Assembly (NCBI GenBank): GCA_019114445.1
Contig: DXFL01000023.1
Coordinates: 186,001 to 250,000, forward strand
Direction: 5' to 3'
Source of the DNA: Candidatus Barnesiella excrementigallinarum
GTDB taxonomy: Bacteria > Bacteroidota > Bacteroidia > Bacteroidales > Barnesiellaceae
DNA length: 64,000 nucleotides
Shown: piece by piece, positions 1-64,000 of the stretch
Layout of the letters: every line of letters begins with the position of its first letter
Position numbering within the stretch: position 1 is the stretch's first letter
Made by a program: the position numbers and the translations under genes
The notes under the pieces: generated by a model
The model's database searches: none
Told to the model about the DNA's origin: nothing
What the model saw: the letters and a program-made list of their open reading frames with translations, nothing else

Positions 1-132
1 CAATTCATAATCACCCACATCGATCTTCCCGCTCATTTGCTCTACATCTAAATTGGCAAAATAGGTTGTCTTATTGGTACAAGCAGACGTTACAAATAAC
101 AAAAAAAGAATGCCTAATACATTTATTCTCAT
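1..132 (-). CDS. N-terminus of a putative lipoprotein (partial)
   Basis: The first 44 codons of a minus-strand gene that continues beyond the left edge of the window. The ATG is at 132. The start encodes a short hydrophobic signal segment (residues 4-15) followed by T-S-A-C, a plausible lipobox with the modified cysteine at residue 18, so the product is probably an envelope lipoprotein. What follows (NKTTYFANLDVEQ...KIDVGDYEL) is too short for a firm family call. A polysaccharide-export-type lipoprotein is one possibility, given the divergently oriented glycosyltransferase next door, but this is only a guess. Confidence 0.55.
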   Translation of the reverse strand, partial: MRINVLGILFLLFVTSACTNKTTYFANLDVEQMSGKIDVGDYEL

Positions 133-374
133 CACACTACTCTTTTCTTCCCGGATTAGTCCGGTATAATTCTAATATATAACGAGGGTTCATATCTTTT
201 TATTATACACAAATCATCTTCTTTTTTACAATTTCCCGACATCTTTTCCTCCTCCTAATCGTCCTGTTTAAGAAAAGTTCTTACATACAATTATTTAAAC
301 CAAACCTCTCTGCCCACCCCTCAAAAAAAGAATAATTAAATTCGATTCTACCGTCGTGTTTGAAAAAGTTTATG
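133..374. other. Divergent intergenic region
   Basis: An AT-rich region between the left-edge lipoprotein (minus) and the glycosyltransferase (plus). It must hold the promoters of both. A small palindrome, CCGGA-TTAG-TCCGG, lies at 151-164, about 20 bases upstream of the lipoprotein start. I see no ORF or stable long hairpin here. Confidence 0.4.
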
Positions 375-382
375 TACGTTTG
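375..382 (+). promoter_or_regulatory. -7 box of the glycosyltransferase promoter
   Basis: TACGTTTG is a perfect match to the Bacteroidota -7 consensus TAnnTTTG. It predicts transcription starting near 388-392, about 15 bases before the ATG at 405. It lies downstream of the more upstream TTG (360) and ATG (372) codons, which argues that those are not used. The -33 element is weak. Confidence 0.5.
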
Positions 383-404
383 TAACTATTTTTTACAACG
401 CGCT

Positions 405-1586
405 ATGGATTTAAACTTTTCTTGGGTATTTTCAAACTCAGAGGTATATGTTTTGGGCTTATTGGTATTGATTTGGATTCTCGAAATCGTCTACCAGTTT
501 TACTTTTTTGCACGGCCCGCCCGGTTTTACAAAAAATGCGAAAAAGGGAAAACGGTTTATTCCAATCAATATCCTCCTATTTCGGTAATCGTTTATGCTC
601 AAAACGATGCCGAAAACCTCATTAAATTCCTTCCCGAAATTTTAAAGCAGGATTATCCCCAATTCGAAGTAATCGTGGTCAACGACGACTCGACCGACGA
701 TTCGAAAGATATACTTTCGGTGTTGGAGACACAATACAGCAACCTCTATCACACCTACATACCCGAAGGGTCTCGCAACCTAAGCCACAAGAAACTGGCA
801 CTCACCCTCGGTGTAAAGGCTGCTCAATACGACATCGTTGCCTTTACAAACGCCAACTGCCGACCTGCCGGCAACCAATGGTTAGCCTCTCTCGCCCGTA
901 ATTTCGTACCCGGAACCGACATTGTATTGGGCTATACGGCTACCCAACGAAAGGAGAAAGAGCCCCTCTCCTTTTGGTATTGCTCCTACGACAAATTGTT
1001 GTTTACGCTGCGGTATCTCTCGTTCGCACTTATCCGACGCCCCTATATGGGCGAAAGTTCCAATATGGCTTATCGTAAAGAATTGTTTTTCAAAAACAAA
1101 GGTTTTTCAAAATCGCTACACTTGCACTACGGCGACGACGACTTGTTCATCAACGAAATAGCCAACCGAAAAAATACCCGTGTAGAGATTTCCCAAGCAG
1201 CCCAAATGACAGCTACCTACCCCGATAACAACGAGGCATGGAAAGAGCTGAAACTGCAATACGACTTTACATCGAAATATCTGCACACTGCGGCCAGAAA
1301 AATATTCGGCATAGGCAAGTTTTTCGACTACGCTTTCGATATTCTCTTTGTGGTTTCGACAATTTGGGGAATCCTGCACAACTGCACCATCTTGATTTTG
1401 GCGTGGTGCTTGGCCATTGCACTTTTCTCAATAAAAGTTTCGGTTTATCGGACAGCTGCCCAAATATTCCACTCCCCCAAACTCTTTTTTGCCCTGCCTC
1501 TCTTTTCGCTTATCCAACCGGGGGTAAACATCTATTTCAAAATCATAGGCTTGGCCAGTCGCAAAAAGAACTTTACTTGGCAATAA
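405..1586 (+). CDS. Family 2 glycosyltransferase (membrane)
   Basis: An inner-membrane glycosyltransferase of the GT2/GT-A superfamily, 393 aa from ATG 405. An N-terminal membrane segment (about residues 10-30) precedes the catalytic domain. The domain opens with PPISVIVYAQNDAENL and carries the nucleotide-binding VVNDDSTDD motif, a TNANC stretch at the usual DxD position and GDDDLFI near the acceptor site. Hydrophobic helices follow in the last 90 residues. The QxxRW motif of processive synthases is not obvious; the equivalent region reads W-K-E-L-K-L-Q-Y. The open frame extends to a TTG at 360, but a TAnnTTTG box at 375-382 sits inside that extension, so I prefer 405. The acceptor is unknown; lipid- or surface-glycan synthesis is likely. 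Confidence 0.8.
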   Translation: MDLNFSWVFSNSEVYVLGLLVLIWILEIVYQFYFFARPARFYKKCEKGKTVYSNQYPPISVIVYAQNDAENLIKFLPEILKQDYPQFEVIVVNDDSTDDSKDILSVLETQYSNLYHTYIPEGSRNLSHKKLALTLGVKAAQYDIVAFTNANCRPAGNQWLASLARNFVPGTDIVLGYTATQRKEKEPLSFWYCSYDKLLFTLRYLSFALIRRPYMGESSNMAYRKELFFKNKGFSKSLHLHYGDDDLFINEIANRKNTRVEISQAAQMTATYPDNNEAWKELKLQYDFTSKYLHTAARKIFGIGKFFDYAFDILFVVSTIWGILHNCTILILAWCLAIALFSIKVSVYRTAAQIFHSPKLFFALPLFSLIQPGVNIYFKIIGLASRKKNFTWQ

Positions 1587-1598
1587 AACCCAAACAGC

Positions 1599-1634
1599 GG
1601 GGAGAGGACTGCACCGACTGCAATCCCCTCCCCT
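1599..1634. terminator. Terminator-like hairpin between convergent genes
   Basis: GGGGAG-A-GGA-C-TGC pairs with GCA-A-TCC-C-CTCCCC across a short loop, with two single mismatches, followed by a short T run on the plus strand. It lies in the 75-base gap between the convergent glycosyltransferase and hsp20 genes and may serve both. Confidence 0.5.
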
Positions 1635-1661
1635 TTATAAACCGCTTAGAAAACAGGATTT

Positions 1662-2087
1662 TTATTTAACTGCGATTTTCTTCTTTTCCGAAACGGCGGG
1701 AGCCTGTTTCTTAGGAATCATCACGGTCAACACTCCGTTGCATTGTTTAGCCTCAATGGCGTCGGTATCGACATTATCGGGTAAAATAAGCGTTTGCTGG
1801 AACTGCGAATAAGAAAATTCGCGGCGAAGGAAACGGCCTTTTTTATCCTTTTCGTCGTCCTCTTTTTTCTGTTCAACCGTAATGACCAAATGGTTTTCTT
1901 TGTCGATCGTAATTTCAAAATCGTCTTTGGTGATACCCGGTGCGGCGATTTGCACTTCATACTCTTTTTCGGTCTCCACGATATTTATCGCCGGGGCCGC
2001 ACTGTTGGTTTTGGCAATCCATTCGTTGCCAAAGAAATCGTTGAAAATTCCGGGGAGCCAGTTTTGTTGATGCTTTGTAGGTGTCAT
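1662..2087 (-). CDS. Small heat shock protein, Hsp20/alpha-crystallin family
   Basis: A 141-aa ATP-independent holdase chaperone of the cytoplasm. The alpha-crystallin domain covers about residues 35-128. It includes the IAAPGITKDDFEI segment and the C-terminal hallmark NGVLTVMIPKK (the family A-x-x-x-n-G-V-L-x-I/V box). A basic tail (KKKIAVK) follows. The N-terminus (LPGIFNDFFGNEW) is typical of the Bacteroidota paralogues. The start ATG at 2087 is fixed by a strong Shine-Dalgarno AGGAGGT six bases upstream, which is unusual for this phylum. The gene stands alone, convergent to the glycosyltransferase. Family assignment is secure; client range cannot be inferred. Confidence 0.95.
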   Translation of the reverse strand: MTPTKHQQNWLPGIFNDFFGNEWIAKTNSAAPAINIVETEKEYEVQIAAPGITKDDFEITIDKENHLVITVEQKKEDDEKDKKGRFLRREFSYSQFQQTLILPDNVDTDAIEAKQCNGVLTVMIPKKQAPAVSEKKKIAVK

Positions 2088-2093
2088 AGTTTT

Positions 2094-2100
2094 ACCTCCT
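2094..2100 (-). promoter_or_regulatory. Canonical Shine-Dalgarno site of hsp20
   Basis: On the minus strand AGGAGGT ends six bases before the hsp20 ATG. Most genes in this window have AT-rich leaders with no Shine-Dalgarno, so this perfect anti-16S match stands out and suggests high translation under stress. Confidence 0.75.
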
Positions 2101-2165
2101 GAATAAATTTATAAAAAATACTATTTGCCGGCTTATCCCGGCAGTCACCCATAAAACAAGGAGGC

Positions 2166-2191
2166 CTCCCGTTTGGCTCGATAAACGGGAG
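2166..2191 (-). terminator. Hairpin at the 3' end of the menA unit
   Basis: A perfect 9-bp stem, CTCCCGTTT / AAACGGGAG, with an 8-base loop, placed 30 bases after the stop of the small exported protein. The minus strand continues with a T-rich but interrupted tail (GGCCTCCTTGTTTTA), so it is a probable rather than ideal terminator. It insulates hsp20 from the upstream three-gene unit. Confidence 0.55.
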
Positions 2192-2221
2192 TTAAAGTTG
2201 ACGAGAAATTATAAAAAAGCG

Positions 2222-2761
2222 TTATGGCTCAACGACAATATCATATCGCAACAACTGGAAACTCACCTTAAAAGGCCGTCCCGACACCCTCGCCGGCGGA
2301 GAATCTACATGATAGTAATTTTTCGAACGGTCGAAACTCTCCACTTCGCACCGACGCGTCGAGTGCGGCAACAAATCGCATTCGACCGTGCGGGTGCGGT
2401 AATCTATCATTTGCCCTTCGGGTGTGCGGTAAACCAACTTCAATACAACCCGCGAGATTCGGTGCTGCGTGTTGTTGCGCAAAAGGAAGCTCTCTTTCGT
2501 ATCGCTCATGCGCTTGTCGAACCCCAACATATCGACTGCCAACGAATCGAAAACAGCCTCCCGGCAAACGGTGTCGAGAGGGAGGGAATTACCTTCACGT
2601 TCCACGCCCTGCGGTTCAACCGCACGATCCGTCGCCACCGTTTTTTGTGCGGGAATTTTCACCGAAGCACTTTTGCGGGGCATAATACCCGATGTTTGTC
2701 CCCACAACGAAATAGAGACAAAACAACCCACACAAATACACAGTATCGTTTTGTTGCTCAT
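2222..2761 (-). CDS. Small exported protein with a C-terminal beta-sandwich-like domain
   Basis: A 179-aa protein of unknown function. The start ATG at 2761 overlaps the TGA of menA (ATGA), which implies translational coupling; a longer open frame to 2884 would run far into menA and is rejected. The N-terminus (MSNKTILCICVGCFVSISLWGQ) is a signal peptide, so the mature protein is periplasmic or outer-membrane associated. A low-complexity stretch follows, then a C-terminal region (about residues 90-179). That region contains SFLLRNNTQHRISRVVLKL and later ECDLLPHSTRRCEV, a pattern resembling FxLyD-type domains that describe how a residue environment differs from solvent. The domain match is tentative. 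Coupling to menA does not by itself suggest a role in quinone synthesis. Confidence 0.7.
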   Translation of the reverse strand: MSNKTILCICVGCFVSISLWGQTSGIMPRKSASVKIPAQKTVATDRAVEPQGVEREGNSLPLDTVCREAVFDSLAVDMLGFDKRMSDTKESFLLRNNTQHRISRVVLKLVYRTPEGQMIDYRTRTVECDLLPHSTRRCEVESFDRSKNYYHVDSPPARVSGRPFKVSFQLLRYDIVVEP

Positions 2762-3654
2762 AGCCACACTCCTTTTCCTATCCATACTGCCGAAATCAAA
2801 ATCGTAAAGAGGAACAAGTTGCGAGCCGTCCCTCCCAACAAAGGGTTCAACGCAGTCCCGCTCCGACGGCCTATCTCCAACCATGTTTTCACGTGCAGAA
2901 ACAGATACAACACCACAGGTACAAGGGCATCATAATAGGGTGCGAACGGGAGTAGCAAAGGGATCACCAGCCCCACAGCCGCAAAGCCGTTAACCAAATA
3001 CCACCATCGGGCGAAACGACGGCCGAAGAGAACGACTGTCGTGTGCTTCCCGGCAGCCGCATCCTCCTCCATATCGCGGTAATTATTCACCAACAATATA
3101 TTGATAGACAACAGACCCATCGCTATCGAGAGAAGAAGCACCATTGTATCGAAATGCAGCGCCTGCACATAATAGGTGAAGTTGACGGCTACAAGACCGA
3201 AGAAGACAAACACGGTGGCGTCGCCCAACCCGTGATACGCCAACGGATAGGGCCCTGCCGTATAGGCCAAAGCAAACAAGGCGATAACAATTCCGATGGG
3301 GATAAGCTGCCACCCGGCAAAAGCGACAAGACCCAGCCCCACAAGACAGGCAAGCCCCAACACAACGAAGGTGCCCACAAGCATTGCCCGGGGAGTAATA
3401 TCGCCCGAAGCAACAGCCCGACGCGGGCCTACCCGTCCGGCGGTGTCGCTCCCCTTCACGTAATCGAAATAGTCGTTGGCCATGTTCGAAGCTATTTGTG
3501 CCAACAACGCGAATAACAAACACAACAGCGCCGGCTGCCAGCGAAACGAGCCGTCGTAAAAAGCATAGGCCGAAGCAGCTATTACCGGACTTGCCGAGGC
3601 GGGCAAGGTGCGAGGCCGAGCGGCCGAAATCCAATGTTCAATCATGCGAGTCAT
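2758..3654 (-). CDS. menA: 1,4-dihydroxy-2-naphthoate polyprenyltransferase
   Basis: An integral membrane UbiA-superfamily prenyltransferase of 298 aa. It attaches the polyprenyl tail to 1,4-dihydroxy-2-naphthoate in menaquinone synthesis. The first Asp-rich, Mg-prenyl-diphosphate-binding motif is at residues 57-70 (NMANDYFDYVKGSD). The second is at 190-198 (NNYRDMEED). About eight or nine hydrophobic helices alternate with these loops, and the N-terminal HWISAARPRTLPAS is typical of MenA. The start overlaps the stop of the upstream ATPase gene by 17 bases (8 if the Met at residue 4 is used). Its own TGA overlaps the next ATG. The overlaps make a tight three-gene unit. No other men gene is in the window. 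Confidence 0.95.
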   Translation of the reverse strand: MTRMIEHWISAARPRTLPASASPVIAASAYAFYDGSFRWQPALLCLLFALLAQIASNMANDYFDYVKGSDTAGRVGPRRAVASGDITPRAMLVGTFVVLGLACLVGLGLVAFAGWQLIPIGIVIALFALAYTAGPYPLAYHGLGDATVFVFFGLVAVNFTYYVQALHFDTMVLLLSIAMGLLSINILLVNNYRDMEEDAAAGKHTTVVLFGRRFARWWYLVNGFAAVGLVIPLLLPFAPYYDALVPVVLYLFLHVKTWLEIGRRSGTALNPLLGGTARNLFLFTILISAVWIGKGVWL

Positions 3655-5212
3655 CTTTATCCAGCCCGAAACAGGCGCGTATCGACGTACGTATGCTTTC
3701 GGCCTCGGGACGGTCGTCCCTCAAAATAGCAAGTATTACCTTCAAATACTTGTCTTTATTGGCCAAGCCGCACAGGTTGCACACATTGCTGTTCGTGAGC
3801 ATGGATTTTTGGTTATATACTTTCAAGACCGACCGATAGTCGCGATTGCGCACATAGTTGCGGAACTGCCCGCAAATGTTGTTATACAACCCACGCACAT
3901 CGGTCTCGTCGGTCAAATGGTCTATATGTTCTTCAAAAGAGGCTATGTCGTTGAAGCGACGATCTATTTTGTATTCCAAGTCGCGCCGTATACGATGCCG
4001 GGTATGTAGCAAAGCCTGCGATTCGATCTCTTGCGCAAACAGTTGTATGACATTGTTTTTCACAATTTCGAATACCTTGTTTTCGTTCCGTTTCATACGC
4101 CGTGCCACGGCTCGTATTACACCTTCGAGCATAAGCAGGTTCTCCACCTCGGCTACATCGGGCACATACACATGGCGGCTGCGCAGATAGGCCACCTCGC
4201 GCTCGGTACGGCGGTCACGATCGACAATGCCCCGCGATTCGAGGTGGTGTATCTCTTTCAAATCGGCAAAAGCCCGTGTCGCCTCAATCACCTTGTTGCA
4301 TCCCCCCAACGGCTTTACAATATATTCGGGGAAAATATACGGATAGAGTTTCACATCGATACTTCCCGTAGCAGCCCCTTCGATAAAAAGTACCGGTTTG
4401 CGGCTGCCCAAAATATCGAGGTACATACCTTCGGGAAAGTTGTCGTCGTTGCGGATAAACTCATAATCCCAACTCAGATGTTCGGCATCGAACGAACGCA
4501 CCCAAATACAGGTACTTTCGACCCGCGAAGCCGCAAAATCGAGATCGTGGGTAAGATATACAAACGTACAGTCTTTGCGCAGGTTCTCAATCGAATCCCA
4601 CAACGATTTCAAAATGGAATGGTGCAGATAAAATTCGGGATCCTCTACCAAAATAACGGCATCGGGCATGGCATAAAGCACCCCGGCAATGTAATAGAGT
4701 ACGGCTTTTTCGCCCGAACTCAACCGCAACGGATTGAACGGTTCGGAATCTTCGCTTTGGATAAGCAACTTGCCCTCGGCCCGCAACATCTTGTTTTTGG
4801 GGAATATGCGTTCCCACAGTTTCTGCACCCGGTCGAGACGAGTATGAGGCAATTCTATATGCCCCCCCTTCTGTACTTCGTATTTATAGCTAAACAAATG
4901 GCGAAACTCCTCGCTCAACAACAAAAAAAGCAATTGGTCAAATTCGGTGGGGACATCTTTCGATACATAATGCGAACGATCGATCGCCTCCCTGTACTGT
5001 GCTTCGATAGAACCCGGCCACACCTCATGCGGAGGCATAAGGCACAACGCCTTCTGTGCAGAAAGCCAAAAAGCGTGCTCCTTGATCTGACGGGCTATCT
5101 CCAAACCGAAACGGCTCTTGCCTGCACCATTGGCACCTATCACAGTCACAGTCCGCGACGACAATTTTTCGCTTTGCGAACCATTGTTCTTTTTCGGGAG
5201 CAATATTTCCAT
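3638..5212 (-). CDS. ABC-type ATPase fused to a DUF4435/TOPRIM nuclease-like domain
   Basis: A 524-aa two-domain protein. Residues 20-245 are an ABC/SMC-like ATPase: Walker A GANGAGKS (26-33), signature LSSGEKA (164-170), Walker B VILVEDPE (186-193) and the switch His in LTHD (220-223). The middle, about residues 270-360, is a DUF4435-type TOPRIM fold. It has a conserved Glu in LFIEGA (E278), GG at 303-304, a DxD pair in VDRDR (D331, D333) and the VAEVENLL segment. All predicted metal ligands are present. A helical C-terminus follows. ATPase plus DUF4435 is the make-up of the anti-phage PARIS pair AriA/AriB, which also exists as a fusion; OLD-family nucleases are a second comparison. The housekeeping location and overlap with menA make a defence role uncertain. 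Confidence 0.8.
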   Translation of the reverse strand: MEILLPKKNNGSQSEKLSSRTVTVIGANGAGKSRFGLEIARQIKEHAFWLSAQKALCLMPPHEVWPGSIEAQYREAIDRSHYVSKDVPTEFDQLLFLLLSEEFRHLFSYKYEVQKGGHIELPHTRLDRVQKLWERIFPKNKMLRAEGKLLIQSEDSEPFNPLRLSSGEKAVLYYIAGVLYAMPDAVILVEDPEFYLHHSILKSLWDSIENLRKDCTFVYLTHDLDFAASRVESTCIWVRSFDAEHLSWDYEFIRNDDNFPEGMYLDILGSRKPVLFIEGAATGSIDVKLYPYIFPEYIVKPLGGCNKVIEATRAFADLKEIHHLESRGIVDRDRRTEREVAYLRSRHVYVPDVAEVENLLMLEGVIRAVARRMKRNENKVFEIVKNNVIQLFAQEIESQALLHTRHRIRRDLEYKIDRRFNDIASFEEHIDHLTDETDVRGLYNNICGQFRNYVRNRDYRSVLKVYNQKSMLTNSNVCNLCGLANKDKYLKVILAILRDDRPEAESIRTSIRACFGLDKDDSHD

Positions 5213-5339
5213 AGCAGCACTTTTTAACGTTTAAGGGAATCCTTTCTCAAAAATAACTATTTTCGGGAATAATCGGCACAAGAATCCGAACAAATTTTCT
5301 ATTTTTGGATTCTATTTGTAACCTCTAACTTATTAAACT

Positions 5340-5948
5340 ATGTTTTCAGGAATTGTCGAAGAAGCTGCTCCCATCGTTAACCTGAAACGGGATAACGGAA
5401 ATTTGCACCTTACCCTTAAAAGTTCGTTTGCCCAAGAATTGAAAATAGACCAAAGCGTGGCCCACAACGGCGTATGCCTCACGGTAGTCGACATCGACGG
5501 CGATTGCTACACCGTCACGGCCATACAAGAGACTCTCGAACGCTCCAACTTAGGTTCGCTGAAAGTAGGTGACAAAGTAAACCTCGAACGCAGTATGCTC
5601 ATGAACGGCCGCCTCGACGGGCACATCGTACAAGGGCACGTAGACCAAACCGCCCGCTGTACCCAAATAGACCTTGTCGACGGCAGTCGCTATTACACTT
5701 TCACATACGACCTCGACCCCAAAATGGCGGCCAAAGGCTATATGACAGTCGAAAAAGGTTCGGTCACAGTCAACGGGGTGAGCCTCACGGTATGCAACTC
5801 GCAGGACAACAGCTTTCAAGTGGCCATTATTCCCTATACCTACGAACATACCAACTTCCACCAAATCGAAGTAGGCAGCCTTGTCAACCTCGAATTCGAC
5901 ATCATAGGCAAATACATCAGCCGTATCATGCACTTCGAACAAGCATAA
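5340..5948 (+). CDS. ribE: Riboflavin synthase, alpha subunit
   Basis: A 202-aa enzyme that dismutates two 6,7-dimethyl-8-ribityllumazine molecules to riboflavin. It consists of two tandem lumazine-binding barrels of about 95 residues each. The first begins MFSGIVEE, the diagnostic N-terminus, with SVAHNGVCLTV. The second repeats this as SVTVNGVSLTV. GHIVQGHVD between them is the typical linker. The length matches the family. The nitroreductase starts seven bases after the stop, so the two are co-transcribed. Upstream, TATTTTTG at 5300-5307 fits the -7 consensus. The rest of the rib pathway is outside the window. Confidence 0.96.
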   Translation: MFSGIVEEAAPIVNLKRDNGNLHLTLKSSFAQELKIDQSVAHNGVCLTVVDIDGDCYTVTAIQETLERSNLGSLKVGDKVNLERSMLMNGRLDGHIVQGHVDQTARCTQIDLVDGSRYYTFTYDLDPKMAAKGYMTVEKGSVTVNGVSLTVCNSQDNSFQVAIIPYTYEHTNFHQIEVGSLVNLEFDIIGKYISRIMHFEQA

Positions 5949-5955
5949 ACCCGCT

Positions 5956-6501
5956 ATGGACATTTACGAAATTATAAACCACCGGCAGAGCGACCGCCAA
6001 TACGACCCCAACCGCCCGGTAGAACCCGAAAAGGTACAACGCATTCTCGAAGCCGCCCGCATAGCCCCTTCGGCCTGCAATGCCCAACCGTGGCACTTCA
6101 TCGTAGTCGACGAACCCGAATTGCGCAACCAAGTGGCCGACGCCGTAGCCAGCCGCCTGCTGGGCATGAACCACTTTACCAAACAAGCCCCCGTACACAT
6201 TCTCGTAGTAGAAGAGCGGCCTAATTTCACCGCCGGTATCGGCGGGCTCATTAAAGATAAGCAATTCCCGCTGCTCGACATCGGTATCGCCGCCGCACAC
6301 ATTACCCTCGCCGCCACAGCCGAAGGTCTGGGCAGTTGCATACTGGGCTGGTTCGACGAGAAGGCCGTCCGTCGCCTGCTTCATATCCCCGACAAAAAAC
6401 GGGTAATCCTCGACATCGTGCTGGGCTACTCCGTACAACCGTTGCGGGAAAAGAAACGCAAACCCGCCAGCGAGGTGATTTCGTATAATAAATATGAATG
6501 A
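5956..6501 (+). CDS. Nitroreductase-family flavoprotein
   Basis: A 181-aa NAD(P)H:flavin-dependent oxidoreductase of the nitroreductase superfamily, probably FMN-bound and cytoplasmic. The N-terminal NHRQSDRQYDPNRPV contributes the RxSxRxF/Y-like FMN phosphate site. APSACNAQPWHFIVV and GLGSCILGWFD are the usual isoalloxazine-binding and dimer-interface segments. The natural substrate cannot be read from the sequence. It follows ribE by seven bases, so an FMN-dependent enzyme is made together with the enzyme that supplies its cofactor precursor. The glutaredoxin-like gene follows 38 bases later, probably in the same transcript. Confidence 0.92.
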   Translation: MDIYEIINHRQSDRQYDPNRPVEPEKVQRILEAARIAPSACNAQPWHFIVVDEPELRNQVADAVASRLLGMNHFTKQAPVHILVVEERPNFTAGIGGLIKDKQFPLLDIGIAAAHITLAATAEGLGSCILGWFDEKAVRRLLHIPDKKRVILDIVLGYSVQPLREKKRKPASEVISYNKYE

Positions 6502-6539
6502 GACTGTCTCCTCCAATGTCTTAAAAACCAATAACCCTT

Positions 6540-6800
6540 ATGAAACCCATAAAACTTTTCTACCAAACGCGATGCCCCTTCTGTAAACGGGCATTCGGCT
6601 ACATCGAGGAATTGAAAAAACGTCCCGAATACAAGGATATTGTCATCGAATCCATCGAGGAGACCGAATATCCCGACATCGCCGACCAATACGATTACTA
6701 CTACGTACCCACATTCTATATCGGCGACGAAAAAGTACACGAAGGCGGTATTTACCCTAACGAGGTAGAGACTATCTTCAAAAAAGCATTGGAAGAGTAA
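6540..6800 (+). CDS. Glutaredoxin-like thioredoxin-fold protein
   Basis: An 86-aa single-domain thiol-disulfide protein. The redox motif is C-P-F-C at residues 13-16, in a glutaredoxin-type beta-alpha start (IKLFYQTRCPFCKRA). A cis-Pro segment VPTFYIGDEKVHEGG follows at about residues 59-73. Glutaredoxins usually have CPYC; CPFC is an accepted variant. The gene is the third of the ribE unit and ends just before a bidirectional terminator. A partner reductase is not visible here, and in organisms poor in glutathione it may work with thioredoxin reductase or other low-molecular-weight thiols. Confidence 0.85.
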   Translation: MKPIKLFYQTRCPFCKRAFGYIEELKKRPEYKDIVIESIEETEYPDIADQYDYYYVPTFYIGDEKVHEGGIYPNEVETIFKKALEE

Positions 6801-6823
6801 CGGAGAGTAACAATCGTCGTTCC

Positions 6824-6870
6824 TAAACAGACGGGGGGAATACCTTGCAGGATTTCCTCCGTTTGGTTTT
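6824..6870. terminator. Bidirectional terminator between convergent genes
   Basis: An imperfect hairpin with G-T pairs (AAACAGACGGGGGGAAT... / ...ATTTCCTCCGTTTGG) followed by TTTTTATT on the plus strand. The minus strand also carries a T-rich side. It lies in the gap between the glutaredoxin-like gene and the convergent HAD phosphatase. Confidence 0.65.
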
Positions 6871-6872
6871 TA

Positions 6873-7532
6873 TTACTCGGCAGTACAAAACCGAAGTATA
6901 TCGGTAGGCGTGTCGACCAAATGCATGGCTCCGGCAAGGTTCAACTCGTCGCGGCTGCGGAATCCCCATGTCACGCCCACCGATTCTACCCCAGCAGCTT
7001 TGGCTGTTGCCATATCCACGTCCGAATCGCCCACATACAGGGCTTCCTCTTTTTCGACTTTGGCCGCAGCCAATATATCGTACACAATATCGGGAGCCGG
7101 TTTTACAGGCACACCCTCGCGCTGTCCCAACACAGCGACAAAACACGTTTGAGGGAAGAAATGGTGTATCAGTTTTTCGGTACCTTCTTGATATTTGTTC
7201 GAGGCTACCGCTATTTTTACACCCCGGCCAGACAATGCATCAAGCAACTCCTCTATTCCTTCATAAGGGCGGGTACGGTCGTTGTTGTGTACCGAATAAT
7301 ATTCCAAAAAGAATTGGCGCATACGAGCTATATTCTCGGCCGAACGCGCATCTTCGGGCAAAGCCCGTTCAAACAATTTGGTTATACCGTTGCCCACGAA
7401 ATGCAAATAGGCCTCGACACAATGTTCGGGGAATCCGCATTGTTGCAAAGCGTAATTCGTACTCGTTGCCAAATCGGCAATCGTATTCAACAAAGTTCCG
7501 TCCAAATCAAAAATAACCAGTTTTTTCATCAT
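6873..7532 (-). CDS. gph: HAD-superfamily phosphatase, phosphoglycolate phosphatase-like
   Basis: A 219-aa cytoplasmic hydrolase of HAD subfamily IA. Motif I, DLDGTLLNT, holds the nucleophile D8 or D9 (depending on which of the two initial Met is used) and the acid two residues later. The helical cap (about residues 15-80) follows. Motif II is VASNK, motif III Lys lies in GVPVKPAPD and motif IV is GDSDVDMATAKAAG. VKPAPDIVYDIL is typical of Gph, which clears 2-phosphoglycolate made in DNA repair. HAD substrate calls from sequence alone are soft, so related sugar phosphates are possible. It is monocistronic and convergent to the ribE unit. Confidence 0.88.
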   Translation of the reverse strand: MMKKLVIFDLDGTLLNTIADLATSTNYALQQCGFPEHCVEAYLHFVGNGITKLFERALPEDARSAENIARMRQFFLEYYSVHNNDRTRPYEGIEELLDALSGRGVKIAVASNKYQEGTEKLIHHFFPQTCFVAVLGQREGVPVKPAPDIVYDILAAAKVEKEEALYVGDSDVDMATAKAAGVESVGVTWGFRSRDELNLAGAMHLVDTPTDILRFCTAE

Positions 7533-7720
7533 TGTCTGTTTTGCACAGGCAAAGATAATGCAAATAGTGCAGAAAAAAATATCCTCTTCACCTCAACGCT
7601 CCCGACACTCGTCCAATGTACACAGGCAATGGCACTCCACATAAGTGTCCCGAAAAGAGAATATGGCAGCTCGTTATATTAGCCGGTATCGGAATTTTAG
7701 AACAATTATATCTCCATTAC
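7533..7720. other. Upstream region of the HAD gene, no gene seen
   Basis: An intergenic segment between the HAD phosphatase start and the promoter of the candidate ncRNA. It should carry the phosphatase promoter on the minus strand. I see no supported ORF, repeat or strong hairpin. Confidence 0.4.
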
Positions 7721-7724
7721 GACC

Positions 7725-7755
7725 TTGTAGGGGTGCTCTGATCCCGATACCTTTG
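7725..7755 (+). promoter_or_regulatory. Promoter of the candidate ncRNA
   Basis: TTG at 7725-7727, a 20-base spacer and a perfect -7 box TACCTTTG at 7748-7755 match the Bacteroidota consensus. It predicts an RNA start near 7760-7763. No ORF begins between this promoter and the terminator at 7892-7925. Confidence 0.6.
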
Positions 7756-7759
7756 TAAT

Positions 7760-7925
7760 ATCTCGAAAAAGGGAATTAACCAGTGTTTGCGTAAAGACAC
7801 TGTCATACGACAAATCTAACTGAAAATTTCCGAAGGCTGTGCGAGAGCATACGCCCCAAAACTCTTAGCATAAAAGTGTATTGACTTGATGAAAAGCCAC
7901 AGGCGCGATGCCTGAGGCTTTTTTT
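7760..7925 (+). ncRNA. Candidate structured small RNA, about 165 nt
   Basis: A free-standing transcription unit with its own promoter (7725-7755) and an intrinsic terminator, but no coding frame. Three helices can be drawn. GGGAATT (7771-7777) pairs with AATTTCC (7825-7831). It encloses a hairpin CAGTGT/ACACTG (7781-7786 with 7797-7802). A hairpin GGCTGTGC-GAGA-GCATACGCC at 7835-7855 is capped by a GNRA tetraloop. It does not resemble tmRNA, 4.5S RNA or RNase P RNA as far as I can see; 6S-like RNA cannot be excluded. It is unlikely to be a riboswitch of the next gene, because that gene has a separate promoter downstream of the terminator. Confidence 0.55.
7892..7925 (+). terminator. Strong intrinsic terminator of the candidate ncRNA
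   Basis: AAAAGCCACAGGC and GCCTGAGGCTTTT form a 13-bp stem with one A-A mismatch and a 5-base loop (GCGAT), running directly into seven T residues. It is a textbook Rho-independent terminator. Confidence 0.85.
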
Positions 7926-7981
7926 ACATCGTCGCACAGATGAAAGCACAACACGGACAAACAATTTTTCCACCCTGCGGG

Positions 7982-8010
7982 TTTGTATATGCGGAATATT
8001 GCTAACTTTG
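7982..8010 (+). promoter_or_regulatory. Promoter of the AspT/YidE-type transporter
   Basis: TTTG at 7982-7985 and a perfect -7 box TAACTTTG at 8003-8010, with a 17-base spacer, slightly short of the usual 18-21. It predicts a start near 8015 and so fixes the ATG at 8043 rather than upstream TTG/ATG codons that overlap the promoter. Confidence 0.6.
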
Positions 8011-8042
8011 CAAAAAAAATAAAAAAGTATCTTCTTTATACA

Positions 8043-9719
8043 ATGGATTGGATTCAAAGTCTTTTATTTAACGACACCTCGGTAGCTCATACCGTTATTC
8101 TCTATGCTTTTGTAATAGCCGTGGGAGTTGCTTTGGGAAAAATGAAATTTTTCGGCATCTCGTTGGGAGTTACATTTGTCCTCTTCGTAGGAATTGTTGC
8201 CGGTCATTTCGGGTTTGTAGCCGAAAAGAACATACTCCATTTCGTACAGGAATTCGGGTTAATCCTGTTTATCTACTCCATCGGGTTACAAGTAGGGCCC
8301 AGCTTCTTCTCTTCATTCAAAAAAGGAGGCTTGACGCTGAATATGCTCGCTGTGGGAATCGTACTCCTCAACATCGCCGTGGCGCTTACCATCTACTTTA
8401 TTTATAAAGGCGACATAAGTATGCCCATGATGGTGGGTATTCTCTCAGGAGCCGTCACAAACACACCGGGGCTTGGTGCCGCACAACAAACGCTCTCGCA
8501 ACTCAAATTCGACGGTACCATTACCGATGTACCCGAAATAGCCCTCGGCTATGCAGCCGCCTATCCGTTGGGTGTAATCGGCATTATCGCCTCGATGTTG
8601 CTTATCCGTGCCATCTTCAAGGTAAAACTGGAAAAAGAGAACCAACAAATCGAAGAAGAAAACCAATCGAGCCAACTGGTGCCGCACGTTGTAACCTATA
8701 AAGTTGAAAACAAACTGATTGTGGGGAGAACACTCGACGATTTGACCAAACTGATAGACCGCAACTTCGTGGTATCCCGGATAAAACACAACGACGAAGT
8801 AATGATCCCCAACTCGGACACCATTCTGCAAGAGGGCGATTTGCTTCTCGTGGTCCTTTCGTTGTCCGACGAAAGTGCATTGGAAGCCTTTATCGGCCGG
8901 CCGGTCGAGATGAACTGGGAAGCCATTCAAGCTCCTGTTGTTTCGCGGCGAATATTGGTTACGCGTCCCGAATTCAACGGGCGCAAAATAGGTAGTTTGC
9001 GATTGAGAATGGGTTATCGATTGAACGCCACGCGAGTAAACCGTGCCGGTCTCGACCTGTTGGCAAACCCCAATTTGGAACTGCAAATAGGCGACCGCCT
9101 TACCATTGTAGGTAGAATCGAAGATATAAACCGTTTGGCCGAAAAACTGGGTAACTCTACCAAACGTCTCCACGAGCCCAACATGGTTACCCTCTTCGTT
9201 GGTATATTCCTCGGTATCATCTTAGGAAGCATACCCATTGCCATACCGGGCATGAGCGTTCCCATGAAACTGGGATTGGCCGGCGGTCCGCTGGTCGTAG
9301 CCATTCTGCTGGGGCGTTTCGGCCACAAAATACACCTTGTCACCTATACCTCGACCGGCGCCAGCCTCATGCTTCGCGAGATAGGTATCTGCCTCTTCTT
9401 GGCCAGTGTGGGTATATCGGCCGGAGGTGAATTTGTCAACACCATCATGTCGGGCGGACTTATATGGGTATGGTGGGGATTCCTCATCACCGTTATCCCG
9501 CTGCTCATCGTAGGCATTATTGCTCGCGCCCATTACAAGATAAACTACTGTTCCATTATGGGATTGCTCTCAGGGGCTTGCACCGATCCCCCCGCCCTTG
9601 CTTATGGTAACAAAGTATCGGGGAACGACGCTCCGTCGGTAGCCTACTCGACCGTCTACCCGCTTACGATGTTCTTGCGGGTACTCTCGGCACAATTACT
9701 TATCTTGCTGTTCTGCTAA
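8043..9719 (+). CDS. AspT/YidE/YbjL-family putative transporter
   Basis: A 558-aa inner-membrane protein of the aspartate:alanine exchanger family. Two hydrophobic halves of about five or six helices each (residues 5-190 and 385-558) flank two cytosolic TrkA-C/RCK_C modules (about 215-290 and 300-375). The membrane halves each hold the glycine-rich family signature ([16 protein letters not shown] and [16 protein letters not shown]), consistent with inverted duplication. I start it at MDWIQSLL because a promoter -7 box lies in the 20-codon N-terminal extension of the open frame. Members outside characterised AspT have unknown substrates, usually assumed to be dicarboxylates or amino acids. It is monocistronic, ending in a strong terminator. 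Confidence 0.9.
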
Positions 9720-9757
9720 GGACAGAGAAACAGGCACGAAATACAAACCTTGCCAAA

Positions 9758-9800
9758 TAAAAACAAGAGGGAAATTCTCACGAATTTCCCTCTTGTTTTT
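9758..9800. terminator. Strong bidirectional terminator
   Basis: A perfect 16-bp stem, AACAAGAGGGAAATTC / GAATTTCCCTCTTGTT, with a 4-base loop, flanked by A-rich and T-rich tracts on the two sides. It ends the transporter transcript and, on the other strand, that of the convergent secreted protein. It marks the left boundary of the polysaccharide locus. Confidence 0.9.
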
Positions 9801-9895
9801 TCCCTTGCAGTATCGAGAGAGATGTATCACAGATTCCCATCTCGGTACACCCCTTTCCTCTTTTCAAAGGATGAGTTATCTATATACTTAAAAAT

Positions 9896-11200
9896 TTATT
9901 TAACGAATATCTTTTGAGCTATACTTCCTATATTTACAATATAAACACCTTTCTGCAAAGGAACAGAAGGAGCCATGCCTCTATACACACATTGGCCCAT
10001 CATATTGGAAACAGAGATTTCGCACTCCATATTTTCTACCGAAACAATGCCATTTTCCACAGTTACCATGACAGCACCTTTCTCCACCTCATTTATCGAA
10101 GAGCCAACCGAACGCGGTTCGGGATCGTTGTTCATAAATATTTCATCTACGAAGCACTCTGTTGCAGGCGACTGTGCATTGAATTTCACATACATTCCAT
10201 TGAAAATAGCATGGGTTTCGGGTATTTCCATGACATAATCTACCCACTCTGTCGTGATGGGCTCATCTACCAAAGGATTGGATTGCACGCCGGTCAAATT
10301 CATCAACGAAATTTGAACTTTTTGTGTTTCCAACACACTCTTACGCATCATGATGTGCAAATACTTATTTTCCGATGCATTAACCGGGGACTTGAATTCG
10401 AAATAGAATCCGTGCCACCATTGCGGAGTTTTTGTATTGCCTTTAAAATAAGCACAAGTGAACGTACTGTTAATACCTCCGGTTTCCGTATTAGCCCACG
10501 CCATATTGTTCACATATTCGGGAGCTTGCGGAGTATAACTTACACGAGCATTGGTTATTTCTTCGTCTTCAAAATCCAAAATATTATTATCGACAATCAC
10601 ATTTGCATCACGAGCGAACATTTGATCGTTCATCACAATCTCATCATAGTAAAATTTTGTCGGGGCATAATAGCGACCGGGAATCTCGCCCCAGTTACCA
10701 TCTAAATTAACCCGAATCGATTTAACGACATCTAACTTGGATTTCAAATCGGCAACAATATCGAACCAAACCATTTCGGCAGGAGCCGAGCCTCTCATTA
10801 TTTCCACATAATTACCGTCTCCATTCTCGGCAAAAACCAACCAGTTATTAAGCAAAAACTCCTTCATGTGCATGATGTGGAGATAACGGTTCTCTTCGGT
10901 AAGTTGAACTGCCTCGTCGAACGTAATGAAAAAAGCATTGGAGTCCCATGCAGGCCGTCCTACGACAGGGTCGGTATCGATCACTTGATTGGTCAAAATG
11001 TACAGACACTTATCGGTAGTGTTCAATCCATCTTTAACCGGATTTTCGGCGCCCATTACAAACTCCGACTGATTCCCTTCCAACGAAGCGCCCGTAATTG
11101 TACCCATCGTCACCGAACCATCTTCAAAAGTGGCTATTGTTTGAGCCATAGCTCCCATCGAGAGCAACGATGTAGCAAATAATAAAGTAAACTTTTTCAT
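9896..11200 (-). CDS. Secreted protein with two tandem CBM-like modules and T9SS sorting domain
   Basis: A 434-aa protein that I do not recognise as a named family. A signal peptide (LLFATSLLSMGAMAQ) is followed by two tandem beta-rich modules. Module 1 (residues 22-190) begins TIATFEDGSV, contains RYLHIMHMKE and ends FYYDEIVMND. Module 2 (198-362) begins LDFEDEEI, contains KYLHIMMRKS and ends CFVDEIFMNND. A C-terminal T9SS type A-like domain (370-434, ending KIFVK) predicts surface delivery. Module 1 is clearly similar to a region near the C-terminus of the sulfatase at 11305-13884. There is no catalytic motif, so a surface glycan-binding role is the simplest inference. It has its own copy of the locus-wide operator/promoter at 11228-11283. 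Confidence 0.75.
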   Translation of the reverse strand: MKKFTLLFATSLLSMGAMAQTIATFEDGSVTMGTITGASLEGNQSEFVMGAENPVKDGLNTTDKCLYILTNQVIDTDPVVGRPAWDSNAFFITFDEAVQLTEENRYLHIMHMKEFLLNNWLVFAENGDGNYVEIMRGSAPAEMVWFDIVADLKSKLDVVKSIRVNLDGNWGEIPGRYYAPTKFYYDEIVMNDQMFARDANVIVDNNILDFEDEEITNARVSYTPQAPEYVNNMAWANTETGGINSTFTCAYFKGNTKTPQWWHGFYFEFKSPVNASENKYLHIMMRKSVLETQKVQISLMNLTGVQSNPLVDEPITTEWVDYVMEIPETHAIFNGMYVKFNAQSPATECFVDEIFMNNDPEPRSVGSSINEVEKGAVMVTVENGIVSVENMECEISVSNMMGQCVYRGMAPSVPLQKGVYIVNIGSIAQKIFVK

Positions 11201-11227
11201 GTGTATATAAATTTAAATGTTATAGTA

Positions 11228-11283
11228 CAAAATAACATAAACAAAACCACACTTTCAATGTATATCTACACTGAAACGATGTA
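11228..11283 (-). promoter_or_regulatory. Locus operator/promoter copy D
   Basis: In the minus sense: TACAT, 16 bases, TACAT (period 21), then 22 bases to the -7 box TTATTTTG (11228-11235). The half-sites read ATGTA on the plus strand at 11258 and 11279. The -7 box lies 27 bases before the ATG of the CBM-like protein. The proximal half overlaps the -33 position, as expected for a class II activator site. Confidence 0.8.
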
Positions 11284-11304
11284 AAATTCTCTTATCGAAA
11301 CGAT

Positions 11305-13884
11305 TTATTTTGAGACAATAAGCGAATGGGTATATGCCACCCCATTAGGCTGAACTGCAACTAAAAAATAGTATCCGCTATCCAATCCCTGCAACCGGAC
11401 TATATGTACATTCGTTTCATCGGGATTACACGATTGCACTCTTTGCAGTTGCCCATTTGTAGAATAAATCTTCACCTCCGAAATGGGGACAACCGTATTG
11501 ACCTTTACATAATCTTTTGTTGGATTGGGTGCGATAGAAACGAGTTGCGACGAATCGCGTTTTACCGAACCGACAGACGACTCGATCTTCGCACGGGGCG
11601 CAAATGTATCGCTAAGCACAATCTCATCATAATAAAAATCGGTCGGCTCATAGTAGCGGGCTGCATTGTTGGTCCAGTTGCCGTCCAATATAATCTTAAT
11701 CGTGCGGAGCTCGTTTAATTGCGATTTTACATCGACAACAATATCGAACCACTGCTGGGCAGCAGGACAACCGCCTCGTCCCAACTCCACATAATTCACA
11801 CCGTCGGCGCTACCGTAAATCAACCACGAATTCAACTTTTGGCCTTTCCAATGCATCACGTGTAAAAAACGATTGTCGTCGTTAATTTCAACGGTCTCTT
11901 TCAACCAGATGACTATATTATTTGCGCTCCATGCCGGAATGCCTTTGTCCTTATCTTGACGAGTACGCACATACAAACATTTCGACGAAGCATTGATTTC
12001 GTCTCTATGCGGGTTATCCACCACAACCGGGGTTTGGAGTTGCTGATTAGAGTTCCCAAGCAACGTCGAATAAAATGGGACACTCCCGTCCTCGAAAGTT
12101 GCAATGGTAACGACATTGTGATCGGTAACATCGTCCAACGTACCATCATGGACAAGGAGATTCGTGCCATCATCGATTATCCATTTGTCTATACACAGAG
12201 CCCCGCCTATGGATTGTAACCAAAAGATGCCTTTCCCAACAGCAACCGAAGCCATATCAAAAACGACCTCTTTCCACGTGCCAGCCTCAACAACCACCGG
12301 CTGTTTATCGGCTCCATTGGTATATTCCAATGTGATATTCGCATTTCCGGGGTTCTTGCACAATACTCGTAACCGATTTGCGCTGTCCGATTGCTTTTCA
12401 TAAAAATAGCCCAATGTCCCGTTAGCCGGCAACTCTATATAAGTGCCCTCGCCATCGAACTGCAAACCGTGGGTCAATCCTTGCTGGCGTTCAAACAGAT
12501 TTGCTTTTACAACCTCATTCGAAGCATGAAATACAAAATGAGCCACGCCAAACGACTCTTTTTTCATATAAGGCATTTGAGCATTGGTTTCTGTTCGCCA
12601 ATTTTGTAAATCGGCATACAACTCGGCCGCCTTTTCAAGATTACTGTTGATTAAGTTTTCAGACTCATCGGGATCTTCCGCGAGATTATACAGTTCAAAA
12701 GCTCCATTATAAAAGAACAACGATTTCCCGAAATTTTCAATCAGTTTCCAATCGCCCTTACGAATCGAGCCTAAGAACTCTGCTTCGGGGTGGTAGTGAG
12801 GATAATGCCAACAGAGGTATTCGCGTTTCCCTGCCGCACTTTCATTCCCCATTAAAGCCTCCGCAAAGCTTACTCCATCGATACCACGGATAAACGACTC
12901 GTCGGTCAATCCGCACAAATCATACAATGTCGGTAAAAAATCATGGGCGATAACCTGCTCATCACAAGTCGAACCCGCCTCGATCCGGCCTTTCCATTTG
13001 ACAATAAGCGGCTCACGGACACCCCCTTCCCAAAGGGTCACTTTCCCGCCTCTTAACGGCGAAGGTCCCACTTTTTCATTGGGAGTAAACTGCCCATTGT
13101 CGGCATAAAACACAATAATCGTATTCTCCTCCAACCCCAAATCCTTTACAGCCTGCAACAATCGGCCGGTCTCTTTGTCTACGGTCTCGACCATAGCGCC
13201 TTGTACCGGATTCCACATACCTTTTTCAGTGGCGCCCGGTTTATCCCGGTATTTCTGTATCAATGCAGCCTCTTCGGTTTCGGGGGTATGGATAGAATTA
13301 TGAGAGAGATAGCAAAAAAACGGTTTACCCTGCTCTTTGCTTTCTGTCATAAATTCAATAGCCGTATCGGTATACTTCTTTACATTGTGCCAATCCGATT
13401 CTTGCGTAATATCCGGCCCATCGTTCCGCTCAATCAAATCCCAGCCGGGCAAATCCTTGCTTAAATGCCACTTCCCTATCATTGCCGTTACATAGCCGCC
13501 CGACTGCATCATTACCGGTAATCGCACATCATCTTTATTTAGTCCTTTTGTCCAATTGGGACAAACCAAATCGGAGTTCTCAGGCTCGGCATAACCGTTC
13601 AACCAATCGGTTGTATGCGTACGGGCCGGATACATACCCGACATTAATGCGGCTCTTGTTGGAGAACTGACGGATGCCGAGGCATAAGCATTCGTAAAAT
13701 TCATTCCCTCCGATGCCAGCCGGTCGATATTCGGAGTCTCAAAAAACGTACTGCCATTACACCCTAATTGATGATACCCAAAATCGTCAAGCATGATAAA
13801 CAAGACATTGGGCTGTTGCTGTGCCGAAAGCGATGCCGAAGACAACAATGCGGCACCATAAAATACTCTATTTCTAAATTTCAT
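11305..13884 (-). CDS. Ser-type sulfatase with C-terminal binding modules and T9SS domain
   Basis: An 859-aa secreted sulfatase of family S1. After the signal peptide (to about residue 21), PNVLFIMLDDFGYHQ provides the metal-binding Asp pair. The signature S-S-P-T-R-A-A-L-M-S-G places the formylglycine-precursor Ser at residue 73. HLSKDLPG and FYADNGQF are further family segments. The catalytic part ends near residue 440. Residues 445-595 look like a beta-sandwich module. Residues 595-770 match module 1 of the neighbouring protein (ATFEDGSV ... RFLHVMHWKG ... FYYDEIVLSD). Residues 785-859 are a T9SS type A domain starting SIAPNPTKDYV. Substrate position is unknown. It is probably the last gene of the operon from 19804, 108 bases after GH30. 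Confidence 0.9.
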   Translation of the reverse strand: MKFRNRVFYGAALLSSASLSAQQQPNVLFIMLDDFGYHQLGCNGSTFFETPNIDRLASEGMNFTNAYASASVSSPTRAALMSGMYPARTHTTDWLNGYAEPENSDLVCPNWTKGLNKDDVRLPVMMQSGGYVTAMIGKWHLSKDLPGWDLIERNDGPDITQESDWHNVKKYTDTAIEFMTESKEQGKPFFCYLSHNSIHTPETEEAALIQKYRDKPGATEKGMWNPVQGAMVETVDKETGRLLQAVKDLGLEENTIIVFYADNGQFTPNEKVGPSPLRGGKVTLWEGGVREPLIVKWKGRIEAGSTCDEQVIAHDFLPTLYDLCGLTDESFIRGIDGVSFAEALMGNESAAGKREYLCWHYPHYHPEAEFLGSIRKGDWKLIENFGKSLFFYNGAFELYNLAEDPDESENLINSNLEKAAELYADLQNWRTETNAQMPYMKKESFGVAHFVFHASNEVVKANLFERQQGLTHGLQFDGEGTYIELPANGTLGYFYEKQSDSANRLRVLCKNPGNANITLEYTNGADKQPVVVEAGTWKEVVFDMASVAVGKGIFWLQSIGGALCIDKWIIDDGTNLLVHDGTLDDVTDHNVVTIATFEDGSVPFYSTLLGNSNQQLQTPVVVDNPHRDEINASSKCLYVRTRQDKDKGIPAWSANNIVIWLKETVEINDDNRFLHVMHWKGQKLNSWLIYGSADGVNYVELGRGGCPAAQQWFDIVVDVKSQLNELRTIKIILDGNWTNNAARYYEPTDFYYDEIVLSDTFAPRAKIESSVGSVKRDSSQLVSIAPNPTKDYVKVNTVVPISEVKIYSTNGQLQRVQSCNPDETNVHIVRLQGLDSGYYFLVAVQPNGVAYTHSLIVSK

Positions 13885-13992
13885 AATATTCCAATTTTAA
13901 ATATCGAGTAACTATCATTCTATATAACAACACCCCTTTTGACCATCGGCAACGGGGCTAAGGGAAAATATCATATCGCAATATAACAGAGG

Positions 13993-15561
13993 CTACTTGT
14001 TCACCAAAGTCACCACCGAACGAGCAGGAATCGCAATAGCGTCGGCACGGGTCTCTCCCACATATTTTAGATCAGAGCGATTCGACGTTTCGTAACACTT
14101 AAATGTTTTCGATCCAAACCCTTTCGGCAAATGATCGATCGAAAGTTTTACCTGCTTTTCCGCGGTACCATAATTGACAAACACGATAACAACCTTCTTG
14201 CTACCTTTATCGATATACGCCGAAGCCATTAAATCACGGGCCGTATCCACATTATTCACGTTGGCCTCTCCTACTTGGGCGATTCTCTTCATTCCGGGAC
14301 GAACAAAGAAGCTGTAATTACCCAATGCCCACATATATTTGGTCGGCAAAAAATAACCGTCCTCTTTAAGATCTATCGCCTGCTCTACTTTCTTATGCGG
14401 ATTGAGCAAGGTTTCATCTCCGATATAAATCAAAACATCTTTATAGTTCCCTTCGGAGAAGGCCGTCCACGATTGCCACGACGAAGCCTCTGCCACAGTT
14501 AAATCGTGATGGATAATTCTCGCCACATAAAGGGCATAATCCATACCAAAATCGCGTTGCCCGCCACCATTCGGGTTATCGGGATTCTGCTCCATAGGGC
14601 AGAATTCGGTTTGCCAATAGGTATATCCCTCAGGCAAAGCAGCCCTTAATTCCGCTCTTGTCGAAATCAACGTGTCCAACGGCCATGTACTCCAATACGA
14701 ATGGCCGCTTACGGTTTTGGCCACATTCTTCAAATCCCCGATATAATGAGGGCCCGTGGGGAGAAACATCTCGGCTATCTGATTATCCCGCAACGCATTC
14801 ATACCCCCACGATACAAATAGCGAATATCGGCCGCTTCGCCAAAGACAACTTTGGTTTTTGAATTACGCACGGTGATTTCCTCGTCTATCAATTTGATTA
14901 ATTTTGCCGACTCTTCATTCGTAGCCTGCATCCCCTCCTGACGAGAAACATTCCATGCCCACTGCGGTTCATTAATCGGGCTGAGGTAATCGATTCCCAA
15001 ATGGTCGCAAACCTCGGCCATGAACGAAGCATAATTGCGATATTGGTCCTCACGAATATTTGCATAAGGAGTGGTATCGCTGGCACGGGCCATTCCGTTC
15101 TTAGTCATAAAGTAGGGCGCCGTAATCGAGAATCCCAACGAATAAGGAACTCCCCGTTTCTTGGCGGCCTCTAAAAACCATCGTTGCCCTTTTTGCTTGG
15201 TCCAATCCCAATTCCCGTCTTTATCGAGGAAACATTCGGTACGCCGCCAATCACTGGTGATACCGCTCGCATCGCCGGCCTCATGACTGCCCGATCCAAT
15301 ATTAAACCGCCATAAGCTCAATCCTATACCCTTAGGGCTTCCCGTATCATCGAACTCCGAGCTGAAAAGCAAATCGGCCATTGCATTTTTCTTCTCTTCG
15401 GGCCACAAGCCCACATATTGAGCGCGCCAACAATCGGATGCACCAAAACTGTGAATCTCTTGACGCTGGTCGTTATAATCAAATGTAATCTGTTCTCTAT
15501 TCTGAGCTGCAACCGTCATTCCCGCAAAAATTGCCAATGCTCCGATAATATGTGTTTTCAT
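13993..15561 (-). CDS. GH30-family glycoside hydrolase
   Basis: A 522-aa secreted retaining hydrolase with a signal peptide ending about residue 19. The (beta/alpha)8 barrel starts at SFGASDCW. The acid/base is E198 in SPINEPQW and the likely nucleophile is E319 in YWQTEFC. The C-terminal beta-domain (about 430-522) is the usual GH30 side structure. Family GH30 includes beta-1,6-galactanases, glucanases, xylanases and fucosidases; the GHSYW and INEPQW context recalls the galactan-type subgroup, but this is not firm. It is related to the GH30 core of the LamG protein at 39923-43075. It lies between the sugar porter and the T9SS sulfatase in one operon. Confidence 0.9.
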   Translation of the reverse strand: MKTHIIGALAIFAGMTVAAQNREQITFDYNDQRQEIHSFGASDCWRAQYVGLWPEEKKNAMADLLFSSEFDDTGSPKGIGLSLWRFNIGSGSHEAGDASGITSDWRRTECFLDKDGNWDWTKQKGQRWFLEAAKKRGVPYSLGFSITAPYFMTKNGMARASDTTPYANIREDQYRNYASFMAEVCDHLGIDYLSPINEPQWAWNVSRQEGMQATNEESAKLIKLIDEEITVRNSKTKVVFGEAADIRYLYRGGMNALRDNQIAEMFLPTGPHYIGDLKNVAKTVSGHSYWSTWPLDTLISTRAELRAALPEGYTYWQTEFCPMEQNPDNPNGGGQRDFGMDYALYVARIIHHDLTVAEASSWQSWTAFSEGNYKDVLIYIGDETLLNPHKKVEQAIDLKEDGYFLPTKYMWALGNYSFFVRPGMKRIAQVGEANVNNVDTARDLMASAYIDKGSKKVVIVFVNYGTAEKQVKLSIDHLPKGFGSKTFKCYETSNRSDLKYVGETRADAIAIPARSVVTLVNK

Positions 15562-15592
15562 ACATAAAGTTTTTATATTAAGATCCTATCTA

Positions 15593-16981
15593 CTAACCTA
15601 TTAATTCCTTTTCAAGGACTTCCAACGATTTTCCTTTTGTTTCGGGAATCCGCCGCCAAGCAAACAGGAATCCCAACAAACAAATGACGGCATATAAGAT
15701 AAACGTGCCACCTGTTCCCAATCCGCCATTGAGGAATGGGAAGGTATATGTCAACAAGAACGATGCAATCCACAACGCTGCCGTACAAATAGCCATAGCA
15801 ACGCCTCGTACTCTATTGGGGAATACCTCCGAAAGCAGCACCCAAGTAATGGGGCCAAGCGACATGGCATAGAATCCTATGGCCAAAACAACCAAAATAA
15901 TCATGACAAAACCCGTGAACTCCATAAAATAGCACAGCCCTAAAATGGTGTATATACCTGCCAGACCGGCCGCCCCTATCATCATCAAAGTCTTTCGTCC
16001 CAACTTATCTACCGTAAAGATGGCAACAAATGTAAATACCAAATTGGCAATACCTGTTATTACGATATTCATCAATACATCGGATATTCCATAACCGGCA
16101 GCTTGGAATATTTCCTGCGCGTAGTTAAAGATTACATTGGTACCGCTCCACTGCTGGAATACGGCAACAACAAGTCCGATAATCAATACATTACGCATTT
16201 TCTTAGAGAACAAGGCTTTCAAGGCGGCAGATCCTCCGTGAGATTCACCTACAACCTCTTTGTAATTTTCGATTTCGGCATCGGCATAAGATGTGCCACC
16301 CACCCTCGTCAATACGGCGTGAGCCTTTTTCAACCGTTGTTTTCCGGCCAGCCAACGGGGGCTCTCCGGGATAAACAAGGCCAACAAAAAGAACAATCCC
16401 GAGGGTACACAAACGGCCCAAAACATCCAGCGCCAACCGCTTTGCCCATTCCAAGAGGCACAAATGTCGGCCACAGAAGCATCGATGGCAACCGGTTCGG
16501 CAATCAACATATTTACGATTTGCGCGCCCAAAATACCCAAAACGATAGTCAATTGGTTCAGTGTCACCAACCGGCCTCGAATTTGTGTCGGAGCCACCTC
16601 GGCGATATACATCGGCGACAAATCGGCAGCCAAACCGATAGCTACCCCGCCGATTAACCGGGCTACGACAAACACCGTTATCTCGGTAGCCGCGCCTGTC
16701 CCCCAAGAAGAGAGGAAAAAGACCAATGCCGAAATAACCAAAAGATTCTTTCGCCCATAACGGTCGGCAAGAAATCCGGCCATCGTTGCACCCAACAGAC
16801 AGCCCAACAAAGCGATACTCATTGTCAGAGCCTGCATGGTGGCATCTCCAGCAATATCGAAATAAGCCTCATAAAAAGGTTTGGCACCTCCGATCACTAC
16901 CCAGTCGTAACCAAACAGCAATCCGCCCATGGCCGAAACCAAACAGATAAAATATACAAATCCTTTATTATAGGTATTCAT
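15593..16981 (-). CDS. MFS sugar:proton symporter (sugar porter family)
   Basis: A 462-aa inner-membrane monosaccharide importer with twelve predicted helices. The sugar porter signatures are present: GGLLFGYDWVVIGGA in helix 1, DRYGRKN between helices 2 and 3, PMYIAEVAPTQIRGRLV after helix 4, PESPRWLAGK in the central loop, GRKTLMM between helices 8 and 9, and PETKGKSLE at the C-terminus. XylE-like and galactose/fucose-accepting members cannot be separated by eye. Its place between GH2 and GH30 suggests it imports the monosaccharide freed in the periplasm by these enzymes. Gaps to its neighbours are 33 and 31 bases, consistent with one transcript. Confidence 0.93.
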   Translation of the reverse strand: MNTYNKGFVYFICLVSAMGGLLFGYDWVVIGGAKPFYEAYFDIAGDATMQALTMSIALLGCLLGATMAGFLADRYGRKNLLVISALVFFLSSWGTGAATEITVFVVARLIGGVAIGLAADLSPMYIAEVAPTQIRGRLVTLNQLTIVLGILGAQIVNMLIAEPVAIDASVADICASWNGQSGWRWMFWAVCVPSGLFFLLALFIPESPRWLAGKQRLKKAHAVLTRVGGTSYADAEIENYKEVVGESHGGSAALKALFSKKMRNVLIIGLVVAVFQQWSGTNVIFNYAQEIFQAAGYGISDVLMNIVITGIANLVFTFVAIFTVDKLGRKTLMMIGAAGLAGIYTILGLCYFMEFTGFVMIILVVLAIGFYAMSLGPITWVLLSEVFPNRVRGVAMAICTAALWIASFLLTYTFPFLNGGLGTGGTFILYAVICLLGFLFAWRRIPETKGKSLEVLEKELIG

Positions 16982-17014
16982 ACTAAAAAAGATTTATAGA
17001 TGATTAAACATTTC

Positions 17015-19804
17015 TTATTCATAAATTCCGGTCGCCGATTGTTTGGTTGCCTCGGCCGAACCGAATGCCGGAGCAAGGACATCGAGATTCAGGATTTCGG
17101 CCGGAGCAAAATCCGAACTATTCATATATTTCAAAATTGAAACAAGCATTTGCTTCGCAACCGATCGCTGCGCCAAATCCGACTGCAAATCGAATGTAGC
17201 AAGCACCAATCTGCCTTGCCCTACTTTCCCTTCATAGAGAGAAGCCAACCGACGGTTATTGGCAAAATTGTCTATCATCTCAACGATGGGTGCTCCGCCT
17301 TTCAACTCATCGACAACCAAAGTGGTCGAATTTATATTCAAATCCCACCATTGCCAATCGGTATGAATATCTGTCGGGAAATCTGCCAAAGCCTTATGGG
17401 AAGGATCACAAAGGATTCCCATCGTTCCGGCCTGTTTGGGGAAGTGAACCGGGCTCCAAAATACAGGAACGAACTTACCCTCGATTCCTTTCATCTTTTT
17501 CCATTCGGGATTGAACAGAACCGTTTTCCCCTGCGATAACAGAAGTTTAGCCTCGTCAAAACTCCGGGTATAAACTACATTTCCAAAATCGACCGCTTGC
17601 TGTGCCGGATATACCCAAATATTCCATCTGTTTTTGTAATCCGTATCATTCAATGTCACAACCACTTGTAATTTCGCAGCCTTATCAACGCCATCTAAGG
17701 CAAAATCTATTTGACCTAACCCGCCATTATAGCCTATTATTGCCTTTTTCATGGGAATCGTTCCTGCCGCCAACTTCTGATTGCCATTATAAATCTCCCA
17801 CGAGAATGTTTTGTCGACCAATTCCGAGGCGCCATAATTGCACAACTCCAATTCGGCTGCAAAATGCTCATCATTCTTATAAACGGCTTTGGGGAATTTA
17901 AGCAAAGGAACTACGGGCGAGCAAAACTCTCGGAACTCGGCACCGCTTAAAATGCCCTTACTCTCCCAAAACGCATTCAACAACCCGACAAGAGCCGTCC
18001 CCTGTCCCGGGAAATCATGCAAATCGAGCAACTGGAATCCACTGATACCGGCGGTCTTCAACGCCCGTTCTATCTCTTCCTTGTATAAAATAGCTGCCAA
18101 CTTCCCAGACGACAACGTATAAGACGACGCCTTATCCAACAATCCTTTTTTCTCCAAATCGTTTCGTATGGCAATAAAGTTCGTCGGTTTAAGAACACCC
18201 GTATATTTCTCTATCTCCTTCATATCGGGATAAACCGAATACTGCCCTATCTCGTGGGTAATCAAAGGAACGGTCATACCCTCGATTGCCGTACCGTAGT
18301 CCTTGTCAAACGACGGAGGATATTGATTGAACACGCCTTGTCCGCGCACCCACCCTTTGTCGGTCCATTGCGACACGAAGAAATCGTCGTCAGGTTCGGG
18401 CCATACGCCATGTCCCTTTGCAAACGTAAACGACGTGGTGGTATATAAATGTCGTGGGTCTTCTTTTTTTAACCGCAGCAAAAGGTCTGTCAACATATCG
18501 AAATCGCCTTCCAATTCATTGCCGAGGCTCCACAGGCAAAACGAAGGATGGTTGCCATACTCTTTCAGGATTCGCCAAGCCTCATCTTGAACAAATTTCA
18601 CGGCACCCGTGTCGGTACCCAAAGTCGTCGACCATACCGGCAATTCCACTTGAAGATAAAATCCCATTTCATCGGCCACCTCAAATGCGGCACGGGGAGG
18701 ACACCACGAATGAAATCTCAAATGGTTCAACCCATAATCCTTAGCGGCTTTAAATACAGTCTCCCAACCTGCTTTATCCATCGGAGGCGTCCCCGTCAAC
18801 GGGAAAATGCAACACTCCAACGTTCCTCTCAAAAATAACGGACGATTATTCAACATCATTTGAGCACCTCTATGCTCCAATTTCCGCATACCAAATGTCG
18901 AGGCTTTCGAAGTCGAGATCTCTCCTGCATTAATCTCGACATCCATCGTATAGAGCGTAGGGGTATGCTCGCTCCAAAATTCGGCGTCGTCCATCGGGCA
19001 GACATATTCCACCGTATCTTTACCCACGGCAATATCCCGTTCTTCTTTTTTCTTCGAAACGATTTTTCCCGTGGCTTTATCCTTCACGGTCATAGCTATT
19101 GTCGAATGTACAGGATTATCGGTTTCATTTTCCAACGACAATACAACTTTCACCGACCGATCGTCTACATCGGGATACAACCGCATATTTTCGATAGAGA
19201 CATTCTCTACACATTGCAAACTCATATCCCCCAAAATTCCATTCCACTTGATTTGGGTATGGTCGGTATACGCATGAGCCAAGTTATCGGCCACCGAAAT
19301 TTCATGGCGATACCGGTTATCTACCCTAACGGTAAGGATTTGCGATTCGCCGGGAACGACAAAATCGGTCAAGTCATATCGATGAGGAGTAGTAAGGCTC
19401 TCTTCATTACCGGGCACCTTTTTCCCGTCGACCCAAACCTGCGAATCCCACAAGACCCGTTCCAAATTCAAAACAACCTGTTTCCCTTCCCACTGTTTGG
19501 GAACAGTAATTTTTCGGGAATACCAAGCCGGACCTACGTAACTATACTTCCGGGTAAGATGGAGTAGTTGGGGCTTTGTCAACTCCGGTTTCAAAGTATC
19601 TGGATTGCCCAATTTCGCCTCATCGGTAGTCCCCGGCAACAAGATTGAGGTCGAATACATTTGTCCGGCCCAATTTTGTTCCACCCCCACATCGGCACTA
19701 TCAAGTTTTACGGTCCACTCCCCGGATAAATCGACTCGCTCCGGCGTAACCGAACATGAGCACAAAAAAGCAAACAGAATGATTGATCCCAAGTAATGCT
19801 TCAT
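17015..19804 (-). CDS. GH2-family lipoprotein glycosidase
   Basis: A 929-aa lipoprotein; the lipobox is L-C-S-C, modified Cys17. Domains in order: sugar-binding jelly roll (about 25-200), immunoglobulin-like domain (205-305), TIM barrel (310-600) and C-terminal accessory region. The acid/base is E430 in SLGNELEG and the nucleophile E518 in ITHEIGQY. The barrel starts with a distinctive RPLFLRGTLECCIFP, shared with the GH2 at 30618-33434, with which it is paralogous along most of its length. Beta-galactosidase, beta-glucuronidase or a related exo-activity is possible. It is the first gene of an operon running through porter, GH30 and sulfatase, behind operator copy C. Confidence 0.9.
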   Translation of the reverse strand: MKHYLGSIILFAFLCSCSVTPERVDLSGEWTVKLDSADVGVEQNWAGQMYSTSILLPGTTDEAKLGNPDTLKPELTKPQLLHLTRKYSYVGPAWYSRKITVPKQWEGKQVVLNLERVLWDSQVWVDGKKVPGNEESLTTPHRYDLTDFVVPGESQILTVRVDNRYRHEISVADNLAHAYTDHTQIKWNGILGDMSLQCVENVSIENMRLYPDVDDRSVKVVLSLENETDNPVHSTIAMTVKDKATGKIVSKKKEERDIAVGKDTVEYVCPMDDAEFWSEHTPTLYTMDVEINAGEISTSKASTFGMRKLEHRGAQMMLNNRPLFLRGTLECCIFPLTGTPPMDKAGWETVFKAAKDYGLNHLRFHSWCPPRAAFEVADEMGFYLQVELPVWSTTLGTDTGAVKFVQDEAWRILKEYGNHPSFCLWSLGNELEGDFDMLTDLLLRLKKEDPRHLYTTTSFTFAKGHGVWPEPDDDFFVSQWTDKGWVRGQGVFNQYPPSFDKDYGTAIEGMTVPLITHEIGQYSVYPDMKEIEKYTGVLKPTNFIAIRNDLEKKGLLDKASSYTLSSGKLAAILYKEEIERALKTAGISGFQLLDLHDFPGQGTALVGLLNAFWESKGILSGAEFREFCSPVVPLLKFPKAVYKNDEHFAAELELCNYGASELVDKTFSWEIYNGNQKLAAGTIPMKKAIIGYNGGLGQIDFALDGVDKAAKLQVVVTLNDTDYKNRWNIWVYPAQQAVDFGNVVYTRSFDEAKLLLSQGKTVLFNPEWKKMKGIEGKFVPVFWSPVHFPKQAGTMGILCDPSHKALADFPTDIHTDWQWWDLNINSTTLVVDELKGGAPIVEMIDNFANNRRLASLYEGKVGQGRLVLATFDLQSDLAQRSVAKQMLVSILKYMNSSDFAPAEILNLDVLAPAFGSAEATKQSATGIYE

Positions 19805-19856
19805 GGTATATAATGCTTTAAAGTTTTATTGAATGATTAGAATTAATTTCTAATTG

Positions 19857-19912
19857 CAAAATAAGATTATTTCTCGAAATCCAAAAATGTAAAATAGCAC
19901 GATAATGATGTA
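19857..19912 (-). promoter_or_regulatory. Locus operator/promoter copy C
   Basis: Minus sense: TACAT-N16-TACAT followed by 22 bases and the -7 box TTATTTTG (19857-19864). Plus-strand ATGTA half-sites start at 19887 and 19908. The box is 52 bases from the GH2 ATG. The site also lies 20 bases upstream of the regulator gene's own promoter, so the bound protein could affect both directions. Confidence 0.82.
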
Positions 19913-19931
19913 GAATTAATGGGTTAAAAAA

Positions 19932-19963
19932 TTTGCCGAAACGACAAGGTTTTATTACTTTTG
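19932..19963 (+). promoter_or_regulatory. Promoter of the AraC-family regulator gene
   Basis: TTTG (19932-19935), a 20-base spacer and TACTTTTG (19956-19963) match the Bacteroidota consensus fully. Unlike the six locus promoters it has both boxes intact and no properly placed TACAT repeat, consistent with steady activator-independent expression of the regulator. The leader would be only about 13 bases. Confidence 0.7.
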
Positions 19964-19982
19964 TAAAAAGCAGTAAATCAAC

Positions 19983-20864
19983 ATGGAAAAGAAACAAGAA
20001 GGCTTCATCAACCAAAAAGCGATTGTTATACCTCTTGATATAAAAAACATTTTGGCGAGAGACGAATTAACCAAATTGCTTTACATTACCGACATCGGAT
20101 ATTATCCTCATGCCGAAGGCCATTATCGTATACGGAAATACGGCTCACACCAAAACATTTTGATTTATTGTACCGAGGGAGAAGGTTGGTATCATATCAA
20201 TAATCAGCGTTTCAAAGTAAAGAAAAATCAATTCGTTATTATTTCGGCGGGCACGCCCCATATCTATGCAGCTTCGGAAGACCATCCATGGAGTATCTAT
20301 TGGATACACTTTACCGGAGAGAAAGCCAATGTTTTTGAAAACTTCTACAACAAAACCCACTCTATCGACGAGGCATCGGATGCCCGGTTCGAAGCCCGCA
20401 TACAACTTTTTGAAGAGATTTTCCAAAACTTAGAAATGGGTTACAACATCGAGAACCTGCATTATACCACCTTAGTCCTATGGCATTTCCTCGGATCGTT
20501 CCGTTATATTCCGCAATTCCGAATCATCAACAAAAGTTCGGCGGTGAATATTATCAACGATGCCATTATCTTTATGAAAAAGAATCTCGACAAAAAGTTG
20601 ACACTCGAAGAAATTGCCCATCATGTCAACTATTCACCCTCACACTTTGGATTGGTATTCTCGCAAAAAACCAGTTTTACTCCGCTCAACTACTTCAACC
20701 AGTTGAAAATACAGGCCGCCTGTCGCTATCTCGATTTTTCGGACCTTAAAATGAAGGAAATCGCGCAAAAATTAGGGTTCTACGATCAATACCACTTTTC
20801 CAAAGTATTTACCAAACACATGAACATGACCCCTTCGAAGTACAAAGCAAAGAACAAAGGATAA
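19983..20864 (+). CDS. AraC-family transcriptional regulator of the locus
   Basis: A 293-aa cytoplasmic one-component regulator. The N-terminal cupin-like sensor covers about residues 35-130. It contains YRIRKYGSHQNILIYCTEGEG and SIYWIHFTG, typical of AraC_binding domains that sense small sugars. A helical linker follows. The C-terminal double HTH (about 190-290) contains LTLEEIAHHVNYSPSHFGLVF and the AraC signature around EIAQKLGFYDQYHFSKVFTK. It is the only transcription factor in the window and is divergent from an operon preceded by operator copy C. Direct repeats spaced by two helical turns are what two tandem AraC-type DNA-binding domains usually recognise, so I infer it activates all six locus promoters. 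The stop codon directly abuts the stop of convergent GH95. Confidence 0.93.
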   Translation: MEKKQEGFINQKAIVIPLDIKNILARDELTKLLYITDIGYYPHAEGHYRIRKYGSHQNILIYCTEGEGWYHINNQRFKVKKNQFVIISAGTPHIYAASEDHPWSIYWIHFTGEKANVFENFYNKTHSIDEASDARFEARIQLFEEIFQNLEMGYNIENLHYTTLVLWHFLGSFRYIPQFRIINKSSAVNIINDAIIFMKKNLDKKLTLEEIAHHVNYSPSHFGLVFSQKTSFTPLNYFNQLKIQAACRYLDFSDLKMKEIAQKLGFYDQYHFSKVFTKHMNMTPSKYKAKNKG

Positions 20865-23258
20865 TTACCTTTGCCAATGCCACGAATCCTTGTCGGAGAA
20901 ATCAGGGATATCCACTATTTCGCCATCATACATTATCTTGCAACGGTTGCCTAACAACGATTTTATCTCGGCAGAAGACAATACTCCGTCGGCCCACTGC
21001 AACGACACTTCGAATCCGCCGCGAGCTTTCAATCCCGAAACAGAACCTCGGCTCCAAGCATGGGGCAACGCCGGCAATAACTGAACGATATACATTCCAT
21101 CTTCATACACATGGCTCTGCAAAAGCATTTCGGCAATGCCCGCAGTCGACCCGAAATTCGCATCGATTTGGAATGGAGGACAATCTGTAAACAAATTATT
21201 ATTCAAATTCTCTATCAATACATTGTCCAAACTATGCAAAGCATCCTCGGCCCGATGCAAACGAGCATACTGACTGACAAGCCAAGCCGAACTCCACCCG
21301 GTATACCCTCCACCTTTCGCTATACGATAATCTATCGACTTGCTCGCAGCAGCAGCCCATTCAGGAGTTTGTAACACATTAATCTGCGACCCCGGATGAA
21401 CAGCAAACATATGCGACATATGCCTATGCCCCGGCTCTGCCTCTTCAAACTCTTCGCGCCACTCCATCAAACGGCCATCGGAACCGATTTTAACGCCTTC
21501 GAGACTATTCTGTGCCTCTGCCACTCTATCTACAAAATCGTCGTCGGTATCCAATACCCCGGACAACAGGACAAAGTCATCGAACAACTGCCAAATCGTT
21601 TGTTGGTCGTGAGATGGTCCCATACTGATTTGACAATGGCTTCCATCGGGAGCGATAAATGTATTTTCTGGAGAAACCGATGGCCCCGATACGAGTTTCC
21701 CCGTTTGGGGGTGAACAACCAACCAATCCATATAAAACTCCACGGCTTCCTTCAATACCGGATACATCTGCTCTACAAAAGCCGTATCGCCCGTAAAACG
21801 GAAATGCTCCGCTATGTGCTGGCAAATCCATGCCGGAGCACCGATGTGCATACCCCATGAAGAATCCTCGCCGGGAGACGTATACCCCCACACATTCGTT
21901 ATCGGGTGAACAACCCACCCCTTTTGGGCATATTGTATCCGAGCCGTTTTACGTCCCGGCTCCACAAGCGACGTAATCAAATCGAACAAAGGTAAATGCA
22001 GTTCCGACAAGTTTGTCACCTCGGCAAGCCAATAATTCATCTCCACATTTACATCTGTATGATAATCGCCATTCCAAGCCGTTTGAATTTTATTCGCCCA
22101 AAGCCCTTGTAAATTTGCCGGAAGAGTTCCCGGTCGGGAAGAGGAAATCAACAAATATCGTCCAAACTGAAACAACAGTTCATACAGATGAGGATCGACC
22201 TCTCCCTTTGCGGCATTCGCTACCAACACATCTGTCGGGATAAGGTCGGGGGTCTCTGAAAGATGAAACGACACACGAGAGAAATAGGTTTGATAATCGG
22301 CCACGTGCCTGTCGAGCAACTGGTCGAAACTCTTTTTCGCCGCATTTTCCAGTCGAGACTTTGTCAAGCCCTCATAATCACGGCCCTTATATTCGGGATA
22401 CTTCATCACATAATCGGTCGAAGCAGATAACAGCAAAACCACTTCGTCGGCTGCCGACACGCGCAATATACTGTCGCTACATTCCACCTGCCCGCCTTTT
22501 GCCATAGCCCTTAAACGCGCCATATATTCAAGGCCGTCGCCTCCCTTGCCATTATCCAACACACCGGACATTACCAAATCCGATCCATCACAATATGTTT
22601 TGAATCGCTCCGGGCGGGTCATGGTGCAAGAAAATGAAATCGACCGAGATTTATCGGCTTTTATTTGCATAACCAAAACCTCATCGGGGTAACTCGAAAA
22701 TATCCGCCTTTCGAAACGGATCCCATCTTGCACATACTCGACCCGGGCAATGGCTGTTGTCAAATCGAGTTCCCTATAATAGTCGGTATACCTACTCTTG
22801 TTCTCAAAATCGATCCACAAATCGCCCAACGTTTGGAAACAACCGAATGGGATTTTTGCGCCGACACCCTTTCCAGAACCTTCTCCCACACACACTTGTG
22901 TGCGACGGGTTAACTCCGAAGCCTCCTTATAACGCCCCTCGAACAACAAATTCCGAATTTTATCCACATTCTTGGCAGCTTCCCGGTTATCCCCATCATT
23001 TTGGCTCCCCGACCACATAGACTCTTCGTTCAGTTGGATGCGTTCCTTTTTTACATCGCCAAAAACAACGGCTCCCAAAGAACCATTCCCCAACGGAAGC
23101 CCCGACATCCATGCCGTATCGTTATTCCAACCATAAGGCTTATCAACCGCCAAAGCATCGGCAGGTTGCTCATACCACAACTTCAAATTCTGCTCCCGGT
23201 CAACGACCGAGCACGATACCAAACACACAACAAAAACAAAAATACACAACCGTCTCAT
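20865..23258 (-). CDS. GH95-family alpha-L-fucosidase/galactosidase (lipoprotein)
   Basis: A 797-aa lipoprotein (lipobox L-V-S-C, modified Cys16). The N-terminal beta-sandwich opens with the GH95 hallmark [20 protein letters not shown] and [12 protein letters not shown]. The (alpha/alpha)6 catalytic barrel follows from about residue 290, with [32 protein letters not shown] and FRFTGD. GH95 enzymes are inverting alpha-1,2-L-fucosidases or alpha-L-galactosidases using Asn/Asp catalysis; which one applies is not decided here. The start overlaps the upstream stop by ATGA, implying coupled translation. It is the last gene of the long minus-strand series and has no spacer or terminator before the convergent regulator gene. 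Confidence 0.93.
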
Positions 23259-24319
23259 TCCGCATTAGATTTTAAGGGTAAAATAACAATAAACGATTCA
23301 TCGCCTTTCTTAACGGCAAAAGATAATGCTTTGGGAAGATCGTCCTCGATATAAACCGATGGCCGTTCCATTCTATCCACTTGCATAACAGTGCCATCTT
23401 TCAAAGGAATCTCTTTCCGGCACACTTTATAGTTTTGGGCTTTTTCCCAAGATTTTCCATCGGTCGAAGTAATCAGTCCGATAAAATTATCTCCATGAGA
23501 ATGGAAAATTGCATAATAACGCAACCTTTTCTTGTCATACCACAAAAACATATCTTCCGATGGAATTTCCGAGAATGCCGACTTTTCTTCCAAGACAAAA
23601 GGGCCTTCGGGAGAATCCGAAACGCCATTGGCCTGAATCAACCGCCAAGTCTTGCTACTCACATCATCGCCTTTTATAATGAGGTGGTATTTGTTATCGG
23701 GCCCCTCGCAAACCGTGGGATTGACCGCTACATTTTTAATCGGTCCCGAAGGTTCCACAATCGGGCGATCAAATCTTTTCCACTCACCCATTGGATTCTC
23801 TGCAACCGCCACTCCCGGACGTTGGTTCGAACGCAATGTCCCCCACAAAGCATGGGAATATCCTTGTTTCCCGACAGACGTTAACTCCGAATCGGTTATC
23901 GGCCGAGCCCCGGTATTCGTCGAAGTATAATACAGATAGTATTTATCGTGGAACCGACGGACTTGTACATTGTGCATTGTAACGGCATCCCACTTGTCTT
24001 TTCTCGGCAACAAAATGGTCCGGCTGTTCCGATAGGGACCCAAAATGTGATCCGATTCGGCAAGAGCGATTTCGGAATGCGTCAACCAAGCATAAAAGCC
24101 CAAAGATTTAGGCCACCTCGCATAAAACAGATAATAATGATTCTCCGACTCCTTTACAATCGAATGGCACCAATGATAATACGCAGGATTCCGTATAAAA
24201 GAGCTACTATCGACGGGTTGTATCATCGTCGACAAATCCAAATCATCGGTCGGCGGGCAGGCAATACCGGGATAAATAAAAAACAACAATCCTAAAACAC
24301 AACTACACAACCGGTTCAT
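23255..24319 (-). CDS. Five-bladed beta-propeller glycosidase (GH43/GH32/GH117-like)
   Basis: A 354-aa exported protein. A signal peptide ends near PGIAC (SPI, or an atypical lipobox). The body repeats W/Y-rich blade motifs of a five-bladed propeller: [50 protein letters not shown] and [17 protein letters not shown]. The propeller families GH32, GH43 and GH117 share this fold, and none can be chosen confidently. GH117 would fit exo-acting alpha-1,3-anhydrogalactose release from sulfated algal galactans. Its TGA overlaps the GH95 start. A second protein of this fold lies at 33586-34623. Confidence 0.7.
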
Positions 24320-24332
24320 ATCGTCTATTTTT

Positions 24333-24857
24333 TTAATTGTCGGGAATAATCCCGGTTTTCAAATTGTCATATATGACTTTGGCAAATCGCTCTCCCAAGT
24401 TCAACAGTCCGAATGTGCCCAAATGCACATCGTCGGTAGGCGCAGGTGTTTGGTAATCGGTCGAAAGCATTTGTAAATCATCGTCTTCTACCCATATAGC
24501 ATTTTTTACCGACAACGGAGTGCAAGAATGTTCCGAAACGGCAATTTGGGCATTACGAACCATCGTTCTCCCCGGGAAACGTGCCGCCGGTAACGGCATT
24601 ACCTCGCCGAACACAAAAAGCATATCGGGTGCCGACAACGCATCGCGCACTTGCAAAATAAAGTTTTTCAAGTTCTCCCCGTAATTCCTCGAATTGTCCA
24701 ACCCGGCAACCTCTCTGGCGTCGGCCTCCCCCTGCTGCCATACCATTGCCCTGACAACCGGTTCGAAACCCATCGCTTTCAAAGCCTTCAAAGCCTCATT
24801 TACCGTATCTAACCATTTGGCATATTCTTCGCCTTGTTTCTCTCCGGCTCTATTCCC
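24333..24857 (-). pseudogene. 3' remnant of an SGNH sialate-O-acetylesterase-like gene
   Basis: About 175 codons matching only the second half of a DUF303/SGNH esterase: LDTVNEALKALKAMGF, VWQQGEADA, and the terminal block DDVHLGTFGLLNLGERFA with the Asp/His of the catalytic triad. The first half, with the GQSN/GDS nucleophile block, is absent. The open frame reaches back only to a stop at 24888-24890 and has no proper start; the first candidate is a TTG at 24791. Its upstream end overlaps, in another frame, the truncated tail of the GH106-like gene. I read it as the downstream half of a deletion junction (see findings). It is probably non-functional, though still within the operon. Confidence 0.7.
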
Positions 24858-27800
24858 CGAAATCCGCCCGAATAGCTTTCCATTCCCTCATATCGAGAAA
24901 AATCTCCAAGAGTAACCTTTCCCGACCCGCAATTCTGCTTCACCGGCTCATCAAAAAAGGCTCCGCCGGCATATCCGTCTGCGGGCTCGGCATAAACTTC
25001 GACACGGCTTGGATAAGGGGTTACTTCACAGGGAGCGACATCGTACTCTCTATACAATCCATCTTGTCGCATTCGAAGGAGTTTTGCGTCCCGCCCATCA
25101 ATTCGGACCGACAATTCGCCCACCACCCTAAAATGCAGCGATTGTAAACCCGGAGCTGTTGTAAAATGGAATTGCTCCGATTTATTCGGGGAGTTCCCTT
25201 TTATATCGAACGGTAAAACAGACTGGTCGTGATACCAGGGCGTTCGTAAAAACTCTTTTCCGGTTATCGGGCTGTTCGGATTCCTGAAAAAGAAATATGT
25301 AATACACGGTTTATCGAATGCCAAAATAACTTTCTGGGTCCCTTTATCCAAATAGATTCTCTTTGTTATCGCCCTTTCATCCCCGTTTATGAACAGCGCA
25401 TACGGGAGTGTTTCTCCTGTAACGATCTCATATTCGCCCGATTCGGGAATATGCACCCACGACATCAAATAATAAAACGAACCTTCCTCTTCCTTCGTCC
25501 GCATCGTATTAGTCATCGATCGTTGCAACCGTCCCAACCGAATTAAATCGGGATATGTTTCCAGTTTAAGCCCGTGATAGCCTTGATGCCCTTCATCTCC
25601 CTCAACGCCATATTTTATGGAATAACGATATTGGGGCAAATCAACAGGATTATCAAATATCTGTACCATTTCATCGGCCGGAACTTGTTGCGGCACAGGC
25701 CCATACTGATAGAATGCCGGGCCGAAAGAATATGTTTCCAAATTGTTATCCACATTCCTGACCCGTCGCACTTCCGGGCCTACTTTTTCATCGGTCGGAG
25801 GCCAATTAAAATCGCCATACCGATTGTCGAGAACCGGCTTGAACTCGCAATTCCACACACTGTCCAACACCACTTCTTCTTTCACTTCCATAGGCGATGG
25901 GAAGGGTACGGCATCGGATTTTTCCGTAAAAACTATAATTTGAAAATCGCTCTTGCTTTTCGGCAAACGCACATCGGTTTGTAACCCGTTACTACCCAAC
26001 GGTTGCAATTTATAAACCTTGCCAGTCCATGCATCCCAATACTCGACCTCTCCTTGTGCCCGGAAACTGCAAACAGTACCTTGCGCTACATTGTAAACCC
26101 CATAAATATGCCGGTTCCCTATCCGTCGATGAATATAATAGGGATTGCTATACGACCCGTGAATCGCAAAATCGGGGACAAAAGAACGCTTGATATACGT
26201 TACGGCCGAATCGGTGTTTTCAAACAGCAACGTCTTTCCCAAACCGGTCTCGGCTAAATAATCCGTCAAAAAAGGCTGTAACGCTTTTGCATCGCCGCCC
26301 AACGAATCGGTAGAGGAGGGAAGTTCGCCTAAATTTATCACCGTTCCCCCACTCTGCTTAAACGAAATCAATTTCTCCAACGACGATTGTTTAATAGAGG
26401 TCATCGACGAAACAACAATGACTTTAAACGCCTCGCCCGAAACCCGAATTTCGGAACCGACTATATCGGCACGATGCAACGATTCATAATCGATAAAATC
26501 AAAATCGATCGCATTTTCATATAACCGCCGCCCCATCTCGAACGCCGTTTCGGGAGCTTTATTGCCATCGCCTACTACCACCGGTTCAACCGGATACAAT
26601 ATGGCCACGTCGGCTACATGATAACCCTGAGACAACAAATAGCTCAACCGCTCGGTGCATTCCAACAGCGGTTCCATAACCTGCCAATAGGGCATTCTAA
26701 AATGATTACAAGGTGGTGCCCACTCCCACATGGCCCCCGGAGTTGCATAATACAATCCATGCAAACTCAACAGATTTTGACCTTGTGCGAAATTGGCAAA
26801 TATGGCATCTATCAACCCCGAAGTCGATGTACCCCAACCACTACCATAAAAGCCCTCCAACCAAACACGAGGGCGCTCATACAGATGTGCAATGGAAGAA
26901 TTTACCTTATTTTTTATCAAATCCTTCCCTAAAAAAGGTTGGTCGCAACCCGGCCCTTGATTCCAACGCTGAGTTCTAAAATAATCGCCGAAATCGGCCA
27001 CTCTGGTTCCTCGGCCTCCGTGATCACACCCAAAGATAAGTCCTCGTTGCTGATGCCATTCAAAAATCGGCCTGAAATAATTTTCCTCGCTCAACGATAC
27101 GGCAACGTCGTTATAATCCAATCTAATCTTATCCGTCAAAGGGCCTATATCCATAAATAACCCCAATAGATGTGGAAGAATATCATAGCCCTTGCGTTTT
27201 TTAAATTCTTGGGCAAAATACCTGTTCCACATATTCCCCTTTATATTGAATTCCAATTCGTCGGAAAAGAAAAAATTCAATCCTCCTTTGGCATCCTCAG
27301 GGAATTTATCCTCAAACGTTTGAAAGAAATGGAGGATATAAGCCGGCCCGGCCATCGGATGCATAGGGTCATAACTATTGGGGCAAGTCTCGGCATAAAC
27401 CATATAGACTTTCCACGGGCCTTTATCCGAGGGAGCCCACCTCAACCGATGATTCTCTACCGCATTACTCAAATCTACTTTCGTATTCCATCGGATATTC
27501 CCCTTTTCATCGAGTTTATAGGCTACCAACGTTAAAAAATCAGCTATCTCCCTATCGGCAATATCGACATAATCCCATACCTTCATTTGTACCCTCGAAG
27601 CCTCCAATTCGGGATAATCGCGCTTGGCAGCATCCAAACAATGACCAGAAGCGACACCCAATGTATAATCACTCAAAGAGACACTCATGTCCCTCTTTTT
27701 GGCCTCTTTCATAAACCAACCGAAGAGTTTCCACCACTCATCGGAAAATAAAGCCGGTTTCGACGGATATGTCAAACCCCATTTAAGCCACTTCCCGTCA

Positions 27801-28063
27801 TCGGAATGGGCATAGTTCACCTGAATGCTCGAAACTTTCTTTTGTGCCAGTTCATCTAAATGCCACAAGATTCGTTCCTCTGTCAACGTGTCGCCCAGCC
27901 ACCAATAAAAAGGCACTTCGCCATACCCCTTAGGAGGTGCGACAAAACCGGGCAATACGTCAAAATCGGCATCTCTATTGGGATAACCCGGAGGCAAAGA
28001 GCCATACGCAACAGAAAAAACGACCGACAAATAAATGGCCACCAACGCAAAAGAGTGTCTCAT
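24809..28063 (-). CDS. GH106-like glycoside hydrolase, C-terminally truncated
   Basis: A 1084-aa secreted enzyme of the large GH106 (alpha-L-rhamnosidase) type. After the signal peptide (to about residue 21) the barrel begins with GYGEVPFYWWLGDTLTEERI and LDELAQKKVSSIQVNYAH, the usual start for this group. WGTSTSGLIDAIFANFAQGQNLLSLHG is another conserved segment. Accessory beta-domains fill the C-terminal half. The final jelly roll starts normally (DGYAGGAFFDEPVKQN ... YSGGFRG) but after about residue 1060 the sequence becomes an unrelated tail (IEPERNKAKNMPNG). About 100 residues of that domain appear lost. The barrel seems intact, so activity is possible but stability may suffer. Confidence 0.75.
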   Translation of the reverse strand: MRHSFALVAIYLSVVFSVAYGSLPPGYPNRDADFDVLPGFVAPPKGYGEVPFYWWLGDTLTEERILWHLDELAQKKVSSIQVNYAHSDDGKWLKWGLTYPSKPALFSDEWWKLFGWFMKEAKKRDMSVSLSDYTLGVASGHCLDAAKRDYPELEASRVQMKVWDYVDIADREIADFLTLVAYKLDEKGNIRWNTKVDLSNAVENHRLRWAPSDKGPWKVYMVYAETCPNSYDPMHPMAGPAYILHFFQTFEDKFPEDAKGGLNFFFSDELEFNIKGNMWNRYFAQEFKKRKGYDILPHLLGLFMDIGPLTDKIRLDYNDVAVSLSEENYFRPIFEWHQQRGLIFGCDHGGRGTRVADFGDYFRTQRWNQGPGCDQPFLGKDLIKNKVNSSIAHLYERPRVWLEGFYGSGWGTSTSGLIDAIFANFAQGQNLLSLHGLYYATPGAMWEWAPPCNHFRMPYWQVMEPLLECTERLSYLLSQGYHVADVAILYPVEPVVVGDGNKAPETAFEMGRRLYENAIDFDFIDYESLHRADIVGSEIRVSGEAFKVIVVSSMTSIKQSSLEKLISFKQSGGTVINLGELPSSTDSLGGDAKALQPFLTDYLAETGLGKTLLFENTDSAVTYIKRSFVPDFAIHGSYSNPYYIHRRIGNRHIYGVYNVAQGTVCSFRAQGEVEYWDAWTGKVYKLQPLGSNGLQTDVRLPKSKSDFQIIVFTEKSDAVPFPSPMEVKEEVVLDSVWNCEFKPVLDNRYGDFNWPPTDEKVGPEVRRVRNVDNNLETYSFGPAFYQYGPVPQQVPADEMVQIFDNPVDLPQYRYSIKYGVEGDEGHQGYHGLKLETYPDLIRLGRLQRSMTNTMRTKEEEGSFYYLMSWVHIPESGEYEIVTGETLPYALFINGDERAITKRIYLDKGTQKVILAFDKPCITYFFFRNPNSPITGKEFLRTPWYHDQSVLPFDIKGNSPNKSEQFHFTTAPGLQSLHFRVVGELSVRIDGRDAKLLRMRQDGLYREYDVAPCEVTPYPSRVEVYAEPADGYAGGAFFDEPVKQNCGSGKVTLGDFSRYEGMESYSGGFRGIEPERNKAKNMPNG

Positions 28064-28073
28064 AATCCAGCTA

Positions 28074-29150
28074 CTATTTCAAATATTTCGAAAATTGTTT
28101 CAAGGTTTTCTCATCACGCTCATCGATCGAGCCATCGCCACGAGGTCCCACATTAATCAGCAAATTGGCAAAACTCTCATCGGCCCGCTGTTTCCATACC
28201 AATAACTGTTCAATATTCATGTGGGGCTCTCCCTCGACATACCCCCAACTTTTATTCAATGGAACGCATATCTCTGCCGGCTTTCTTGTCCATTCATTGG
28301 CATCGACATTTTGTAACTGAATATATTCGGGAGCAAGAAAATCTTCCGTACCAATCACCCCATACTTATAGGCGACCAGAGCTTGGGGCTGTAACCGATG
28401 GATCATGTCATACAATTCTTGCAATTTAAATCGTGATGTTTCCCCGTTTGTGGGAACAGCGGCCCCATCGAGCCAAATTCCTGCAATGCTGCCATACTGG
28501 GTCAATAGTTCTTTGATCTGAGCCTTTACGTACTCCACATAATTATTCAAATCATAATCCTCATAGGCATACGTCGGTTCGGGACTTTCATACGGGACCT
28601 CGGTCAATGAACAATTCCAATCTTTTTTGCGGGGAGCATGAGGGTGGTGCCAGTCAAAACCATGCTCATAAAACAGGGAAAGACCCAACCTCTCTTTTTC
28701 ACAAGCCTCGGCCATCTCGGCGACCAAATCCCTCCGTGCCGCACTGTTCATCGAATTGAACTCATTAGAAGGAGAATCCCACAAACAAAATCCATCACAA
28801 TGTTTCGTGACAAAGGTGATGTATTTTAGCCCCGTTTTTTTGGCCAACTTGGCTATCTTTCGGGCATCGAAATTTCGAGCGTCGAATTTCCCGGCCAACT
28901 TTTCATATTCGGCCACCGGTATTTTCTCTTCAAACTGTAAAAACGGATGCTTCGCTTCTACCGAATAGAGGCCATAATGGATAAACAATCCATAACGGGC
29001 ATTCTGAAACCAAGCGAGAGCTGCTTTTCTCGGATTCTCTTTGTATAGCTCCTTATAATCTTTCAAATAAGAAGGACACGGTTGCCCCGCACACAGCAAG
29101 GGGACAAAAAACACCATCATCAAAAAAATCTTCTTCATAACCATTTTCAC
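28074..29150 (-). CDS. GH29-family alpha-L-fucosidase
   Basis: A 358-aa secreted retaining alpha-L-fucosidase. The start may be 29150 or the Met four codons later (29138), which gives the cleaner signal peptide MKKIFLMMVFFVPLLCAG. The barrel has WFQNARYGLFIHYGLYS, the conserved KYITFVTKHCDGFCLWDS and the nucleophile Asp in SIAGIWLDGAA. FANLLINVGPRGDG is the family's closing motif. The length is that of a catalytic domain alone, with no CBM, typical of GH29-B-like short enzymes, although subfamily assignment needs alignment. It sits 10 bases upstream of the GH106-like gene and seven after the esterase. Confidence 0.93.
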   Translation of the reverse strand: MKMVMKKIFLMMVFFVPLLCAGQPCPSYLKDYKELYKENPRKAALAWFQNARYGLFIHYGLYSVEAKHPFLQFEEKIPVAEYEKLAGKFDARNFDARKIAKLAKKTGLKYITFVTKHCDGFCLWDSPSNEFNSMNSAARRDLVAEMAEACEKERLGLSLFYEHGFDWHHPHAPRKKDWNCSLTEVPYESPEPTYAYEDYDLNNYVEYVKAQIKELLTQYGSIAGIWLDGAAVPTNGETSRFKLQELYDMIHRLQPQALVAYKYGVIGTEDFLAPEYIQLQNVDANEWTRKPAEICVPLNKSWGYVEGEPHMNIEQLLVWKQRADESFANLLINVGPRGDGSIDERDEKTLKQFSKYLK

Positions 29151-29156
29151 CTCTTA

Positions 29157-30563
29157 TCATTCTATTACATCGGTACAAAAAGGCAATACCGGGATTCCTT
29201 GTTCCGTACGAAGGCTACCAACCGTCGCGTCGTCAAAACAATATTTCACGACAAAAGCGTTCTTTATCTTTTTGGCCGAGATACAGACTTGGCGCCCTTT
29301 TATTTCAACCTTCGGAGACAATTTCTCTCCATTTTCATCGATTATCTCCAACCCCACAATCTGCTTGGAATCAGAAATCAACCGTTCAAAAGAACCACTA
29401 AAATTCAATATTACGCTATTCCCGTCTTTTACGACCGAACGAAACCGAGGACTTTCATACGGAGCCACATATTCTCCATAGACCTTATCCATCGCCATAA
29501 AGGCCAACCGCTCTCCTATTGCACGTTTGTTTCGTGGGTGTATATCCTTTACATCATCGACCAAATCCGAAATACTTATCATGGCCGTATTTTCCACCTC
29601 GTCCAACACCTTTTCCTGTTGTTTCCTCAACAAGGCTGGGCCATTGCTTTTCGAGCGGTACATATACGGGGCTATCTGTACGTACAAAAAGGGAAAATCG
29701 TTTTCAAAAGCATCGCGCCACGATGTAATCATACCCTTCATCAAATCGGAATAGTCCGAAGGATAATCGCAATTGGTTTCGCCCTGATACCAAATGCAAC
29801 CTTTAACAGAATATGGCACAAGCGGAGCTATCATTTGATTATACAACACGCTCGAATCAACCGGCCGCCACATATTGCGCCCATATCGCTCGGCTCCGTT
29901 ATTGCCATACTTCGAAGCCTCCGTATCGGGTAACCACACTTCTATGGGAGTTCCTCCCCATGCCGAAACGATAATGCCAACCGGGACCGCCAGTTTTTGG
30001 GTTAAATACCGAGCAAAGAAATAGGCCGTCGCACTTGTCCGACGCATACTCTCCGGCGAAGAGACTTCCCAACGGGCCTCACAATCATTCTGAGGAGTAT
30101 AAGCTCCCCGCTTGGGGACATGAAATATATGCAGGGTTCTGCAATCGGCATTAGCAACTTTTATCTCTTTGTCCTTTATTCCATAACTTGCCGCCCACTC
30201 CATATTCGACTGTCCCGAACAGAGCCAAACCTCGCCCAACAGCACCTCTTTCAGCAGGACGGTTTCATTTCGGGTATACACTTTCAATTCGTACGGGCCT
30301 CCCCCTTCTACGGTTTCGAGCTTTATCGACCATTTGCCCAAATCGTCGGCCACAGTCTTAACCGGGAACTGTTTCCCCCACGAAGGAACAACGGTAACAG
30401 AATCGCCCGAAGCAGCCCACCCCCATATCGGGACAACTGCATTCCGCTGCAAAACCATGCCATCGGAAAATATAGAGGGCAAACTCAATTGTGCCGATAA
30501 ATTATTACAGGGGATAATCATCAACAGCAATAACCAAAACTTACTGTATAAATATTTCTTCAT
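29157..30563 (-). CDS. Sialate O-acetylesterase-type SGNH esterase
   Basis: A 468-aa secreted carbohydrate esterase. The signal peptide ends at about residue 24 (NNLSAQ). It keeps the full catalytic set of the family: nucleophile Ser in LCSGQSNMEW, oxyanion-hole segment KGCIWYQGETN, and the Asp/His pair around VDDVKDIHPRNK. A small N-terminal beta-domain (about 25-110) and C-terminal beta-segments flank the SGNH core. In plant, algal and mucin loci this type removes acetyl groups and so opens the chain to exo-glycosidases. The protein is complete, in contrast to the remnant at 24333-24857. It is probably co-transcribed with GH2 upstream and GH29 downstream. Confidence 0.88.
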   Translation of the reverse strand: MKKYLYSKFWLLLLMIIPCNNLSAQLSLPSIFSDGMVLQRNAVVPIWGWAASGDSVTVVPSWGKQFPVKTVADDLGKWSIKLETVEGGGPYELKVYTRNETVLLKEVLLGEVWLCSGQSNMEWAASYGIKDKEIKVANADCRTLHIFHVPKRGAYTPQNDCEARWEVSSPESMRRTSATAYFFARYLTQKLAVPVGIIVSAWGGTPIEVWLPDTEASKYGNNGAERYGRNMWRPVDSSVLYNQMIAPLVPYSVKGCIWYQGETNCDYPSDYSDLMKGMITSWRDAFENDFPFLYVQIAPYMYRSKSNGPALLRKQQEKVLDEVENTAMISISDLVDDVKDIHPRNKRAIGERLAFMAMDKVYGEYVAPYESPRFRSVVKDGNSVILNFSGSFERLISDSKQIVGLEIIDENGEKLSPKVEIKGRQVCISAKKIKNAFVVKYCFDDATVGSLRTEQGIPVLPFCTDVIE

Positions 30564-30617
30564 TTTATTACTTTTATTTTTAATACGTTAATTACAAATC
30601 CGGTTGGGATAAACCAC

Positions 30618-33434
30618 TCAATTAAACAGACGCTTCAAACTATCCAATTCGACTTTTTGCGTAGGACGATAATCCGAACTATTCATATATGCCAATAAAC
30701 TTGTCAGTAATTGCCGTGCCGCAGGACGATTTTCCATGTCGGTCAACAAATCGGCTCCACATAAAAGCACGCTGCCGTTGCCAACTTTCATCTCTACGAT
30801 CAAGCCAAACGGACGGGCGGTAAACCAATCGTCAATAATGCGGACAACAGGCTGGATATTACCTATCGTTTTTAAAGATATCGCATTGCAATGCGAGAGA
30901 ATATCCTGCCATTGATAGTCGCTATGATACGATGTCGGGAAGAGGTTCAAAGCCGGATGTCCCGGATTACACAACACCCCCAATGTATGAGGCGCCTGAT
31001 TGTTTGTCCACAAGGTATTCCAAAATATCGACGAGAATCCAACCACCACCGAATCGCAGCCTTCGTTTCGCAAAGCGCCCAACTTAGGTGTTAAAAGAAT
31101 CTTTCCCCCGTCGTTTAGATGCCGAAGCATTTTCTCGCTCAACCCATCTGCAACCAATACCTCTTTGGCCTCTACCGGCTCTTGGGGATATACCCATAAA
31201 TTCCAACGGTTGGTATATTTGCCCACCGAAACGACAAGCTGCCACTGCGAAGGCTCATCGACCGAAAGGACTTCCCGGATTGTCCCTATACTCGACAACC
31301 CTCCCGTAGGAATCTTTTGTACCGGGAAACAGCCCGACTTCACCACTTCGCCATTCCCGTTGACCACTTTCCAAGAGACAGAAGCTGTCATATCCGAGGC
31401 TGCGAATTGTGCCACTTGGATTCTCGCCGACAAGGTGTCGCCGCTATTGTATATCAACCGGCTCATACGGGCCAACGGTACCACTTGATTACAAAATTCG
31501 CGATACTCTTGTGCCGTTACATAGCCTTTTTCCCTCCAAAACGCATTAAGCACCCCAACCAAAGCCGAACCCTGTCCCGGGAAGTCATGCAAATCGAGCA
31601 ACTGGAATCCGCCAAACCCTTCGGTACGTAAAGCGGCTTCGATATCGGCCTTATAACACAGGGTTTGTAATTTCCCCGACGCCAGCAAAAAACTATCGGC
31701 CAAATGGAGCAATCCATTTTCTCTTAACCGATCTTCAAAAATATCGAAATTCTTTGCTTTAAATGCTCCCGTATATTGGTCCCGTTCTTTCAAATCGGGG
31801 TATACGCACCATTGACCTATTTCGTGACTTACCGTCGGTTGCTTGGTCGAAATTTTAGATTTCCAGTCGTACTCCGTATTGGGTATTTCTCCATTAATTA
31901 CGCTCTTCACCCCTTGCCCCCAACTTTGAATGCGAGGAGCACCTGTGCTAATCCAATCGCTTTCGTCTATCGCAGGCCACCCGGCACCCGTTGTATACAA
32001 AAACCGGGAATCCCGTGCTTTCCAAAAATTCACGAAATCGCGTAAATAGGCCTCCCGATTGTCGCCCCACGGTTCATTCCCGTAAGATAACATACAAAAC
32101 GAAGGGTGATTGCCGTATTCATCGACAATCCTGACGCTCTCTTCCCGAATGAACTTGTCTATTGGTTTCCCGTAACCCACATTTGCCCAAGCGCAACATT
32201 CTACATACAAATAGAGGCCCACGCGGTCGGCGGCTTCGAAAGCAGCCTCTGGCGGACACCACGAATGAAACCGAATATGGTTCAAGCCGTATGACTTACA
32301 GATTCTCATTATTCGCTCCCACTCCAATTCGTCGGTCGGAGGGAAACCCGTTTTAGGGAAAATGCAACATTCCAAAGTGCCTCGTAAAAAAACAGGCCGG
32401 CCATTCACCGTTATTTGCGTACCGTGGGTTCCCAATTCGCGCAACCCAAAATTTTCCACACAAGTATCGCGCCCGAATTTCGTATCCAGTACGGCTGTCA
32501 GTTCGTACAAGTTGGGAGAAAATTCATTCCACAAACGAAAATCGGCAGCCATGTCATAAGTGACTACAAGCTCGTTCAAACCGGGAGCCAATTTTACCTT
32601 TTGCGATTGCTCTACAAGTTTATTCCCCGGAGAATTAAGCGGCTTAACCTTTAACCGCACTTTGCCTTTTAGGGGGGCTTCATTCGATAAATTCACCCAC
32701 ACTCTCACCTCTATTTTTCGATGATCCATATCGGGGAATATAGCCACACGTTCGACATGAGCTTTCGGGACAGCCTCTAACGACAAATCGCCGATAACAC
32801 CATTCCAATTACTTTGAGTATTATCCGATATACTATGTGCATCGACTCCCGGATCTATATCCTTTACCCGGTTATCTATACATAAAGTCAATATATGTTT
32901 CCCCGCCGAAAGATTTTCAAGGAGATACCGATGAGGCACCGATAAAGAATTTTGCAACCCTATTTTTTCCTGATCGACCCATAGTGTCGTTTCCCAATGG
33001 CAACGCTCCAAATGGAGAAAAACTTTCCTCTTTGCCCATTCTTTGGGAATCTCTATTGTTTTTTGGTACCATGTACGACCCACATAATAATAATCGGGGG
33101 TCAACCAAAATACAGGTTTCACATTACCGGCTTCACGATACTTGGCATAAGCGTCGCTTTCATACCACGCATTGTTCCACATCTTCCCCGTCCACGGAGT
33201 ATGGGCGTCAACCACATCTCCTATTCCGTTTGTATTCAAAGAACCGGGCAAATTCAACGTCTCCGTAAACTCTTCGCGATACCATTCCTGCTCCATACCC
33301 ACATCTGTCGGGTCCAATCGGTAATTCCACTCTCCGGCTAAATCGATCGAAAACGGTTCGGCCCAGCATATACCCAAATTCAAAAGCAAAAATACACTCG
33401 ATAAAAAAATCTTTCGTTCCATAAAAGCTCTCAT
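30618..33434 (-). CDS. GH2-family secreted glycosidase (paralogue of the 17015 enzyme)
   Basis: A 938-aa enzyme with a signal peptide (KIFLSSVFLLLNLGICWA), not a lipoprotein. The start is 33434 or Met5 at 33422. The domain order matches the GH2 lipoprotein at 17015-19804, including the barrel start RPVFLRGTLECCIFPKTG and the long shared stretch GFQLLDLHDFPGQGSALVG. The acid/base is Glu in LSYGNEPWG and the likely nucleophile is Glu in VSHEIGQWC. N-terminally it has an extra loop (WLTPDYYYVGRTW context). The two enzymes probably act on related linkages, one membrane-anchored and one soluble. A 10-bp inverted repeat ends exactly at the start codon. Confidence 0.9.
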   Translation of the reverse strand: MRAFMERKIFLSSVFLLLNLGICWAEPFSIDLAGEWNYRLDPTDVGMEQEWYREEFTETLNLPGSLNTNGIGDVVDAHTPWTGKMWNNAWYESDAYAKYREAGNVKPVFWLTPDYYYVGRTWYQKTIEIPKEWAKRKVFLHLERCHWETTLWVDQEKIGLQNSLSVPHRYLLENLSAGKHILTLCIDNRVKDIDPGVDAHSISDNTQSNWNGVIGDLSLEAVPKAHVERVAIFPDMDHRKIEVRVWVNLSNEAPLKGKVRLKVKPLNSPGNKLVEQSQKVKLAPGLNELVVTYDMAADFRLWNEFSPNLYELTAVLDTKFGRDTCVENFGLRELGTHGTQITVNGRPVFLRGTLECCIFPKTGFPPTDELEWERIMRICKSYGLNHIRFHSWCPPEAAFEAADRVGLYLYVECCAWANVGYGKPIDKFIREESVRIVDEYGNHPSFCMLSYGNEPWGDNREAYLRDFVNFWKARDSRFLYTTGAGWPAIDESDWISTGAPRIQSWGQGVKSVINGEIPNTEYDWKSKISTKQPTVSHEIGQWCVYPDLKERDQYTGAFKAKNFDIFEDRLRENGLLHLADSFLLASGKLQTLCYKADIEAALRTEGFGGFQLLDLHDFPGQGSALVGVLNAFWREKGYVTAQEYREFCNQVVPLARMSRLIYNSGDTLSARIQVAQFAASDMTASVSWKVVNGNGEVVKSGCFPVQKIPTGGLSSIGTIREVLSVDEPSQWQLVVSVGKYTNRWNLWVYPQEPVEAKEVLVADGLSEKMLRHLNDGGKILLTPKLGALRNEGCDSVVVGFSSIFWNTLWTNNQAPHTLGVLCNPGHPALNLFPTSYHSDYQWQDILSHCNAISLKTIGNIQPVVRIIDDWFTARPFGLIVEMKVGNGSVLLCGADLLTDMENRPAARQLLTSLLAYMNSSDYRPTQKVELDSLKRLFN

Positions 33435-33498
33435 TTATATAGAAAAGGGAATTGCTATCACTCCCTCTTCTACCCAATCTAAGTGTTCTCTATATAAA
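33434..33498 (-). repeat. Inverted repeat abutting the GH2 start codon
   Basis: TTTATATAGA (33434-33443) and TCTATATAAA (33489-33498) are perfect 10-bp inverted copies, with a weaker inner GGGA/TCCC stem. In the mRNA the 3' arm runs into the ATG at 33434, so the helix would cover the translation initiation region. The remaining intergenic bases (33499-33585) show no promoter I can support. Confidence 0.5.
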
Positions 33499-33585
33499 CT
33501 TCAAATCTATGCGATTCTTAAAATCTTTACCCCATATCTTCCTAAAAAAGAAGCATTTCGACAACTATCTGAATTACTTATCATC

Positions 33586-34623
33586 TCATTCAGGCAAACG
33601 GATCATCGCATCTCGATTACATTGTAATTTCCCGTTTTCGACCTTTAATTCGGCAATTTGCAAAAAACAAAGTTGCTCCACAATCGACAAACGAGTATCA
33701 TCATACTCCACATAATCTCTCAGCGGTTCTACATGATAAACTATAAACGCACGATCATCGGGGGTCACAATCATACTGGCGTGTCTGCCGTAAGTCCCAT
33801 CGTACAATCGGGTTCCGGGTTTATCAAGAATCAAACCTTGATACTCCCACTCTTCCCCATTCGAAGAGCGATACACGGGTAACCCGCAGTGTGGATCGGT
33901 TATCAACCAGTAATACCCTTTCCAAAAAATCACATTCGCGCCTTCTTGATAATGGAAGCCATGTTTGTCTACATTCTCGACATCACCATTAACCAACCCT
34001 CGTTCTTCCCAATGTTTCAGGTCTTGGGAAGTTGCCCAAAATGTACCACAACGAGGCTCCCCTTTTATGCAGTTACGATATATCATCGTAATATCGCCCT
34101 TCGAATTACGGAACAAACAGGCATCGATCGCGTCGGGATCGTCGATAGCGACATCGACAAATTTCCACCCCTCTATCATATCGGTCAACGGTGCCGCATA
34201 GTGAACAATTTTACTCGGCCCGCCCCACGGTGGCGTTGAGTCTTCCTTCCTCGTCACATACATATGGCAAGTGTCTCCAACCACAATCATACCGGGAGCC
34301 CAAAATGTCAAGGCAGAGTCTTTTTCCCCTCCTATCCCGTCGAACGAGCAGTAGCCCCGGAAAGTCCAATCCAACAGATTCTTCGACGATACGACACCTA
34401 TGGGACAGGCAACAAACGGTTCTCCCGACAGAGGGCGGCGTGCCGTGTAATATATCAAATACTCTTGGGTCGATGGATTATATATTATTTCGGGATCGGT
34501 AGAACCGTTATAATTGGGATCTGCAAATATCGGAGCATTAGGAACCCGATAATATACCGAGGTACAATTCTCCATAAGCAAAGCCAACGACATCAAAAGT
34601 ATTATATTTGCTTTTCTTATCAT
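33586..34623 (-). CDS. Five-bladed beta-propeller glycosidase-like protein
   Basis: A 345-aa exported protein with propeller blades typical of GH43/GH117-type enzymes: GSTDPEIIYNPSTQEYLIYYTARR, LTFWAPGMIVVGDTCHMYVTR, DPDAIDACLFRNSKGDITMIYRN, EGANVIFWKGYYWLITD and DDRAFIVYHVEP. The DPE and DPDAIDA acids are plausible catalytic residues. The N-terminal signal ends L-M-E-N-C, a weak lipobox. It shares the fold, but little obvious close sequence identity, with the protein at 23255-24319. It is flanked by 151- and 174-base gaps, so it might have its own promoter, though none matching the locus operator was found. Confidence 0.7.
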   Translation of the reverse strand: MIRKANIILLMSLALLMENCTSVYYRVPNAPIFADPNYNGSTDPEIIYNPSTQEYLIYYTARRPLSGEPFVACPIGVVSSKNLLDWTFRGYCSFDGIGGEKDSALTFWAPGMIVVGDTCHMYVTRKEDSTPPWGGPSKIVHYAAPLTDMIEGWKFVDVAIDDPDAIDACLFRNSKGDITMIYRNCIKGEPRCGTFWATSQDLKHWEERGLVNGDVENVDKHGFHYQEGANVIFWKGYYWLITDPHCGLPVYRSSNGEEWEYQGLILDKPGTRLYDGTYGRHASMIVTPDDRAFIVYHVEPLRDYVEYDDTRLSIVEQLCFLQIAELKVENGKLQCNRDAMIRLPE

Positions 34624-34797
34624 ACAACGAAGTGTTATTTCAAAATCGTATTTAGTTCATAAGGCACCATGCGGCTATCGGTTAAGACAATATTACTCTC
34701 CGCCGCACATATCCGGGGAAAACAACGCTACAAGCAAACGGGAACGGGAGGAGGAATCGCAAACAATCCCTTTTCTCACGTTTGCCGTTTATTGCCT
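34624..34797. other. Intergenic gap inside the locus
   Basis: A 174-base gap between two minus-strand genes. It contains inverted copies of GCAAACG (around 34734 and 34778) that could form a loose mRNA stem. I see neither TACAT repeats nor a convincing TAnnTTTG box. Confidence 0.35.
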
Positions 34798-36324
34798 CTA
34801 CTTCTTATAATCGGGATTATGTACCGGCATTTTTGCCCCACAAGCCTTACGCCAGTCCTGTAATTCCTTCAAAAGACGAGATGCCAACTGCGGTTTCTTT
34901 TTCGACAAATCGTTTTTCTCCGAGATGTCGTTTTTCAGATTATAAAGTTCCACATGGCCATCTTCATAAAACTCTATCAGCTTATAGTCTCCATCGCGAA
35001 CTGCGCCGGCTGGGGTATCGCCTTTACCGCCATAGTGGGGATAGTGGAAATAGATAGGCCCTCGCTTAAATTTCTTGTCGCCTTTCAATATCGGTAACAA
35101 ACTAACCCCATCGATATGCTGCTCCGGTTTCAAAGGCAGTCCGGCCATATCCAATATCGTAGGATAAAAATCGACCGAAGTTACCGGAATTGAACATTTC
35201 TTCCCGGCAATATTCATTTTGGGATATTTAATCAAATAGGGCTCCCGAATGCCTCCTTCATAAAGCCACCCCTTGCCGCCTCGTAACGGAGCGTTACAGG
35301 TTGGCGACCCCTCGGCCGTCGACAAACCTCCGTTATCCGAGAGGAGACAAACGATAGTATTCTCCTCTATTCCATTATCTTTCAAAGCCTGTAACAACCG
35401 ACCCAAATTCTCATCCATAGAATAGATCAAAGCCGCATATTCCGCATCGCTTTGGATTACCCGTTCTTTCCAATGCCAAGCCTTGTGGTCGGCTTTTTTA
35501 TACCAATCCAAATCGGTAGTAAACGGTTGAATTGTATCGATACCCATTCGTTGGGCCTTTTCCCTGAAATACTCTACATATTCGGGCTTTGCTTCGATAG
35601 GCGTATGAACCGCATAGAAAGAGAAATACATGAAAAACGGTTGATTCCTGTCGGTATTTTCGATCAATTTAATCGCTTCGGTAGCCAAGCGGTCTGTCAA
35701 ATACTCGCCTTTGGGCCCATCTGGAAGATACGGATTACGATAGGGGGTAAAATAGGCGCCATCGCCCCCCTGTTTCCGCTGAATCCCATTGGGCGAACCT
35801 TTAAGCCAACCGCCTATATTCACATCGAACCCTTGATATTGGGGATAATAAAGAGAATCTTCGGCACAATGCCATTTACCGATGTGATACGTTGTGTAGC
35901 CGTTTTCCTTCATGGCCTCGGCGATCGTAACCTCTTCCAACGGCATATTTAAAGGTATTTCCGGTACAATCATTTTATACTGGCTCAATTTGTCTTTGGG
36001 CAAATTGTATTGATAGCCCGGAATCCAGTCCGTTATCCCGGTACGTGCCGGATATTTACCGGTCATTAAACTAACCCGAGTAGGCGAACTGATGGAAGCA
36101 GCTGCATATCCATCGGTAAATTGCATACTTTCCGATGCCAACCTGTCCAAATTAGGCGTCTCATAAAATTTGCTCCCATTGTAGCCCATATCGGCCCAGC
36201 CGTAATCGTCAATCATGACAAATATCACATTCGGCTTTGACTGAGGCTGTACATTTTGTGCCCCAAGTATCATCGGCACAGAACACGCCGATATTAACAA
36301 AGAGGTTCTATCCCAATTTTTCAT
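34798..36324 (-). CDS. Ser-type sulfatase
   Basis: A 508-aa secreted family S1 sulfatase. The signal peptide ends near residue 22. PNVIFVMIDDYGWAD supplies the calcium-binding Asp pair. The signature S-S-P-T-R-V-S-L-M-T-G places the formylglycine-precursor Ser at residue 79, so an anaerobic-type maturase (anSME) is required. HIGKWHCAED, FSFYAVHTP and LSDNGGLSTAEG are further active-site segments. The C-terminal subdomain ends near residue 490 with none of the extra modules found in the 11305 enzyme, to which the catalytic core is related. The sulfated position and sugar are not deducible by eye. Confidence 0.92.
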   Translation of the reverse strand: MKNWDRTSLLISACSVPMILGAQNVQPQSKPNVIFVMIDDYGWADMGYNGSKFYETPNLDRLASESMQFTDGYAAASISSPTRVSLMTGKYPARTGITDWIPGYQYNLPKDKLSQYKMIVPEIPLNMPLEEVTIAEAMKENGYTTYHIGKWHCAEDSLYYPQYQGFDVNIGGWLKGSPNGIQRKQGGDGAYFTPYRNPYLPDGPKGEYLTDRLATEAIKLIENTDRNQPFFMYFSFYAVHTPIEAKPEYVEYFREKAQRMGIDTIQPFTTDLDWYKKADHKAWHWKERVIQSDAEYAALIYSMDENLGRLLQALKDNGIEENTIVCLLSDNGGLSTAEGSPTCNAPLRGGKGWLYEGGIREPYLIKYPKMNIAGKKCSIPVTSVDFYPTILDMAGLPLKPEQHIDGVSLLPILKGDKKFKRGPIYFHYPHYGGKGDTPAGAVRDGDYKLIEFYEDGHVELYNLKNDISEKNDLSKKKPQLASRLLKELQDWRKACGAKMPVHNPDYKK

Positions 36325-36334
36325 GGTAATTCTA

Positions 36335-36405
36335 TGTTAAGATTTACGTTTCTGAGGGAGGCAGCAGGCACATCTTAACACATACCCGCCACCCTTCTCA
36401 GAAAC
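36335..36405 (-). repeat. Two interleaved 9-bp inverted repeats (pseudoknot-capable)
   Basis: TGTTAAGAT (36335-36343) pairs with ATCTTAACA (36372-36380). GTTTCTGAG (36348-36356) pairs with CTCAGAAAC (36397-36405). The order A-B-A'-B' allows an H-type pseudoknot or two exclusive hairpins in the transcript from the DUF5107/TPR gene to the sulfatase. The 3'-most arm is 10 bases from the sulfatase ATG. Confidence 0.55.
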
Positions 36406-36449
36406 AGCTATAATTTTATTTATCAACCATTAGGTTTCCATGACAGCAC

Positions 36450-39400
36450 TCACTGGCACATTGCCAAATGAGCCGCCCCACCCTGATGGTTAATATCGAG
36501 TTTCACTACTTCGCCGAGGAATTGAGCGGCTTTTTCCTTGTTGCCCAAGCCCAAATTGCCCAAGCCCATGACCAAGTTACAATGTATCTTATTGCGGACT
36601 TCCAAATCGTCTTCCCAAATCAAAAGATCGGGGAGAGAGACTGCAAAATAATCGATCTTTACATGGTCGAACAAATGGGCTTCTCCATGCTTAATCAACT
36701 TGTTGAAACGGCTCCGGGCTTTCTTCTCATTGCCCAATTTACGCCAAGCCAAACCTTGATAAAATATTTTATCGGGTTGCTGGTCGTTATAGAAGAATGC
36801 GATTGCCGGTTCGGCCGACCCCACAGTAGCCTTTTCGAAATAGGCTTTTGCTTTATCGGCATTGCCCAATCCTTCGTAAGCACACCCCAAATAATAATGA
36901 ATATCATTCTCTTCGGCCATAGCCAATTTACCTTCTCCAAGATTTTCGGGATAGTTCACCGTTTCAAGCAACAGATCCACGGCATCTTGATAGCGTCCCT
37001 CTTTAAGGGCGATCTTGGCCAATTCGATACGGCAGATGAGGAACTGGTTCGTTACCTTTCCTTCACCACCTTCCCACGGGTGGAATTTACGTGAAGCGAT
37101 CAAATCTTTCGCCTCACTATATCGGCCAAGTTGGTTCAGCAAAGTAATGCGCTCGATACACAAGTCGTCGCGTTGTTCTACCAAATGGGCATACTTGTTC
37201 AAGAAGTCCAACCGGGTAGCATGGGAATAACGCAATTTCTTGTACAACTGGTCAAGTTCCATTAAGATACGAGAATCGGTATCATCGAGAGCAAAGGCTT
37301 TTTCCATAGCTTCCAATGCCTTTTGTTTATCATTTTGCTTGTTGTAGTAAGCCAAAGCCAAGTTACGCCAAACGGTAGGGAACTTATCGTTCAGTTTCAC
37401 CGATTTTTCCCAACATTCCACCGCCTCTTTATATTGACGGGCACCATACCAGAAATTACCCAAATAATACGGAGCTTTCGAATCGGCCGGATTTACACGC
37501 ATGGCATCTTGCAGAATCAACACTTCTTCGATCTTGTTCGGGAAACAATAATCGGGACATTTGGCGGCAGCTTCCCGATAGTATGCTTGTGCGGCTTCGA
37601 TATTACCATTTTTCGAAGCAAAGTAGCCCAACGCATAAGAAGCCATCGGATAGGTTACCTCTCCCTCTTCAAACAACATCAGCATAAACCGCTCGGCCAA
37701 TTCATACAAACCGGCATTTGCATAGTCGAGGGCAAATTCGATATAACTATTTACGGCACCTCGAAGCAAGTTTTTCAATTCGGCTTTGACAAGAGCCGCC
37801 TCGTTAATTGCCCCTTCGGCTTCGAGGAGCAACATCTTCTCGAATCGGCAGCCCATATTGAATTTGTCAATTTCGAGCGAATCGTCGATCAACGCCAAAG
37901 CTTGGTCGTACTTCCCGGTCATGCGTAAAATAGTTGCTTTGAGTTGACGCGCTTTGTGATTGTGCCAATTACGAATCAACGAACGGTCGATCAGCTCCAA
38001 AGCCCTCTCCCAATTGCCACGACGGACATCGATTTGAGCCAAGGCAAAATAGGCAGGGTCTTGCCATGCAGCATTCCATGTCGATTTGAAGAATGCATCA
38101 TAAGCACCGTCGAAGTCGCCTTGCATTTGTTTACACCAGCCCAAATTGAAATAAGGCTCACCATCGTAAGGATTCGGATTGCGCTCGGTTTGTGTCTCAA
38201 TGGCTCTCTCGAAATAGGGTTGCGCTTGCGCAAATTGTCCACGGCGCATTAAAAGCAACCCCACAGCATTGTTGCAGCGTATATCGCCCGGCTCACGGCT
38301 AAGAGCCTCCATATAATAATCCAATGCCGAATATGTGGCATGACGATATTGCTCGATGTGGTGTCCTGTCAGGAACAACTGCTCGATACTCGCAATATCT
38401 TTCGGGTCTTTGGCAGCCTTTGCCGGTTCGGGAATCGGCCGAATTTCGGGTTTTTCCGGCTGGAAGCGGACCATTTCGTTCCCTTTTTCATCGAATACGC
38501 ACATACAAAGGGTTTCGTCGAACCGGTTGTCGCAAGCGACGACATCGACAAAAGGTTCGGCCGGCGATACCGGCGTCTCCACATCGAGGTAGACTTTCTT
38601 GTTGTCGCACAACGTCACCCTCACTTTACTATGGTTGGCCGTTGTATAAACTACCACCTTCACTTTACCCTCACCTGCCGGTTCCACATTGATTAAAACA
38701 TCGCAGGTCGCATTCTTGACCATACCCACTTTCTGATACGGCATGAAATACTGTACCCAAGTTTTTTCCTCATAGGGTTGCAACCAAGTAAAATCGGGTT
38801 GATTATCGCAATACATACCCGTCATCAACTCGATATACGGGCCATCTTCGTCCGTGAGATTGCGATCCCATGCTTTACCAAAATCGCCGCATCCCCAAGT
38901 CCATTGTTTTTTACCGGCATTGACATGATGGTCGGCCACGTGCAACAATCCGGCCTCGCACCCATCTTCATATCCGCCTACAAAATCATATTTCGAGTTA
39001 ATGGCCATATAGGAAGTGGGCACCGGAATATTTTTATATCGCGAAATATCCACCCCTTCCGAATAGTCTACTTTATAATACTCGCCCGTAGCAATAGGGA
39101 AACTCGAAACTGCCCGTTTCCCGTGATCGAATACCGCATTTACATCGGGCGGGAAGACCGAAAAGTAGGAGTCATTGACAACCACCGCCGGATTTGCCCA
39201 CCACAAAAAGGTTTGCGGGAACGGAGTACGGTTATAGACTTTCGCCTTAATTTCGATATACGATTTCCCCGGATAAAGCGTGAAGCCGGCCATTCCCTTT
39301 GTACGGAACATTCGCTCCACTTCGCTGCACCAAATTGTCTTGCTGCCATCTTCAAACTCCTCGATATAACAATCGGTAGGCATAAATGTAGTAGGACGAT

Positions 39401-39809
39401 GGTGTTGCGGCCAATTGAACTCAATACCCCCCGAAATCCACGGGCCTACCAAACCCACCAATGCAGGCTTTACCACTTGATTGTAATACACAAAATGGCG
39501 TTTTTTCACCTTATCGTATGCCATGTGTATACGTCCGCCCAATTCCGGAAGAATCATTACTTTGATAAACTCATTCTCGATGAAAAATGCTTTATAAGCC
39601 TTATCTTTCTTTTCATCGCTAATCTTCTCGATAACCGGATATGGATAAACGGAACCGGAACTCCCCTGATAAACACGTTTTTCGAGGAAGATAGGATTTT
39701 TTTCTTCCTTCCCGGCTTCATAAGTCGGCAACATCACCACCTCTTCCCATGCTTTCACCTCAGACGTGTTGACCGTGCTTCTAATCAAATATTCTGTGAT
39801 CAATTCCAT
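36450..39809 (-). CDS. DUF5107 and tetratricopeptide-repeat protein
   Basis: A 1119-aa protein with no signal peptide or membrane segment, so it should be cytoplasmic. Residues 25-330 are a DUF5107 beta-sandwich of the galactose-mutarotase-like superfamily (KVMILPELGGRIHMAYDK, WISGGIEFNWPQHHRPTTF, TFLWWANPAVVVNDSYF). Residues 460-1119 are about fourteen TPR-like helical pairs (AVGLLLMRRGQFAQAQPYFERAIE, YFNLGWCKQMQGDFDGAYDAF and so on). Proteins of this make-up occur beside polysaccharide loci. The fold allows sugar binding or catalysis, but the role is not established. It has its own operator/promoter copy E. Confidence 0.85.
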   Translation of the reverse strand: MELITEYLIRSTVNTSEVKAWEEVVMLPTYEAGKEEKNPIFLEKRVYQGSSGSVYPYPVIEKISDEKKDKAYKAFFIENEFIKVMILPELGGRIHMAYDKVKKRHFVYYNQVVKPALVGLVGPWISGGIEFNWPQHHRPTTFMPTDCYIEEFEDGSKTIWCSEVERMFRTKGMAGFTLYPGKSYIEIKAKVYNRTPFPQTFLWWANPAVVVNDSYFSVFPPDVNAVFDHGKRAVSSFPIATGEYYKVDYSEGVDISRYKNIPVPTSYMAINSKYDFVGGYEDGCEAGLLHVADHHVNAGKKQWTWGCGDFGKAWDRNLTDEDGPYIELMTGMYCDNQPDFTWLQPYEEKTWVQYFMPYQKVGMVKNATCDVLINVEPAGEGKVKVVVYTTANHSKVRVTLCDNKKVYLDVETPVSPAEPFVDVVACDNRFDETLCMCVFDEKGNEMVRFQPEKPEIRPIPEPAKAAKDPKDIASIEQLFLTGHHIEQYRHATYSALDYYMEALSREPGDIRCNNAVGLLLMRRGQFAQAQPYFERAIETQTERNPNPYDGEPYFNLGWCKQMQGDFDGAYDAFFKSTWNAAWQDPAYFALAQIDVRRGNWERALELIDRSLIRNWHNHKARQLKATILRMTGKYDQALALIDDSLEIDKFNMGCRFEKMLLLEAEGAINEAALVKAELKNLLRGAVNSYIEFALDYANAGLYELAERFMLMLFEEGEVTYPMASYALGYFASKNGNIEAAQAYYREAAAKCPDYCFPNKIEEVLILQDAMRVNPADSKAPYYLGNFWYGARQYKEAVECWEKSVKLNDKFPTVWRNLALAYYNKQNDKQKALEAMEKAFALDDTDSRILMELDQLYKKLRYSHATRLDFLNKYAHLVEQRDDLCIERITLLNQLGRYSEAKDLIASRKFHPWEGGEGKVTNQFLICRIELAKIALKEGRYQDAVDLLLETVNYPENLGEGKLAMAEENDIHYYLGCAYEGLGNADKAKAYFEKATVGSAEPAIAFFYNDQQPDKIFYQGLAWRKLGNEKKARSRFNKLIKHGEAHLFDHVKIDYFAVSLPDLLIWEDDLEVRNKIHCNLVMGLGNLGLGNKEKAAQFLGEVVKLDINHQGGAAHLAMCQ

Positions 39810-39841
39810 TATATGAAAATATTTTTTTAATTTCTACAATG

Positions 39842-39897
39842 CAAATATCATACATTAACCTCTTTTGTAAAATGTATGATATTTGCAAAATAATGTA
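39842..39897 (-). promoter_or_regulatory. Locus operator/promoter copy E
   Basis: Minus sense: TACAT-N16-TACAT, 22 bases, then the -7 box GATATTTG (39842-39849). Plus-strand ATGTA half-sites start at 39872 and 39893. The -7 region and the proximal half-site are also reverse complements of each other: TGCAAATATCATACATT (39840-39856) mirrors 39871-39887 over 17 perfect bases. The box is 32 bases from the DUF5107/TPR start. Confidence 0.8.
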
Positions 39898-39922
39898 TTA
39901 AATCATTATTCCGTCAATCGGC

Positions 39923-42900
39923 TCATTTGTCAACTATAATACGCTTTGTTACGACACCTGTATCGCCTTTCAGGCGCAACAGGTAAAGCCCCTTTGACAA
40001 GGTCGACACATTTACATCAAATTCATGATTATTTACATCGCTTGCCATCAAAAGTTTTCCCGACAAATCGAATAACGAATATTGATCTACTATAAAGGGA
40101 GACTGCACTTTGACATAGTCTATAACCGGATTCGGATAAACCAACACATTACACTCCTGCATTATAGGCTCTACCGAAGAAACTGGTTCCGGGTCTCCCA
40201 CAAAAGTAACGATCGAGTAACCGGGCATTACATAATGTTGTCCAGCAAACACTTCGGGATAACATTTCAAATCATCGCCATCTCCGCCCGATGTAATATA
40301 AGGAACATATCTACTTACCGATTTACCTTCGCCAAACGGAACCTCGGGCAACGAAATGCCGCAATCCGAGGTAGAAGCATTGATAGCAACAATGACAATG
40401 CGACCGGTCGCTTCATCTTTATAGGCCGAGAACATTTGATTCGTTACGGCATCATAGTCATTCATCTCGTCACTCCGTTCCAATTCGATACGTTTCATTC
40501 CCGGACGGATAAAGAACGAGAAGTTACCCAATGCATAAAGCAATTTCGTTTCGTTATATACCCCCGCACTCTTAGATTCGTTCAAGGCAATTCTTATCAA
40601 AGCGAAACGCTCTTCTGTCCCTATGTTCTTTTCCAGCTCAAATGTTGTCCACCACTGCCAGCCGGTAGCATTGGCAATAGCCAAATCGGCATGAATGATT
40701 CGAGCCAAAGAGATTGCACATTGGATAGGCGATCTGGCAGACGTAGAATGGCCAAAGGCATAACCCGTACCCAACAGGCTATATTCTGTTTGCCAGTACT
40801 CCAAATCGCTGTTTATGGCCTCCATTTCGTCGCGTAAGCTGGCTCGGTTATCGACAATAGCTTGTGCACTGCCATCGGTCCAGTAGCTGTGCGAAGAAAC
40901 AATGTTGGACATCGCGGGCAATCCGGCCAAACTCAACTCGCCATTGCCCCAGAACGTACTCAACTGCTGAGAGGCGAAACCGCTCGAAGCGCTTAAATGA
41001 TACGAAATTGCACCTGCTTCCGATATAAATATTTTTGTATCGATATCTCTCTCGACAAAAGCATTATTAATGGCAGTTACCACATCGTGAATCTCTTGGT
41101 TCGACCACGGAGAACCTTCTTGTTTTGCCAACTTTGTCGTAGCGTCACAAGTCCAGTCATATTGAGGTTCATTCAAAGGCGATAAATAATCAAAATGAAT
41201 ACCCTCTTGTTCGAAATGCTCTATTACACTGGCCAAGAAATTTCCAAAATCGGCATAATGCTCCGATTTCAAGATCGTAGATTTTTCATCGCCATATTCA
41301 CGGAATCCCAACCCTCTTTTCGTAAACATTACGGGAGGACTGTTTTGCCAGCCAATAATATCGGGGACATCATATTTTTTAACCGCCAATTCAAGCAACG
41401 CCCGTTGTCCAGCCTGTTTGCTCCAATCATAAGTAGTCATATCACTATTCAAAAAACATTCTGTACGCCGGGTCTCATCGGATATACGGCTTGCGGCTCC
41501 TTGTTCACTCGTACCGGCTCCAATGTTAAAGCGCCAGCTCGACAGGCCTATTCCCTTAGGATTTCCATCACTATCGAGTTCTTTGCTGAACAGTAACTCG
41601 GCAATTTCTTCTTTTTGCGTTTCCGAGAAATACAAACCAACGGTTTGTCCGTTCCAGCCGTCAGATGCCCCGAAATTTCGTATCGTTTGTTTCTCATCAT
41701 TGGGATAAACCACCAAGTTAATAGCCGAGGTATTCCCATTGTGATAAGTCAACACATCTTCCGGCGTCAACTCCCGTTTGTAAAAACGAATGTCGGCATA
41801 ATCACCGGTTAAGGCATTACCCTGTTCATCACCGATGGTCCATTTGTTTATCTCCAAATTATTGGTCTTAAACGAAAGCCCGGTCCTCACCAAAGCGCCG
41901 TTCACATAAAGGCGACAAGCTCCCGTTCCAGCCGAATTATACGTTTGGCAAAAAGCAAAGCTATTCCACGTTGCCGCATTTAAAGCCGTGGTAGTAACGC
42001 CCGTTTTCTTTACGGTTCCACTTTCCGATCGCTCGGCCTCCAAAACCAAATTTCCATCGACATAACGGGTAAACAAAGCCACATAATCACCATTATCGGC
42101 CGTGAACTTAAACACCGTCTTATCGCCCATTTGATCGGTAATTTCTTCTGTACGATACAAGAAAGCCACAGAATATTTATCGTCGCCTATGGGATTATCG
42201 GTCGTCGAAATATAGCTATTGCTTTTGAAACGACCTACCGAACGCATATCGACCGACTTCGTGCACTCTACATTGGTTTTCAAGGTTAATTCGCCCTTTG
42301 TATCGGTAACCCCATTATCGAAAGAGATTTGCGCAAAAGGCTGATTCGGGTCTACTTCTCCCGGTTCGGGAACCTCTTCCTTATTGGCCAATGCCGAAAT
42401 TTGATTCGCTGCCAATACACCATGATAAATGCGCACATCGCCTATCTTTCCGGTCATCTTATAATTATTCTCTGGGAAATTCCCGAAATAATGTTTCGTC
42501 GTACCAAAAGCGGTCACATCGCCAATGATTCGTCCCGTCCCCACTAATTCGCCATCTTGATAAGCCAATACTTCCGACTCATCAAAAACAATAGCATAAT
42601 GCGACCATGTATTCAAGGAAATAGATTTCATAGCCACCGACTTATAATCGGTATAAGCCCGGTTATCGGCGATAAGATATACTTCCGGCCCCCAATTTGT
42701 TCTTGGGGTCAAAAATATATTCGAACCATCTGGGGCATACCACGCAAAAATCATCTGCCAGCAAGCCGCGTCGTCCAAATCCTGACGGTTGAACCACAAT
42801 GAGATCGTCATCTGCTTCGATAGCGGATATGTGTCTAACTTCAAATTTCCTTTATTGGAACCTTCGAATTTCATGACATTCATTCCCAATTCCGCATCGT

Positions 42901-43075
42901 ACTCATAACTCAAATTAGAAGCCGTTGCTTCTACATTGCCCATCAAGTCGGTAGCCCCGTTTTCAAAATCGAAATGGGCAAACAAATTATAATTCCCATA
43001 ATTCACTGCACCCAGCGACATTCCATCAAACAGGAACATGGCCATAAACAGGAAAGGATAGATATATTTTTTCAT
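39923..43075 (-). CDS. GH30 hydrolase with two LamG-like domains and T9SS sorting domain
   Basis: A 1050-aa secreted multidomain enzyme. After the signal peptide (to about residue 22) come two concanavalin/LamG-like domains, at 30-230 (MTISLWFNRQDLDD, KIGDVRIYHGVL) and 245-445 (YSVAFLYRTEE, DYADIRFYKREL). The GH30 barrel occupies about 455-860, from IRNFGASDGWNG, with acid/base Glu in LSPLNEPQYDW and nucleophile Glu in EYWQTEYSLLG. A GH30 beta-domain follows, and the last 75 residues are a T9SS type A domain (LVYPNPVIDYVKV ... KRIIVDK). The core is related to the GH30 at 13993-15561. As the last gene of the susCD operon it is the likely surface endo-acting enzyme that feeds SusCD. Confidence 0.92.
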   Translation of the reverse strand: MKKYIYPFLFMAMFLFDGMSLGAVNYGNYNLFAHFDFENGATDLMGNVEATASNLSYEYDAELGMNVMKFEGSNKGNLKLDTYPLSKQMTISLWFNRQDLDDAACWQMIFAWYAPDGSNIFLTPRTNWGPEVYLIADNRAYTDYKSVAMKSISLNTWSHYAIVFDESEVLAYQDGELVGTGRIIGDVTAFGTTKHYFGNFPENNYKMTGKIGDVRIYHGVLAANQISALANKEEVPEPGEVDPNQPFAQISFDNGVTDTKGELTLKTNVECTKSVDMRSVGRFKSNSYISTTDNPIGDDKYSVAFLYRTEEITDQMGDKTVFKFTADNGDYVALFTRYVDGNLVLEAERSESGTVKKTGVTTTALNAATWNSFAFCQTYNSAGTGACRLYVNGALVRTGLSFKTNNLEINKWTIGDEQGNALTGDYADIRFYKRELTPEDVLTYHNGNTSAINLVVYPNDEKQTIRNFGASDGWNGQTVGLYFSETQKEEIAELLFSKELDSDGNPKGIGLSSWRFNIGAGTSEQGAASRISDETRRTECFLNSDMTTYDWSKQAGQRALLELAVKKYDVPDIIGWQNSPPVMFTKRGLGFREYGDEKSTILKSEHYADFGNFLASVIEHFEQEGIHFDYLSPLNEPQYDWTCDATTKLAKQEGSPWSNQEIHDVVTAINNAFVERDIDTKIFISEAGAISYHLSASSGFASQQLSTFWGNGELSLAGLPAMSNIVSSHSYWTDGSAQAIVDNRASLRDEMEAINSDLEYWQTEYSLLGTGYAFGHSTSARSPIQCAISLARIIHADLAIANATGWQWWTTFELEKNIGTEERFALIRIALNESKSAGVYNETKLLYALGNFSFFIRPGMKRIELERSDEMNDYDAVTNQMFSAYKDEATGRIVIVAINASTSDCGISLPEVPFGEGKSVSRYVPYITSGGDGDDLKCYPEVFAGQHYVMPGYSIVTFVGDPEPVSSVEPIMQECNVLVYPNPVIDYVKVQSPFIVDQYSLFDLSGKLLMASDVNNHEFDVNVSTLSKGLYLLRLKGDTGVVTKRIIVDK

Positions 43076-43086
43076 ACTATTTAGTT

Positions 43087-44175
43087 TTATTGATTCAAGA
43101 CTTTAACTACCATTTCGGCTGTTTCGTAATAATCTTCGTTCGACGAGCCCAAAAGGTTGCACTTCACCGTATAAACCACCTCTCCCGACGAAAGGTCAAT
43201 AGCTGTTACGCCACTATTTTGAATAGCCCCGTCGACCGTTACCGTCACATTCGAGCCGTCAACAAGATTGGGGTCGTTCTTCATCACTTCGAACTCAGGC
43301 ACCACATTCGACAAATCGGTACCTGCGGGAAGGGTCAACTCCACATTATACCGGTCGTAATAGGCAATATCGCGTGCGATATTAGCCTCCACGCCATCGA
43401 CTGCAAATTTTGTAAATTGAGGAATCATTACCGGAGCCACCTCATATTCGGTTTCAAATCCCGAAGCTGTCACTACCTTAAATTTTTGTACTGCCAGTTT
43501 CCCATCCTGAACAAACTCCACGATACGCGATCCCGTATAATTCGATTTTATTTCCACGTATTCGTTCGTTTGGGGATTCAACCAATAAAACGACGCCAAC
43601 GAAGAGGATAATTCGAACGACAACATTTGCTGTGCCTTTATGGAATTAAACGTAGCATCGCGCCAAGCGTCATACAAAATGGGACAAACCATCGTAGTGG
43701 CCGAAACAAACCTTGCATCGGGTTCGTAATAAACATTACTCCCATACTCCGACAACTTATACAGTCTCGCAATAGACAAGTTATCCAATCCTCCATCGGT
43801 AGAGACTACGACAATCTTTGCCGAAGCAGTCACCTTCTCAATCTCCCCGGAGGTATTGATAGAGGATGCAATCCAAACCACATTATATTCGCCGGGCTCA
43901 CTATACGAGTAAGAAAAAGTCCCGTTCGACGCGGTTGCAAAACCCGTACTCCCTTCCTCGGCATAATTATGACCTTGATCTCCTGTAAAAACCACATAGT
44001 TTTGTCCGGCACCCGCATTGGTAAACACAACCGATTCAAACACCTCATAAGTAGTCTTTTCGGTCGTAAATTTCGCAACGGGTTGAACATACACGTCGCT
44101 TAAATAACTGTTATCCTCGCACGAAACCAATGCCAATAATACAACTGCTATTGATGATATATCTCTTAGTTTCAT
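43087..44175 (-). CDS. SusE-position surface lipoprotein, putative glycan-binding
   Basis: A 362-aa lipoprotein (lipobox L-V-S-C, modified Cys19). Residues 30-130 resemble a PKD/immunoglobulin-like domain (FESVVFTNAGAG ... GTFSYSYSEPGEYNVVWIA). Two further beta-rich segments follow. It lies directly after susD with a 13-base gap and before GH30 with an 11-base gap. In polysaccharide loci this position usually encodes a surface glycan-binding protein (SGBP, SusE/F role). Such proteins diverge too much for direct substrate inference; the call rests on position, lipidation and beta-rich composition. Confidence 0.7.
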   Translation of the reverse strand: MKLRDISSIAVVLLALVSCEDNSYLSDVYVQPVAKFTTEKTTYEVFESVVFTNAGAGQNYVVFTGDQGHNYAEEGSTGFATASNGTFSYSYSEPGEYNVVWIASSINTSGEIEKVTASAKIVVVSTDGGLDNLSIARLYKLSEYGSNVYYEPDARFVSATTMVCPILYDAWRDATFNSIKAQQMLSFELSSSLASFYWLNPQTNEYVEIKSNYTGSRIVEFVQDGKLAVQKFKVVTASGFETEYEVAPVMIPQFTKFAVDGVEANIARDIAYYDRYNVELTLPAGTDLSNVVPEFEVMKNDPNLVDGSNVTVTVDGAIQNSGVTAIDLSSGEVVYTVKCNLLGSSNEDYYETAEMVVKVLNQ

Positions 44176-44188
44176 TTCTACTTAATCT

Positions 44189-45925
44189 TTAATATCCAAA
44201 ATTTTGTTCAATCACACCGTTTGAAATAAATACCTCTTTCTGAGGGATAGGGAATATTTCGTTCACTCCTTTTCTAAAATATTTCCCCCGCACACGTGTT
44301 TGACCGGTTGGCTCGACAGCCGGATTATCGGCCAGATATTTCATGCGTTCGGAAACGATTCCCAAACGGCAGATTTCGAACCAGCGGTCCCCCTCGCCTG
44401 CCATTTCTATTCGTTTCTCTTTCAAGATAGCATCTCGAACAATATCGTAAGGTGCATAACTCAACGGTTTAAAGTTTGCTGCCGACATCGTTTGGTATTT
44501 CTTGTTCGGGTTGCTGTCCGACAGCAAATCGGCAGCACGATTACGAACACGATTGGCCATATCGACAGCCGCTCTCGACTCTCCAACTTCGTTCAAAGCC
44601 TCGGCATAAATCAAAAGCACCTCGGCATAACGCATAACCATATAGTTGCGCATACTCGGATTCCCTTCGGACGGGAATACATAGAACTTACAGAACTTCA
44701 ATGAGTTGCCTGTGTTAAAATAACCGATATTAGGATTCGAGGTATCTTGTTTGTAGTAATCGTTGATCGAACGTCCCGTAATTGTGAACAGCCCTCTCGG
44801 GTCATTATCAAATTGGGTTTGCAATTCGCTCGTTGGCGAAACATTCAATATCGATTGAGAATCCCAAGTAATATATCCGTTGATTTTCCAACCGTGGTCT
44901 TCATTAATACCTACCCCCGAAAAATCGTATAAATTAATTTCGATGAGAGATTCGGGAGAAAATTCACCACTGATTCTGAAAATTTCGTCGAACTTAGACA
45001 AAGCATGAGAACTTACCACATCTTGTGCATTCATCACGGTTTCGGGTGTCGTACCACTTTCGAGAAACAACCGTTCGGCAACCTCGTCCCATGTCTCTGT
45101 ATAATTGGCATCAAACTTCAACAGGTCGTTAACCGAAATGTCAACACCTTCTATAAAATATTTCCCTATTTCAACCAACTCATTCCATTTAGCCGATTTA
45201 TCCACATTAGGCAATTCAACACCGGGCGAAGCCTCATACAACAGCACTTTCATCAACAAGCCCAAAGCACCTCCGGCGCTTATCTGTCCGGCCTCGGTCA
45301 ACTGGTAACGTTGCTTGCGAAGTAGAAGTATCGACTCCCGCAAATCTTTTTCGATATAGGCATAAGTCTCCTCCAACGAGGAACGGGGAACAACCAACGA
45401 ATTCAGTTCAGGATTTTCGGGCTGAATACTCACACCACCGAAAGTCTTAACCAAATTAAAGTAGAACAATGCCCGCAAAACTTTCGCTTGGCCATATACT
45501 TCGCGAATCTCTTTGGGACTGGTTCCATCGGTTCTATACTTTACATAAGGGATAGAGCGTATAATTTGATTCACTTTGTTTATACCCTCATAATTAACCT
45601 GATAGCGTTCCAATATATAGCTATTCTCCGTATTAAACTGGAAATTCAGGATTTCATATATTTCTCCCGAAGTTACATCTTGAGTGTTCCAACAGTTATC
45701 GCTTATTGCCTCGCCGAACAAAAGTTCACTGCGTTGATATTTTTCTGTCTCCATCAAGCTATACGCCGTATTCAAGGCATAACGCAAGTTGTTCAAATTT
45801 TCATAAAATTCCGTCTCGGGGACTTTACTTGTTAAATTCGGCTCAAAATAATCTTCGCAAGAGCCCAAGCATAAGGAGCCACAAGCCACGGCCAATATTA
45901 TAAATTTCGATTTCATCTTTTTCAA
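44189..45925 (-). CDS. susD: SusD/RagB-family surface glycan-binding lipoprotein
   Basis: A 578-aa outer-membrane lipoprotein (lipobox L-G-S-C followed by EDYFEPN). It forms the lid of the SusC channel and binds oligosaccharide. The N-terminal helical region carries NNLRYALNTAYSLMETEKY and GQAKVLRALFYFNLVKTFGGV, the TPR scaffold with the typical RALFYF motif. The C-terminus has YAEVLLIYAEALNEVG, ILKEKRIEMAGEGDRWFEICRLG and the closing IPQKEVFISNGVIEQNFGY. The length is typical. Start codons at residue 1 or 4 are equally possible. It is three bases downstream of susC, so translation is tightly coupled. Confidence 0.97.
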   Translation of the reverse strand: MKKMKSKFIILAVACGSLCLGSCEDYFEPNLTSKVPETEFYENLNNLRYALNTAYSLMETEKYQRSELLFGEAISDNCWNTQDVTSGEIYEILNFQFNTENSYILERYQVNYEGINKVNQIIRSIPYVKYRTDGTSPKEIREVYGQAKVLRALFYFNLVKTFGGVSIQPENPELNSLVVPRSSLEETYAYIEKDLRESILLLRKQRYQLTEAGQISAGGALGLLMKVLLYEASPGVELPNVDKSAKWNELVEIGKYFIEGVDISVNDLLKFDANYTETWDEVAERLFLESGTTPETVMNAQDVVSSHALSKFDEIFRISGEFSPESLIEINLYDFSGVGINEDHGWKINGYITWDSQSILNVSPTSELQTQFDNDPRGLFTITGRSINDYYKQDTSNPNIGYFNTGNSLKFCKFYVFPSEGNPSMRNYMVMRYAEVLLIYAEALNEVGESRAAVDMANRVRNRAADLLSDSNPNKKYQTMSAANFKPLSYAPYDIVRDAILKEKRIEMAGEGDRWFEICRLGIVSERMKYLADNPAVEPTGQTRVRGKYFRKGVNEIFPIPQKEVFISNGVIEQNFGY

Positions 45926-45928
45926 TGT

Positions 45929-48900
45929 TTAAAAGTCAAATACTACACCGAACATATACGAACGAGATTGAGGATAATTACCCTCATCGATACCGATAAA
46001 CAAGTTGTTGGATTCCGTTCCAATCCGCTTACCTACCTCAGGATCCAGTCCCGTATATTTTGTTATCGTAAACAAGTTGCTTGCCGAAACATACAGTTTA
46101 AGCCCCTGTATCGACGATCTTTTACAAAAGTCTTTCGAGAAGGTATAGCTCAATTGTATATTCTTCAAACGGAAGTAAGAACCATCTTCTATGTAAAAAT
46201 CGGAATTGCGGAAATTCACTTCATTCCTTGCCTGATCGGAACTCGGAGCCGGAACTGTCCCCGTCAGGTTGGGACCCCAATTGTCGCGATAAGTAGGATT
46301 ATTGGGATCTCCTACCGGACGATATACTTTATCATAATAATCCGCAGCCACATTGGTTATGCTCGTCCCTGTAAAAGCTCCATTCTGGTTGACCGACGAA
46401 TATTGGAAATATTTCATTACATTATACAATTCATTGCCGGCAACCCCTTGAAACATCATGGACAAATCGAATCCCTTATACCCCAATTCGATATTCAACC
46501 CGTAGTAGAAATCGGGGTGAGGCGACCCGATGAAAGTGCGGTCGTTATCGTCGATGACATTATCTCCATTTATATCTACGAATTTCATATCGCCGGGATT
46601 GTATTTACGAGTCGACGCAAAAACAGGAACCAACACATTGCCCTCTTCATCAAAGTCCGAGGCTTGCAACACGCCATCGGTTTTCCAACCGTAGAAGCAG
46701 GCGATGGGAGCATTCAACACGGTACGGTTTACGTATCCGAGAGGCGTGGGATTTCCCAAATTACCGCCCAAAATAGGTTCACCTACGGCACCCAACGATA
46801 AGATATTGTTTTTCACGTGCGAAATATTACCGCCTATTTCATATCGGAAATCGCCATAATTATCTCTATACGAAACTTGTATTTCAAAGCCCTTGTTCCT
46901 TACACTTCCGGCATTCTGCATAGGAGTATTGGGATATCCCGCACTATATACGATGGGCACTTGAATCAACATATCGCGAGTATCCTTGACAAAATATTCA
47001 AACGACGATGTGATTTTGTTGTTCCACAAATTAAAATCGATACCGGCACTCCACGACTCGGTCCGCTCCCACAAAATATCGGGATTTCCGTACTGAACAA
47101 TCGACATACCCGGCGTGATAGAAGGTGTACCCACACCATATATGTAGTTATTGGAACCTGTCAATCCTACCAAATTCATGTATTCAAAGTTACTGATACG
47201 GTTATTTCCTAATTGCCCCCAACCAGCTCTCAGTTTTAACAGGCTAATCCAGTCGACATCTTTCATAAATGCCTCTTCATTGATTTTCCACCCTAACGAG
47301 GCACTCGGAAATATTCCCCAACGATTGCTTTTCGCAAAACGAGAAGATGCGTCGGCGCGGAAATTGGCTTGGAACAGATAGCGGCCGGCATAATCGTAGC
47401 TCAACCGGCCCAAAATACCCAGTGCCGTCCAACCGGTCGAATAACCGGTCCCGTTCTTACTAAAATTGGCAAAACTAAGCGAATCGTACCAATCGTCATA
47501 ACCGCCATATCCCGTTCCCGAAAAAGAGTTATTCTCATAAGCTTGGGTCTCCATTGTTTGACCTACCATTATATTCAAGTTGTGTTTACCGAAACTGTCG
47601 ATATAAGTCAAAATGTTATCCCAACTGAAATTCTTTGTCGTGGTAGGATTACGCGCCACATCGTATTTTATGGTCCCCACGGCCTCGGGATTGGCATTAT
47701 ATCGGTTAAATTGGTCTATATCTGTGGCATAATATGCATACGATGCCCGGGAAGTAAAATTCAATTCCTTAATGATTTGCCAATTCAAGTTCAACTGGCC
47801 AATCACATTGTCGTTAAATTTATCGTACGATGCTCTACGCAATTGCTCTACGGGTGTTCCCCATGTATAGCCGCCCGATGTATCGAAGACCGGGGTCAAC
47901 GGATTGAAATTGATGGCAGACTTTATCGTACTCCAACTTCCTTCGGGTACTACCCGTGTATCGACGTGTGTATACGACAAATTCGTCCCCAACGACAAAT
48001 TATCCAATAACTTGACATTCAATTTCGAGTTGAACGACTTGCGATCATACCCCGACTCTTTTACAATACCCTCGGTATTGGTCCAGTTACCACTCAAATA
48101 ATAATTCAACTTATCGGTACCTCCATATATCGACAAGGTTGTTTTAAACATGGGTGCCGCAGGATTATAGATCTCGTCCCACCAATCTTCGCCATTTTCT
48201 ACCAACCCGCTGAATTCGGGATTCAACACCAATGCTCCCGATTCGTCTTTCATGGTTTTTGAATATTGGTTATCTACATAATCCTCAAAAAACACAAACT
48301 CTTCTTTCGACAAAATACTCGGTTTTTTAGCAGCCTCTTGAAAACCTACATACGAGCTAAAATTAATATTAAACCGTTTTTTACTTTTACTTCCGTCTTT
48401 CGTAGTGATCAATACGACACCGTTAGCGGCACGAGAACCATAAATGGCAGCCGACGAAGCATCTTTCAAAATCTCGATAGAAGCAATATCGTCGGGAGAG
48501 ATAAAGTCGATGTTATCCATCGGCATACCGTCAACGACATACAAAGGATCCGAGTTGTTGATGGTACCCATACCCCGGATACGTATCGAAGTCGAAGAAC
48601 CCGGAGCACCTGAGTTTTGAACGACTTCTACACCCGGAGCCCTACCTTGCAGAGCTTGAACCACATTGGTCACCGGCATAGCCGAAACATCGTCGGCATC
48701 AATAGAAGAAATAGAACCGGTCAAATCGGATTTCTTTTGTACACCATATCCGATAACGACCACTTCGTCCAAGTCTTGAATCGAATTTACCAGAGCTACG
48801 GTCAACTCTTGCATATCCTTATTCCACCCGATCGTCTTCGATGAATATCCCACATAACTGACCACCAATTGAGCCGACTCCAACTCGGTAGAGATACGGA

Positions 48901-49075
48901 AATTACCATCTATATCGGTTATGGTCGAGTGTTTCCCTCCATTGACCAATACCGCCGCTCCGGTCAACGGTTCTTTGGTATCGTTATCGATAACGACACC
49001 TTTTATTGTATGAGCCGACAACGAAAACGACATCACACAAAAAAGTCCTATTATAAAAAATTTTATTCGTAACAT
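45929..49075 (-). CDS. susC: SusC/RagA-family TonB-dependent outer-membrane transporter
   Basis: A 1048-aa outer-membrane importer that takes up oligosaccharides together with SusD. From ATG 49075 there is a clean signal peptide (MLRIKFFIIGLFCVMSFSLSAHT). The open frame extends to 49132, but that extension crosses a hairpin and lacks a signal start. A carboxypeptidase-like (DUF4480-type) domain (IKGVVIDNDTKEPLTGAAV) is followed by the TonB-box region DLDEVVVIGYG and the plug (LQGRAPGVEVVQNSGAPGS, DPLYVVDGMPMDNIDF, SAAIYGSRAANGVVLITTK). A 22-strand barrel ends in F-D-F. No N-terminal signalling (STN) extension is present, so it does not drive an anti-sigma cascade. It is the second gene of the operon headed by the ELWxxDGT protein. 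Confidence 0.97.
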   Translation of the reverse strand: MLRIKFFIIGLFCVMSFSLSAHTIKGVVIDNDTKEPLTGAAVLVNGGKHSTITDIDGNFRISTELESAQLVVSYVGYSSKTIGWNKDMQELTVALVNSIQDLDEVVVIGYGVQKKSDLTGSISSIDADDVSAMPVTNVVQALQGRAPGVEVVQNSGAPGSSTSIRIRGMGTINNSDPLYVVDGMPMDNIDFISPDDIASIEILKDASSAAIYGSRAANGVVLITTKDGSKSKKRFNINFSSYVGFQEAAKKPSILSKEEFVFFEDYVDNQYSKTMKDESGALVLNPEFSGLVENGEDWWDEIYNPAAPMFKTTLSIYGGTDKLNYYLSGNWTNTEGIVKESGYDRKSFNSKLNVKLLDNLSLGTNLSYTHVDTRVVPEGSWSTIKSAINFNPLTPVFDTSGGYTWGTPVEQLRRASYDKFNDNVIGQLNLNWQIIKELNFTSRASYAYYATDIDQFNRYNANPEAVGTIKYDVARNPTTTKNFSWDNILTYIDSFGKHNLNIMVGQTMETQAYENNSFSGTGYGGYDDWYDSLSFANFSKNGTGYSTGWTALGILGRLSYDYAGRYLFQANFRADASSRFAKSNRWGIFPSASLGWKINEEAFMKDVDWISLLKLRAGWGQLGNNRISNFEYMNLVGLTGSNNYIYGVGTPSITPGMSIVQYGNPDILWERTESWSAGIDFNLWNNKITSSFEYFVKDTRDMLIQVPIVYSAGYPNTPMQNAGSVRNKGFEIQVSYRDNYGDFRYEIGGNISHVKNNILSLGAVGEPILGGNLGNPTPLGYVNRTVLNAPIACFYGWKTDGVLQASDFDEEGNVLVPVFASTRKYNPGDMKFVDINGDNVIDDNDRTFIGSPHPDFYYGLNIELGYKGFDLSMMFQGVAGNELYNVMKYFQYSSVNQNGAFTGTSITNVAADYYDKVYRPVGDPNNPTYRDNWGPNLTGTVPAPSSDQARNEVNFRNSDFYIEDGSYFRLKNIQLSYTFSKDFCKRSSIQGLKLYVSASNLFTITKYTGLDPEVGKRIGTESNNLFIGIDEGNYPQSRSYMFGVVFDF

Positions 49076-49088
49076 ACCTTTTGATATA

Positions 49089-49133
49089 ATTAATGCCCGC
49101 ATTAATCCCTTAAAGAGAATAGATACGGGCATT
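49089..49133 (-). repeat. Nested inverted repeats just upstream of susC
   Basis: AATGCCCG (49126-49133 on the minus strand) pairs with CGGGCATT (49092-49099). The latter also lies inside a near-continuous palindrome ATTAATGC-CC-GCATTAAT (49089-49106). The helix ends 13 bases before the susC ATG, in the 74-base gap after the ELWxxDGT gene. It could modulate susC translation or mRNA processing. Confidence 0.5.
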
Positions 49134-49149
49134 ATATATTATAATTCAA

Positions 49150-50958
49150 CTATTCGACAATAACTTTCTTACAAATGTTTGTACCATCTTCCAAAGAGAC
49201 TACCATTAGATAAAGTCCCGACGGATATGTTACCACGGAAATCTGAGTTGTTGCTCCGGATTCCATCACTTGCGCACCTTGTACATTAAATAATTTCACG
49301 CTTGTTACAGCTTGTTCCGATTCGATATTGATTACATCGTTCGATACGGTCGGATAAATTTTCACATTCGATGCGGTTACCGACGTTACACTTCCGGGAT
49401 CGCCGCCGGCTACAATATAGCGATACAGCGCTTTGGTTCCCATCGAGGCGAAATAGAGGTTTTCATTGATATTCATCAAAGAGTGCATATTTCCATTTTC
49501 GGGGAGGTCGACAACCTTTGCCGGGGCAGCATCGGGAGAATCCATACACCACAACTCCATATTACTGTCGGCATCTTGTGCTACAAAAAACATTTTTGTT
49601 CCTACATTTTCAAACCAACTGCTATTATCCCGCTGGTTGCCTTTGAAGATTTCAGTTCCACACCAATGCATCGAATATTGTAAATTGGACAAAGTAGCCA
49701 AATCCAACCGCCACAAACTATATCCCGAAGCATACTCCGTTTCGTCACCTTCCAAGAAATAACCGCCATTGGCCTGCATAAACAAGAAGTCGCCATACAT
49801 ATGGAAGTTGCTGGGCCACGAAGACAAATAAGCATTACCGCCCCAATGGTTAACATCTACCAACGAACGAGGATTTACACCTTCTTCGATAGGTTGCGAC
49901 AAGTCAAAAATACAAGGTTCTACATTGTGTACGCCATCGTCGGCTCGGAAATAAAGTACATCGCCGTACGATCTACCGCAAGCAAACTGTGTACCGGTTG
50001 GGAGACCATTGGTTTCGCCCTTAGCGAAATCGAAACCGATCCATTTTGTTCCTTCGGCAGTTCCATCGGATACCCAAATTTCGCTACCCATATCTGTGGT
50101 TCCGGTAACCTCGGCTACGGTTTCTGCACGGAATACGACCCACTTGTTATTCACCGGTGTAAGCCAGTCAATAGCAGCCGATGCGGTTTGGAACGATTCG
50201 CCGGGAGTAGCCTTAGGATTGATATTCTTCACGGCTTTCGTTCCTTCAGGAGTACCATCTGATACATATAATGTTTCATTCATCTCCAAATTGTACCCTA
50301 CATAGAATGCCAAGCCATTAGCCTCTACAATCACACCGGCATCGCCGTCGTAATTGTTCTGGCGGGTCGGATTTTTACCCAAACGGATTGTCCCCTCTTC
50401 GGTTCCATCGGAAATCCACAACCATTTTTCGGGGTCGATACCTATTGTAGGAACAAACTCGCTCTCTTCGTCCATGGCAAAGAACATGACTTTATCCTGA
50501 TATTTAGACAAGCCAAACGGGCTACTACCCATTTCGCCCGGATAAATATCTTTTACCATTTTCGTACCGGCCTCGGTTCCGTCAGATACCCACAACTCGG
50601 CTCCGGCTTCCGAAGTTTCGGCTACGAAATAAACTTTATTCCCCACAACAGTCAAATAGGAAGGATTAGAACCAACGGCTCCTATATTAATATCCTTTAC
50701 CATTTTTGTCGTTTCGGGGGTCAGACCCGATACCCACAACTCATCACCCTCTTCGGCAGTCTTAGCCGTAAAGAATATCAAATTATTATCGGTCTTTACA
50801 ATAGGTTTTTTATTTTGGGTGATGTTATCAATCCCTTCTGAAGTAAGTTCTACACCTTCGGGGGTCAATGCGATCATGCCTTCCGGCAACACAACGTCAG
50901 CAGCAGATCCTGCAAAAACTGAACACAATGCAACTGCAATAGTAAAATACTTATTCAT
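49150..50958 (-). CDS. ELWxxDGT-repeat beta-propeller protein with T9SS sorting domain
   Basis: A 602-aa secreted protein. The ATG at 50958 gives the signal peptide MNKYFTIAVALCSVFAGSA; the open frame up to 51060 crosses the promoter and is rejected. The body is made of repeats of the ELWxxDGT family, for example ELWVSGLTPETTKMVKDINIG, ELWVSDGTEAGTKMVKDIY and EIWVSDGTAEGTKWI, each a propeller blade of about 45-60 residues (residues 50-510). The C-terminal 75 residues are a T9SS type A domain (KIYPTVSNDVINIES ... CKKVIVE). No catalytic signature is evident. As first gene of the susCD operon behind operator copy A, it is a strong candidate for a new surface glycan-capture or scaffold component. 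Confidence 0.85.
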   Translation of the reverse strand: MNKYFTIAVALCSVFAGSAADVVLPEGMIALTPEGVELTSEGIDNITQNKKPIVKTDNNLIFFTAKTAEEGDELWVSGLTPETTKMVKDINIGAVGSNPSYLTVVGNKVYFVAETSEAGAELWVSDGTEAGTKMVKDIYPGEMGSSPFGLSKYQDKVMFFAMDEESEFVPTIGIDPEKWLWISDGTEEGTIRLGKNPTRQNNYDGDAGVIVEANGLAFYVGYNLEMNETLYVSDGTPEGTKAVKNINPKATPGESFQTASAAIDWLTPVNNKWVVFRAETVAEVTGTTDMGSEIWVSDGTAEGTKWIGFDFAKGETNGLPTGTQFACGRSYGDVLYFRADDGVHNVEPCIFDLSQPIEEGVNPRSLVDVNHWGGNAYLSSWPSNFHMYGDFLFMQANGGYFLEGDETEYASGYSLWRLDLATLSNLQYSMHWCGTEIFKGNQRDNSSWFENVGTKMFFVAQDADSNMELWCMDSPDAAPAKVVDLPENGNMHSLMNINENLYFASMGTKALYRYIVAGGDPGSVTSVTASNVKIYPTVSNDVINIESEQAVTSVKLFNVQGAQVMESGATTQISVVTYPSGLYLMVVSLEDGTNICKKVIVE

Positions 50959-51001
50959 GATATAGATTTTTAGATTAGTATTTGTTGTTATTAATCTGTT
51001 A

Positions 51002-51057
51002 CAAATATATGACGCATCATACTCATACAAAATGTACGAAATATGGGTTTTGATGTA
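51002..51057 (-). promoter_or_regulatory. Locus operator/promoter copy A (susCD operon)
   Basis: The best-conserved copy. The plus strand shows two 13-mers, ATGTACGAAATAT (51032) and ATGTACAAAATAT (51053), differing at one base with a 21-bp period. In the minus sense this is TACAT-N16-TACAT, 22 bases, then a perfect -7 box TATATTTG (51002-51009). The -33 box TTTG overlaps the edge of the proximal half-site. The box lies 43 bases from the ATG at 50958. Confidence 0.88.
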
Positions 51058-51192
51058 CAAAATATTGGATTATGCCATTTATGAGTTCTGTAACAGGAAT
51101 AAACACGAAACAAGCGCAATCCTTTTCTACAAAACATCAACTTCCTCATACATAAACCGGGGGCTTCCTACATCTAAATTTTATTCCCCAGA

Positions 51193-53127
51193 TCACCAAA
51201 AAGAGCTGAATGTAAACGATTTTCCCTCCAATCTATTTAAAACCACATTCATGAAATATTCGACATCGCCGTGGCTCTTTTCATTCCCGTAAATATCGAT
51301 ATGTTTATGAACGACAGGGAGTAAAGCCTGAGATTTACCCAAATCGATATTCAATAGAATTTGCATGGTTATCTTATTTACCGCTGTATTACCCGACAAC
51401 ATTCCGGCTTCCAATATTCGTCGCGAATCGTCATCGCCAAAGCAATCATAGGCTGCCCCCGCCAAGTACAACTTTGCCGGTTCATACTCGATGGAAAATA
51501 TCTTTTGTGCCAAAACCGCCTTATATTCCGATAGATCTTTTCTCGAAACGAACAGGCCCAATGCGGCCCAATAATTGACAATATCATTGTTATCGTCCAG
51601 CAGCATTATCTGCTCGGGAATTACCGTTTTTCCCATTCCGCTCAACATAGCTGCATGAAGAACTTGCTCCACCGGATAGATTGACTCATTCTGCCGGAGT
51701 GTATAAGGAATATAACGGTCGGCATATTGCGCATAACTGTATTCCGGGATAAAATGGGCATCGCGGGTTTCGATTATCCGGGCTTCCATCTTTTCCCGGA
51801 AATGCGACAGGAGGTCGGCATATTCAGGATTATCCGCAAGATTTTCCATTTCCCACTTGTCCCGATTCAAATCATACAGATACTCGGCTTCACGAGGTTG
51901 CATAATAGCCGCTTGCCCCTCATTCATCAAGCCCTGTGCAAAGTCTTTCCGCATGATCTTTTGGATATCGCCATGATCGTAATAGGTCATCCACCGCACC
52001 CACGGTTGGTGGCAGGTAAATACCCGGGTATAGATATAGCGGCCATCTGTCACCGAACGCGATAATTCATTATTCGAGTCCAATCCGTCACAAGCGCCAT
52101 AGACATACTCCTTTTCCTCTGCCACCGTGGCACCCATAAACGGTCGGCCTTCTATGTATTCGGGAATCTCAACCCCCGCCAAAGCCAAAACAGTAGCGCC
52201 AAAATCTTCGAAACTTACCAAACGATCGGTTATCACCCCACTGCCCCACGGCGACAAGTGTTTGTACATCTCTGGCACCCAAACGATAAACGGCACCCGG
52301 TAGCCCAACCCCAACGAACTGCCTTTCCCGCGCGGAATGCCTTCGCCGTGGTCCGAGAAACAAAATATAATTGTGCTATCCCTCAACCCTTCTTTTTCCA
52401 ACCGGGCCAATATCCCTTCGAATTGCTGGTCGGTCAAAGAAATCGAATTATACACACGCGACATCTGTTGGCGCATTTCGGGGGTATCCCGATAAAACGA
52501 GGGCATCTCGAAAGGAGCATCCGTCGAAGTCATTCGGCTCGAATCCAACCGGTTGAGCACCTGTTTCTCATACTGTTCCCACGGGTTAGTCATTGTGCGC
52601 GACTGGTGACTGTGAGGACTGTTGAATACGGCAAAAAACGGCTGACCGGGTTTTCGTTTCCACCAACCGGCTTTCCCGGAACTTTCGTCCCACGACTCAG
52701 CAATCATCTCCTTCTCCCGGGCATTATTATAATCGGTTTTATAATTATTACTGGTATAATAACCCGCTTCTTTCAAATATTTCGGGAATCCATGTACAAA
52801 ATCGGGAATCGGATACTGGCTTCTATGGTTACCGGTACCCATCGTAGTAGGGGTCATTCCCGTAATCAAACAAAAACGGCTCGGCGAAGAGACCGTCCCG
52901 GTCGAAAAGGCCGACGTAAAGCGCACTCCCTCGGCCGCCAACCGATCCATCGTAGGTGTCTTGGCCAACGAATCGCCATAACACCCTATAAATTGAGGCG
53001 ATGTATCTTCATAAGTCAGCCAAAGGATATTGGGACGTGGCGTTGCCTCCTGACGATCGGCCGCCACGACACCGAATGTACCTGCCAAAAACACAGGTAT
53101 ACAACCTATACAAGATTTCCCTTTCAT
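51193..53127 (-). CDS. Ser-type sulfatase with C-terminal helical repeats
   Basis: A 644-aa secreted sulfatase (signal peptide to about residue 23). RPNILWLTYEDTSPQFIGCYG is the N-terminal metal site of the N-sulfoglucosamine-sulfohydrolase-like branch of family S1. The signature S-S-P-S-R-F-C-L-I-T-G sets the precursor Ser at residue 80. FSDHGEGIPRGKGS is the conserved second metal/active-site segment. After about residue 480 the sequence becomes helical (VLHAAMLSGMGK, VNYWAALGLFVSR, AKLYLAGAAYDCF), like HEAT repeats. The same arrangement is in the upstream gene. N- or O-sulfatase specificity is open. It is the last gene of the operon starting at 58556, six bases after its neighbour. Confidence 0.88.
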   Translation of the reverse strand: MKGKSCIGCIPVFLAGTFGVVAADRQEATPRPNILWLTYEDTSPQFIGCYGDSLAKTPTMDRLAAEGVRFTSAFSTGTVSSPSRFCLITGMTPTTMGTGNHRSQYPIPDFVHGFPKYLKEAGYYTSNNYKTDYNNAREKEMIAESWDESSGKAGWWKRKPGQPFFAVFNSPHSHQSRTMTNPWEQYEKQVLNRLDSSRMTSTDAPFEMPSFYRDTPEMRQQMSRVYNSISLTDQQFEGILARLEKEGLRDSTIIFCFSDHGEGIPRGKGSSLGLGYRVPFIVWVPEMYKHLSPWGSGVITDRLVSFEDFGATVLALAGVEIPEYIEGRPFMGATVAEEKEYVYGACDGLDSNNELSRSVTDGRYIYTRVFTCHQPWVRWMTYYDHGDIQKIMRKDFAQGLMNEGQAAIMQPREAEYLYDLNRDKWEMENLADNPEYADLLSHFREKMEARIIETRDAHFIPEYSYAQYADRYIPYTLRQNESIYPVEQVLHAAMLSGMGKTVIPEQIMLLDDNNDIVNYWAALGLFVSRKDLSEYKAVLAQKIFSIEYEPAKLYLAGAAYDCFGDDDSRRILEAGMLSGNTAVNKITMQILLNIDLGKSQALLPVVHKHIDIYGNEKSHGDVEYFMNVVLNRLEGKSFTFSSFW

Positions 53128-53133
53128 CTTATT

Positions 53134-55743
53134 TTATTTCGACACGAATTTCATTACCGATTTATACATCTTATCTCCTACCGACTGCTTTACACTCAGC
53201 AAAAGAGGTGATTGATCTCCGGGGGCATTACACTCTAACGTCCAGCTATTTACACCTATATTCACATCGGAAAACATTTGGCGACACAAACAGCGGCCAG
53301 CCATATCATACACATCGACATACACCCGGCTTGGCGATGTCGTCTCCAATGCGACATAAACCCGGCCCGTTTCGCACATCACATTCACCAATTCAAACCC
53401 GACATTTCCCTCAGGAGCATTTACTGCCGAACTCTCTACCGGCACCAACTGCCAAACAAAATGTTGCTTACCATTCCACTCCCATTGAGAGATGGCAGCA
53501 CCTTCGTTTTTCGATTGCGAATTCACTTGCAACGGACGACCGGTCGCCTTGTTTTCCAAAAAGAAGCCATTGCGATATTGCCGTAAATTCCATAACTGAG
53601 CATCGTTACCGGCAAACTCGCTCAAAACGGGGCGTATCCCATTTCCCACAGCTCCGTTCATAGTCAACACTTTTCCAGACCGGTAATGCCGAACAACGAA
53701 ATATCCGTTTTCCTGTTCTTCCAAAACCCACTCGTCCGACCCGTCGTTCAAATATGTCTGACAAGTAGAATTATCATCTTTACCATCTAAGAATCCCAGT
53801 GTCACACAATTTTTCAACCGAAGCCGCTCACCGCAAACAATCGGAGCGGAAAATGGATTTTGCAGCATATCCCGAATCAACAACTGGGCAACATTCACCG
53901 ACGGAGAGGCGCAATAATTTTTATCGTTCGTTTGCCAATAACTCTTTATTTCATTAATCAGCAACTGAAAATCGGGCATTTTATCGCCCATGTCCTGAAT
54001 CATCAATACCGCCTCATTAGCCAGTAAATTATTCTCTCCGCGGCTATATTCATCGATCGTGGCCCGGGCTTCCTGATAATTGCAATACTTATACAGGAAT
54101 GCCGCCAATTTCAATTTTGCGCTTTCAAAGGTCTCGGCATTGTAACAGGCGATAACTTTTTCTTTATCGGGGACAGCCTCCTCGCCCTGCGCATAAATAC
54201 CTACGGCGGCCCAATAGCGCACCAACGGATCGGTAGACGACAACCATTCGAGTTGCTGTTCTTTCACCCCCTCTTCACCCACAAGCATGGCGGCATCGAC
54301 AACGGCATCGACATCGAAATTATTACGAATTTCCATCGGAGTGGAACTTGCACTGCGACGCTGCATTTCAAATTCGGGCATAAATCCCAAATCCTTAATC
54401 GCTTTCGAATAGCGCACCATTTCACCTCGAAACTCTGCCAACAAATCGGCATACTGCGGGTCCCCGGCTAAATTGTTCATCTCCCACTTATCGGCCTCCA
54501 TATCATAAAGATATTCCAAATCAGAAGGCAAATAGGGTGCGGCTTGAACATCGGTCAGCCCACCATCGTTCAACTCCCGGCGAATTGCCACCATGATATC
54601 CGAATTATAAGCATAACCGGTTGTCCTCACCATAGGCAGATAGGGACAAAACACACGAGTATATATATACCGACCCTTGATTACCGACCGGTCTATACCC
54701 GGAGAATCGTCGATTCTATTTCTCGACCCGTGAATATATTCCTGACCATCGGTCGACGGGTCAAAAATCGGTTTCCCGTTCATATACTCAGGGATTTCAA
54801 CTCCCGCCAGTTGCAATATGGTAGGCGCCAAATCTTCAAAGCAAATTTGCCGATCGGTCACGACCGAACTCTCGAAAGGATTCAGATGCCGCCACTTTTC
54901 GGGGAACCATACGATAAACGGCACCCGATAGCCCATACCTATTGCCGTGGTTTTCCCGCGCGGTATGCCTTCGCCATGATCGGCAAACACAAAAACAATC
55001 GTATTTTCGTCCAAGCCGTCGGCCTTTAACTCGTCCAACCGCTCTTCGATAAGCTGGTCGGTATAATTAATGCAATTTTGCATCCGAGCCATCAATAGTT
55101 GCGACTCCGCTCCCGCCTTGTAAAAATCGGGGACCAAAGCCTCTTGCGGTGATGTCACCCGATCGGCATCCAAAAATGCATAGACATCGGTCAAATACGA
55201 AGCATAATCGTTGCGCGACACATAACTTTGATGTGAATACATGATATTAAAGACGCTGAAAAACGGCTGCCCCGAAGGACGATTGCGCCAATGTGCCACC
55301 GACGAAGATTCATTCCAAGCGTCGGAGATAAAGGTCGCATTCGACACATTGTAATCGGTCTTCACATTGTTCGATGTATAATACCCGGCTTGTCGCAAAT
55401 AATACGGGAAGGCCTTGACATCGGCCGGTACGGCTCGTTCGTAACGATGGTTATTCGTGCCCAATACATTTACGTCCATTCCTGTAATCAAACAGCTACG
55501 CGATGGCGACGACACCGTGCTGTTGGAATAAGCTCTGCTGAATCGCACCCCTCCGGGATCGTTAGCCAAAGCATCCATCGCTGGGGTATGGGCACCTTCG
55601 TTGCCATAACAGCCAATAAAATGTGGCGACGTATCTTCATACGTCAACCAAAGGATATTGGGACGGTCGGCCTCTTCGCCCGATGCCATGCCTGTAAATG
55701 CGAGGCACGTCATGGGAAACACGAACAATCGTTGCGCTTTCAT
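53134..55743 (-). CDS. Ser-type sulfatase with helical repeats, ricin-type lectin and T9SS domain
   Basis: An 869-aa secreted sulfatase paralogous to the one downstream. The catalytic part (about 27-470) has RPNILWLTYEDTSPHFIGCYG, precursor Ser78 in S-S-P-S-R-S-C-L-I-T-G and FADHGEGIPRGKTT. HEAT-like helices follow (about 480-620: VRYWAAVGIYAQGE, AKLKLAAFLYKYCNY). Residues 640-780 resemble a ricin-type beta-trefoil lectin, with repeated QxW-like motifs (DAQLWNLRQY, ISQWEWNGKQHFVWQLVP). The last 80 residues look like a divergent T9SS sorting domain (RVYVDVYDMAGRCL ... KFVSK). This protein is thus a surface-displayed sulfatase with its own glycan-binding module. Confidence 0.85.
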   Translation of the reverse strand: MKAQRLFVFPMTCLAFTGMASGEEADRPNILWLTYEDTSPHFIGCYGNEGAHTPAMDALANDPGGVRFSRAYSNSTVSSPSRSCLITGMDVNVLGTNNHRYERAVPADVKAFPYYLRQAGYYTSNNVKTDYNVSNATFISDAWNESSSVAHWRNRPSGQPFFSVFNIMYSHQSYVSRNDYASYLTDVYAFLDADRVTSPQEALVPDFYKAGAESQLLMARMQNCINYTDQLIEERLDELKADGLDENTIVFVFADHGEGIPRGKTTAIGMGYRVPFIVWFPEKWRHLNPFESSVVTDRQICFEDLAPTILQLAGVEIPEYMNGKPIFDPSTDGQEYIHGSRNRIDDSPGIDRSVIKGRYIYTRVFCPYLPMVRTTGYAYNSDIMVAIRRELNDGGLTDVQAAPYLPSDLEYLYDMEADKWEMNNLAGDPQYADLLAEFRGEMVRYSKAIKDLGFMPEFEMQRRSASSTPMEIRNNFDVDAVVDAAMLVGEEGVKEQQLEWLSSTDPLVRYWAAVGIYAQGEEAVPDKEKVIACYNAETFESAKLKLAAFLYKYCNYQEARATIDEYSRGENNLLANEAVLMIQDMGDKMPDFQLLINEIKSYWQTNDKNYCASPSVNVAQLLIRDMLQNPFSAPIVCGERLRLKNCVTLGFLDGKDDNSTCQTYLNDGSDEWVLEEQENGYFVVRHYRSGKVLTMNGAVGNGIRPVLSEFAGNDAQLWNLRQYRNGFFLENKATGRPLQVNSQSKNEGAAISQWEWNGKQHFVWQLVPVESSAVNAPEGNVGFELVNVMCETGRVYVALETTSPSRVYVDVYDMAGRCLCRQMFSDVNIGVNSWTLECNAPGDQSPLLLSVKQSVGDKMYKSVMKFVSK

Positions 55744-55745
55744 AC

Positions 55746-57818
55746 CTATTTGATGATTATCTTATGCGACTCTCTTTCTTGCCCTCTTCCAATAGTTAAA
55801 AAATAGACTCCCGGAGTGCAGTTGCGACAATCGACCGCCCCTCCATTGGTAAAAATATCGGTCTCCAAACAAAGACGTCCCGACTGGTCCCACAGCGTAA
55901 CAGCCACCTTTTCGTTCTCGGGCGAATAAATGTACAAGTTGCCCGACACCGGATTGGGAGAAACCTCATAACGGGAAACCTGTAAAGACTCGACACCCGT
56001 CTCTTCCCCCTTATAAAGCAGCAAGGCGGCATCGAGCTTTGCATCGCGATTTTTCCCGGTCACAAAAATATCCTTGTTCCCATCGCCATTAAAGTCTTCC
56101 ATCACAATAGAGCCATATTCTCCTATACCCGAAAGTACCACTTTTTCATACAACTCCAATGTCTCATTATATACATACATGGCTGTTTCCGACAGGTTTC
56201 CGGTCAATCCGGCAATCAATACACTGGGTTTACCCTCAGCCCGATCGATAACTATACCGTTGCAACGCGAATAGTTCGACAAGCCGCTATTGCCGATAGC
56301 CGAAAAATGCATGGAACCATCGTTCATAAAAATGTTGGTAGCCCAAGACACTAACGCCAAATCCATATACCCGTCATTATCGAAATCGCCCGGAACAACT
56401 TGTGCCGACCACGTTTGTGCCGCATAAGAGTTTCCTTGCACTTCGAACGATTCGCCCCGGTTATTTTTATACACCTCTAAATAGCCGCCAGCCGTTGTGT
56501 AGGTATATCCCCACAATACCAAATCTTGATAGCCGTCATTATCCAAATCGACAGCAAGGATTCCGCCTCCGCAACCCGGCCGCATATCTGTGGGCAACTC
56601 GGTAAAGGTATTGTCCTTGTTGTTGATATATACGCCACAAACCGCATTCGCCCCCGACGATAACGCATTGACTGCAAAATCGACATATCCGTCATTATTA
56701 AAATCGGCTGCAACTACCGAAGAGTTCATCTGCCTCGATGTATTGGAATGTGAATATACAGCCGGTATGTTGTGACCGGTCAACTCAGCCCACACCCCGT
56801 CTGCACCGCGCTTATACAGTTTGGCAACTCCGCTTCCTCCGCGCAACCCGCTCATAAACAGTTCTTCCGCGCCATCGTTATCAATATCCGCCGAAATAAT
56901 CGTCGAGGCATCTAATGCGGGGAATAACTGGTGGTTGATTCTTTCAAAATCGCCATTCCCTTTATTTTGATATACATAACAGCCCGAAGCATCGCTATAT
57001 ATCAAATCCCTTATCCCATCGCCATTGTAATCGAACGATGAAGCGGCACCCATAGCTCCGACAAAATCCACACCCGAATCCTCATACTCACCGCCGGTCT
57101 CTACCGACAAAGAGGTAAACCACGTCATCATCTCCTGTGCAACAAGCTGGTGGCCGGCCGCATTCGGGTGGTTATTTTGGCTCATGTAATTCAATATGTT
57201 TTCTCCCGATAAAGCCTTGTTCTTAAACAGGGCATACGAATCGACCAAACCTACATGGTATTCTTCGGCCAATGCCCGCACCTGCTCGGCATGAGCGTTA
57301 AGGGGAGCATTATCATCTGTAATATCTTCGGTGGTATCGGGGGTAGGAGTACACAAAATCACCTTGACATTATTATTCAACGCTTGTTCTATCATCGACG
57401 CCCAGCAACTTCGAGCCTCCTCCAAACTCAATGCTCGATCGTTCAAAGAATAATCTATGAATATCAAGTCGGGTTTATGCGAGAGGACATCCGAGACAAA
57501 ACGTTGTGCACCGCTACGAGCCGTCTCGCCTCCTATCGATGTACGAATGCAATTGACCACCGAGTATGGGAACAACTCCTTCAACGCATAATGTACATAA
57601 TGCGGGTACGATTCAAATGTATGAACCTCTTGTCCCGAAAAATATCCGGTAGGGACACTGTGCCCGTGAAAGACCATGTTCAAAGTCCTGTTATCCGGCC
57701 ATTTCTTATGCATCTCCGCTACAAAACTTGCTAAATAGGTTTTCTTATCGGCAATTTGAGCATTTACCGCCAATGAAAACACCAACAATAATCCAATAAT
57801 TAAAGGCTGTTTTTTCAT
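55746..57818 (-). CDS. SGNH-like esterase fused to FG-GAP/VCBS propeller and T9SS domain
   Basis: A 690-aa secreted protein. After the signal peptide (LLLVFSLAVNAQ), residues 25-235 form an SGNH hydrolase-like domain with an unusual first block FHGHSVPTGYFSG (candidate Ser in GHS), RTSIGGETA, IDYSLNDR and the terminal block SQNNHPNAAGH. Residues 245-600 are FG-GAP/VCBS repeats with calcium-binding DxDxDG loops (FDYNGDGIRD, ADIDNDGAEE, ADFNNDGYVD, VDLDNDGYQD, GDFDNDGYMD, EDFNGDGNKD), which suggests a seven-bladed propeller. A T9SS type A domain ends the chain (VSPNPVSGNLYIYS ... HKIIIK). The first domain is a near copy of the downstream-promoter-proximal protein at 57831-58556. It is likely a surface esterase with a built-in scaffold. 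Confidence 0.85.
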   Translation of the reverse strand: MKKQPLIIGLLLVFSLAVNAQIADKKTYLASFVAEMHKKWPDNRTLNMVFHGHSVPTGYFSGQEVHTFESYPHYVHYALKELFPYSVVNCIRTSIGGETARSGAQRFVSDVLSHKPDLIFIDYSLNDRALSLEEARSCWASMIEQALNNNVKVILCTPTPDTTEDITDDNAPLNAHAEQVRALAEEYHVGLVDSYALFKNKALSGENILNYMSQNNHPNAAGHQLVAQEMMTWFTSLSVETGGEYEDSGVDFVGAMGAASSFDYNGDGIRDLIYSDASGCYVYQNKGNGDFERINHQLFPALDASTIISADIDNDGAEELFMSGLRGGSGVAKLYKRGADGVWAELTGHNIPAVYSHSNTSRQMNSSVVAADFNNDGYVDFAVNALSSGANAVCGVYINNKDNTFTELPTDMRPGCGGGILAVDLDNDGYQDLVLWGYTYTTAGGYLEVYKNNRGESFEVQGNSYAAQTWSAQVVPGDFDNDGYMDLALVSWATNIFMNDGSMHFSAIGNSGLSNYSRCNGIVIDRAEGKPSVLIAGLTGNLSETAMYVYNETLELYEKVVLSGIGEYGSIVMEDFNGDGNKDIFVTGKNRDAKLDAALLLYKGEETGVESLQVSRYEVSPNPVSGNLYIYSPENEKVAVTLWDQSGRLCLETDIFTNGGAVDCRNCTPGVYFLTIGRGQERESHKIIIK

Positions 57819-57830
57819 GATATATCTTTT

Positions 57831-58556
57831 TTAATTATTATTGTCTGCTGCAAAAAACCATTCGAGAATCGCGTCGGCTACAATCTTATGGCCTTTGGCA
57901 TTGGGGTGATTATTCTGACTCATATACTGTTTTATATCTTCACCGGCAGCAGCCCGTGCCTTAAACAACGCATACGAATCGACCAAACCCACATGATACT
58001 TTTCGGCCAAATCCCGCACTTGCTCTGCGTGCTTTGCCAAAAGAGTATTATCGTCCAAAATATCTTCGGTGGTATCTGGCGTAGGGGTCAACAAAATCAC
58101 TTTTACCCGGCTGTCCAAAGCTTTTTCAATCATCGACTCCCAAGCGGCACGGGCTTCTTCCAAAGGCATTCCTCGATCGTTCAACGAATAATCGATAAAC
58201 AACACATCGGGCAAATAATTCAAAACCGTTTTCTCAAAACGGGCTGCGCCTTGCTTGGCATTTTCACCACCAATAGAAGACCTTATACAATTTACTACGG
58301 CAAAAGGATATTTTTCTTTTATCCCAAAATGTACATAATGCGGATAAGACTCGAACGGACAAACATCACCACCCGTAAAATAACCGGTTGGAACACTATG
58401 GCCATGAAATACTAAATTTTGAGTTTTGTTGTTCGGCCATTTTTTATGAAGTTCATTTACAAACTCCTCTAAATAAGTCTTTTTATCTGCGATTTGAGCA
58501 TTAACATTCGCCATCGCAAAACCCAACACTAAAACTAAGCCTAAGATTCTTTTCAT
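57831..58556 (-). CDS. SGNH-like secreted esterase
   Basis: A 241-aa protein with signal peptide (MKRILGLVLVLGFAMANVNAQ) from ATG 58556; the open frame to 58598 would overlap the promoter. It is the single-domain version of the esterase part of the next gene: FHGHSVPTGYFTGG, RSSIGGENA, IDYSLNDRG, TPTPDTTED and SQNNHPNAKGHKI are shared almost word for word. The fold looks like an SGNH/GDSL acylesterase. Block I reads GHS instead of GDS. The usual Asp three residues before the catalytic His is replaced (Q-N-N-H), so the catalytic triad may be altered. First gene of a four-gene operon (esterase, esterase-propeller, two sulfatases). Confidence 0.8.
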   Translation of the reverse strand: MKRILGLVLVLGFAMANVNAQIADKKTYLEEFVNELHKKWPNNKTQNLVFHGHSVPTGYFTGGDVCPFESYPHYVHFGIKEKYPFAVVNCIRSSIGGENAKQGAARFEKTVLNYLPDVLFIDYSLNDRGMPLEEARAAWESMIEKALDSRVKVILLTPTPDTTEDILDDNTLLAKHAEQVRDLAEKYHVGLVDSYALFKARAAAGEDIKQYMSQNNHPNAKGHKIVADAILEWFFAADNNN

Positions 58557-58576
58557 GATATATAGATTTATAAGGA

Positions 58577-58632
58577 CAAAGTTATAGTAATTCGGCAAAT
58601 ATTAAAATGTACGATACTCCGATTATAATGTA
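58577..58632 (-). promoter_or_regulatory. Locus operator/promoter copy B
   Basis: Minus sense: TACAT-N16-TACAT, 22 bases, then a perfect -7 box TAACTTTG (58577-58584). Plus-strand ATGTA half-sites start at 58607 and 58628 (period 21). It drives the esterase/sulfatase operon starting at 58556; the box is 20 bases from the ATG. It is back-to-back with copy F, 53 bases away. Confidence 0.83.
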
Positions 58633-58685
58633 TATAATCATTATCTTAATTTCGCCGCAAAAGAATAATCCCCACAATAAAATTA

Positions 58686-58741
58686 TACATGATTATACAG
58701 ATATGCTACATTTTCCAAATGCCATAAATCGATTATCTTTG
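58686..58741 (+). promoter_or_regulatory. Locus operator/promoter copy F (plus strand)
   Basis: On the plus strand, TACAT at 58686 and 58707 (period 21), 22 bases, then a perfect -7 box TATCTTTG (58734-58741). The orientation is reversed compared with the other five copies and so is the gene it serves, the GH2 beta-galactosidase at 58764. This is the key control showing that the motif follows gene direction. Confidence 0.85.
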
Positions 58742-58763
58742 ATAAAATTTAAAAGCAAACCCT

Positions 58764-61700
58764 ATGAAACTAATACCTGCATTACCCATAGCACTATTAT
58801 TAGCGACAAGTATAACCACATATGCAATAAACGAATATGAAAACCCCGGTATCGTTGGAGTAAACCGGGAGGACGGACGAGCATCGTTTTGGTACTACTC
58901 CAATCGCCAAGATGCTATCCTGAGCGGATATGACAATACCCCCGATAATATATGCCTCAACGGGAAATGGAAATTCCATTTTTGCGAACGCCCCTCGGAA
59001 CGCATTGCCAATTTCTACGAAAAGGATTTCGATGTATCGGGCTGGGACGACATCGACGTTCCGGGCAGTTGGCCGCTGCAAGGCTACGACAAGCCTCTAT
59101 ACATGAACCACCCCTATGAATTCAACTATATAAACCCGTATCCCTATAAAGTTCCAACCGAGTGGAATCCCGTTGGGGCATACCGCAGAACGATATTTAT
59201 CCCGAATGAATTTCGGGACAAACGGGTTATCCTACATTTCGGAGCGGTCAAATCGGCATTCTATGTTTGGGTAAACGGGGAGAAAGTTGGATATTCCCAA
59301 GATTCAAAAATGCAAGCCGAGTTCGATATAACTCCTTACATAAAATGCGGAGCCGACAACTCCATTTCGGTCGAAGTATATCGTTTTTCGATAGGTTCCT
59401 ATTTAGAATGTCAAGACTTTTGGCGATTGGCCGGCATAAAACGCGACGTATGGATTTATGCGACACCCAAAATCTATTTGAAAGATTTCTTTGCCAACGC
59501 CCACCTCGACGAAAAGTTCTCGAATGGCATTTTGGATTTGAGTTATACGATTAAAAACAACGACACCCGCCGCAAGTCGGCCCACGTCGCCATTTCCCTG
59601 CTCGATCACCAAAATCGGGAAATCATGCACCAAACAAAAACTGTAAAATTGGCTAATGGCAAACAGCAAACTTTCTCGCTCTGCGATACCATTGGCGACT
59701 GCTTGCCATGGACTGCCGAAACGCCTTCGCTCTACACGCTGCTCTTCGAGGTCGATTACGATGGCACACGCACCTATTCTTCGGCAAAAATCGGCTTCCG
59801 CGAAGTGGCTGTTATCCACTCACAACTCTGCGTAAACGGGAAACCCATTTATATCAAAGGTGCCAACCGGCACGAACATCACCCCCAATATGGCCATTAT
59901 ATACCACGGGAAACAATGCTGAAAGATGTGGAACTGATGAAACAGTTTAACATCAACGCTATTCGAACGGCTCACTACCCCAACGATCCCTATTTTTATG
60001 AACTGTGCGACAAATACGGCATTTATGTCATCGACGAAGCCAACATCGAATCGCACGGACTTGGAGCCGCCCTTCAAAACAATATAGATCCGGCGAAACA
60101 TATTGCTACCGACCCCGATTGGACCGACATACATTTAGACCGTATGAAACGAATGGTCGAACGGGACAAAAACCACCCCTCTGTAATTGGCTGGTCTATG
60201 GGTAACGAATGCGGCGACGGCCTCAACTTCGAAAAAGGATATGCCCTGCTCAAACAACTGGATCCTACCCGAACCGTCCAGTTTGAACAAGCCGGCACAA
60301 GCCCCCACACCGATATTTACTGTCCCATGTACATGAGCATGGAGACCATGCGTAACTATGCCCTATCCACCGACAGTTACCGGCCTCTTATTCAATGCGA
60401 ATATGCCCATTCTATGGGGAACAGCCTCGGAAATTTCCAAGATTACTGGGATTTAATAGAATCTTACCCCATACTGCAAGGGGGCTTTATTTGGGACTTT
60501 GTAGATCAAGGCATGGACGCATATCGCGACGGCACACACTACTATGAATATGGTGGCGGGTTCGGGCAAGAGAAGATACGAAACGATGCCTCGTTCTGTA
60601 TCAACGGATTGTTTTCGCCCGACCGCAAACCGAATCCCCACGCCTACGAAGCTCGTAAGGTATTGCAAAATCTACGCGTTAAAAAGAGCAATCTCGGCGA
60701 AAAATGTTTCGAATTATCCAATAATTTTTCATTCACCAATGCATCGAAGTACAAAATGAGTTGGACCATACTGCGCGACGGTAAACCCATAGAAAGCGGT
60801 GTGCAAACTGTCTCTGCCGAACCGCTCTCGGCCAAACTGTTCGATATACCCTACCATTCTGTAATCGGCAACGATGCCGAATATTTTATAAACATCGCCT
60901 TTACCACCACCCGGGACGAAGCTCTTTTACCTGCCGGTTGGACAATAGCCTACGACCAAATTCCACTGAATAAGCTCCCCAAAAACACATTATCCCCTAC
61001 CACTATCGAAGGGCTATTAAAATACGACAACACGCCCGAATCTATAATCATAACAAGTAATGCCGGATTGGAAATTGTATTCGACAAAAACAAAGGTGCC
61101 CTTTCGAAACTCTCCTGCAATCAATTCGATTACATTACAGCACCTCTATTACCCGACTTTTGGCGCGTCAATATCGACAACGACCAATGGGACAAGGAAA
61201 TAGATTTTTGGAAAAAATCCGATGACAACTTGCGTATCCATGCTGTCGATGTAACCCCCATAAACGGGAATCATTTGGGGTGCGAAGCTTTGAAAATCGA
61301 CATATCCACAACTACCACAGTTTCCGACAACCCCCAACACACCATCTATTTCAATAGCGAATATACCATCTATCCCAACGGGACCATAAAAGTAAACAAC
61401 CACTTTATACCCCATTTCTATTATGGAGAAAAAAATATGTATATCCCGCGAATCGGTCAAATCACAAACGTCAACAGCCTGTTGACAAAAGCCAAATGGT
61501 ATGGCCGGGGCCCCTGGGAAAATTATTCCGACCGAAAGACTTCGGCAAACATCGGAATCTACGAAATGAATGTCAAAGAATTGCCTTACAACTATATCCG
61601 GCCACAGGAAAACGGCTACCGCACAGATGTACGATGGCTCGAATTGACATCGAACGACGGCCATAAATTGAGAGTGGAGGGCGAAATTCCATTCTGTTTC

Positions 61701-61916
61701 AATATTCAATTCACCGCCAAAAAAGATTTCTTCGATCACGACGGGAAACCGCTCCGCTCACCGATCGACTTGAAGCAGGTCGATAATTATTTCCTCAACA
61801 TCGACTATGCCCAAATGGGTGTCGGGGGAGATACCTCTTGGGGGAAACCGGTACACCCCGAATATTTGGTACTCTTGCGGCAACACGACTATTGCTATAC
61901 GATACAAATCGAATAA
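58764..61916 (+). CDS. GH2-family beta-galactosidase (LacZ type)
   Basis: A 1050-aa secreted enzyme with the five-domain LacZ layout. The signal peptide runs to about residue 21 (ATSITTYA). The sugar-binding domain (about 40-240) has LCLNGKWKFHF-type and VPGSWPLQGYDKPLYMN motifs. Two immunoglobulin-like domains flank the barrel, which starts KPIYIKGANRHEHHP. The acid/base is E482 in SMGNECGDG and the nucleophile is E546 in IQCEYAHSMGNSLG. The C-terminal LacZ domain 5 has WYGRGPWENYSDRKTSANIG and SWGKPVHPEYL. It is more LacZ-like than the two other GH2 enzymes and is the only plus-strand enzyme of the locus. It probably removes terminal beta-galactose in the periplasm. It stands alone behind operator copy F. 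Confidence 0.95.
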   Translation: MKLIPALPIALLLATSITTYAINEYENPGIVGVNREDGRASFWYYSNRQDAILSGYDNTPDNICLNGKWKFHFCERPSERIANFYEKDFDVSGWDDIDVPGSWPLQGYDKPLYMNHPYEFNYINPYPYKVPTEWNPVGAYRRTIFIPNEFRDKRVILHFGAVKSAFYVWVNGEKVGYSQDSKMQAEFDITPYIKCGADNSISVEVYRFSIGSYLECQDFWRLAGIKRDVWIYATPKIYLKDFFANAHLDEKFSNGILDLSYTIKNNDTRRKSAHVAISLLDHQNREIMHQTKTVKLANGKQQTFSLCDTIGDCLPWTAETPSLYTLLFEVDYDGTRTYSSAKIGFREVAVIHSQLCVNGKPIYIKGANRHEHHPQYGHYIPRETMLKDVELMKQFNINAIRTAHYPNDPYFYELCDKYGIYVIDEANIESHGLGAALQNNIDPAKHIATDPDWTDIHLDRMKRMVERDKNHPSVIGWSMGNECGDGLNFEKGYALLKQLDPTRTVQFEQAGTSPHTDIYCPMYMSMETMRNYALSTDSYRPLIQCEYAHSMGNSLGNFQDYWDLIESYPILQGGFIWDFVDQGMDAYRDGTHYYEYGGGFGQEKIRNDASFCINGLFSPDRKPNPHAYEARKVLQNLRVKKSNLGEKCFELSNNFSFTNASKYKMSWTILRDGKPIESGVQTVSAEPLSAKLFDIPYHSVIGNDAEYFINIAFTTTRDEALLPAGWTIAYDQIPLNKLPKNTLSPTTIEGLLKYDNTPESIIITSNAGLEIVFDKNKGALSKLSCNQFDYITAPLLPDFWRVNIDNDQWDKEIDFWKKSDDNLRIHAVDVTPINGNHLGCEALKIDISTTTTVSDNPQHTIYFNSEYTIYPNGTIKVNNHFIPHFYYGEKNMYIPRIGQITNVNSLLTKAKWYGRGPWENYSDRKTSANIGIYEMNVKELPYNYIRPQENGYRTDVRWLELTSNDGHKLRVEGEIPFCFNIQFTAKKDFFDHDGKPLRSPIDLKQVDNYFLNIDYAQMGVGGDTSWGKPVHPEYLVLLRQHDYCYTIQIE

Positions 61917-62028
61917 ATTTCCATTCCGGGAAAAGGTCGAAAAATATATTACCCATTTCATCGATAAAAAAGCGAAATCCATCTCTAAAAAAGGGGTGTC
62001 TTTCCATTACTTTTTTCCCATCGAAGAT

Positions 62029-62062
62029 GAAATGTTAAATTTGAACCGAAATTTAACATTTC
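62029..62062 (+). promoter_or_regulatory. 14-bp inverted repeat over the efflux promoter
   Basis: GAAATGTTAAATTT (62029-62042), a 6-base spacer, and AAATTTAACATTTC (62049-62062) are perfect inverted copies. A consensus -7 box TAAATTTG (62036-62043) lies inside the left arm and the predicted start (near 62050) inside the right arm. The ATG is four bases further. A dimeric repressor such as a TetR-type protein would block this promoter completely. No regulator gene is adjacent within the window. Confidence 0.7.
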
Positions 62063-62066
62063 GAAT

Positions 62067-63389
62067 ATGAAAAATTTAAGAATATATGGTACTGCCTTAT
62101 TCCTCGCGTGCAACATTGCTCTGTGGGGCGAAGAGACAACCCCTTCTGTATGGACATTGCAAGACTGTTTCGAATATGGCCAAGACCACAGTATCACACT
62201 GCAACAGAACAGGTTATCGGTAGAAGAAAGCACGGTGAATACCCAAGAGGCCAAAGCCCAGTTGTTCCCTTCGTTCGACTTCTCCACCTCGCACAACTAT
62301 GGCAACTACCCGATGGCCGATGGCAGTCAGGCGGGGAACAACGTCTATACCGGGACTTACAACTTAAACGCCTCGTGGACACTCTTCGACGGGAAGCGGC
62401 GAAATACCATCAAGGCGAACCAACTGCAAGAGCAACAGCAACAGTATGCTTTCAAAGAGAGCCTCGACAATTTGCAAATTGCCATTCTTACCGACTATCT
62501 GAAAATACTTTATGCCGAAGAGGCTGTAAACATCTGTAAGCAAACCGTCGAGGTATCGCTGCGGCAAGTGGAGCGTTCGCGCGAATTGCTGGCTGCCGGG
62601 TCTATCTCAAAAAGCGATTTGGCACAACTCGAAGCCCAATACAGCAACGACAAATACCAACTGGTTACGGCCGAAGCCAACCGGGACCAACTGAAACTCA
62701 ACCTCAAACAACTGCTCGAACTCGACATCGATGTAGAAATGAATTTGGCTTTACCGCCCATCGACGAAAGCAAAGTGCTGGTACCGCTACCCGACAAAAG
62801 CACGGTATACGCTACCGCATTGGGATTCATTCCATCGATACAGAGCGGCAAACTGGAACTCGAAGTGGCCGAGCTGAATATCGCCAATGCCAAAGCGGGC
62901 TACTACCCCAACCTATCGCTCAATGCCGGGATAGGCAGCGGACACAACACAGGCGACAACAGCAGCTTTGCCACGCAAATGAAACAGGGATTCAACGAAT
63001 CGATTGGGCTCACGCTATCGATTCCCATATACAGCCGCCGGAGCAACAAATCGGCCGTCGAGCGAGCCAAAATCCAGCAAAAGATCAGCCAGCTCGACCT
63101 TAAAAACGAGGAAAAGAATCTGCTAAACGAAATAGAGAGCGCGTGGCTCGACGCCTCGTCGGCACAGTCGCAATATTTGGCTGCCCGCGAACAACTCAAC
63201 GCCACAAAAATTTCGTTCGAACTCACCGAAGAGCAATTCTACCTCGGCATGAAAAACACGGTCGAAATGCTCACCGCCAAAAACAACTGGCTATCGGCTC
63301 AACAAGAAGAGCTACAATCGCGGTTCATGGCTCTGCTCAATTTGAAACTACTCGATTATTACGAAAACAAACCGCTCACACTCGACTAA
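62067..63389 (+). CDS. TolC-family outer-membrane efflux protein
   Basis: A 440-aa outer-membrane channel subunit. The signal peptide (YGTALFLACNIALWG) is followed by VWTLQDCFEYGQDHSITLQQ, the typical start of the first TolC repeat. Two long coiled-coil helical hairpins (about 30-210 and 240-430) are separated by the beta strands that build the barrel (STSHNYGNYP, SLNAGIGSGHN). SKSDLAQLEAQYSNDKYQL and YYPNLSLNAG are family segments. It is 24 bases before a MacA-like adaptor gene, so the pair encodes a tripartite export system; the pump gene is presumably beyond the right edge. Expression is probably repressor-controlled through the palindrome over its promoter. Confidence 0.93.
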   Translation: MKNLRIYGTALFLACNIALWGEETTPSVWTLQDCFEYGQDHSITLQQNRLSVEESTVNTQEAKAQLFPSFDFSTSHNYGNYPMADGSQAGNNVYTGTYNLNASWTLFDGKRRNTIKANQLQEQQQQYAFKESLDNLQIAILTDYLKILYAEEAVNICKQTVEVSLRQVERSRELLAAGSISKSDLAQLEAQYSNDKYQLVTAEANRDQLKLNLKQLLELDIDVEMNLALPPIDESKVLVPLPDKSTVYATALGFIPSIQSGKLELEVAELNIANAKAGYYPNLSLNAGIGSGHNTGDNSSFATQMKQGFNESIGLTLSIPIYSRRSNKSAVERAKIQQKISQLDLKNEEKNLLNEIESAWLDASSAQSQYLAAREQLNATKISFELTEEQFYLGMKNTVEMLTAKNNWLSAQQEELQSRFMALLNLKLLDYYENKPLTLD

Positions 63390-63413
63390 CGAATAATAAA
63401 ATCATCTCGAAAT

Positions 63414-64000
63414 ATGAAACGTAAAAAAATCATCATTCTCTCTGTTGCGATTCTCGCAGTAATCGCTATCCTGTGGCTTCTATTCGGGAGATCATCAAAA
63501 AGCGCAAGTTACATCATCGAAACGGCTACAGCAACACGAGGCGATGTATCGGAAACTGTTACGGCAACCGGTACGATAGAACCGGTTACCCAAGTCGAAG
63601 TAGGTACGCAAGTATCGGGTATCATCGACAAACTGTATGCCGACTACAATTCGGTCGTCACCAAAGGCCAACTTATTGCCGAGATGGATAAAGTTACGCT
63701 GCAAAGCGAACTTACCTCGCAGCAAGCCACCTACGACGGGGCAAAAGCCGAATATGAATACCAAGAAAAAAATTACCTGCGAAACAAAGCGCTGCACGAG
63801 AAGCAACTCATCAGCGACACCGAGTTCGAAGAGTCGACCTACAACTACGCCAAAGCCAAAAGCGCTTACGAAAGCAGCGAAGCCAACTTGGCAAAAGCCA
63901 AACGCAATTTGGCCTATGCCACCATTACCTCGCCTATCGACGGGGTGGTAATCAGCCGTGCTGTCGAAGAGGGGCAAACCGTAGCTGCCGGATTCGAAAC
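63414..64000 (+). CDS. MacA-like periplasmic adaptor (HlyD family), partial
   Basis: The first 195 codons of a membrane fusion protein; the gene runs off the right edge. An N-terminal membrane anchor (IIILSVAILAVIAILWLLF) precedes the first half of the lipoyl-like domain (VTATGTIEPVTQVEVGTQVSGIIDKLYADYNSVVTKGQLIAEMD). A coiled-coil hairpin (about residues 85-160) follows, then the second lipoyl half (ATITSPIDGVVISRAVEEGQTVAAG). The VGTQVSG and EEGQTVAAGF wording is close to MacA, the partner of the ABC exporter MacB, so macB-like genes are expected next. It is co-transcribed with the TolC-like gene. Confidence 0.9.
   Translation, partial: MKRKKIIILSVAILAVIAILWLLFGRSSKSASYIIETATATRGDVSETVTATGTIEPVTQVEVGTQVSGIIDKLYADYNSVVTKGQLIAEMDKVTLQSELTSQQATYDGAKAEYEYQEKNYLRNKALHEKQLISDTEFEESTYNYAKAKSAYESSEANLAKAKRNLAYATITSPIDGVVISRAVEEGQTVAAGFE

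Follow-up and report, generated by a model that had tools for sequence, protein, structure and literature searches.

Can a whole glycan locus answer to one soluble regulator acting at many promoters? The question is raised by a stretch of 64,000 nucleotides from Candidatus Barnesiella excrementigallinarum (the window), in which TACAT-N16-TACAT-N22-(4 nt)TTTG is present six times, at the places given in an initial annotation of the sequence. On rechecking the window sequence, the six half-site pairs, both spacings and the -7 boxes of that annotation all matched, as did the extension of the proximal half to TATnnTACATTTT in four of the six copies. Its -7 consensus, TAnnTTTG, stood only in part: TTTG is found in all six boxes and the strict form in three, the departures being TTATTTTG (twice) and GATATTTG (once).

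The elements precede genes of varied function. Element 1 (11228-11283, minus strand, -7 box TTATTTTG) precedes the minus-strand gene 9896-11200, whose 434-aa product has no Pfam match. Element 2 (19857-19912, minus strand, again TTATTTTG) precedes a GH2 gene (17015-19804) followed by an MFS sugar porter (15593-16981, minus strand, the second gene behind the element), a GH30 and a sulfatase; it is located in a gap shared with a regulator gene. Element 3 (39842-39897, minus strand, GATATTTG) precedes the gene of a 1119-aa DUF5107-TPR protein (36450-39809, minus strand), and element 4 (51002-51057, minus strand, TATATTTG) precedes genes for an ELWxxDGT-repeat secreted protein, a SusC and SusD pair (44189-49132, minus strand; SusD 44189-45925, SusC 45929-49132) and a GH30. 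The open frame 49150-51060, if begun at the listed TTG, overlaps this element (half-site 51032); the earliest ATG of the frame comes 102 nt later, on the downstream side of the -7 box. Element 5 (58577-58632, minus strand, TAACTTTG) precedes GDSL esterases and two sulfatases, and element 6 (58686-58741, plus strand, TATCTTTG) a LacZ-type GH2 (58764-61916, plus strand). The minus-strand body of the proposed regulon (11305-58598, the regulator at 19983 excepted) encodes four sulfatases, two GH30, two GH2, a GH95, a GH106 and a GH29, together with acetyl- and GDSL-type esterases and a weak GH43 match. Four other gaps between locus genes, each longer than 100 bp, lack an element, hidden weak ones included, so control of the entire locus requires read-through.

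That such constant spacing is not expected by chance, as was claimed, is borne out by TACAT-N16-TACAT-N26-TTTG, which matches six times in the window and zero times in 100 dinucleotide-preserving shuffles. In the 2.61-Mb genome (93.6% complete, 30 contigs), TACAT-N16-TACAT occurs 14 times and is followed by TTTG at the right distance in these six only; the remaining eight all fall within open frames. A seventh occurrence in the window, at 40013 on the plus strand, is inside an open frame and lacks TTTG at that spacing. We also looked for equally good matches in the rest of the genome, and none has the exact pattern. The 21-bp form of the pattern adds one genomic site, in an open frame on contig C19, and TNCAT half-sites add two, one within the GH95 gene and one on contig C30. 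TACAT-N16-TACAT is identical when read backwards, so a scan with the backward pattern is no control. Based on the shuffles and the genome-wide scan, we reject a chance origin.

The candidate binder of the six elements is a 293-aa AraC-type one-component regulator (19983-20864, plus strand). Pfam agrees with its earlier assignment as AraC-type and as the sole regulator of the window, no other transcription regulator being found among the 36 window ORFs scanned. An N-terminal AraC_binding/cupin domain (residues 43-116; AraC_binding 49.9 bits, Cupin_2 31.1 bits) and a C-terminal AraC HTH domain (residues 211-289; HTH_AraC 72.9 bits, HTH_18 68.2 bits) all score above their cut-offs, and a single DUF1961 match lies below its own. 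Solved AraC-type domain structures match the HTH region, and BgaR chain 6nwh matches profile positions 55-139. A candidate -7 box for the regulator's own divergent promoter, TACTTTTG (19956-19963, plus strand), stands shortly before its ATG.

E. coli AraC and class II activators of the AraC family have two domains, one of them an AraC-like ligand domain, and direct half-sites adjacent to the promoter. By sequence, the 19983 system shares these features: the proximal half lies 22 bp from the -7 box in all six window copies, and a half-site at near-constant distance from the box adjoins the -33 region. It differs in its Bacteroidota promoter type and in the six promoters of a glycan locus at which the operator stands. 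The regulator reaches 88.9 bits against NCBIfam NF007860, the E. coli AraC equivalog, whose cut-off is 208, and is therefore not AraC itself. A sigma-70 scan of 9800-20900 gave 28 matches against 22.9 expected, with a model that is uninformative for this phylum.

Conservation ties the element to this protein: it adjoins orthologs of the 19983 regulator and occurs in homologous loci. Within the genus, it is found in two of nine genomes, the same two that carry an ortholog (E <= 1e-40). Among orthologs of the order, we left both gaps free (552 gap pairs) with the half-site T[AC][CT]A[TC], using 48 of 50 ortholog places and excluding G305:C494 and G014:C113, which start at a contig end. The pair (16,22) was recovered in 21 of these 48, the next best pair in 2; without the eight promoters read before the pattern was set, the figures were 15 of 40 and 1. 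A second set, 80 named loci that are the best 80 of 593, gave (16,22) in 21 and (16,21) in 15, with all others at 3 or fewer. Removal of loci 95% identical to one another or to members of the first set left 73 of these best 80 of 593, with 21 and 14, and an 80% identity filter, leaving 62 loci, gave 21 and 13, others again at most 3.

A relaxed rule, devised with both ortholog sets in view, places an element at 95 of 128 orthologs (the best 80 of 593 included), versus 3 of 128 on the opposite strand and 0-6 in ten shuffles. On reversed sequence it matches at 17 of 128, probably in part because TACAT reads identically backwards. The -7 box lies at 22 bp in 68 of the 95 elements and at 21 bp in 27, so this distance is not absolutely fixed. 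After dropping nine orthologs with at least 95% identity, 33 of the remaining 119 have no element under the relaxed rule, some, not all, of them at contig ends; one near ortholog (L116, 62% identical) has TACAT-N17-TCCAT in place of the element. The 850,817 bp surrounding orthologs contain 17 sites of the element geometry, versus 4 in total at eight other spacers. The loose pattern TMCAT/TMYAT matches in 34 of 44 genomes with an ortholog and, by subtraction from 393 genomes, in 191 of 349 without; as a genome discriminator it is too permissive, and we rejected it. Among the matches listed, records carrying the regulator subfamily are named Bacteroides, Parabacteroides, Flavobacterium, Sphingobacterium and others.

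What stands behind the operator is also conserved. Of 55 loci taken, three lack an open frame behind the element, and in 45 of the other 52 the adjacent gene is an MFS porter, 52-64% identical to that of the window. Among the best 80 of 593 loci, 57 have a relative of the DUF5107-TPR protein no more than 6 kb from the regulator, and the element precedes the orthologous DUF5107-TPR gene in G007, Phocaeicola plebeius and G400 (with one mismatch in G400). Among the open papers searched, the term DUF5107 occurs in one, apparently on uncultured marine stramenopiles. From the same best 80 of 593, four of 18 named loci that lack a divergent element have one elsewhere, before the porter in L140, L165 (one mismatch) and L177 and before a GH2 in L166. 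Several elements also occur together: the homologous locus of P. plebeius has three (one mismatch in two of them), ahead of a GH2, the DUF5107 gene and a regulator-divergent GH2, and that of the uncultured Bacteroides G400 has four (one mismatch in three of them), ahead of two SusC-like genes, the DUF5107 gene and a divergent GH2.

Half-sites vary by regulator clade (TACAT; TCCAT/TCTAT), while the spacing is kept. When four elements with another distal half are left out, the regulator columns that discriminate most between the two operator types fall mostly in the second HTH, five of the top six at 267-279. The raw association is strong; however, the tree shows just three switches of operator type, which yields two to three independent pairs. 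The operator-HTH link is thus too thinly based, and we do not take the co-variation as proof.

We weighed several other explanations for these elements. Without arabinose, E. coli AraC is a looping repressor, and the 19983 protein might likewise repress on binding, or both repress and activate through looping. In its favour, a perfect inverted repeat of 17 nt links the spacer, the proximal half and the -7 box of element 3, and elements 5 and 6 stand back to back within one gap; the near-constant distance from proximal half to -7 box is, however, what polymerase contact needs. Also against it, no additional half-site lies within 60 nt of elements 2 and 4, while 5 and 6 have only each other's, element 1 has one more, downstream, and element 3 one, inverted. 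We regard this reading as unlikely. It is less likely still that the elements are bound by a different AraC-type protein encoded in the genome, such as a hybrid two-component system (HTCS), and that the 19983 protein merely lies among the targets. Other candidate binders exist, with 12 AraC-type HTH matches in the genome, one of them within a frame of 1354 aa some 55 kb ahead of the window on its contig, and HTCS likewise use direct repeats spaced ~21 bp (PMC3878776). Against this, the element tracks 19983 orthologs within the genus and locus by locus, and operator type goes with the clade of the 19983 protein.

A TACAT pair upstream of -7 boxes at fixed distance could be the promoter element of an alternative sigma factor, with no regulator bound to it; yet the boxes are of the ordinary TTTG type (PMC7366714), and two half-sites 21 bp apart, varying by regulator clade, are unlike a -33 element, making this very improbable. 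Six similar elements within 47 kb could also be recent copies of one sequence, their spacing mere shared descent. With 60 nt of flank on each side, the columns invariant among the six copies are 0-4, 21-26 and 52-55, plus scattered -42, -35 and 65. Constraint is confined to these islands, outside which the copies are unlike, with no extended identity among the six regions; moreover, relatives keep the spacing though half-sites and spacers differ. The promoters are not copies of each other, and we reject duplication, to which we give next to no weight.

The initial annotation called this a probable new AraC regulon. The regulon stands as new, no earlier description of it or of its operator having been found in searches covering the main text of open papers; the kind of operator is not, 21-bp direct repeats having been published. 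AraC-type HTCS of Bacteroides, which share the DNA-binding domain and serve polysaccharide utilization loci, have predicted direct-repeat operators on average ~21 bp apart (Ravcheev 2013, PMC3878776). The HTCS sit in the membrane as sensors and carry kinase and receiver domains, whereas the 19983 protein consists of a cupin-like domain and an AraC HTH only and does not combine sensor, kinase and receiver in one chain. The AraC-type RhaR of Bacteroides also uses a direct repeat of 21-bp period (Rodionova 2013, PMC3870299; PMC3878776), and its published regulon is a single operon, as opposed to six promoters. AraC-type proteins adjoining rhaA in four genomes have an N-terminus unlike that of the 19983 protein, four rha promoter stretches contain no TACAT pair of this kind, and no rha catabolic gene is among the scanned locus genes; we therefore reject a RhaR ortholog. 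The L226 rhaB promoter has a weak 8/10 match at 21 bp, with similar matches elsewhere in the same stretch. CgrA of Zobellia galactanivorans likewise belongs to the AraC family, has its gene within a sulfated-polysaccharide locus and matters for growth on that polysaccharide (PMC5698469); the cited text describes no operator for CgrA, in contrast to the 19983 locus.

Collectively, these data very probably reflect a genuine regulon, one whose general type is known. With considerable confidence, we propose that the six operator-promoters form one regulon under a soluble, sugar-sensing AraC activator in class II position, a one-target module extended to a 52-kb sulfated-glycan locus. The 19983-20864 protein, with its cupin-like sugar-binding domain, would bind the two direct half-sites, set two helical turns (21 bp) apart, probably as a dimer. 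With the proximal half adjoining the -33 of a sigma-ABfr promoter and 22 bp separating that half from the -7 box, the protein would touch RNA polymerase and activate transcription. As signal we consider a mono- or disaccharide likely, imported by the MFS sugar porter under the same control; a positive loop would result. In relatives, the usual unit is the regulator, a divergent porter and a DUF5107 protein with a single operator; here, additional promoters of the locus have the same operator, a presumed change from one target to many.

A broader proposal is more tentative, and we lean slightly to the side of doubt: a phylum-wide module of soluble AraC sensor, MFS porter and DUF5107-TPR protein may have been recruited as the master switch of whole glycan loci by operator spread from promoter to promoter. 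Such loci would answer to an intracellular imported sugar and not to a periplasmic oligosaccharide, and the operator code, a half-site read by the second HTH at fixed spacing, would be readable from sequence alone. The regulon itself offers this regulator subfamily a sequence-readable operator and glycan loci a control logic other than membrane sensors, with the DUF5107-TPR protein as a testable partner.

We identify an operator-promoter element, TACAT-N16-TACAT-N22-(4 nt)TTTG, whose geometry recurs at six promoters, is specific within the genome, and is conserved together with its proposed regulator and targets. The six copies listed in the initial annotation were recovered letter for letter at 11228-11283, 19857-19912, 39842-39897, 51002-51057, and 58577-58632 on the minus strand and 58686-58741 on the plus strand (elements 1 to 6). 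A search for TACAT-N16-TACAT-N26-TTTG finds six sites in the window versus none in 100 shuffles, and the copies share both TACAT words, the T following the second TACAT, and TTTG, the remainder being mostly divergent. The whole genome assembly (2,611,671 bases in 30 contigs, with a completeness of 93.6%) contains 14 copies of TACAT-N16-TACAT: the six elements and eight sites within open frames spanning 172-794 codons, taken from stop to stop and not as annotated genes. None of these eight carries TTTG at 22+4 bases, and one, on contig C19, has it one base closer. TNCAT half-sites add two genomic matches, one within the GH95 gene and one on contig C30. Reversal of TACAT-N16-TACAT yields the identical pattern, so a backward-pattern count is uninformative as a control. 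Element 3 also harbors a perfect 17-nt inverted repeat (39840-39887, 14 nt between arms) that links its spacer and proximal half-site to its -7 box; the inverted half-site therein could be used in repression.

The region from 9.9 to 61.9 kb is a glycan utilization locus encoding a SusC/SusD pair, four sulfatases, GH2, GH30, GH95, GH106, and GH29 enzymes, a weak GH43 match, esterases, an MFS sugar porter (15593-16981, minus strand), a DUF5107-TPR protein (36450-39809, minus strand), proteins with T9SS sorting tails, and an AraC-type protein. These enzyme families point to a target glycan that is probably sulfated and galactose-rich. Element 1 precedes gene 9896-11200, element 2 the GH2, MFS, GH30, and sulfatase genes, element 3 the DUF5107 gene and those after it, element 4 the SusC/SusD unit, element 5 an esterase-sulfatase unit, and element 6 a LacZ-type GH2. 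Four other gaps of 108 to 174 bp within units 2 and 3 have no element, so read-through would be needed, over ~19 kb in unit 3. Outside the locus, 3638-5212 encodes a DUF4435 and AAA_21 protein.

Direct half-sites are binding targets of AraC-type proteins. The product of 19983-20864 (plus strand) combines an AraC-like ligand domain with an AraC HTH domain, and no other transcription regulator was seen among the 36 window ORFs scanned; the genome has 12 AraC-type HTH matches. Among solved structures, those closest to the 19983 protein in sequence are HTCS-type and AraC DNA-binding domains and, for the ligand domain, BgaR. Directly 5' of its ATG lies TACTTTTG (19956-19963), perhaps the regulator's own promoter.

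Within the genus, orthologs of this regulator (E <= 1e-40) occur in two of nine genomes, and the element occurs in the same two. Across the order, orthologs at E <= 1e-45 are present in 44 of 393 genomes. The upstream regions (at most 700 bp) of 48 of these ortholog genes were searched for half-sites T[AC][CT]A[TC] with both gaps free, that between half-sites and that from the proximal half-site to the -7 box. The pair (16,22) was found in 21/48 and any other pair in at most two; eight promoters had already been read when the half-site pattern was set, and their removal leaves (16,22) in 15/40 and the next best pair in one. With the pattern unchanged, a second collection that shares species with the order set, the best 80 of 593 named loci, gave (16,22) in 21, (16,21) in 15, and each of the other 550 pairs in at most three. 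Dropping loci at 95% identity to the first set or each other leaves 73 (21, 14, and at most three, respectively), and an 80% cut leaves 62 (21, 13, and at most three). A relaxed rule, devised with both ortholog sets in view, finds elements at 95/128 orthologs, whereas the controls yield three (opposite strand), 17 (reversed sequence), and 0 to 6 (ten shuffles); the distance to the -7 box is 22 bp in 68 and 21 bp in 27. One close ortholog, at locus L116, has TACAT-N17-TCCAT-N22.

The operators fall into two groups, TACAT/TACAT versus TCCAT/TCTAT, with an equal first gap. The two are best distinguished by alignment columns 274, 279, 275, 267, 64, and 271, five of which lie in the second HTH, and operator type changes only three times on a tree built without the second-HTH region. 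This pattern hints that recognition of the TACAT word may lie with the second HTH. In one genome (G238), contigs C11 and C67 carry three promoter-like TCCAT-type matches where no ortholog is reported at E <= 1e-45. A TCCAT-N16-TCCAT-N22-TACTTTTG element lies in Bacteroides fragilis S82 (locus L213, 16236, contig C11), ~46 kb from a TACAT-type regulator. In genome G029 (locus L047, 7183), a second TCCAT-N16-TCTAT element ~23 kb from the regulator indicates that TCCAT-type regulons may have more than one target.

The targets are likewise conserved. In relatives, 45 of 52 genes behind the operator share 52-64% identity with the MFS porter of the window, and within 6 kb of the regulator (less at contig ends) the best 80 of 593 loci contain the porter in 62 and a DUF5107 relative in 57. 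Of the 18 named loci that lack a divergent element, three carry one before a porter located elsewhere (in L165 with one mismatch) and a fourth carries one before a GH2 gene; nothing convincing was found in the remaining 14. The element can thus accompany its target. In a genome of the same genus (G007), the element is flanked by the regulator and DUF5107 genes, with the porter next. The homologous locus of Phocaeicola plebeius DSM 17135 has three elements, before GH2 (TACAT/TCCAT), DUF5107 (exact), and a regulator-divergent GH2 (TACAT/CACAT, 21 bp), and in uncultured Bacteroides G400 there are four, of which one is exact and three deviate at a single position; they precede two SusC-like genes, DUF5107, and the divergent GH2. 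A strict search of 12 relatives returned at most two exact TACAT-type matches per genome. The six elements here are the highest number among the loci read, although weak copies elsewhere may have escaped.

We propose that a regulator dimer would bind one DNA face, with its proximal subunit close to the -33 region, and would act by class II activation. One published study describes direct half-sites bound by AraC-type proteins and, for HTCS, direct repeats of ~21 bp (PMC3878776); others describe Bacteroides promoters with TAnnTTTG at -7 and a further element near -33 (PMC7366714), a 21-bp period for RhaR (PMC3870299), and CgrA, an AraC-family protein encoded in a carrageenan locus and important for growth on carrageenan (PMC5698469). 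A rhaB promoter in one named locus (L226, ~5985-6052) has an 8/10 repeat 21 bp apart, consistent with the published RhaR period but weak. New, as far as open-access literature searches show, are the operator of this subfamily, the nearly constant spacing that separates it from the -7 box, the module of regulator, porter, and DUF5107 protein, and the extension of that module to six promoters within a single locus. An imported sugar would drive a feed-forward circuit, and a one-target module may have expanded to a locus-wide regulon.
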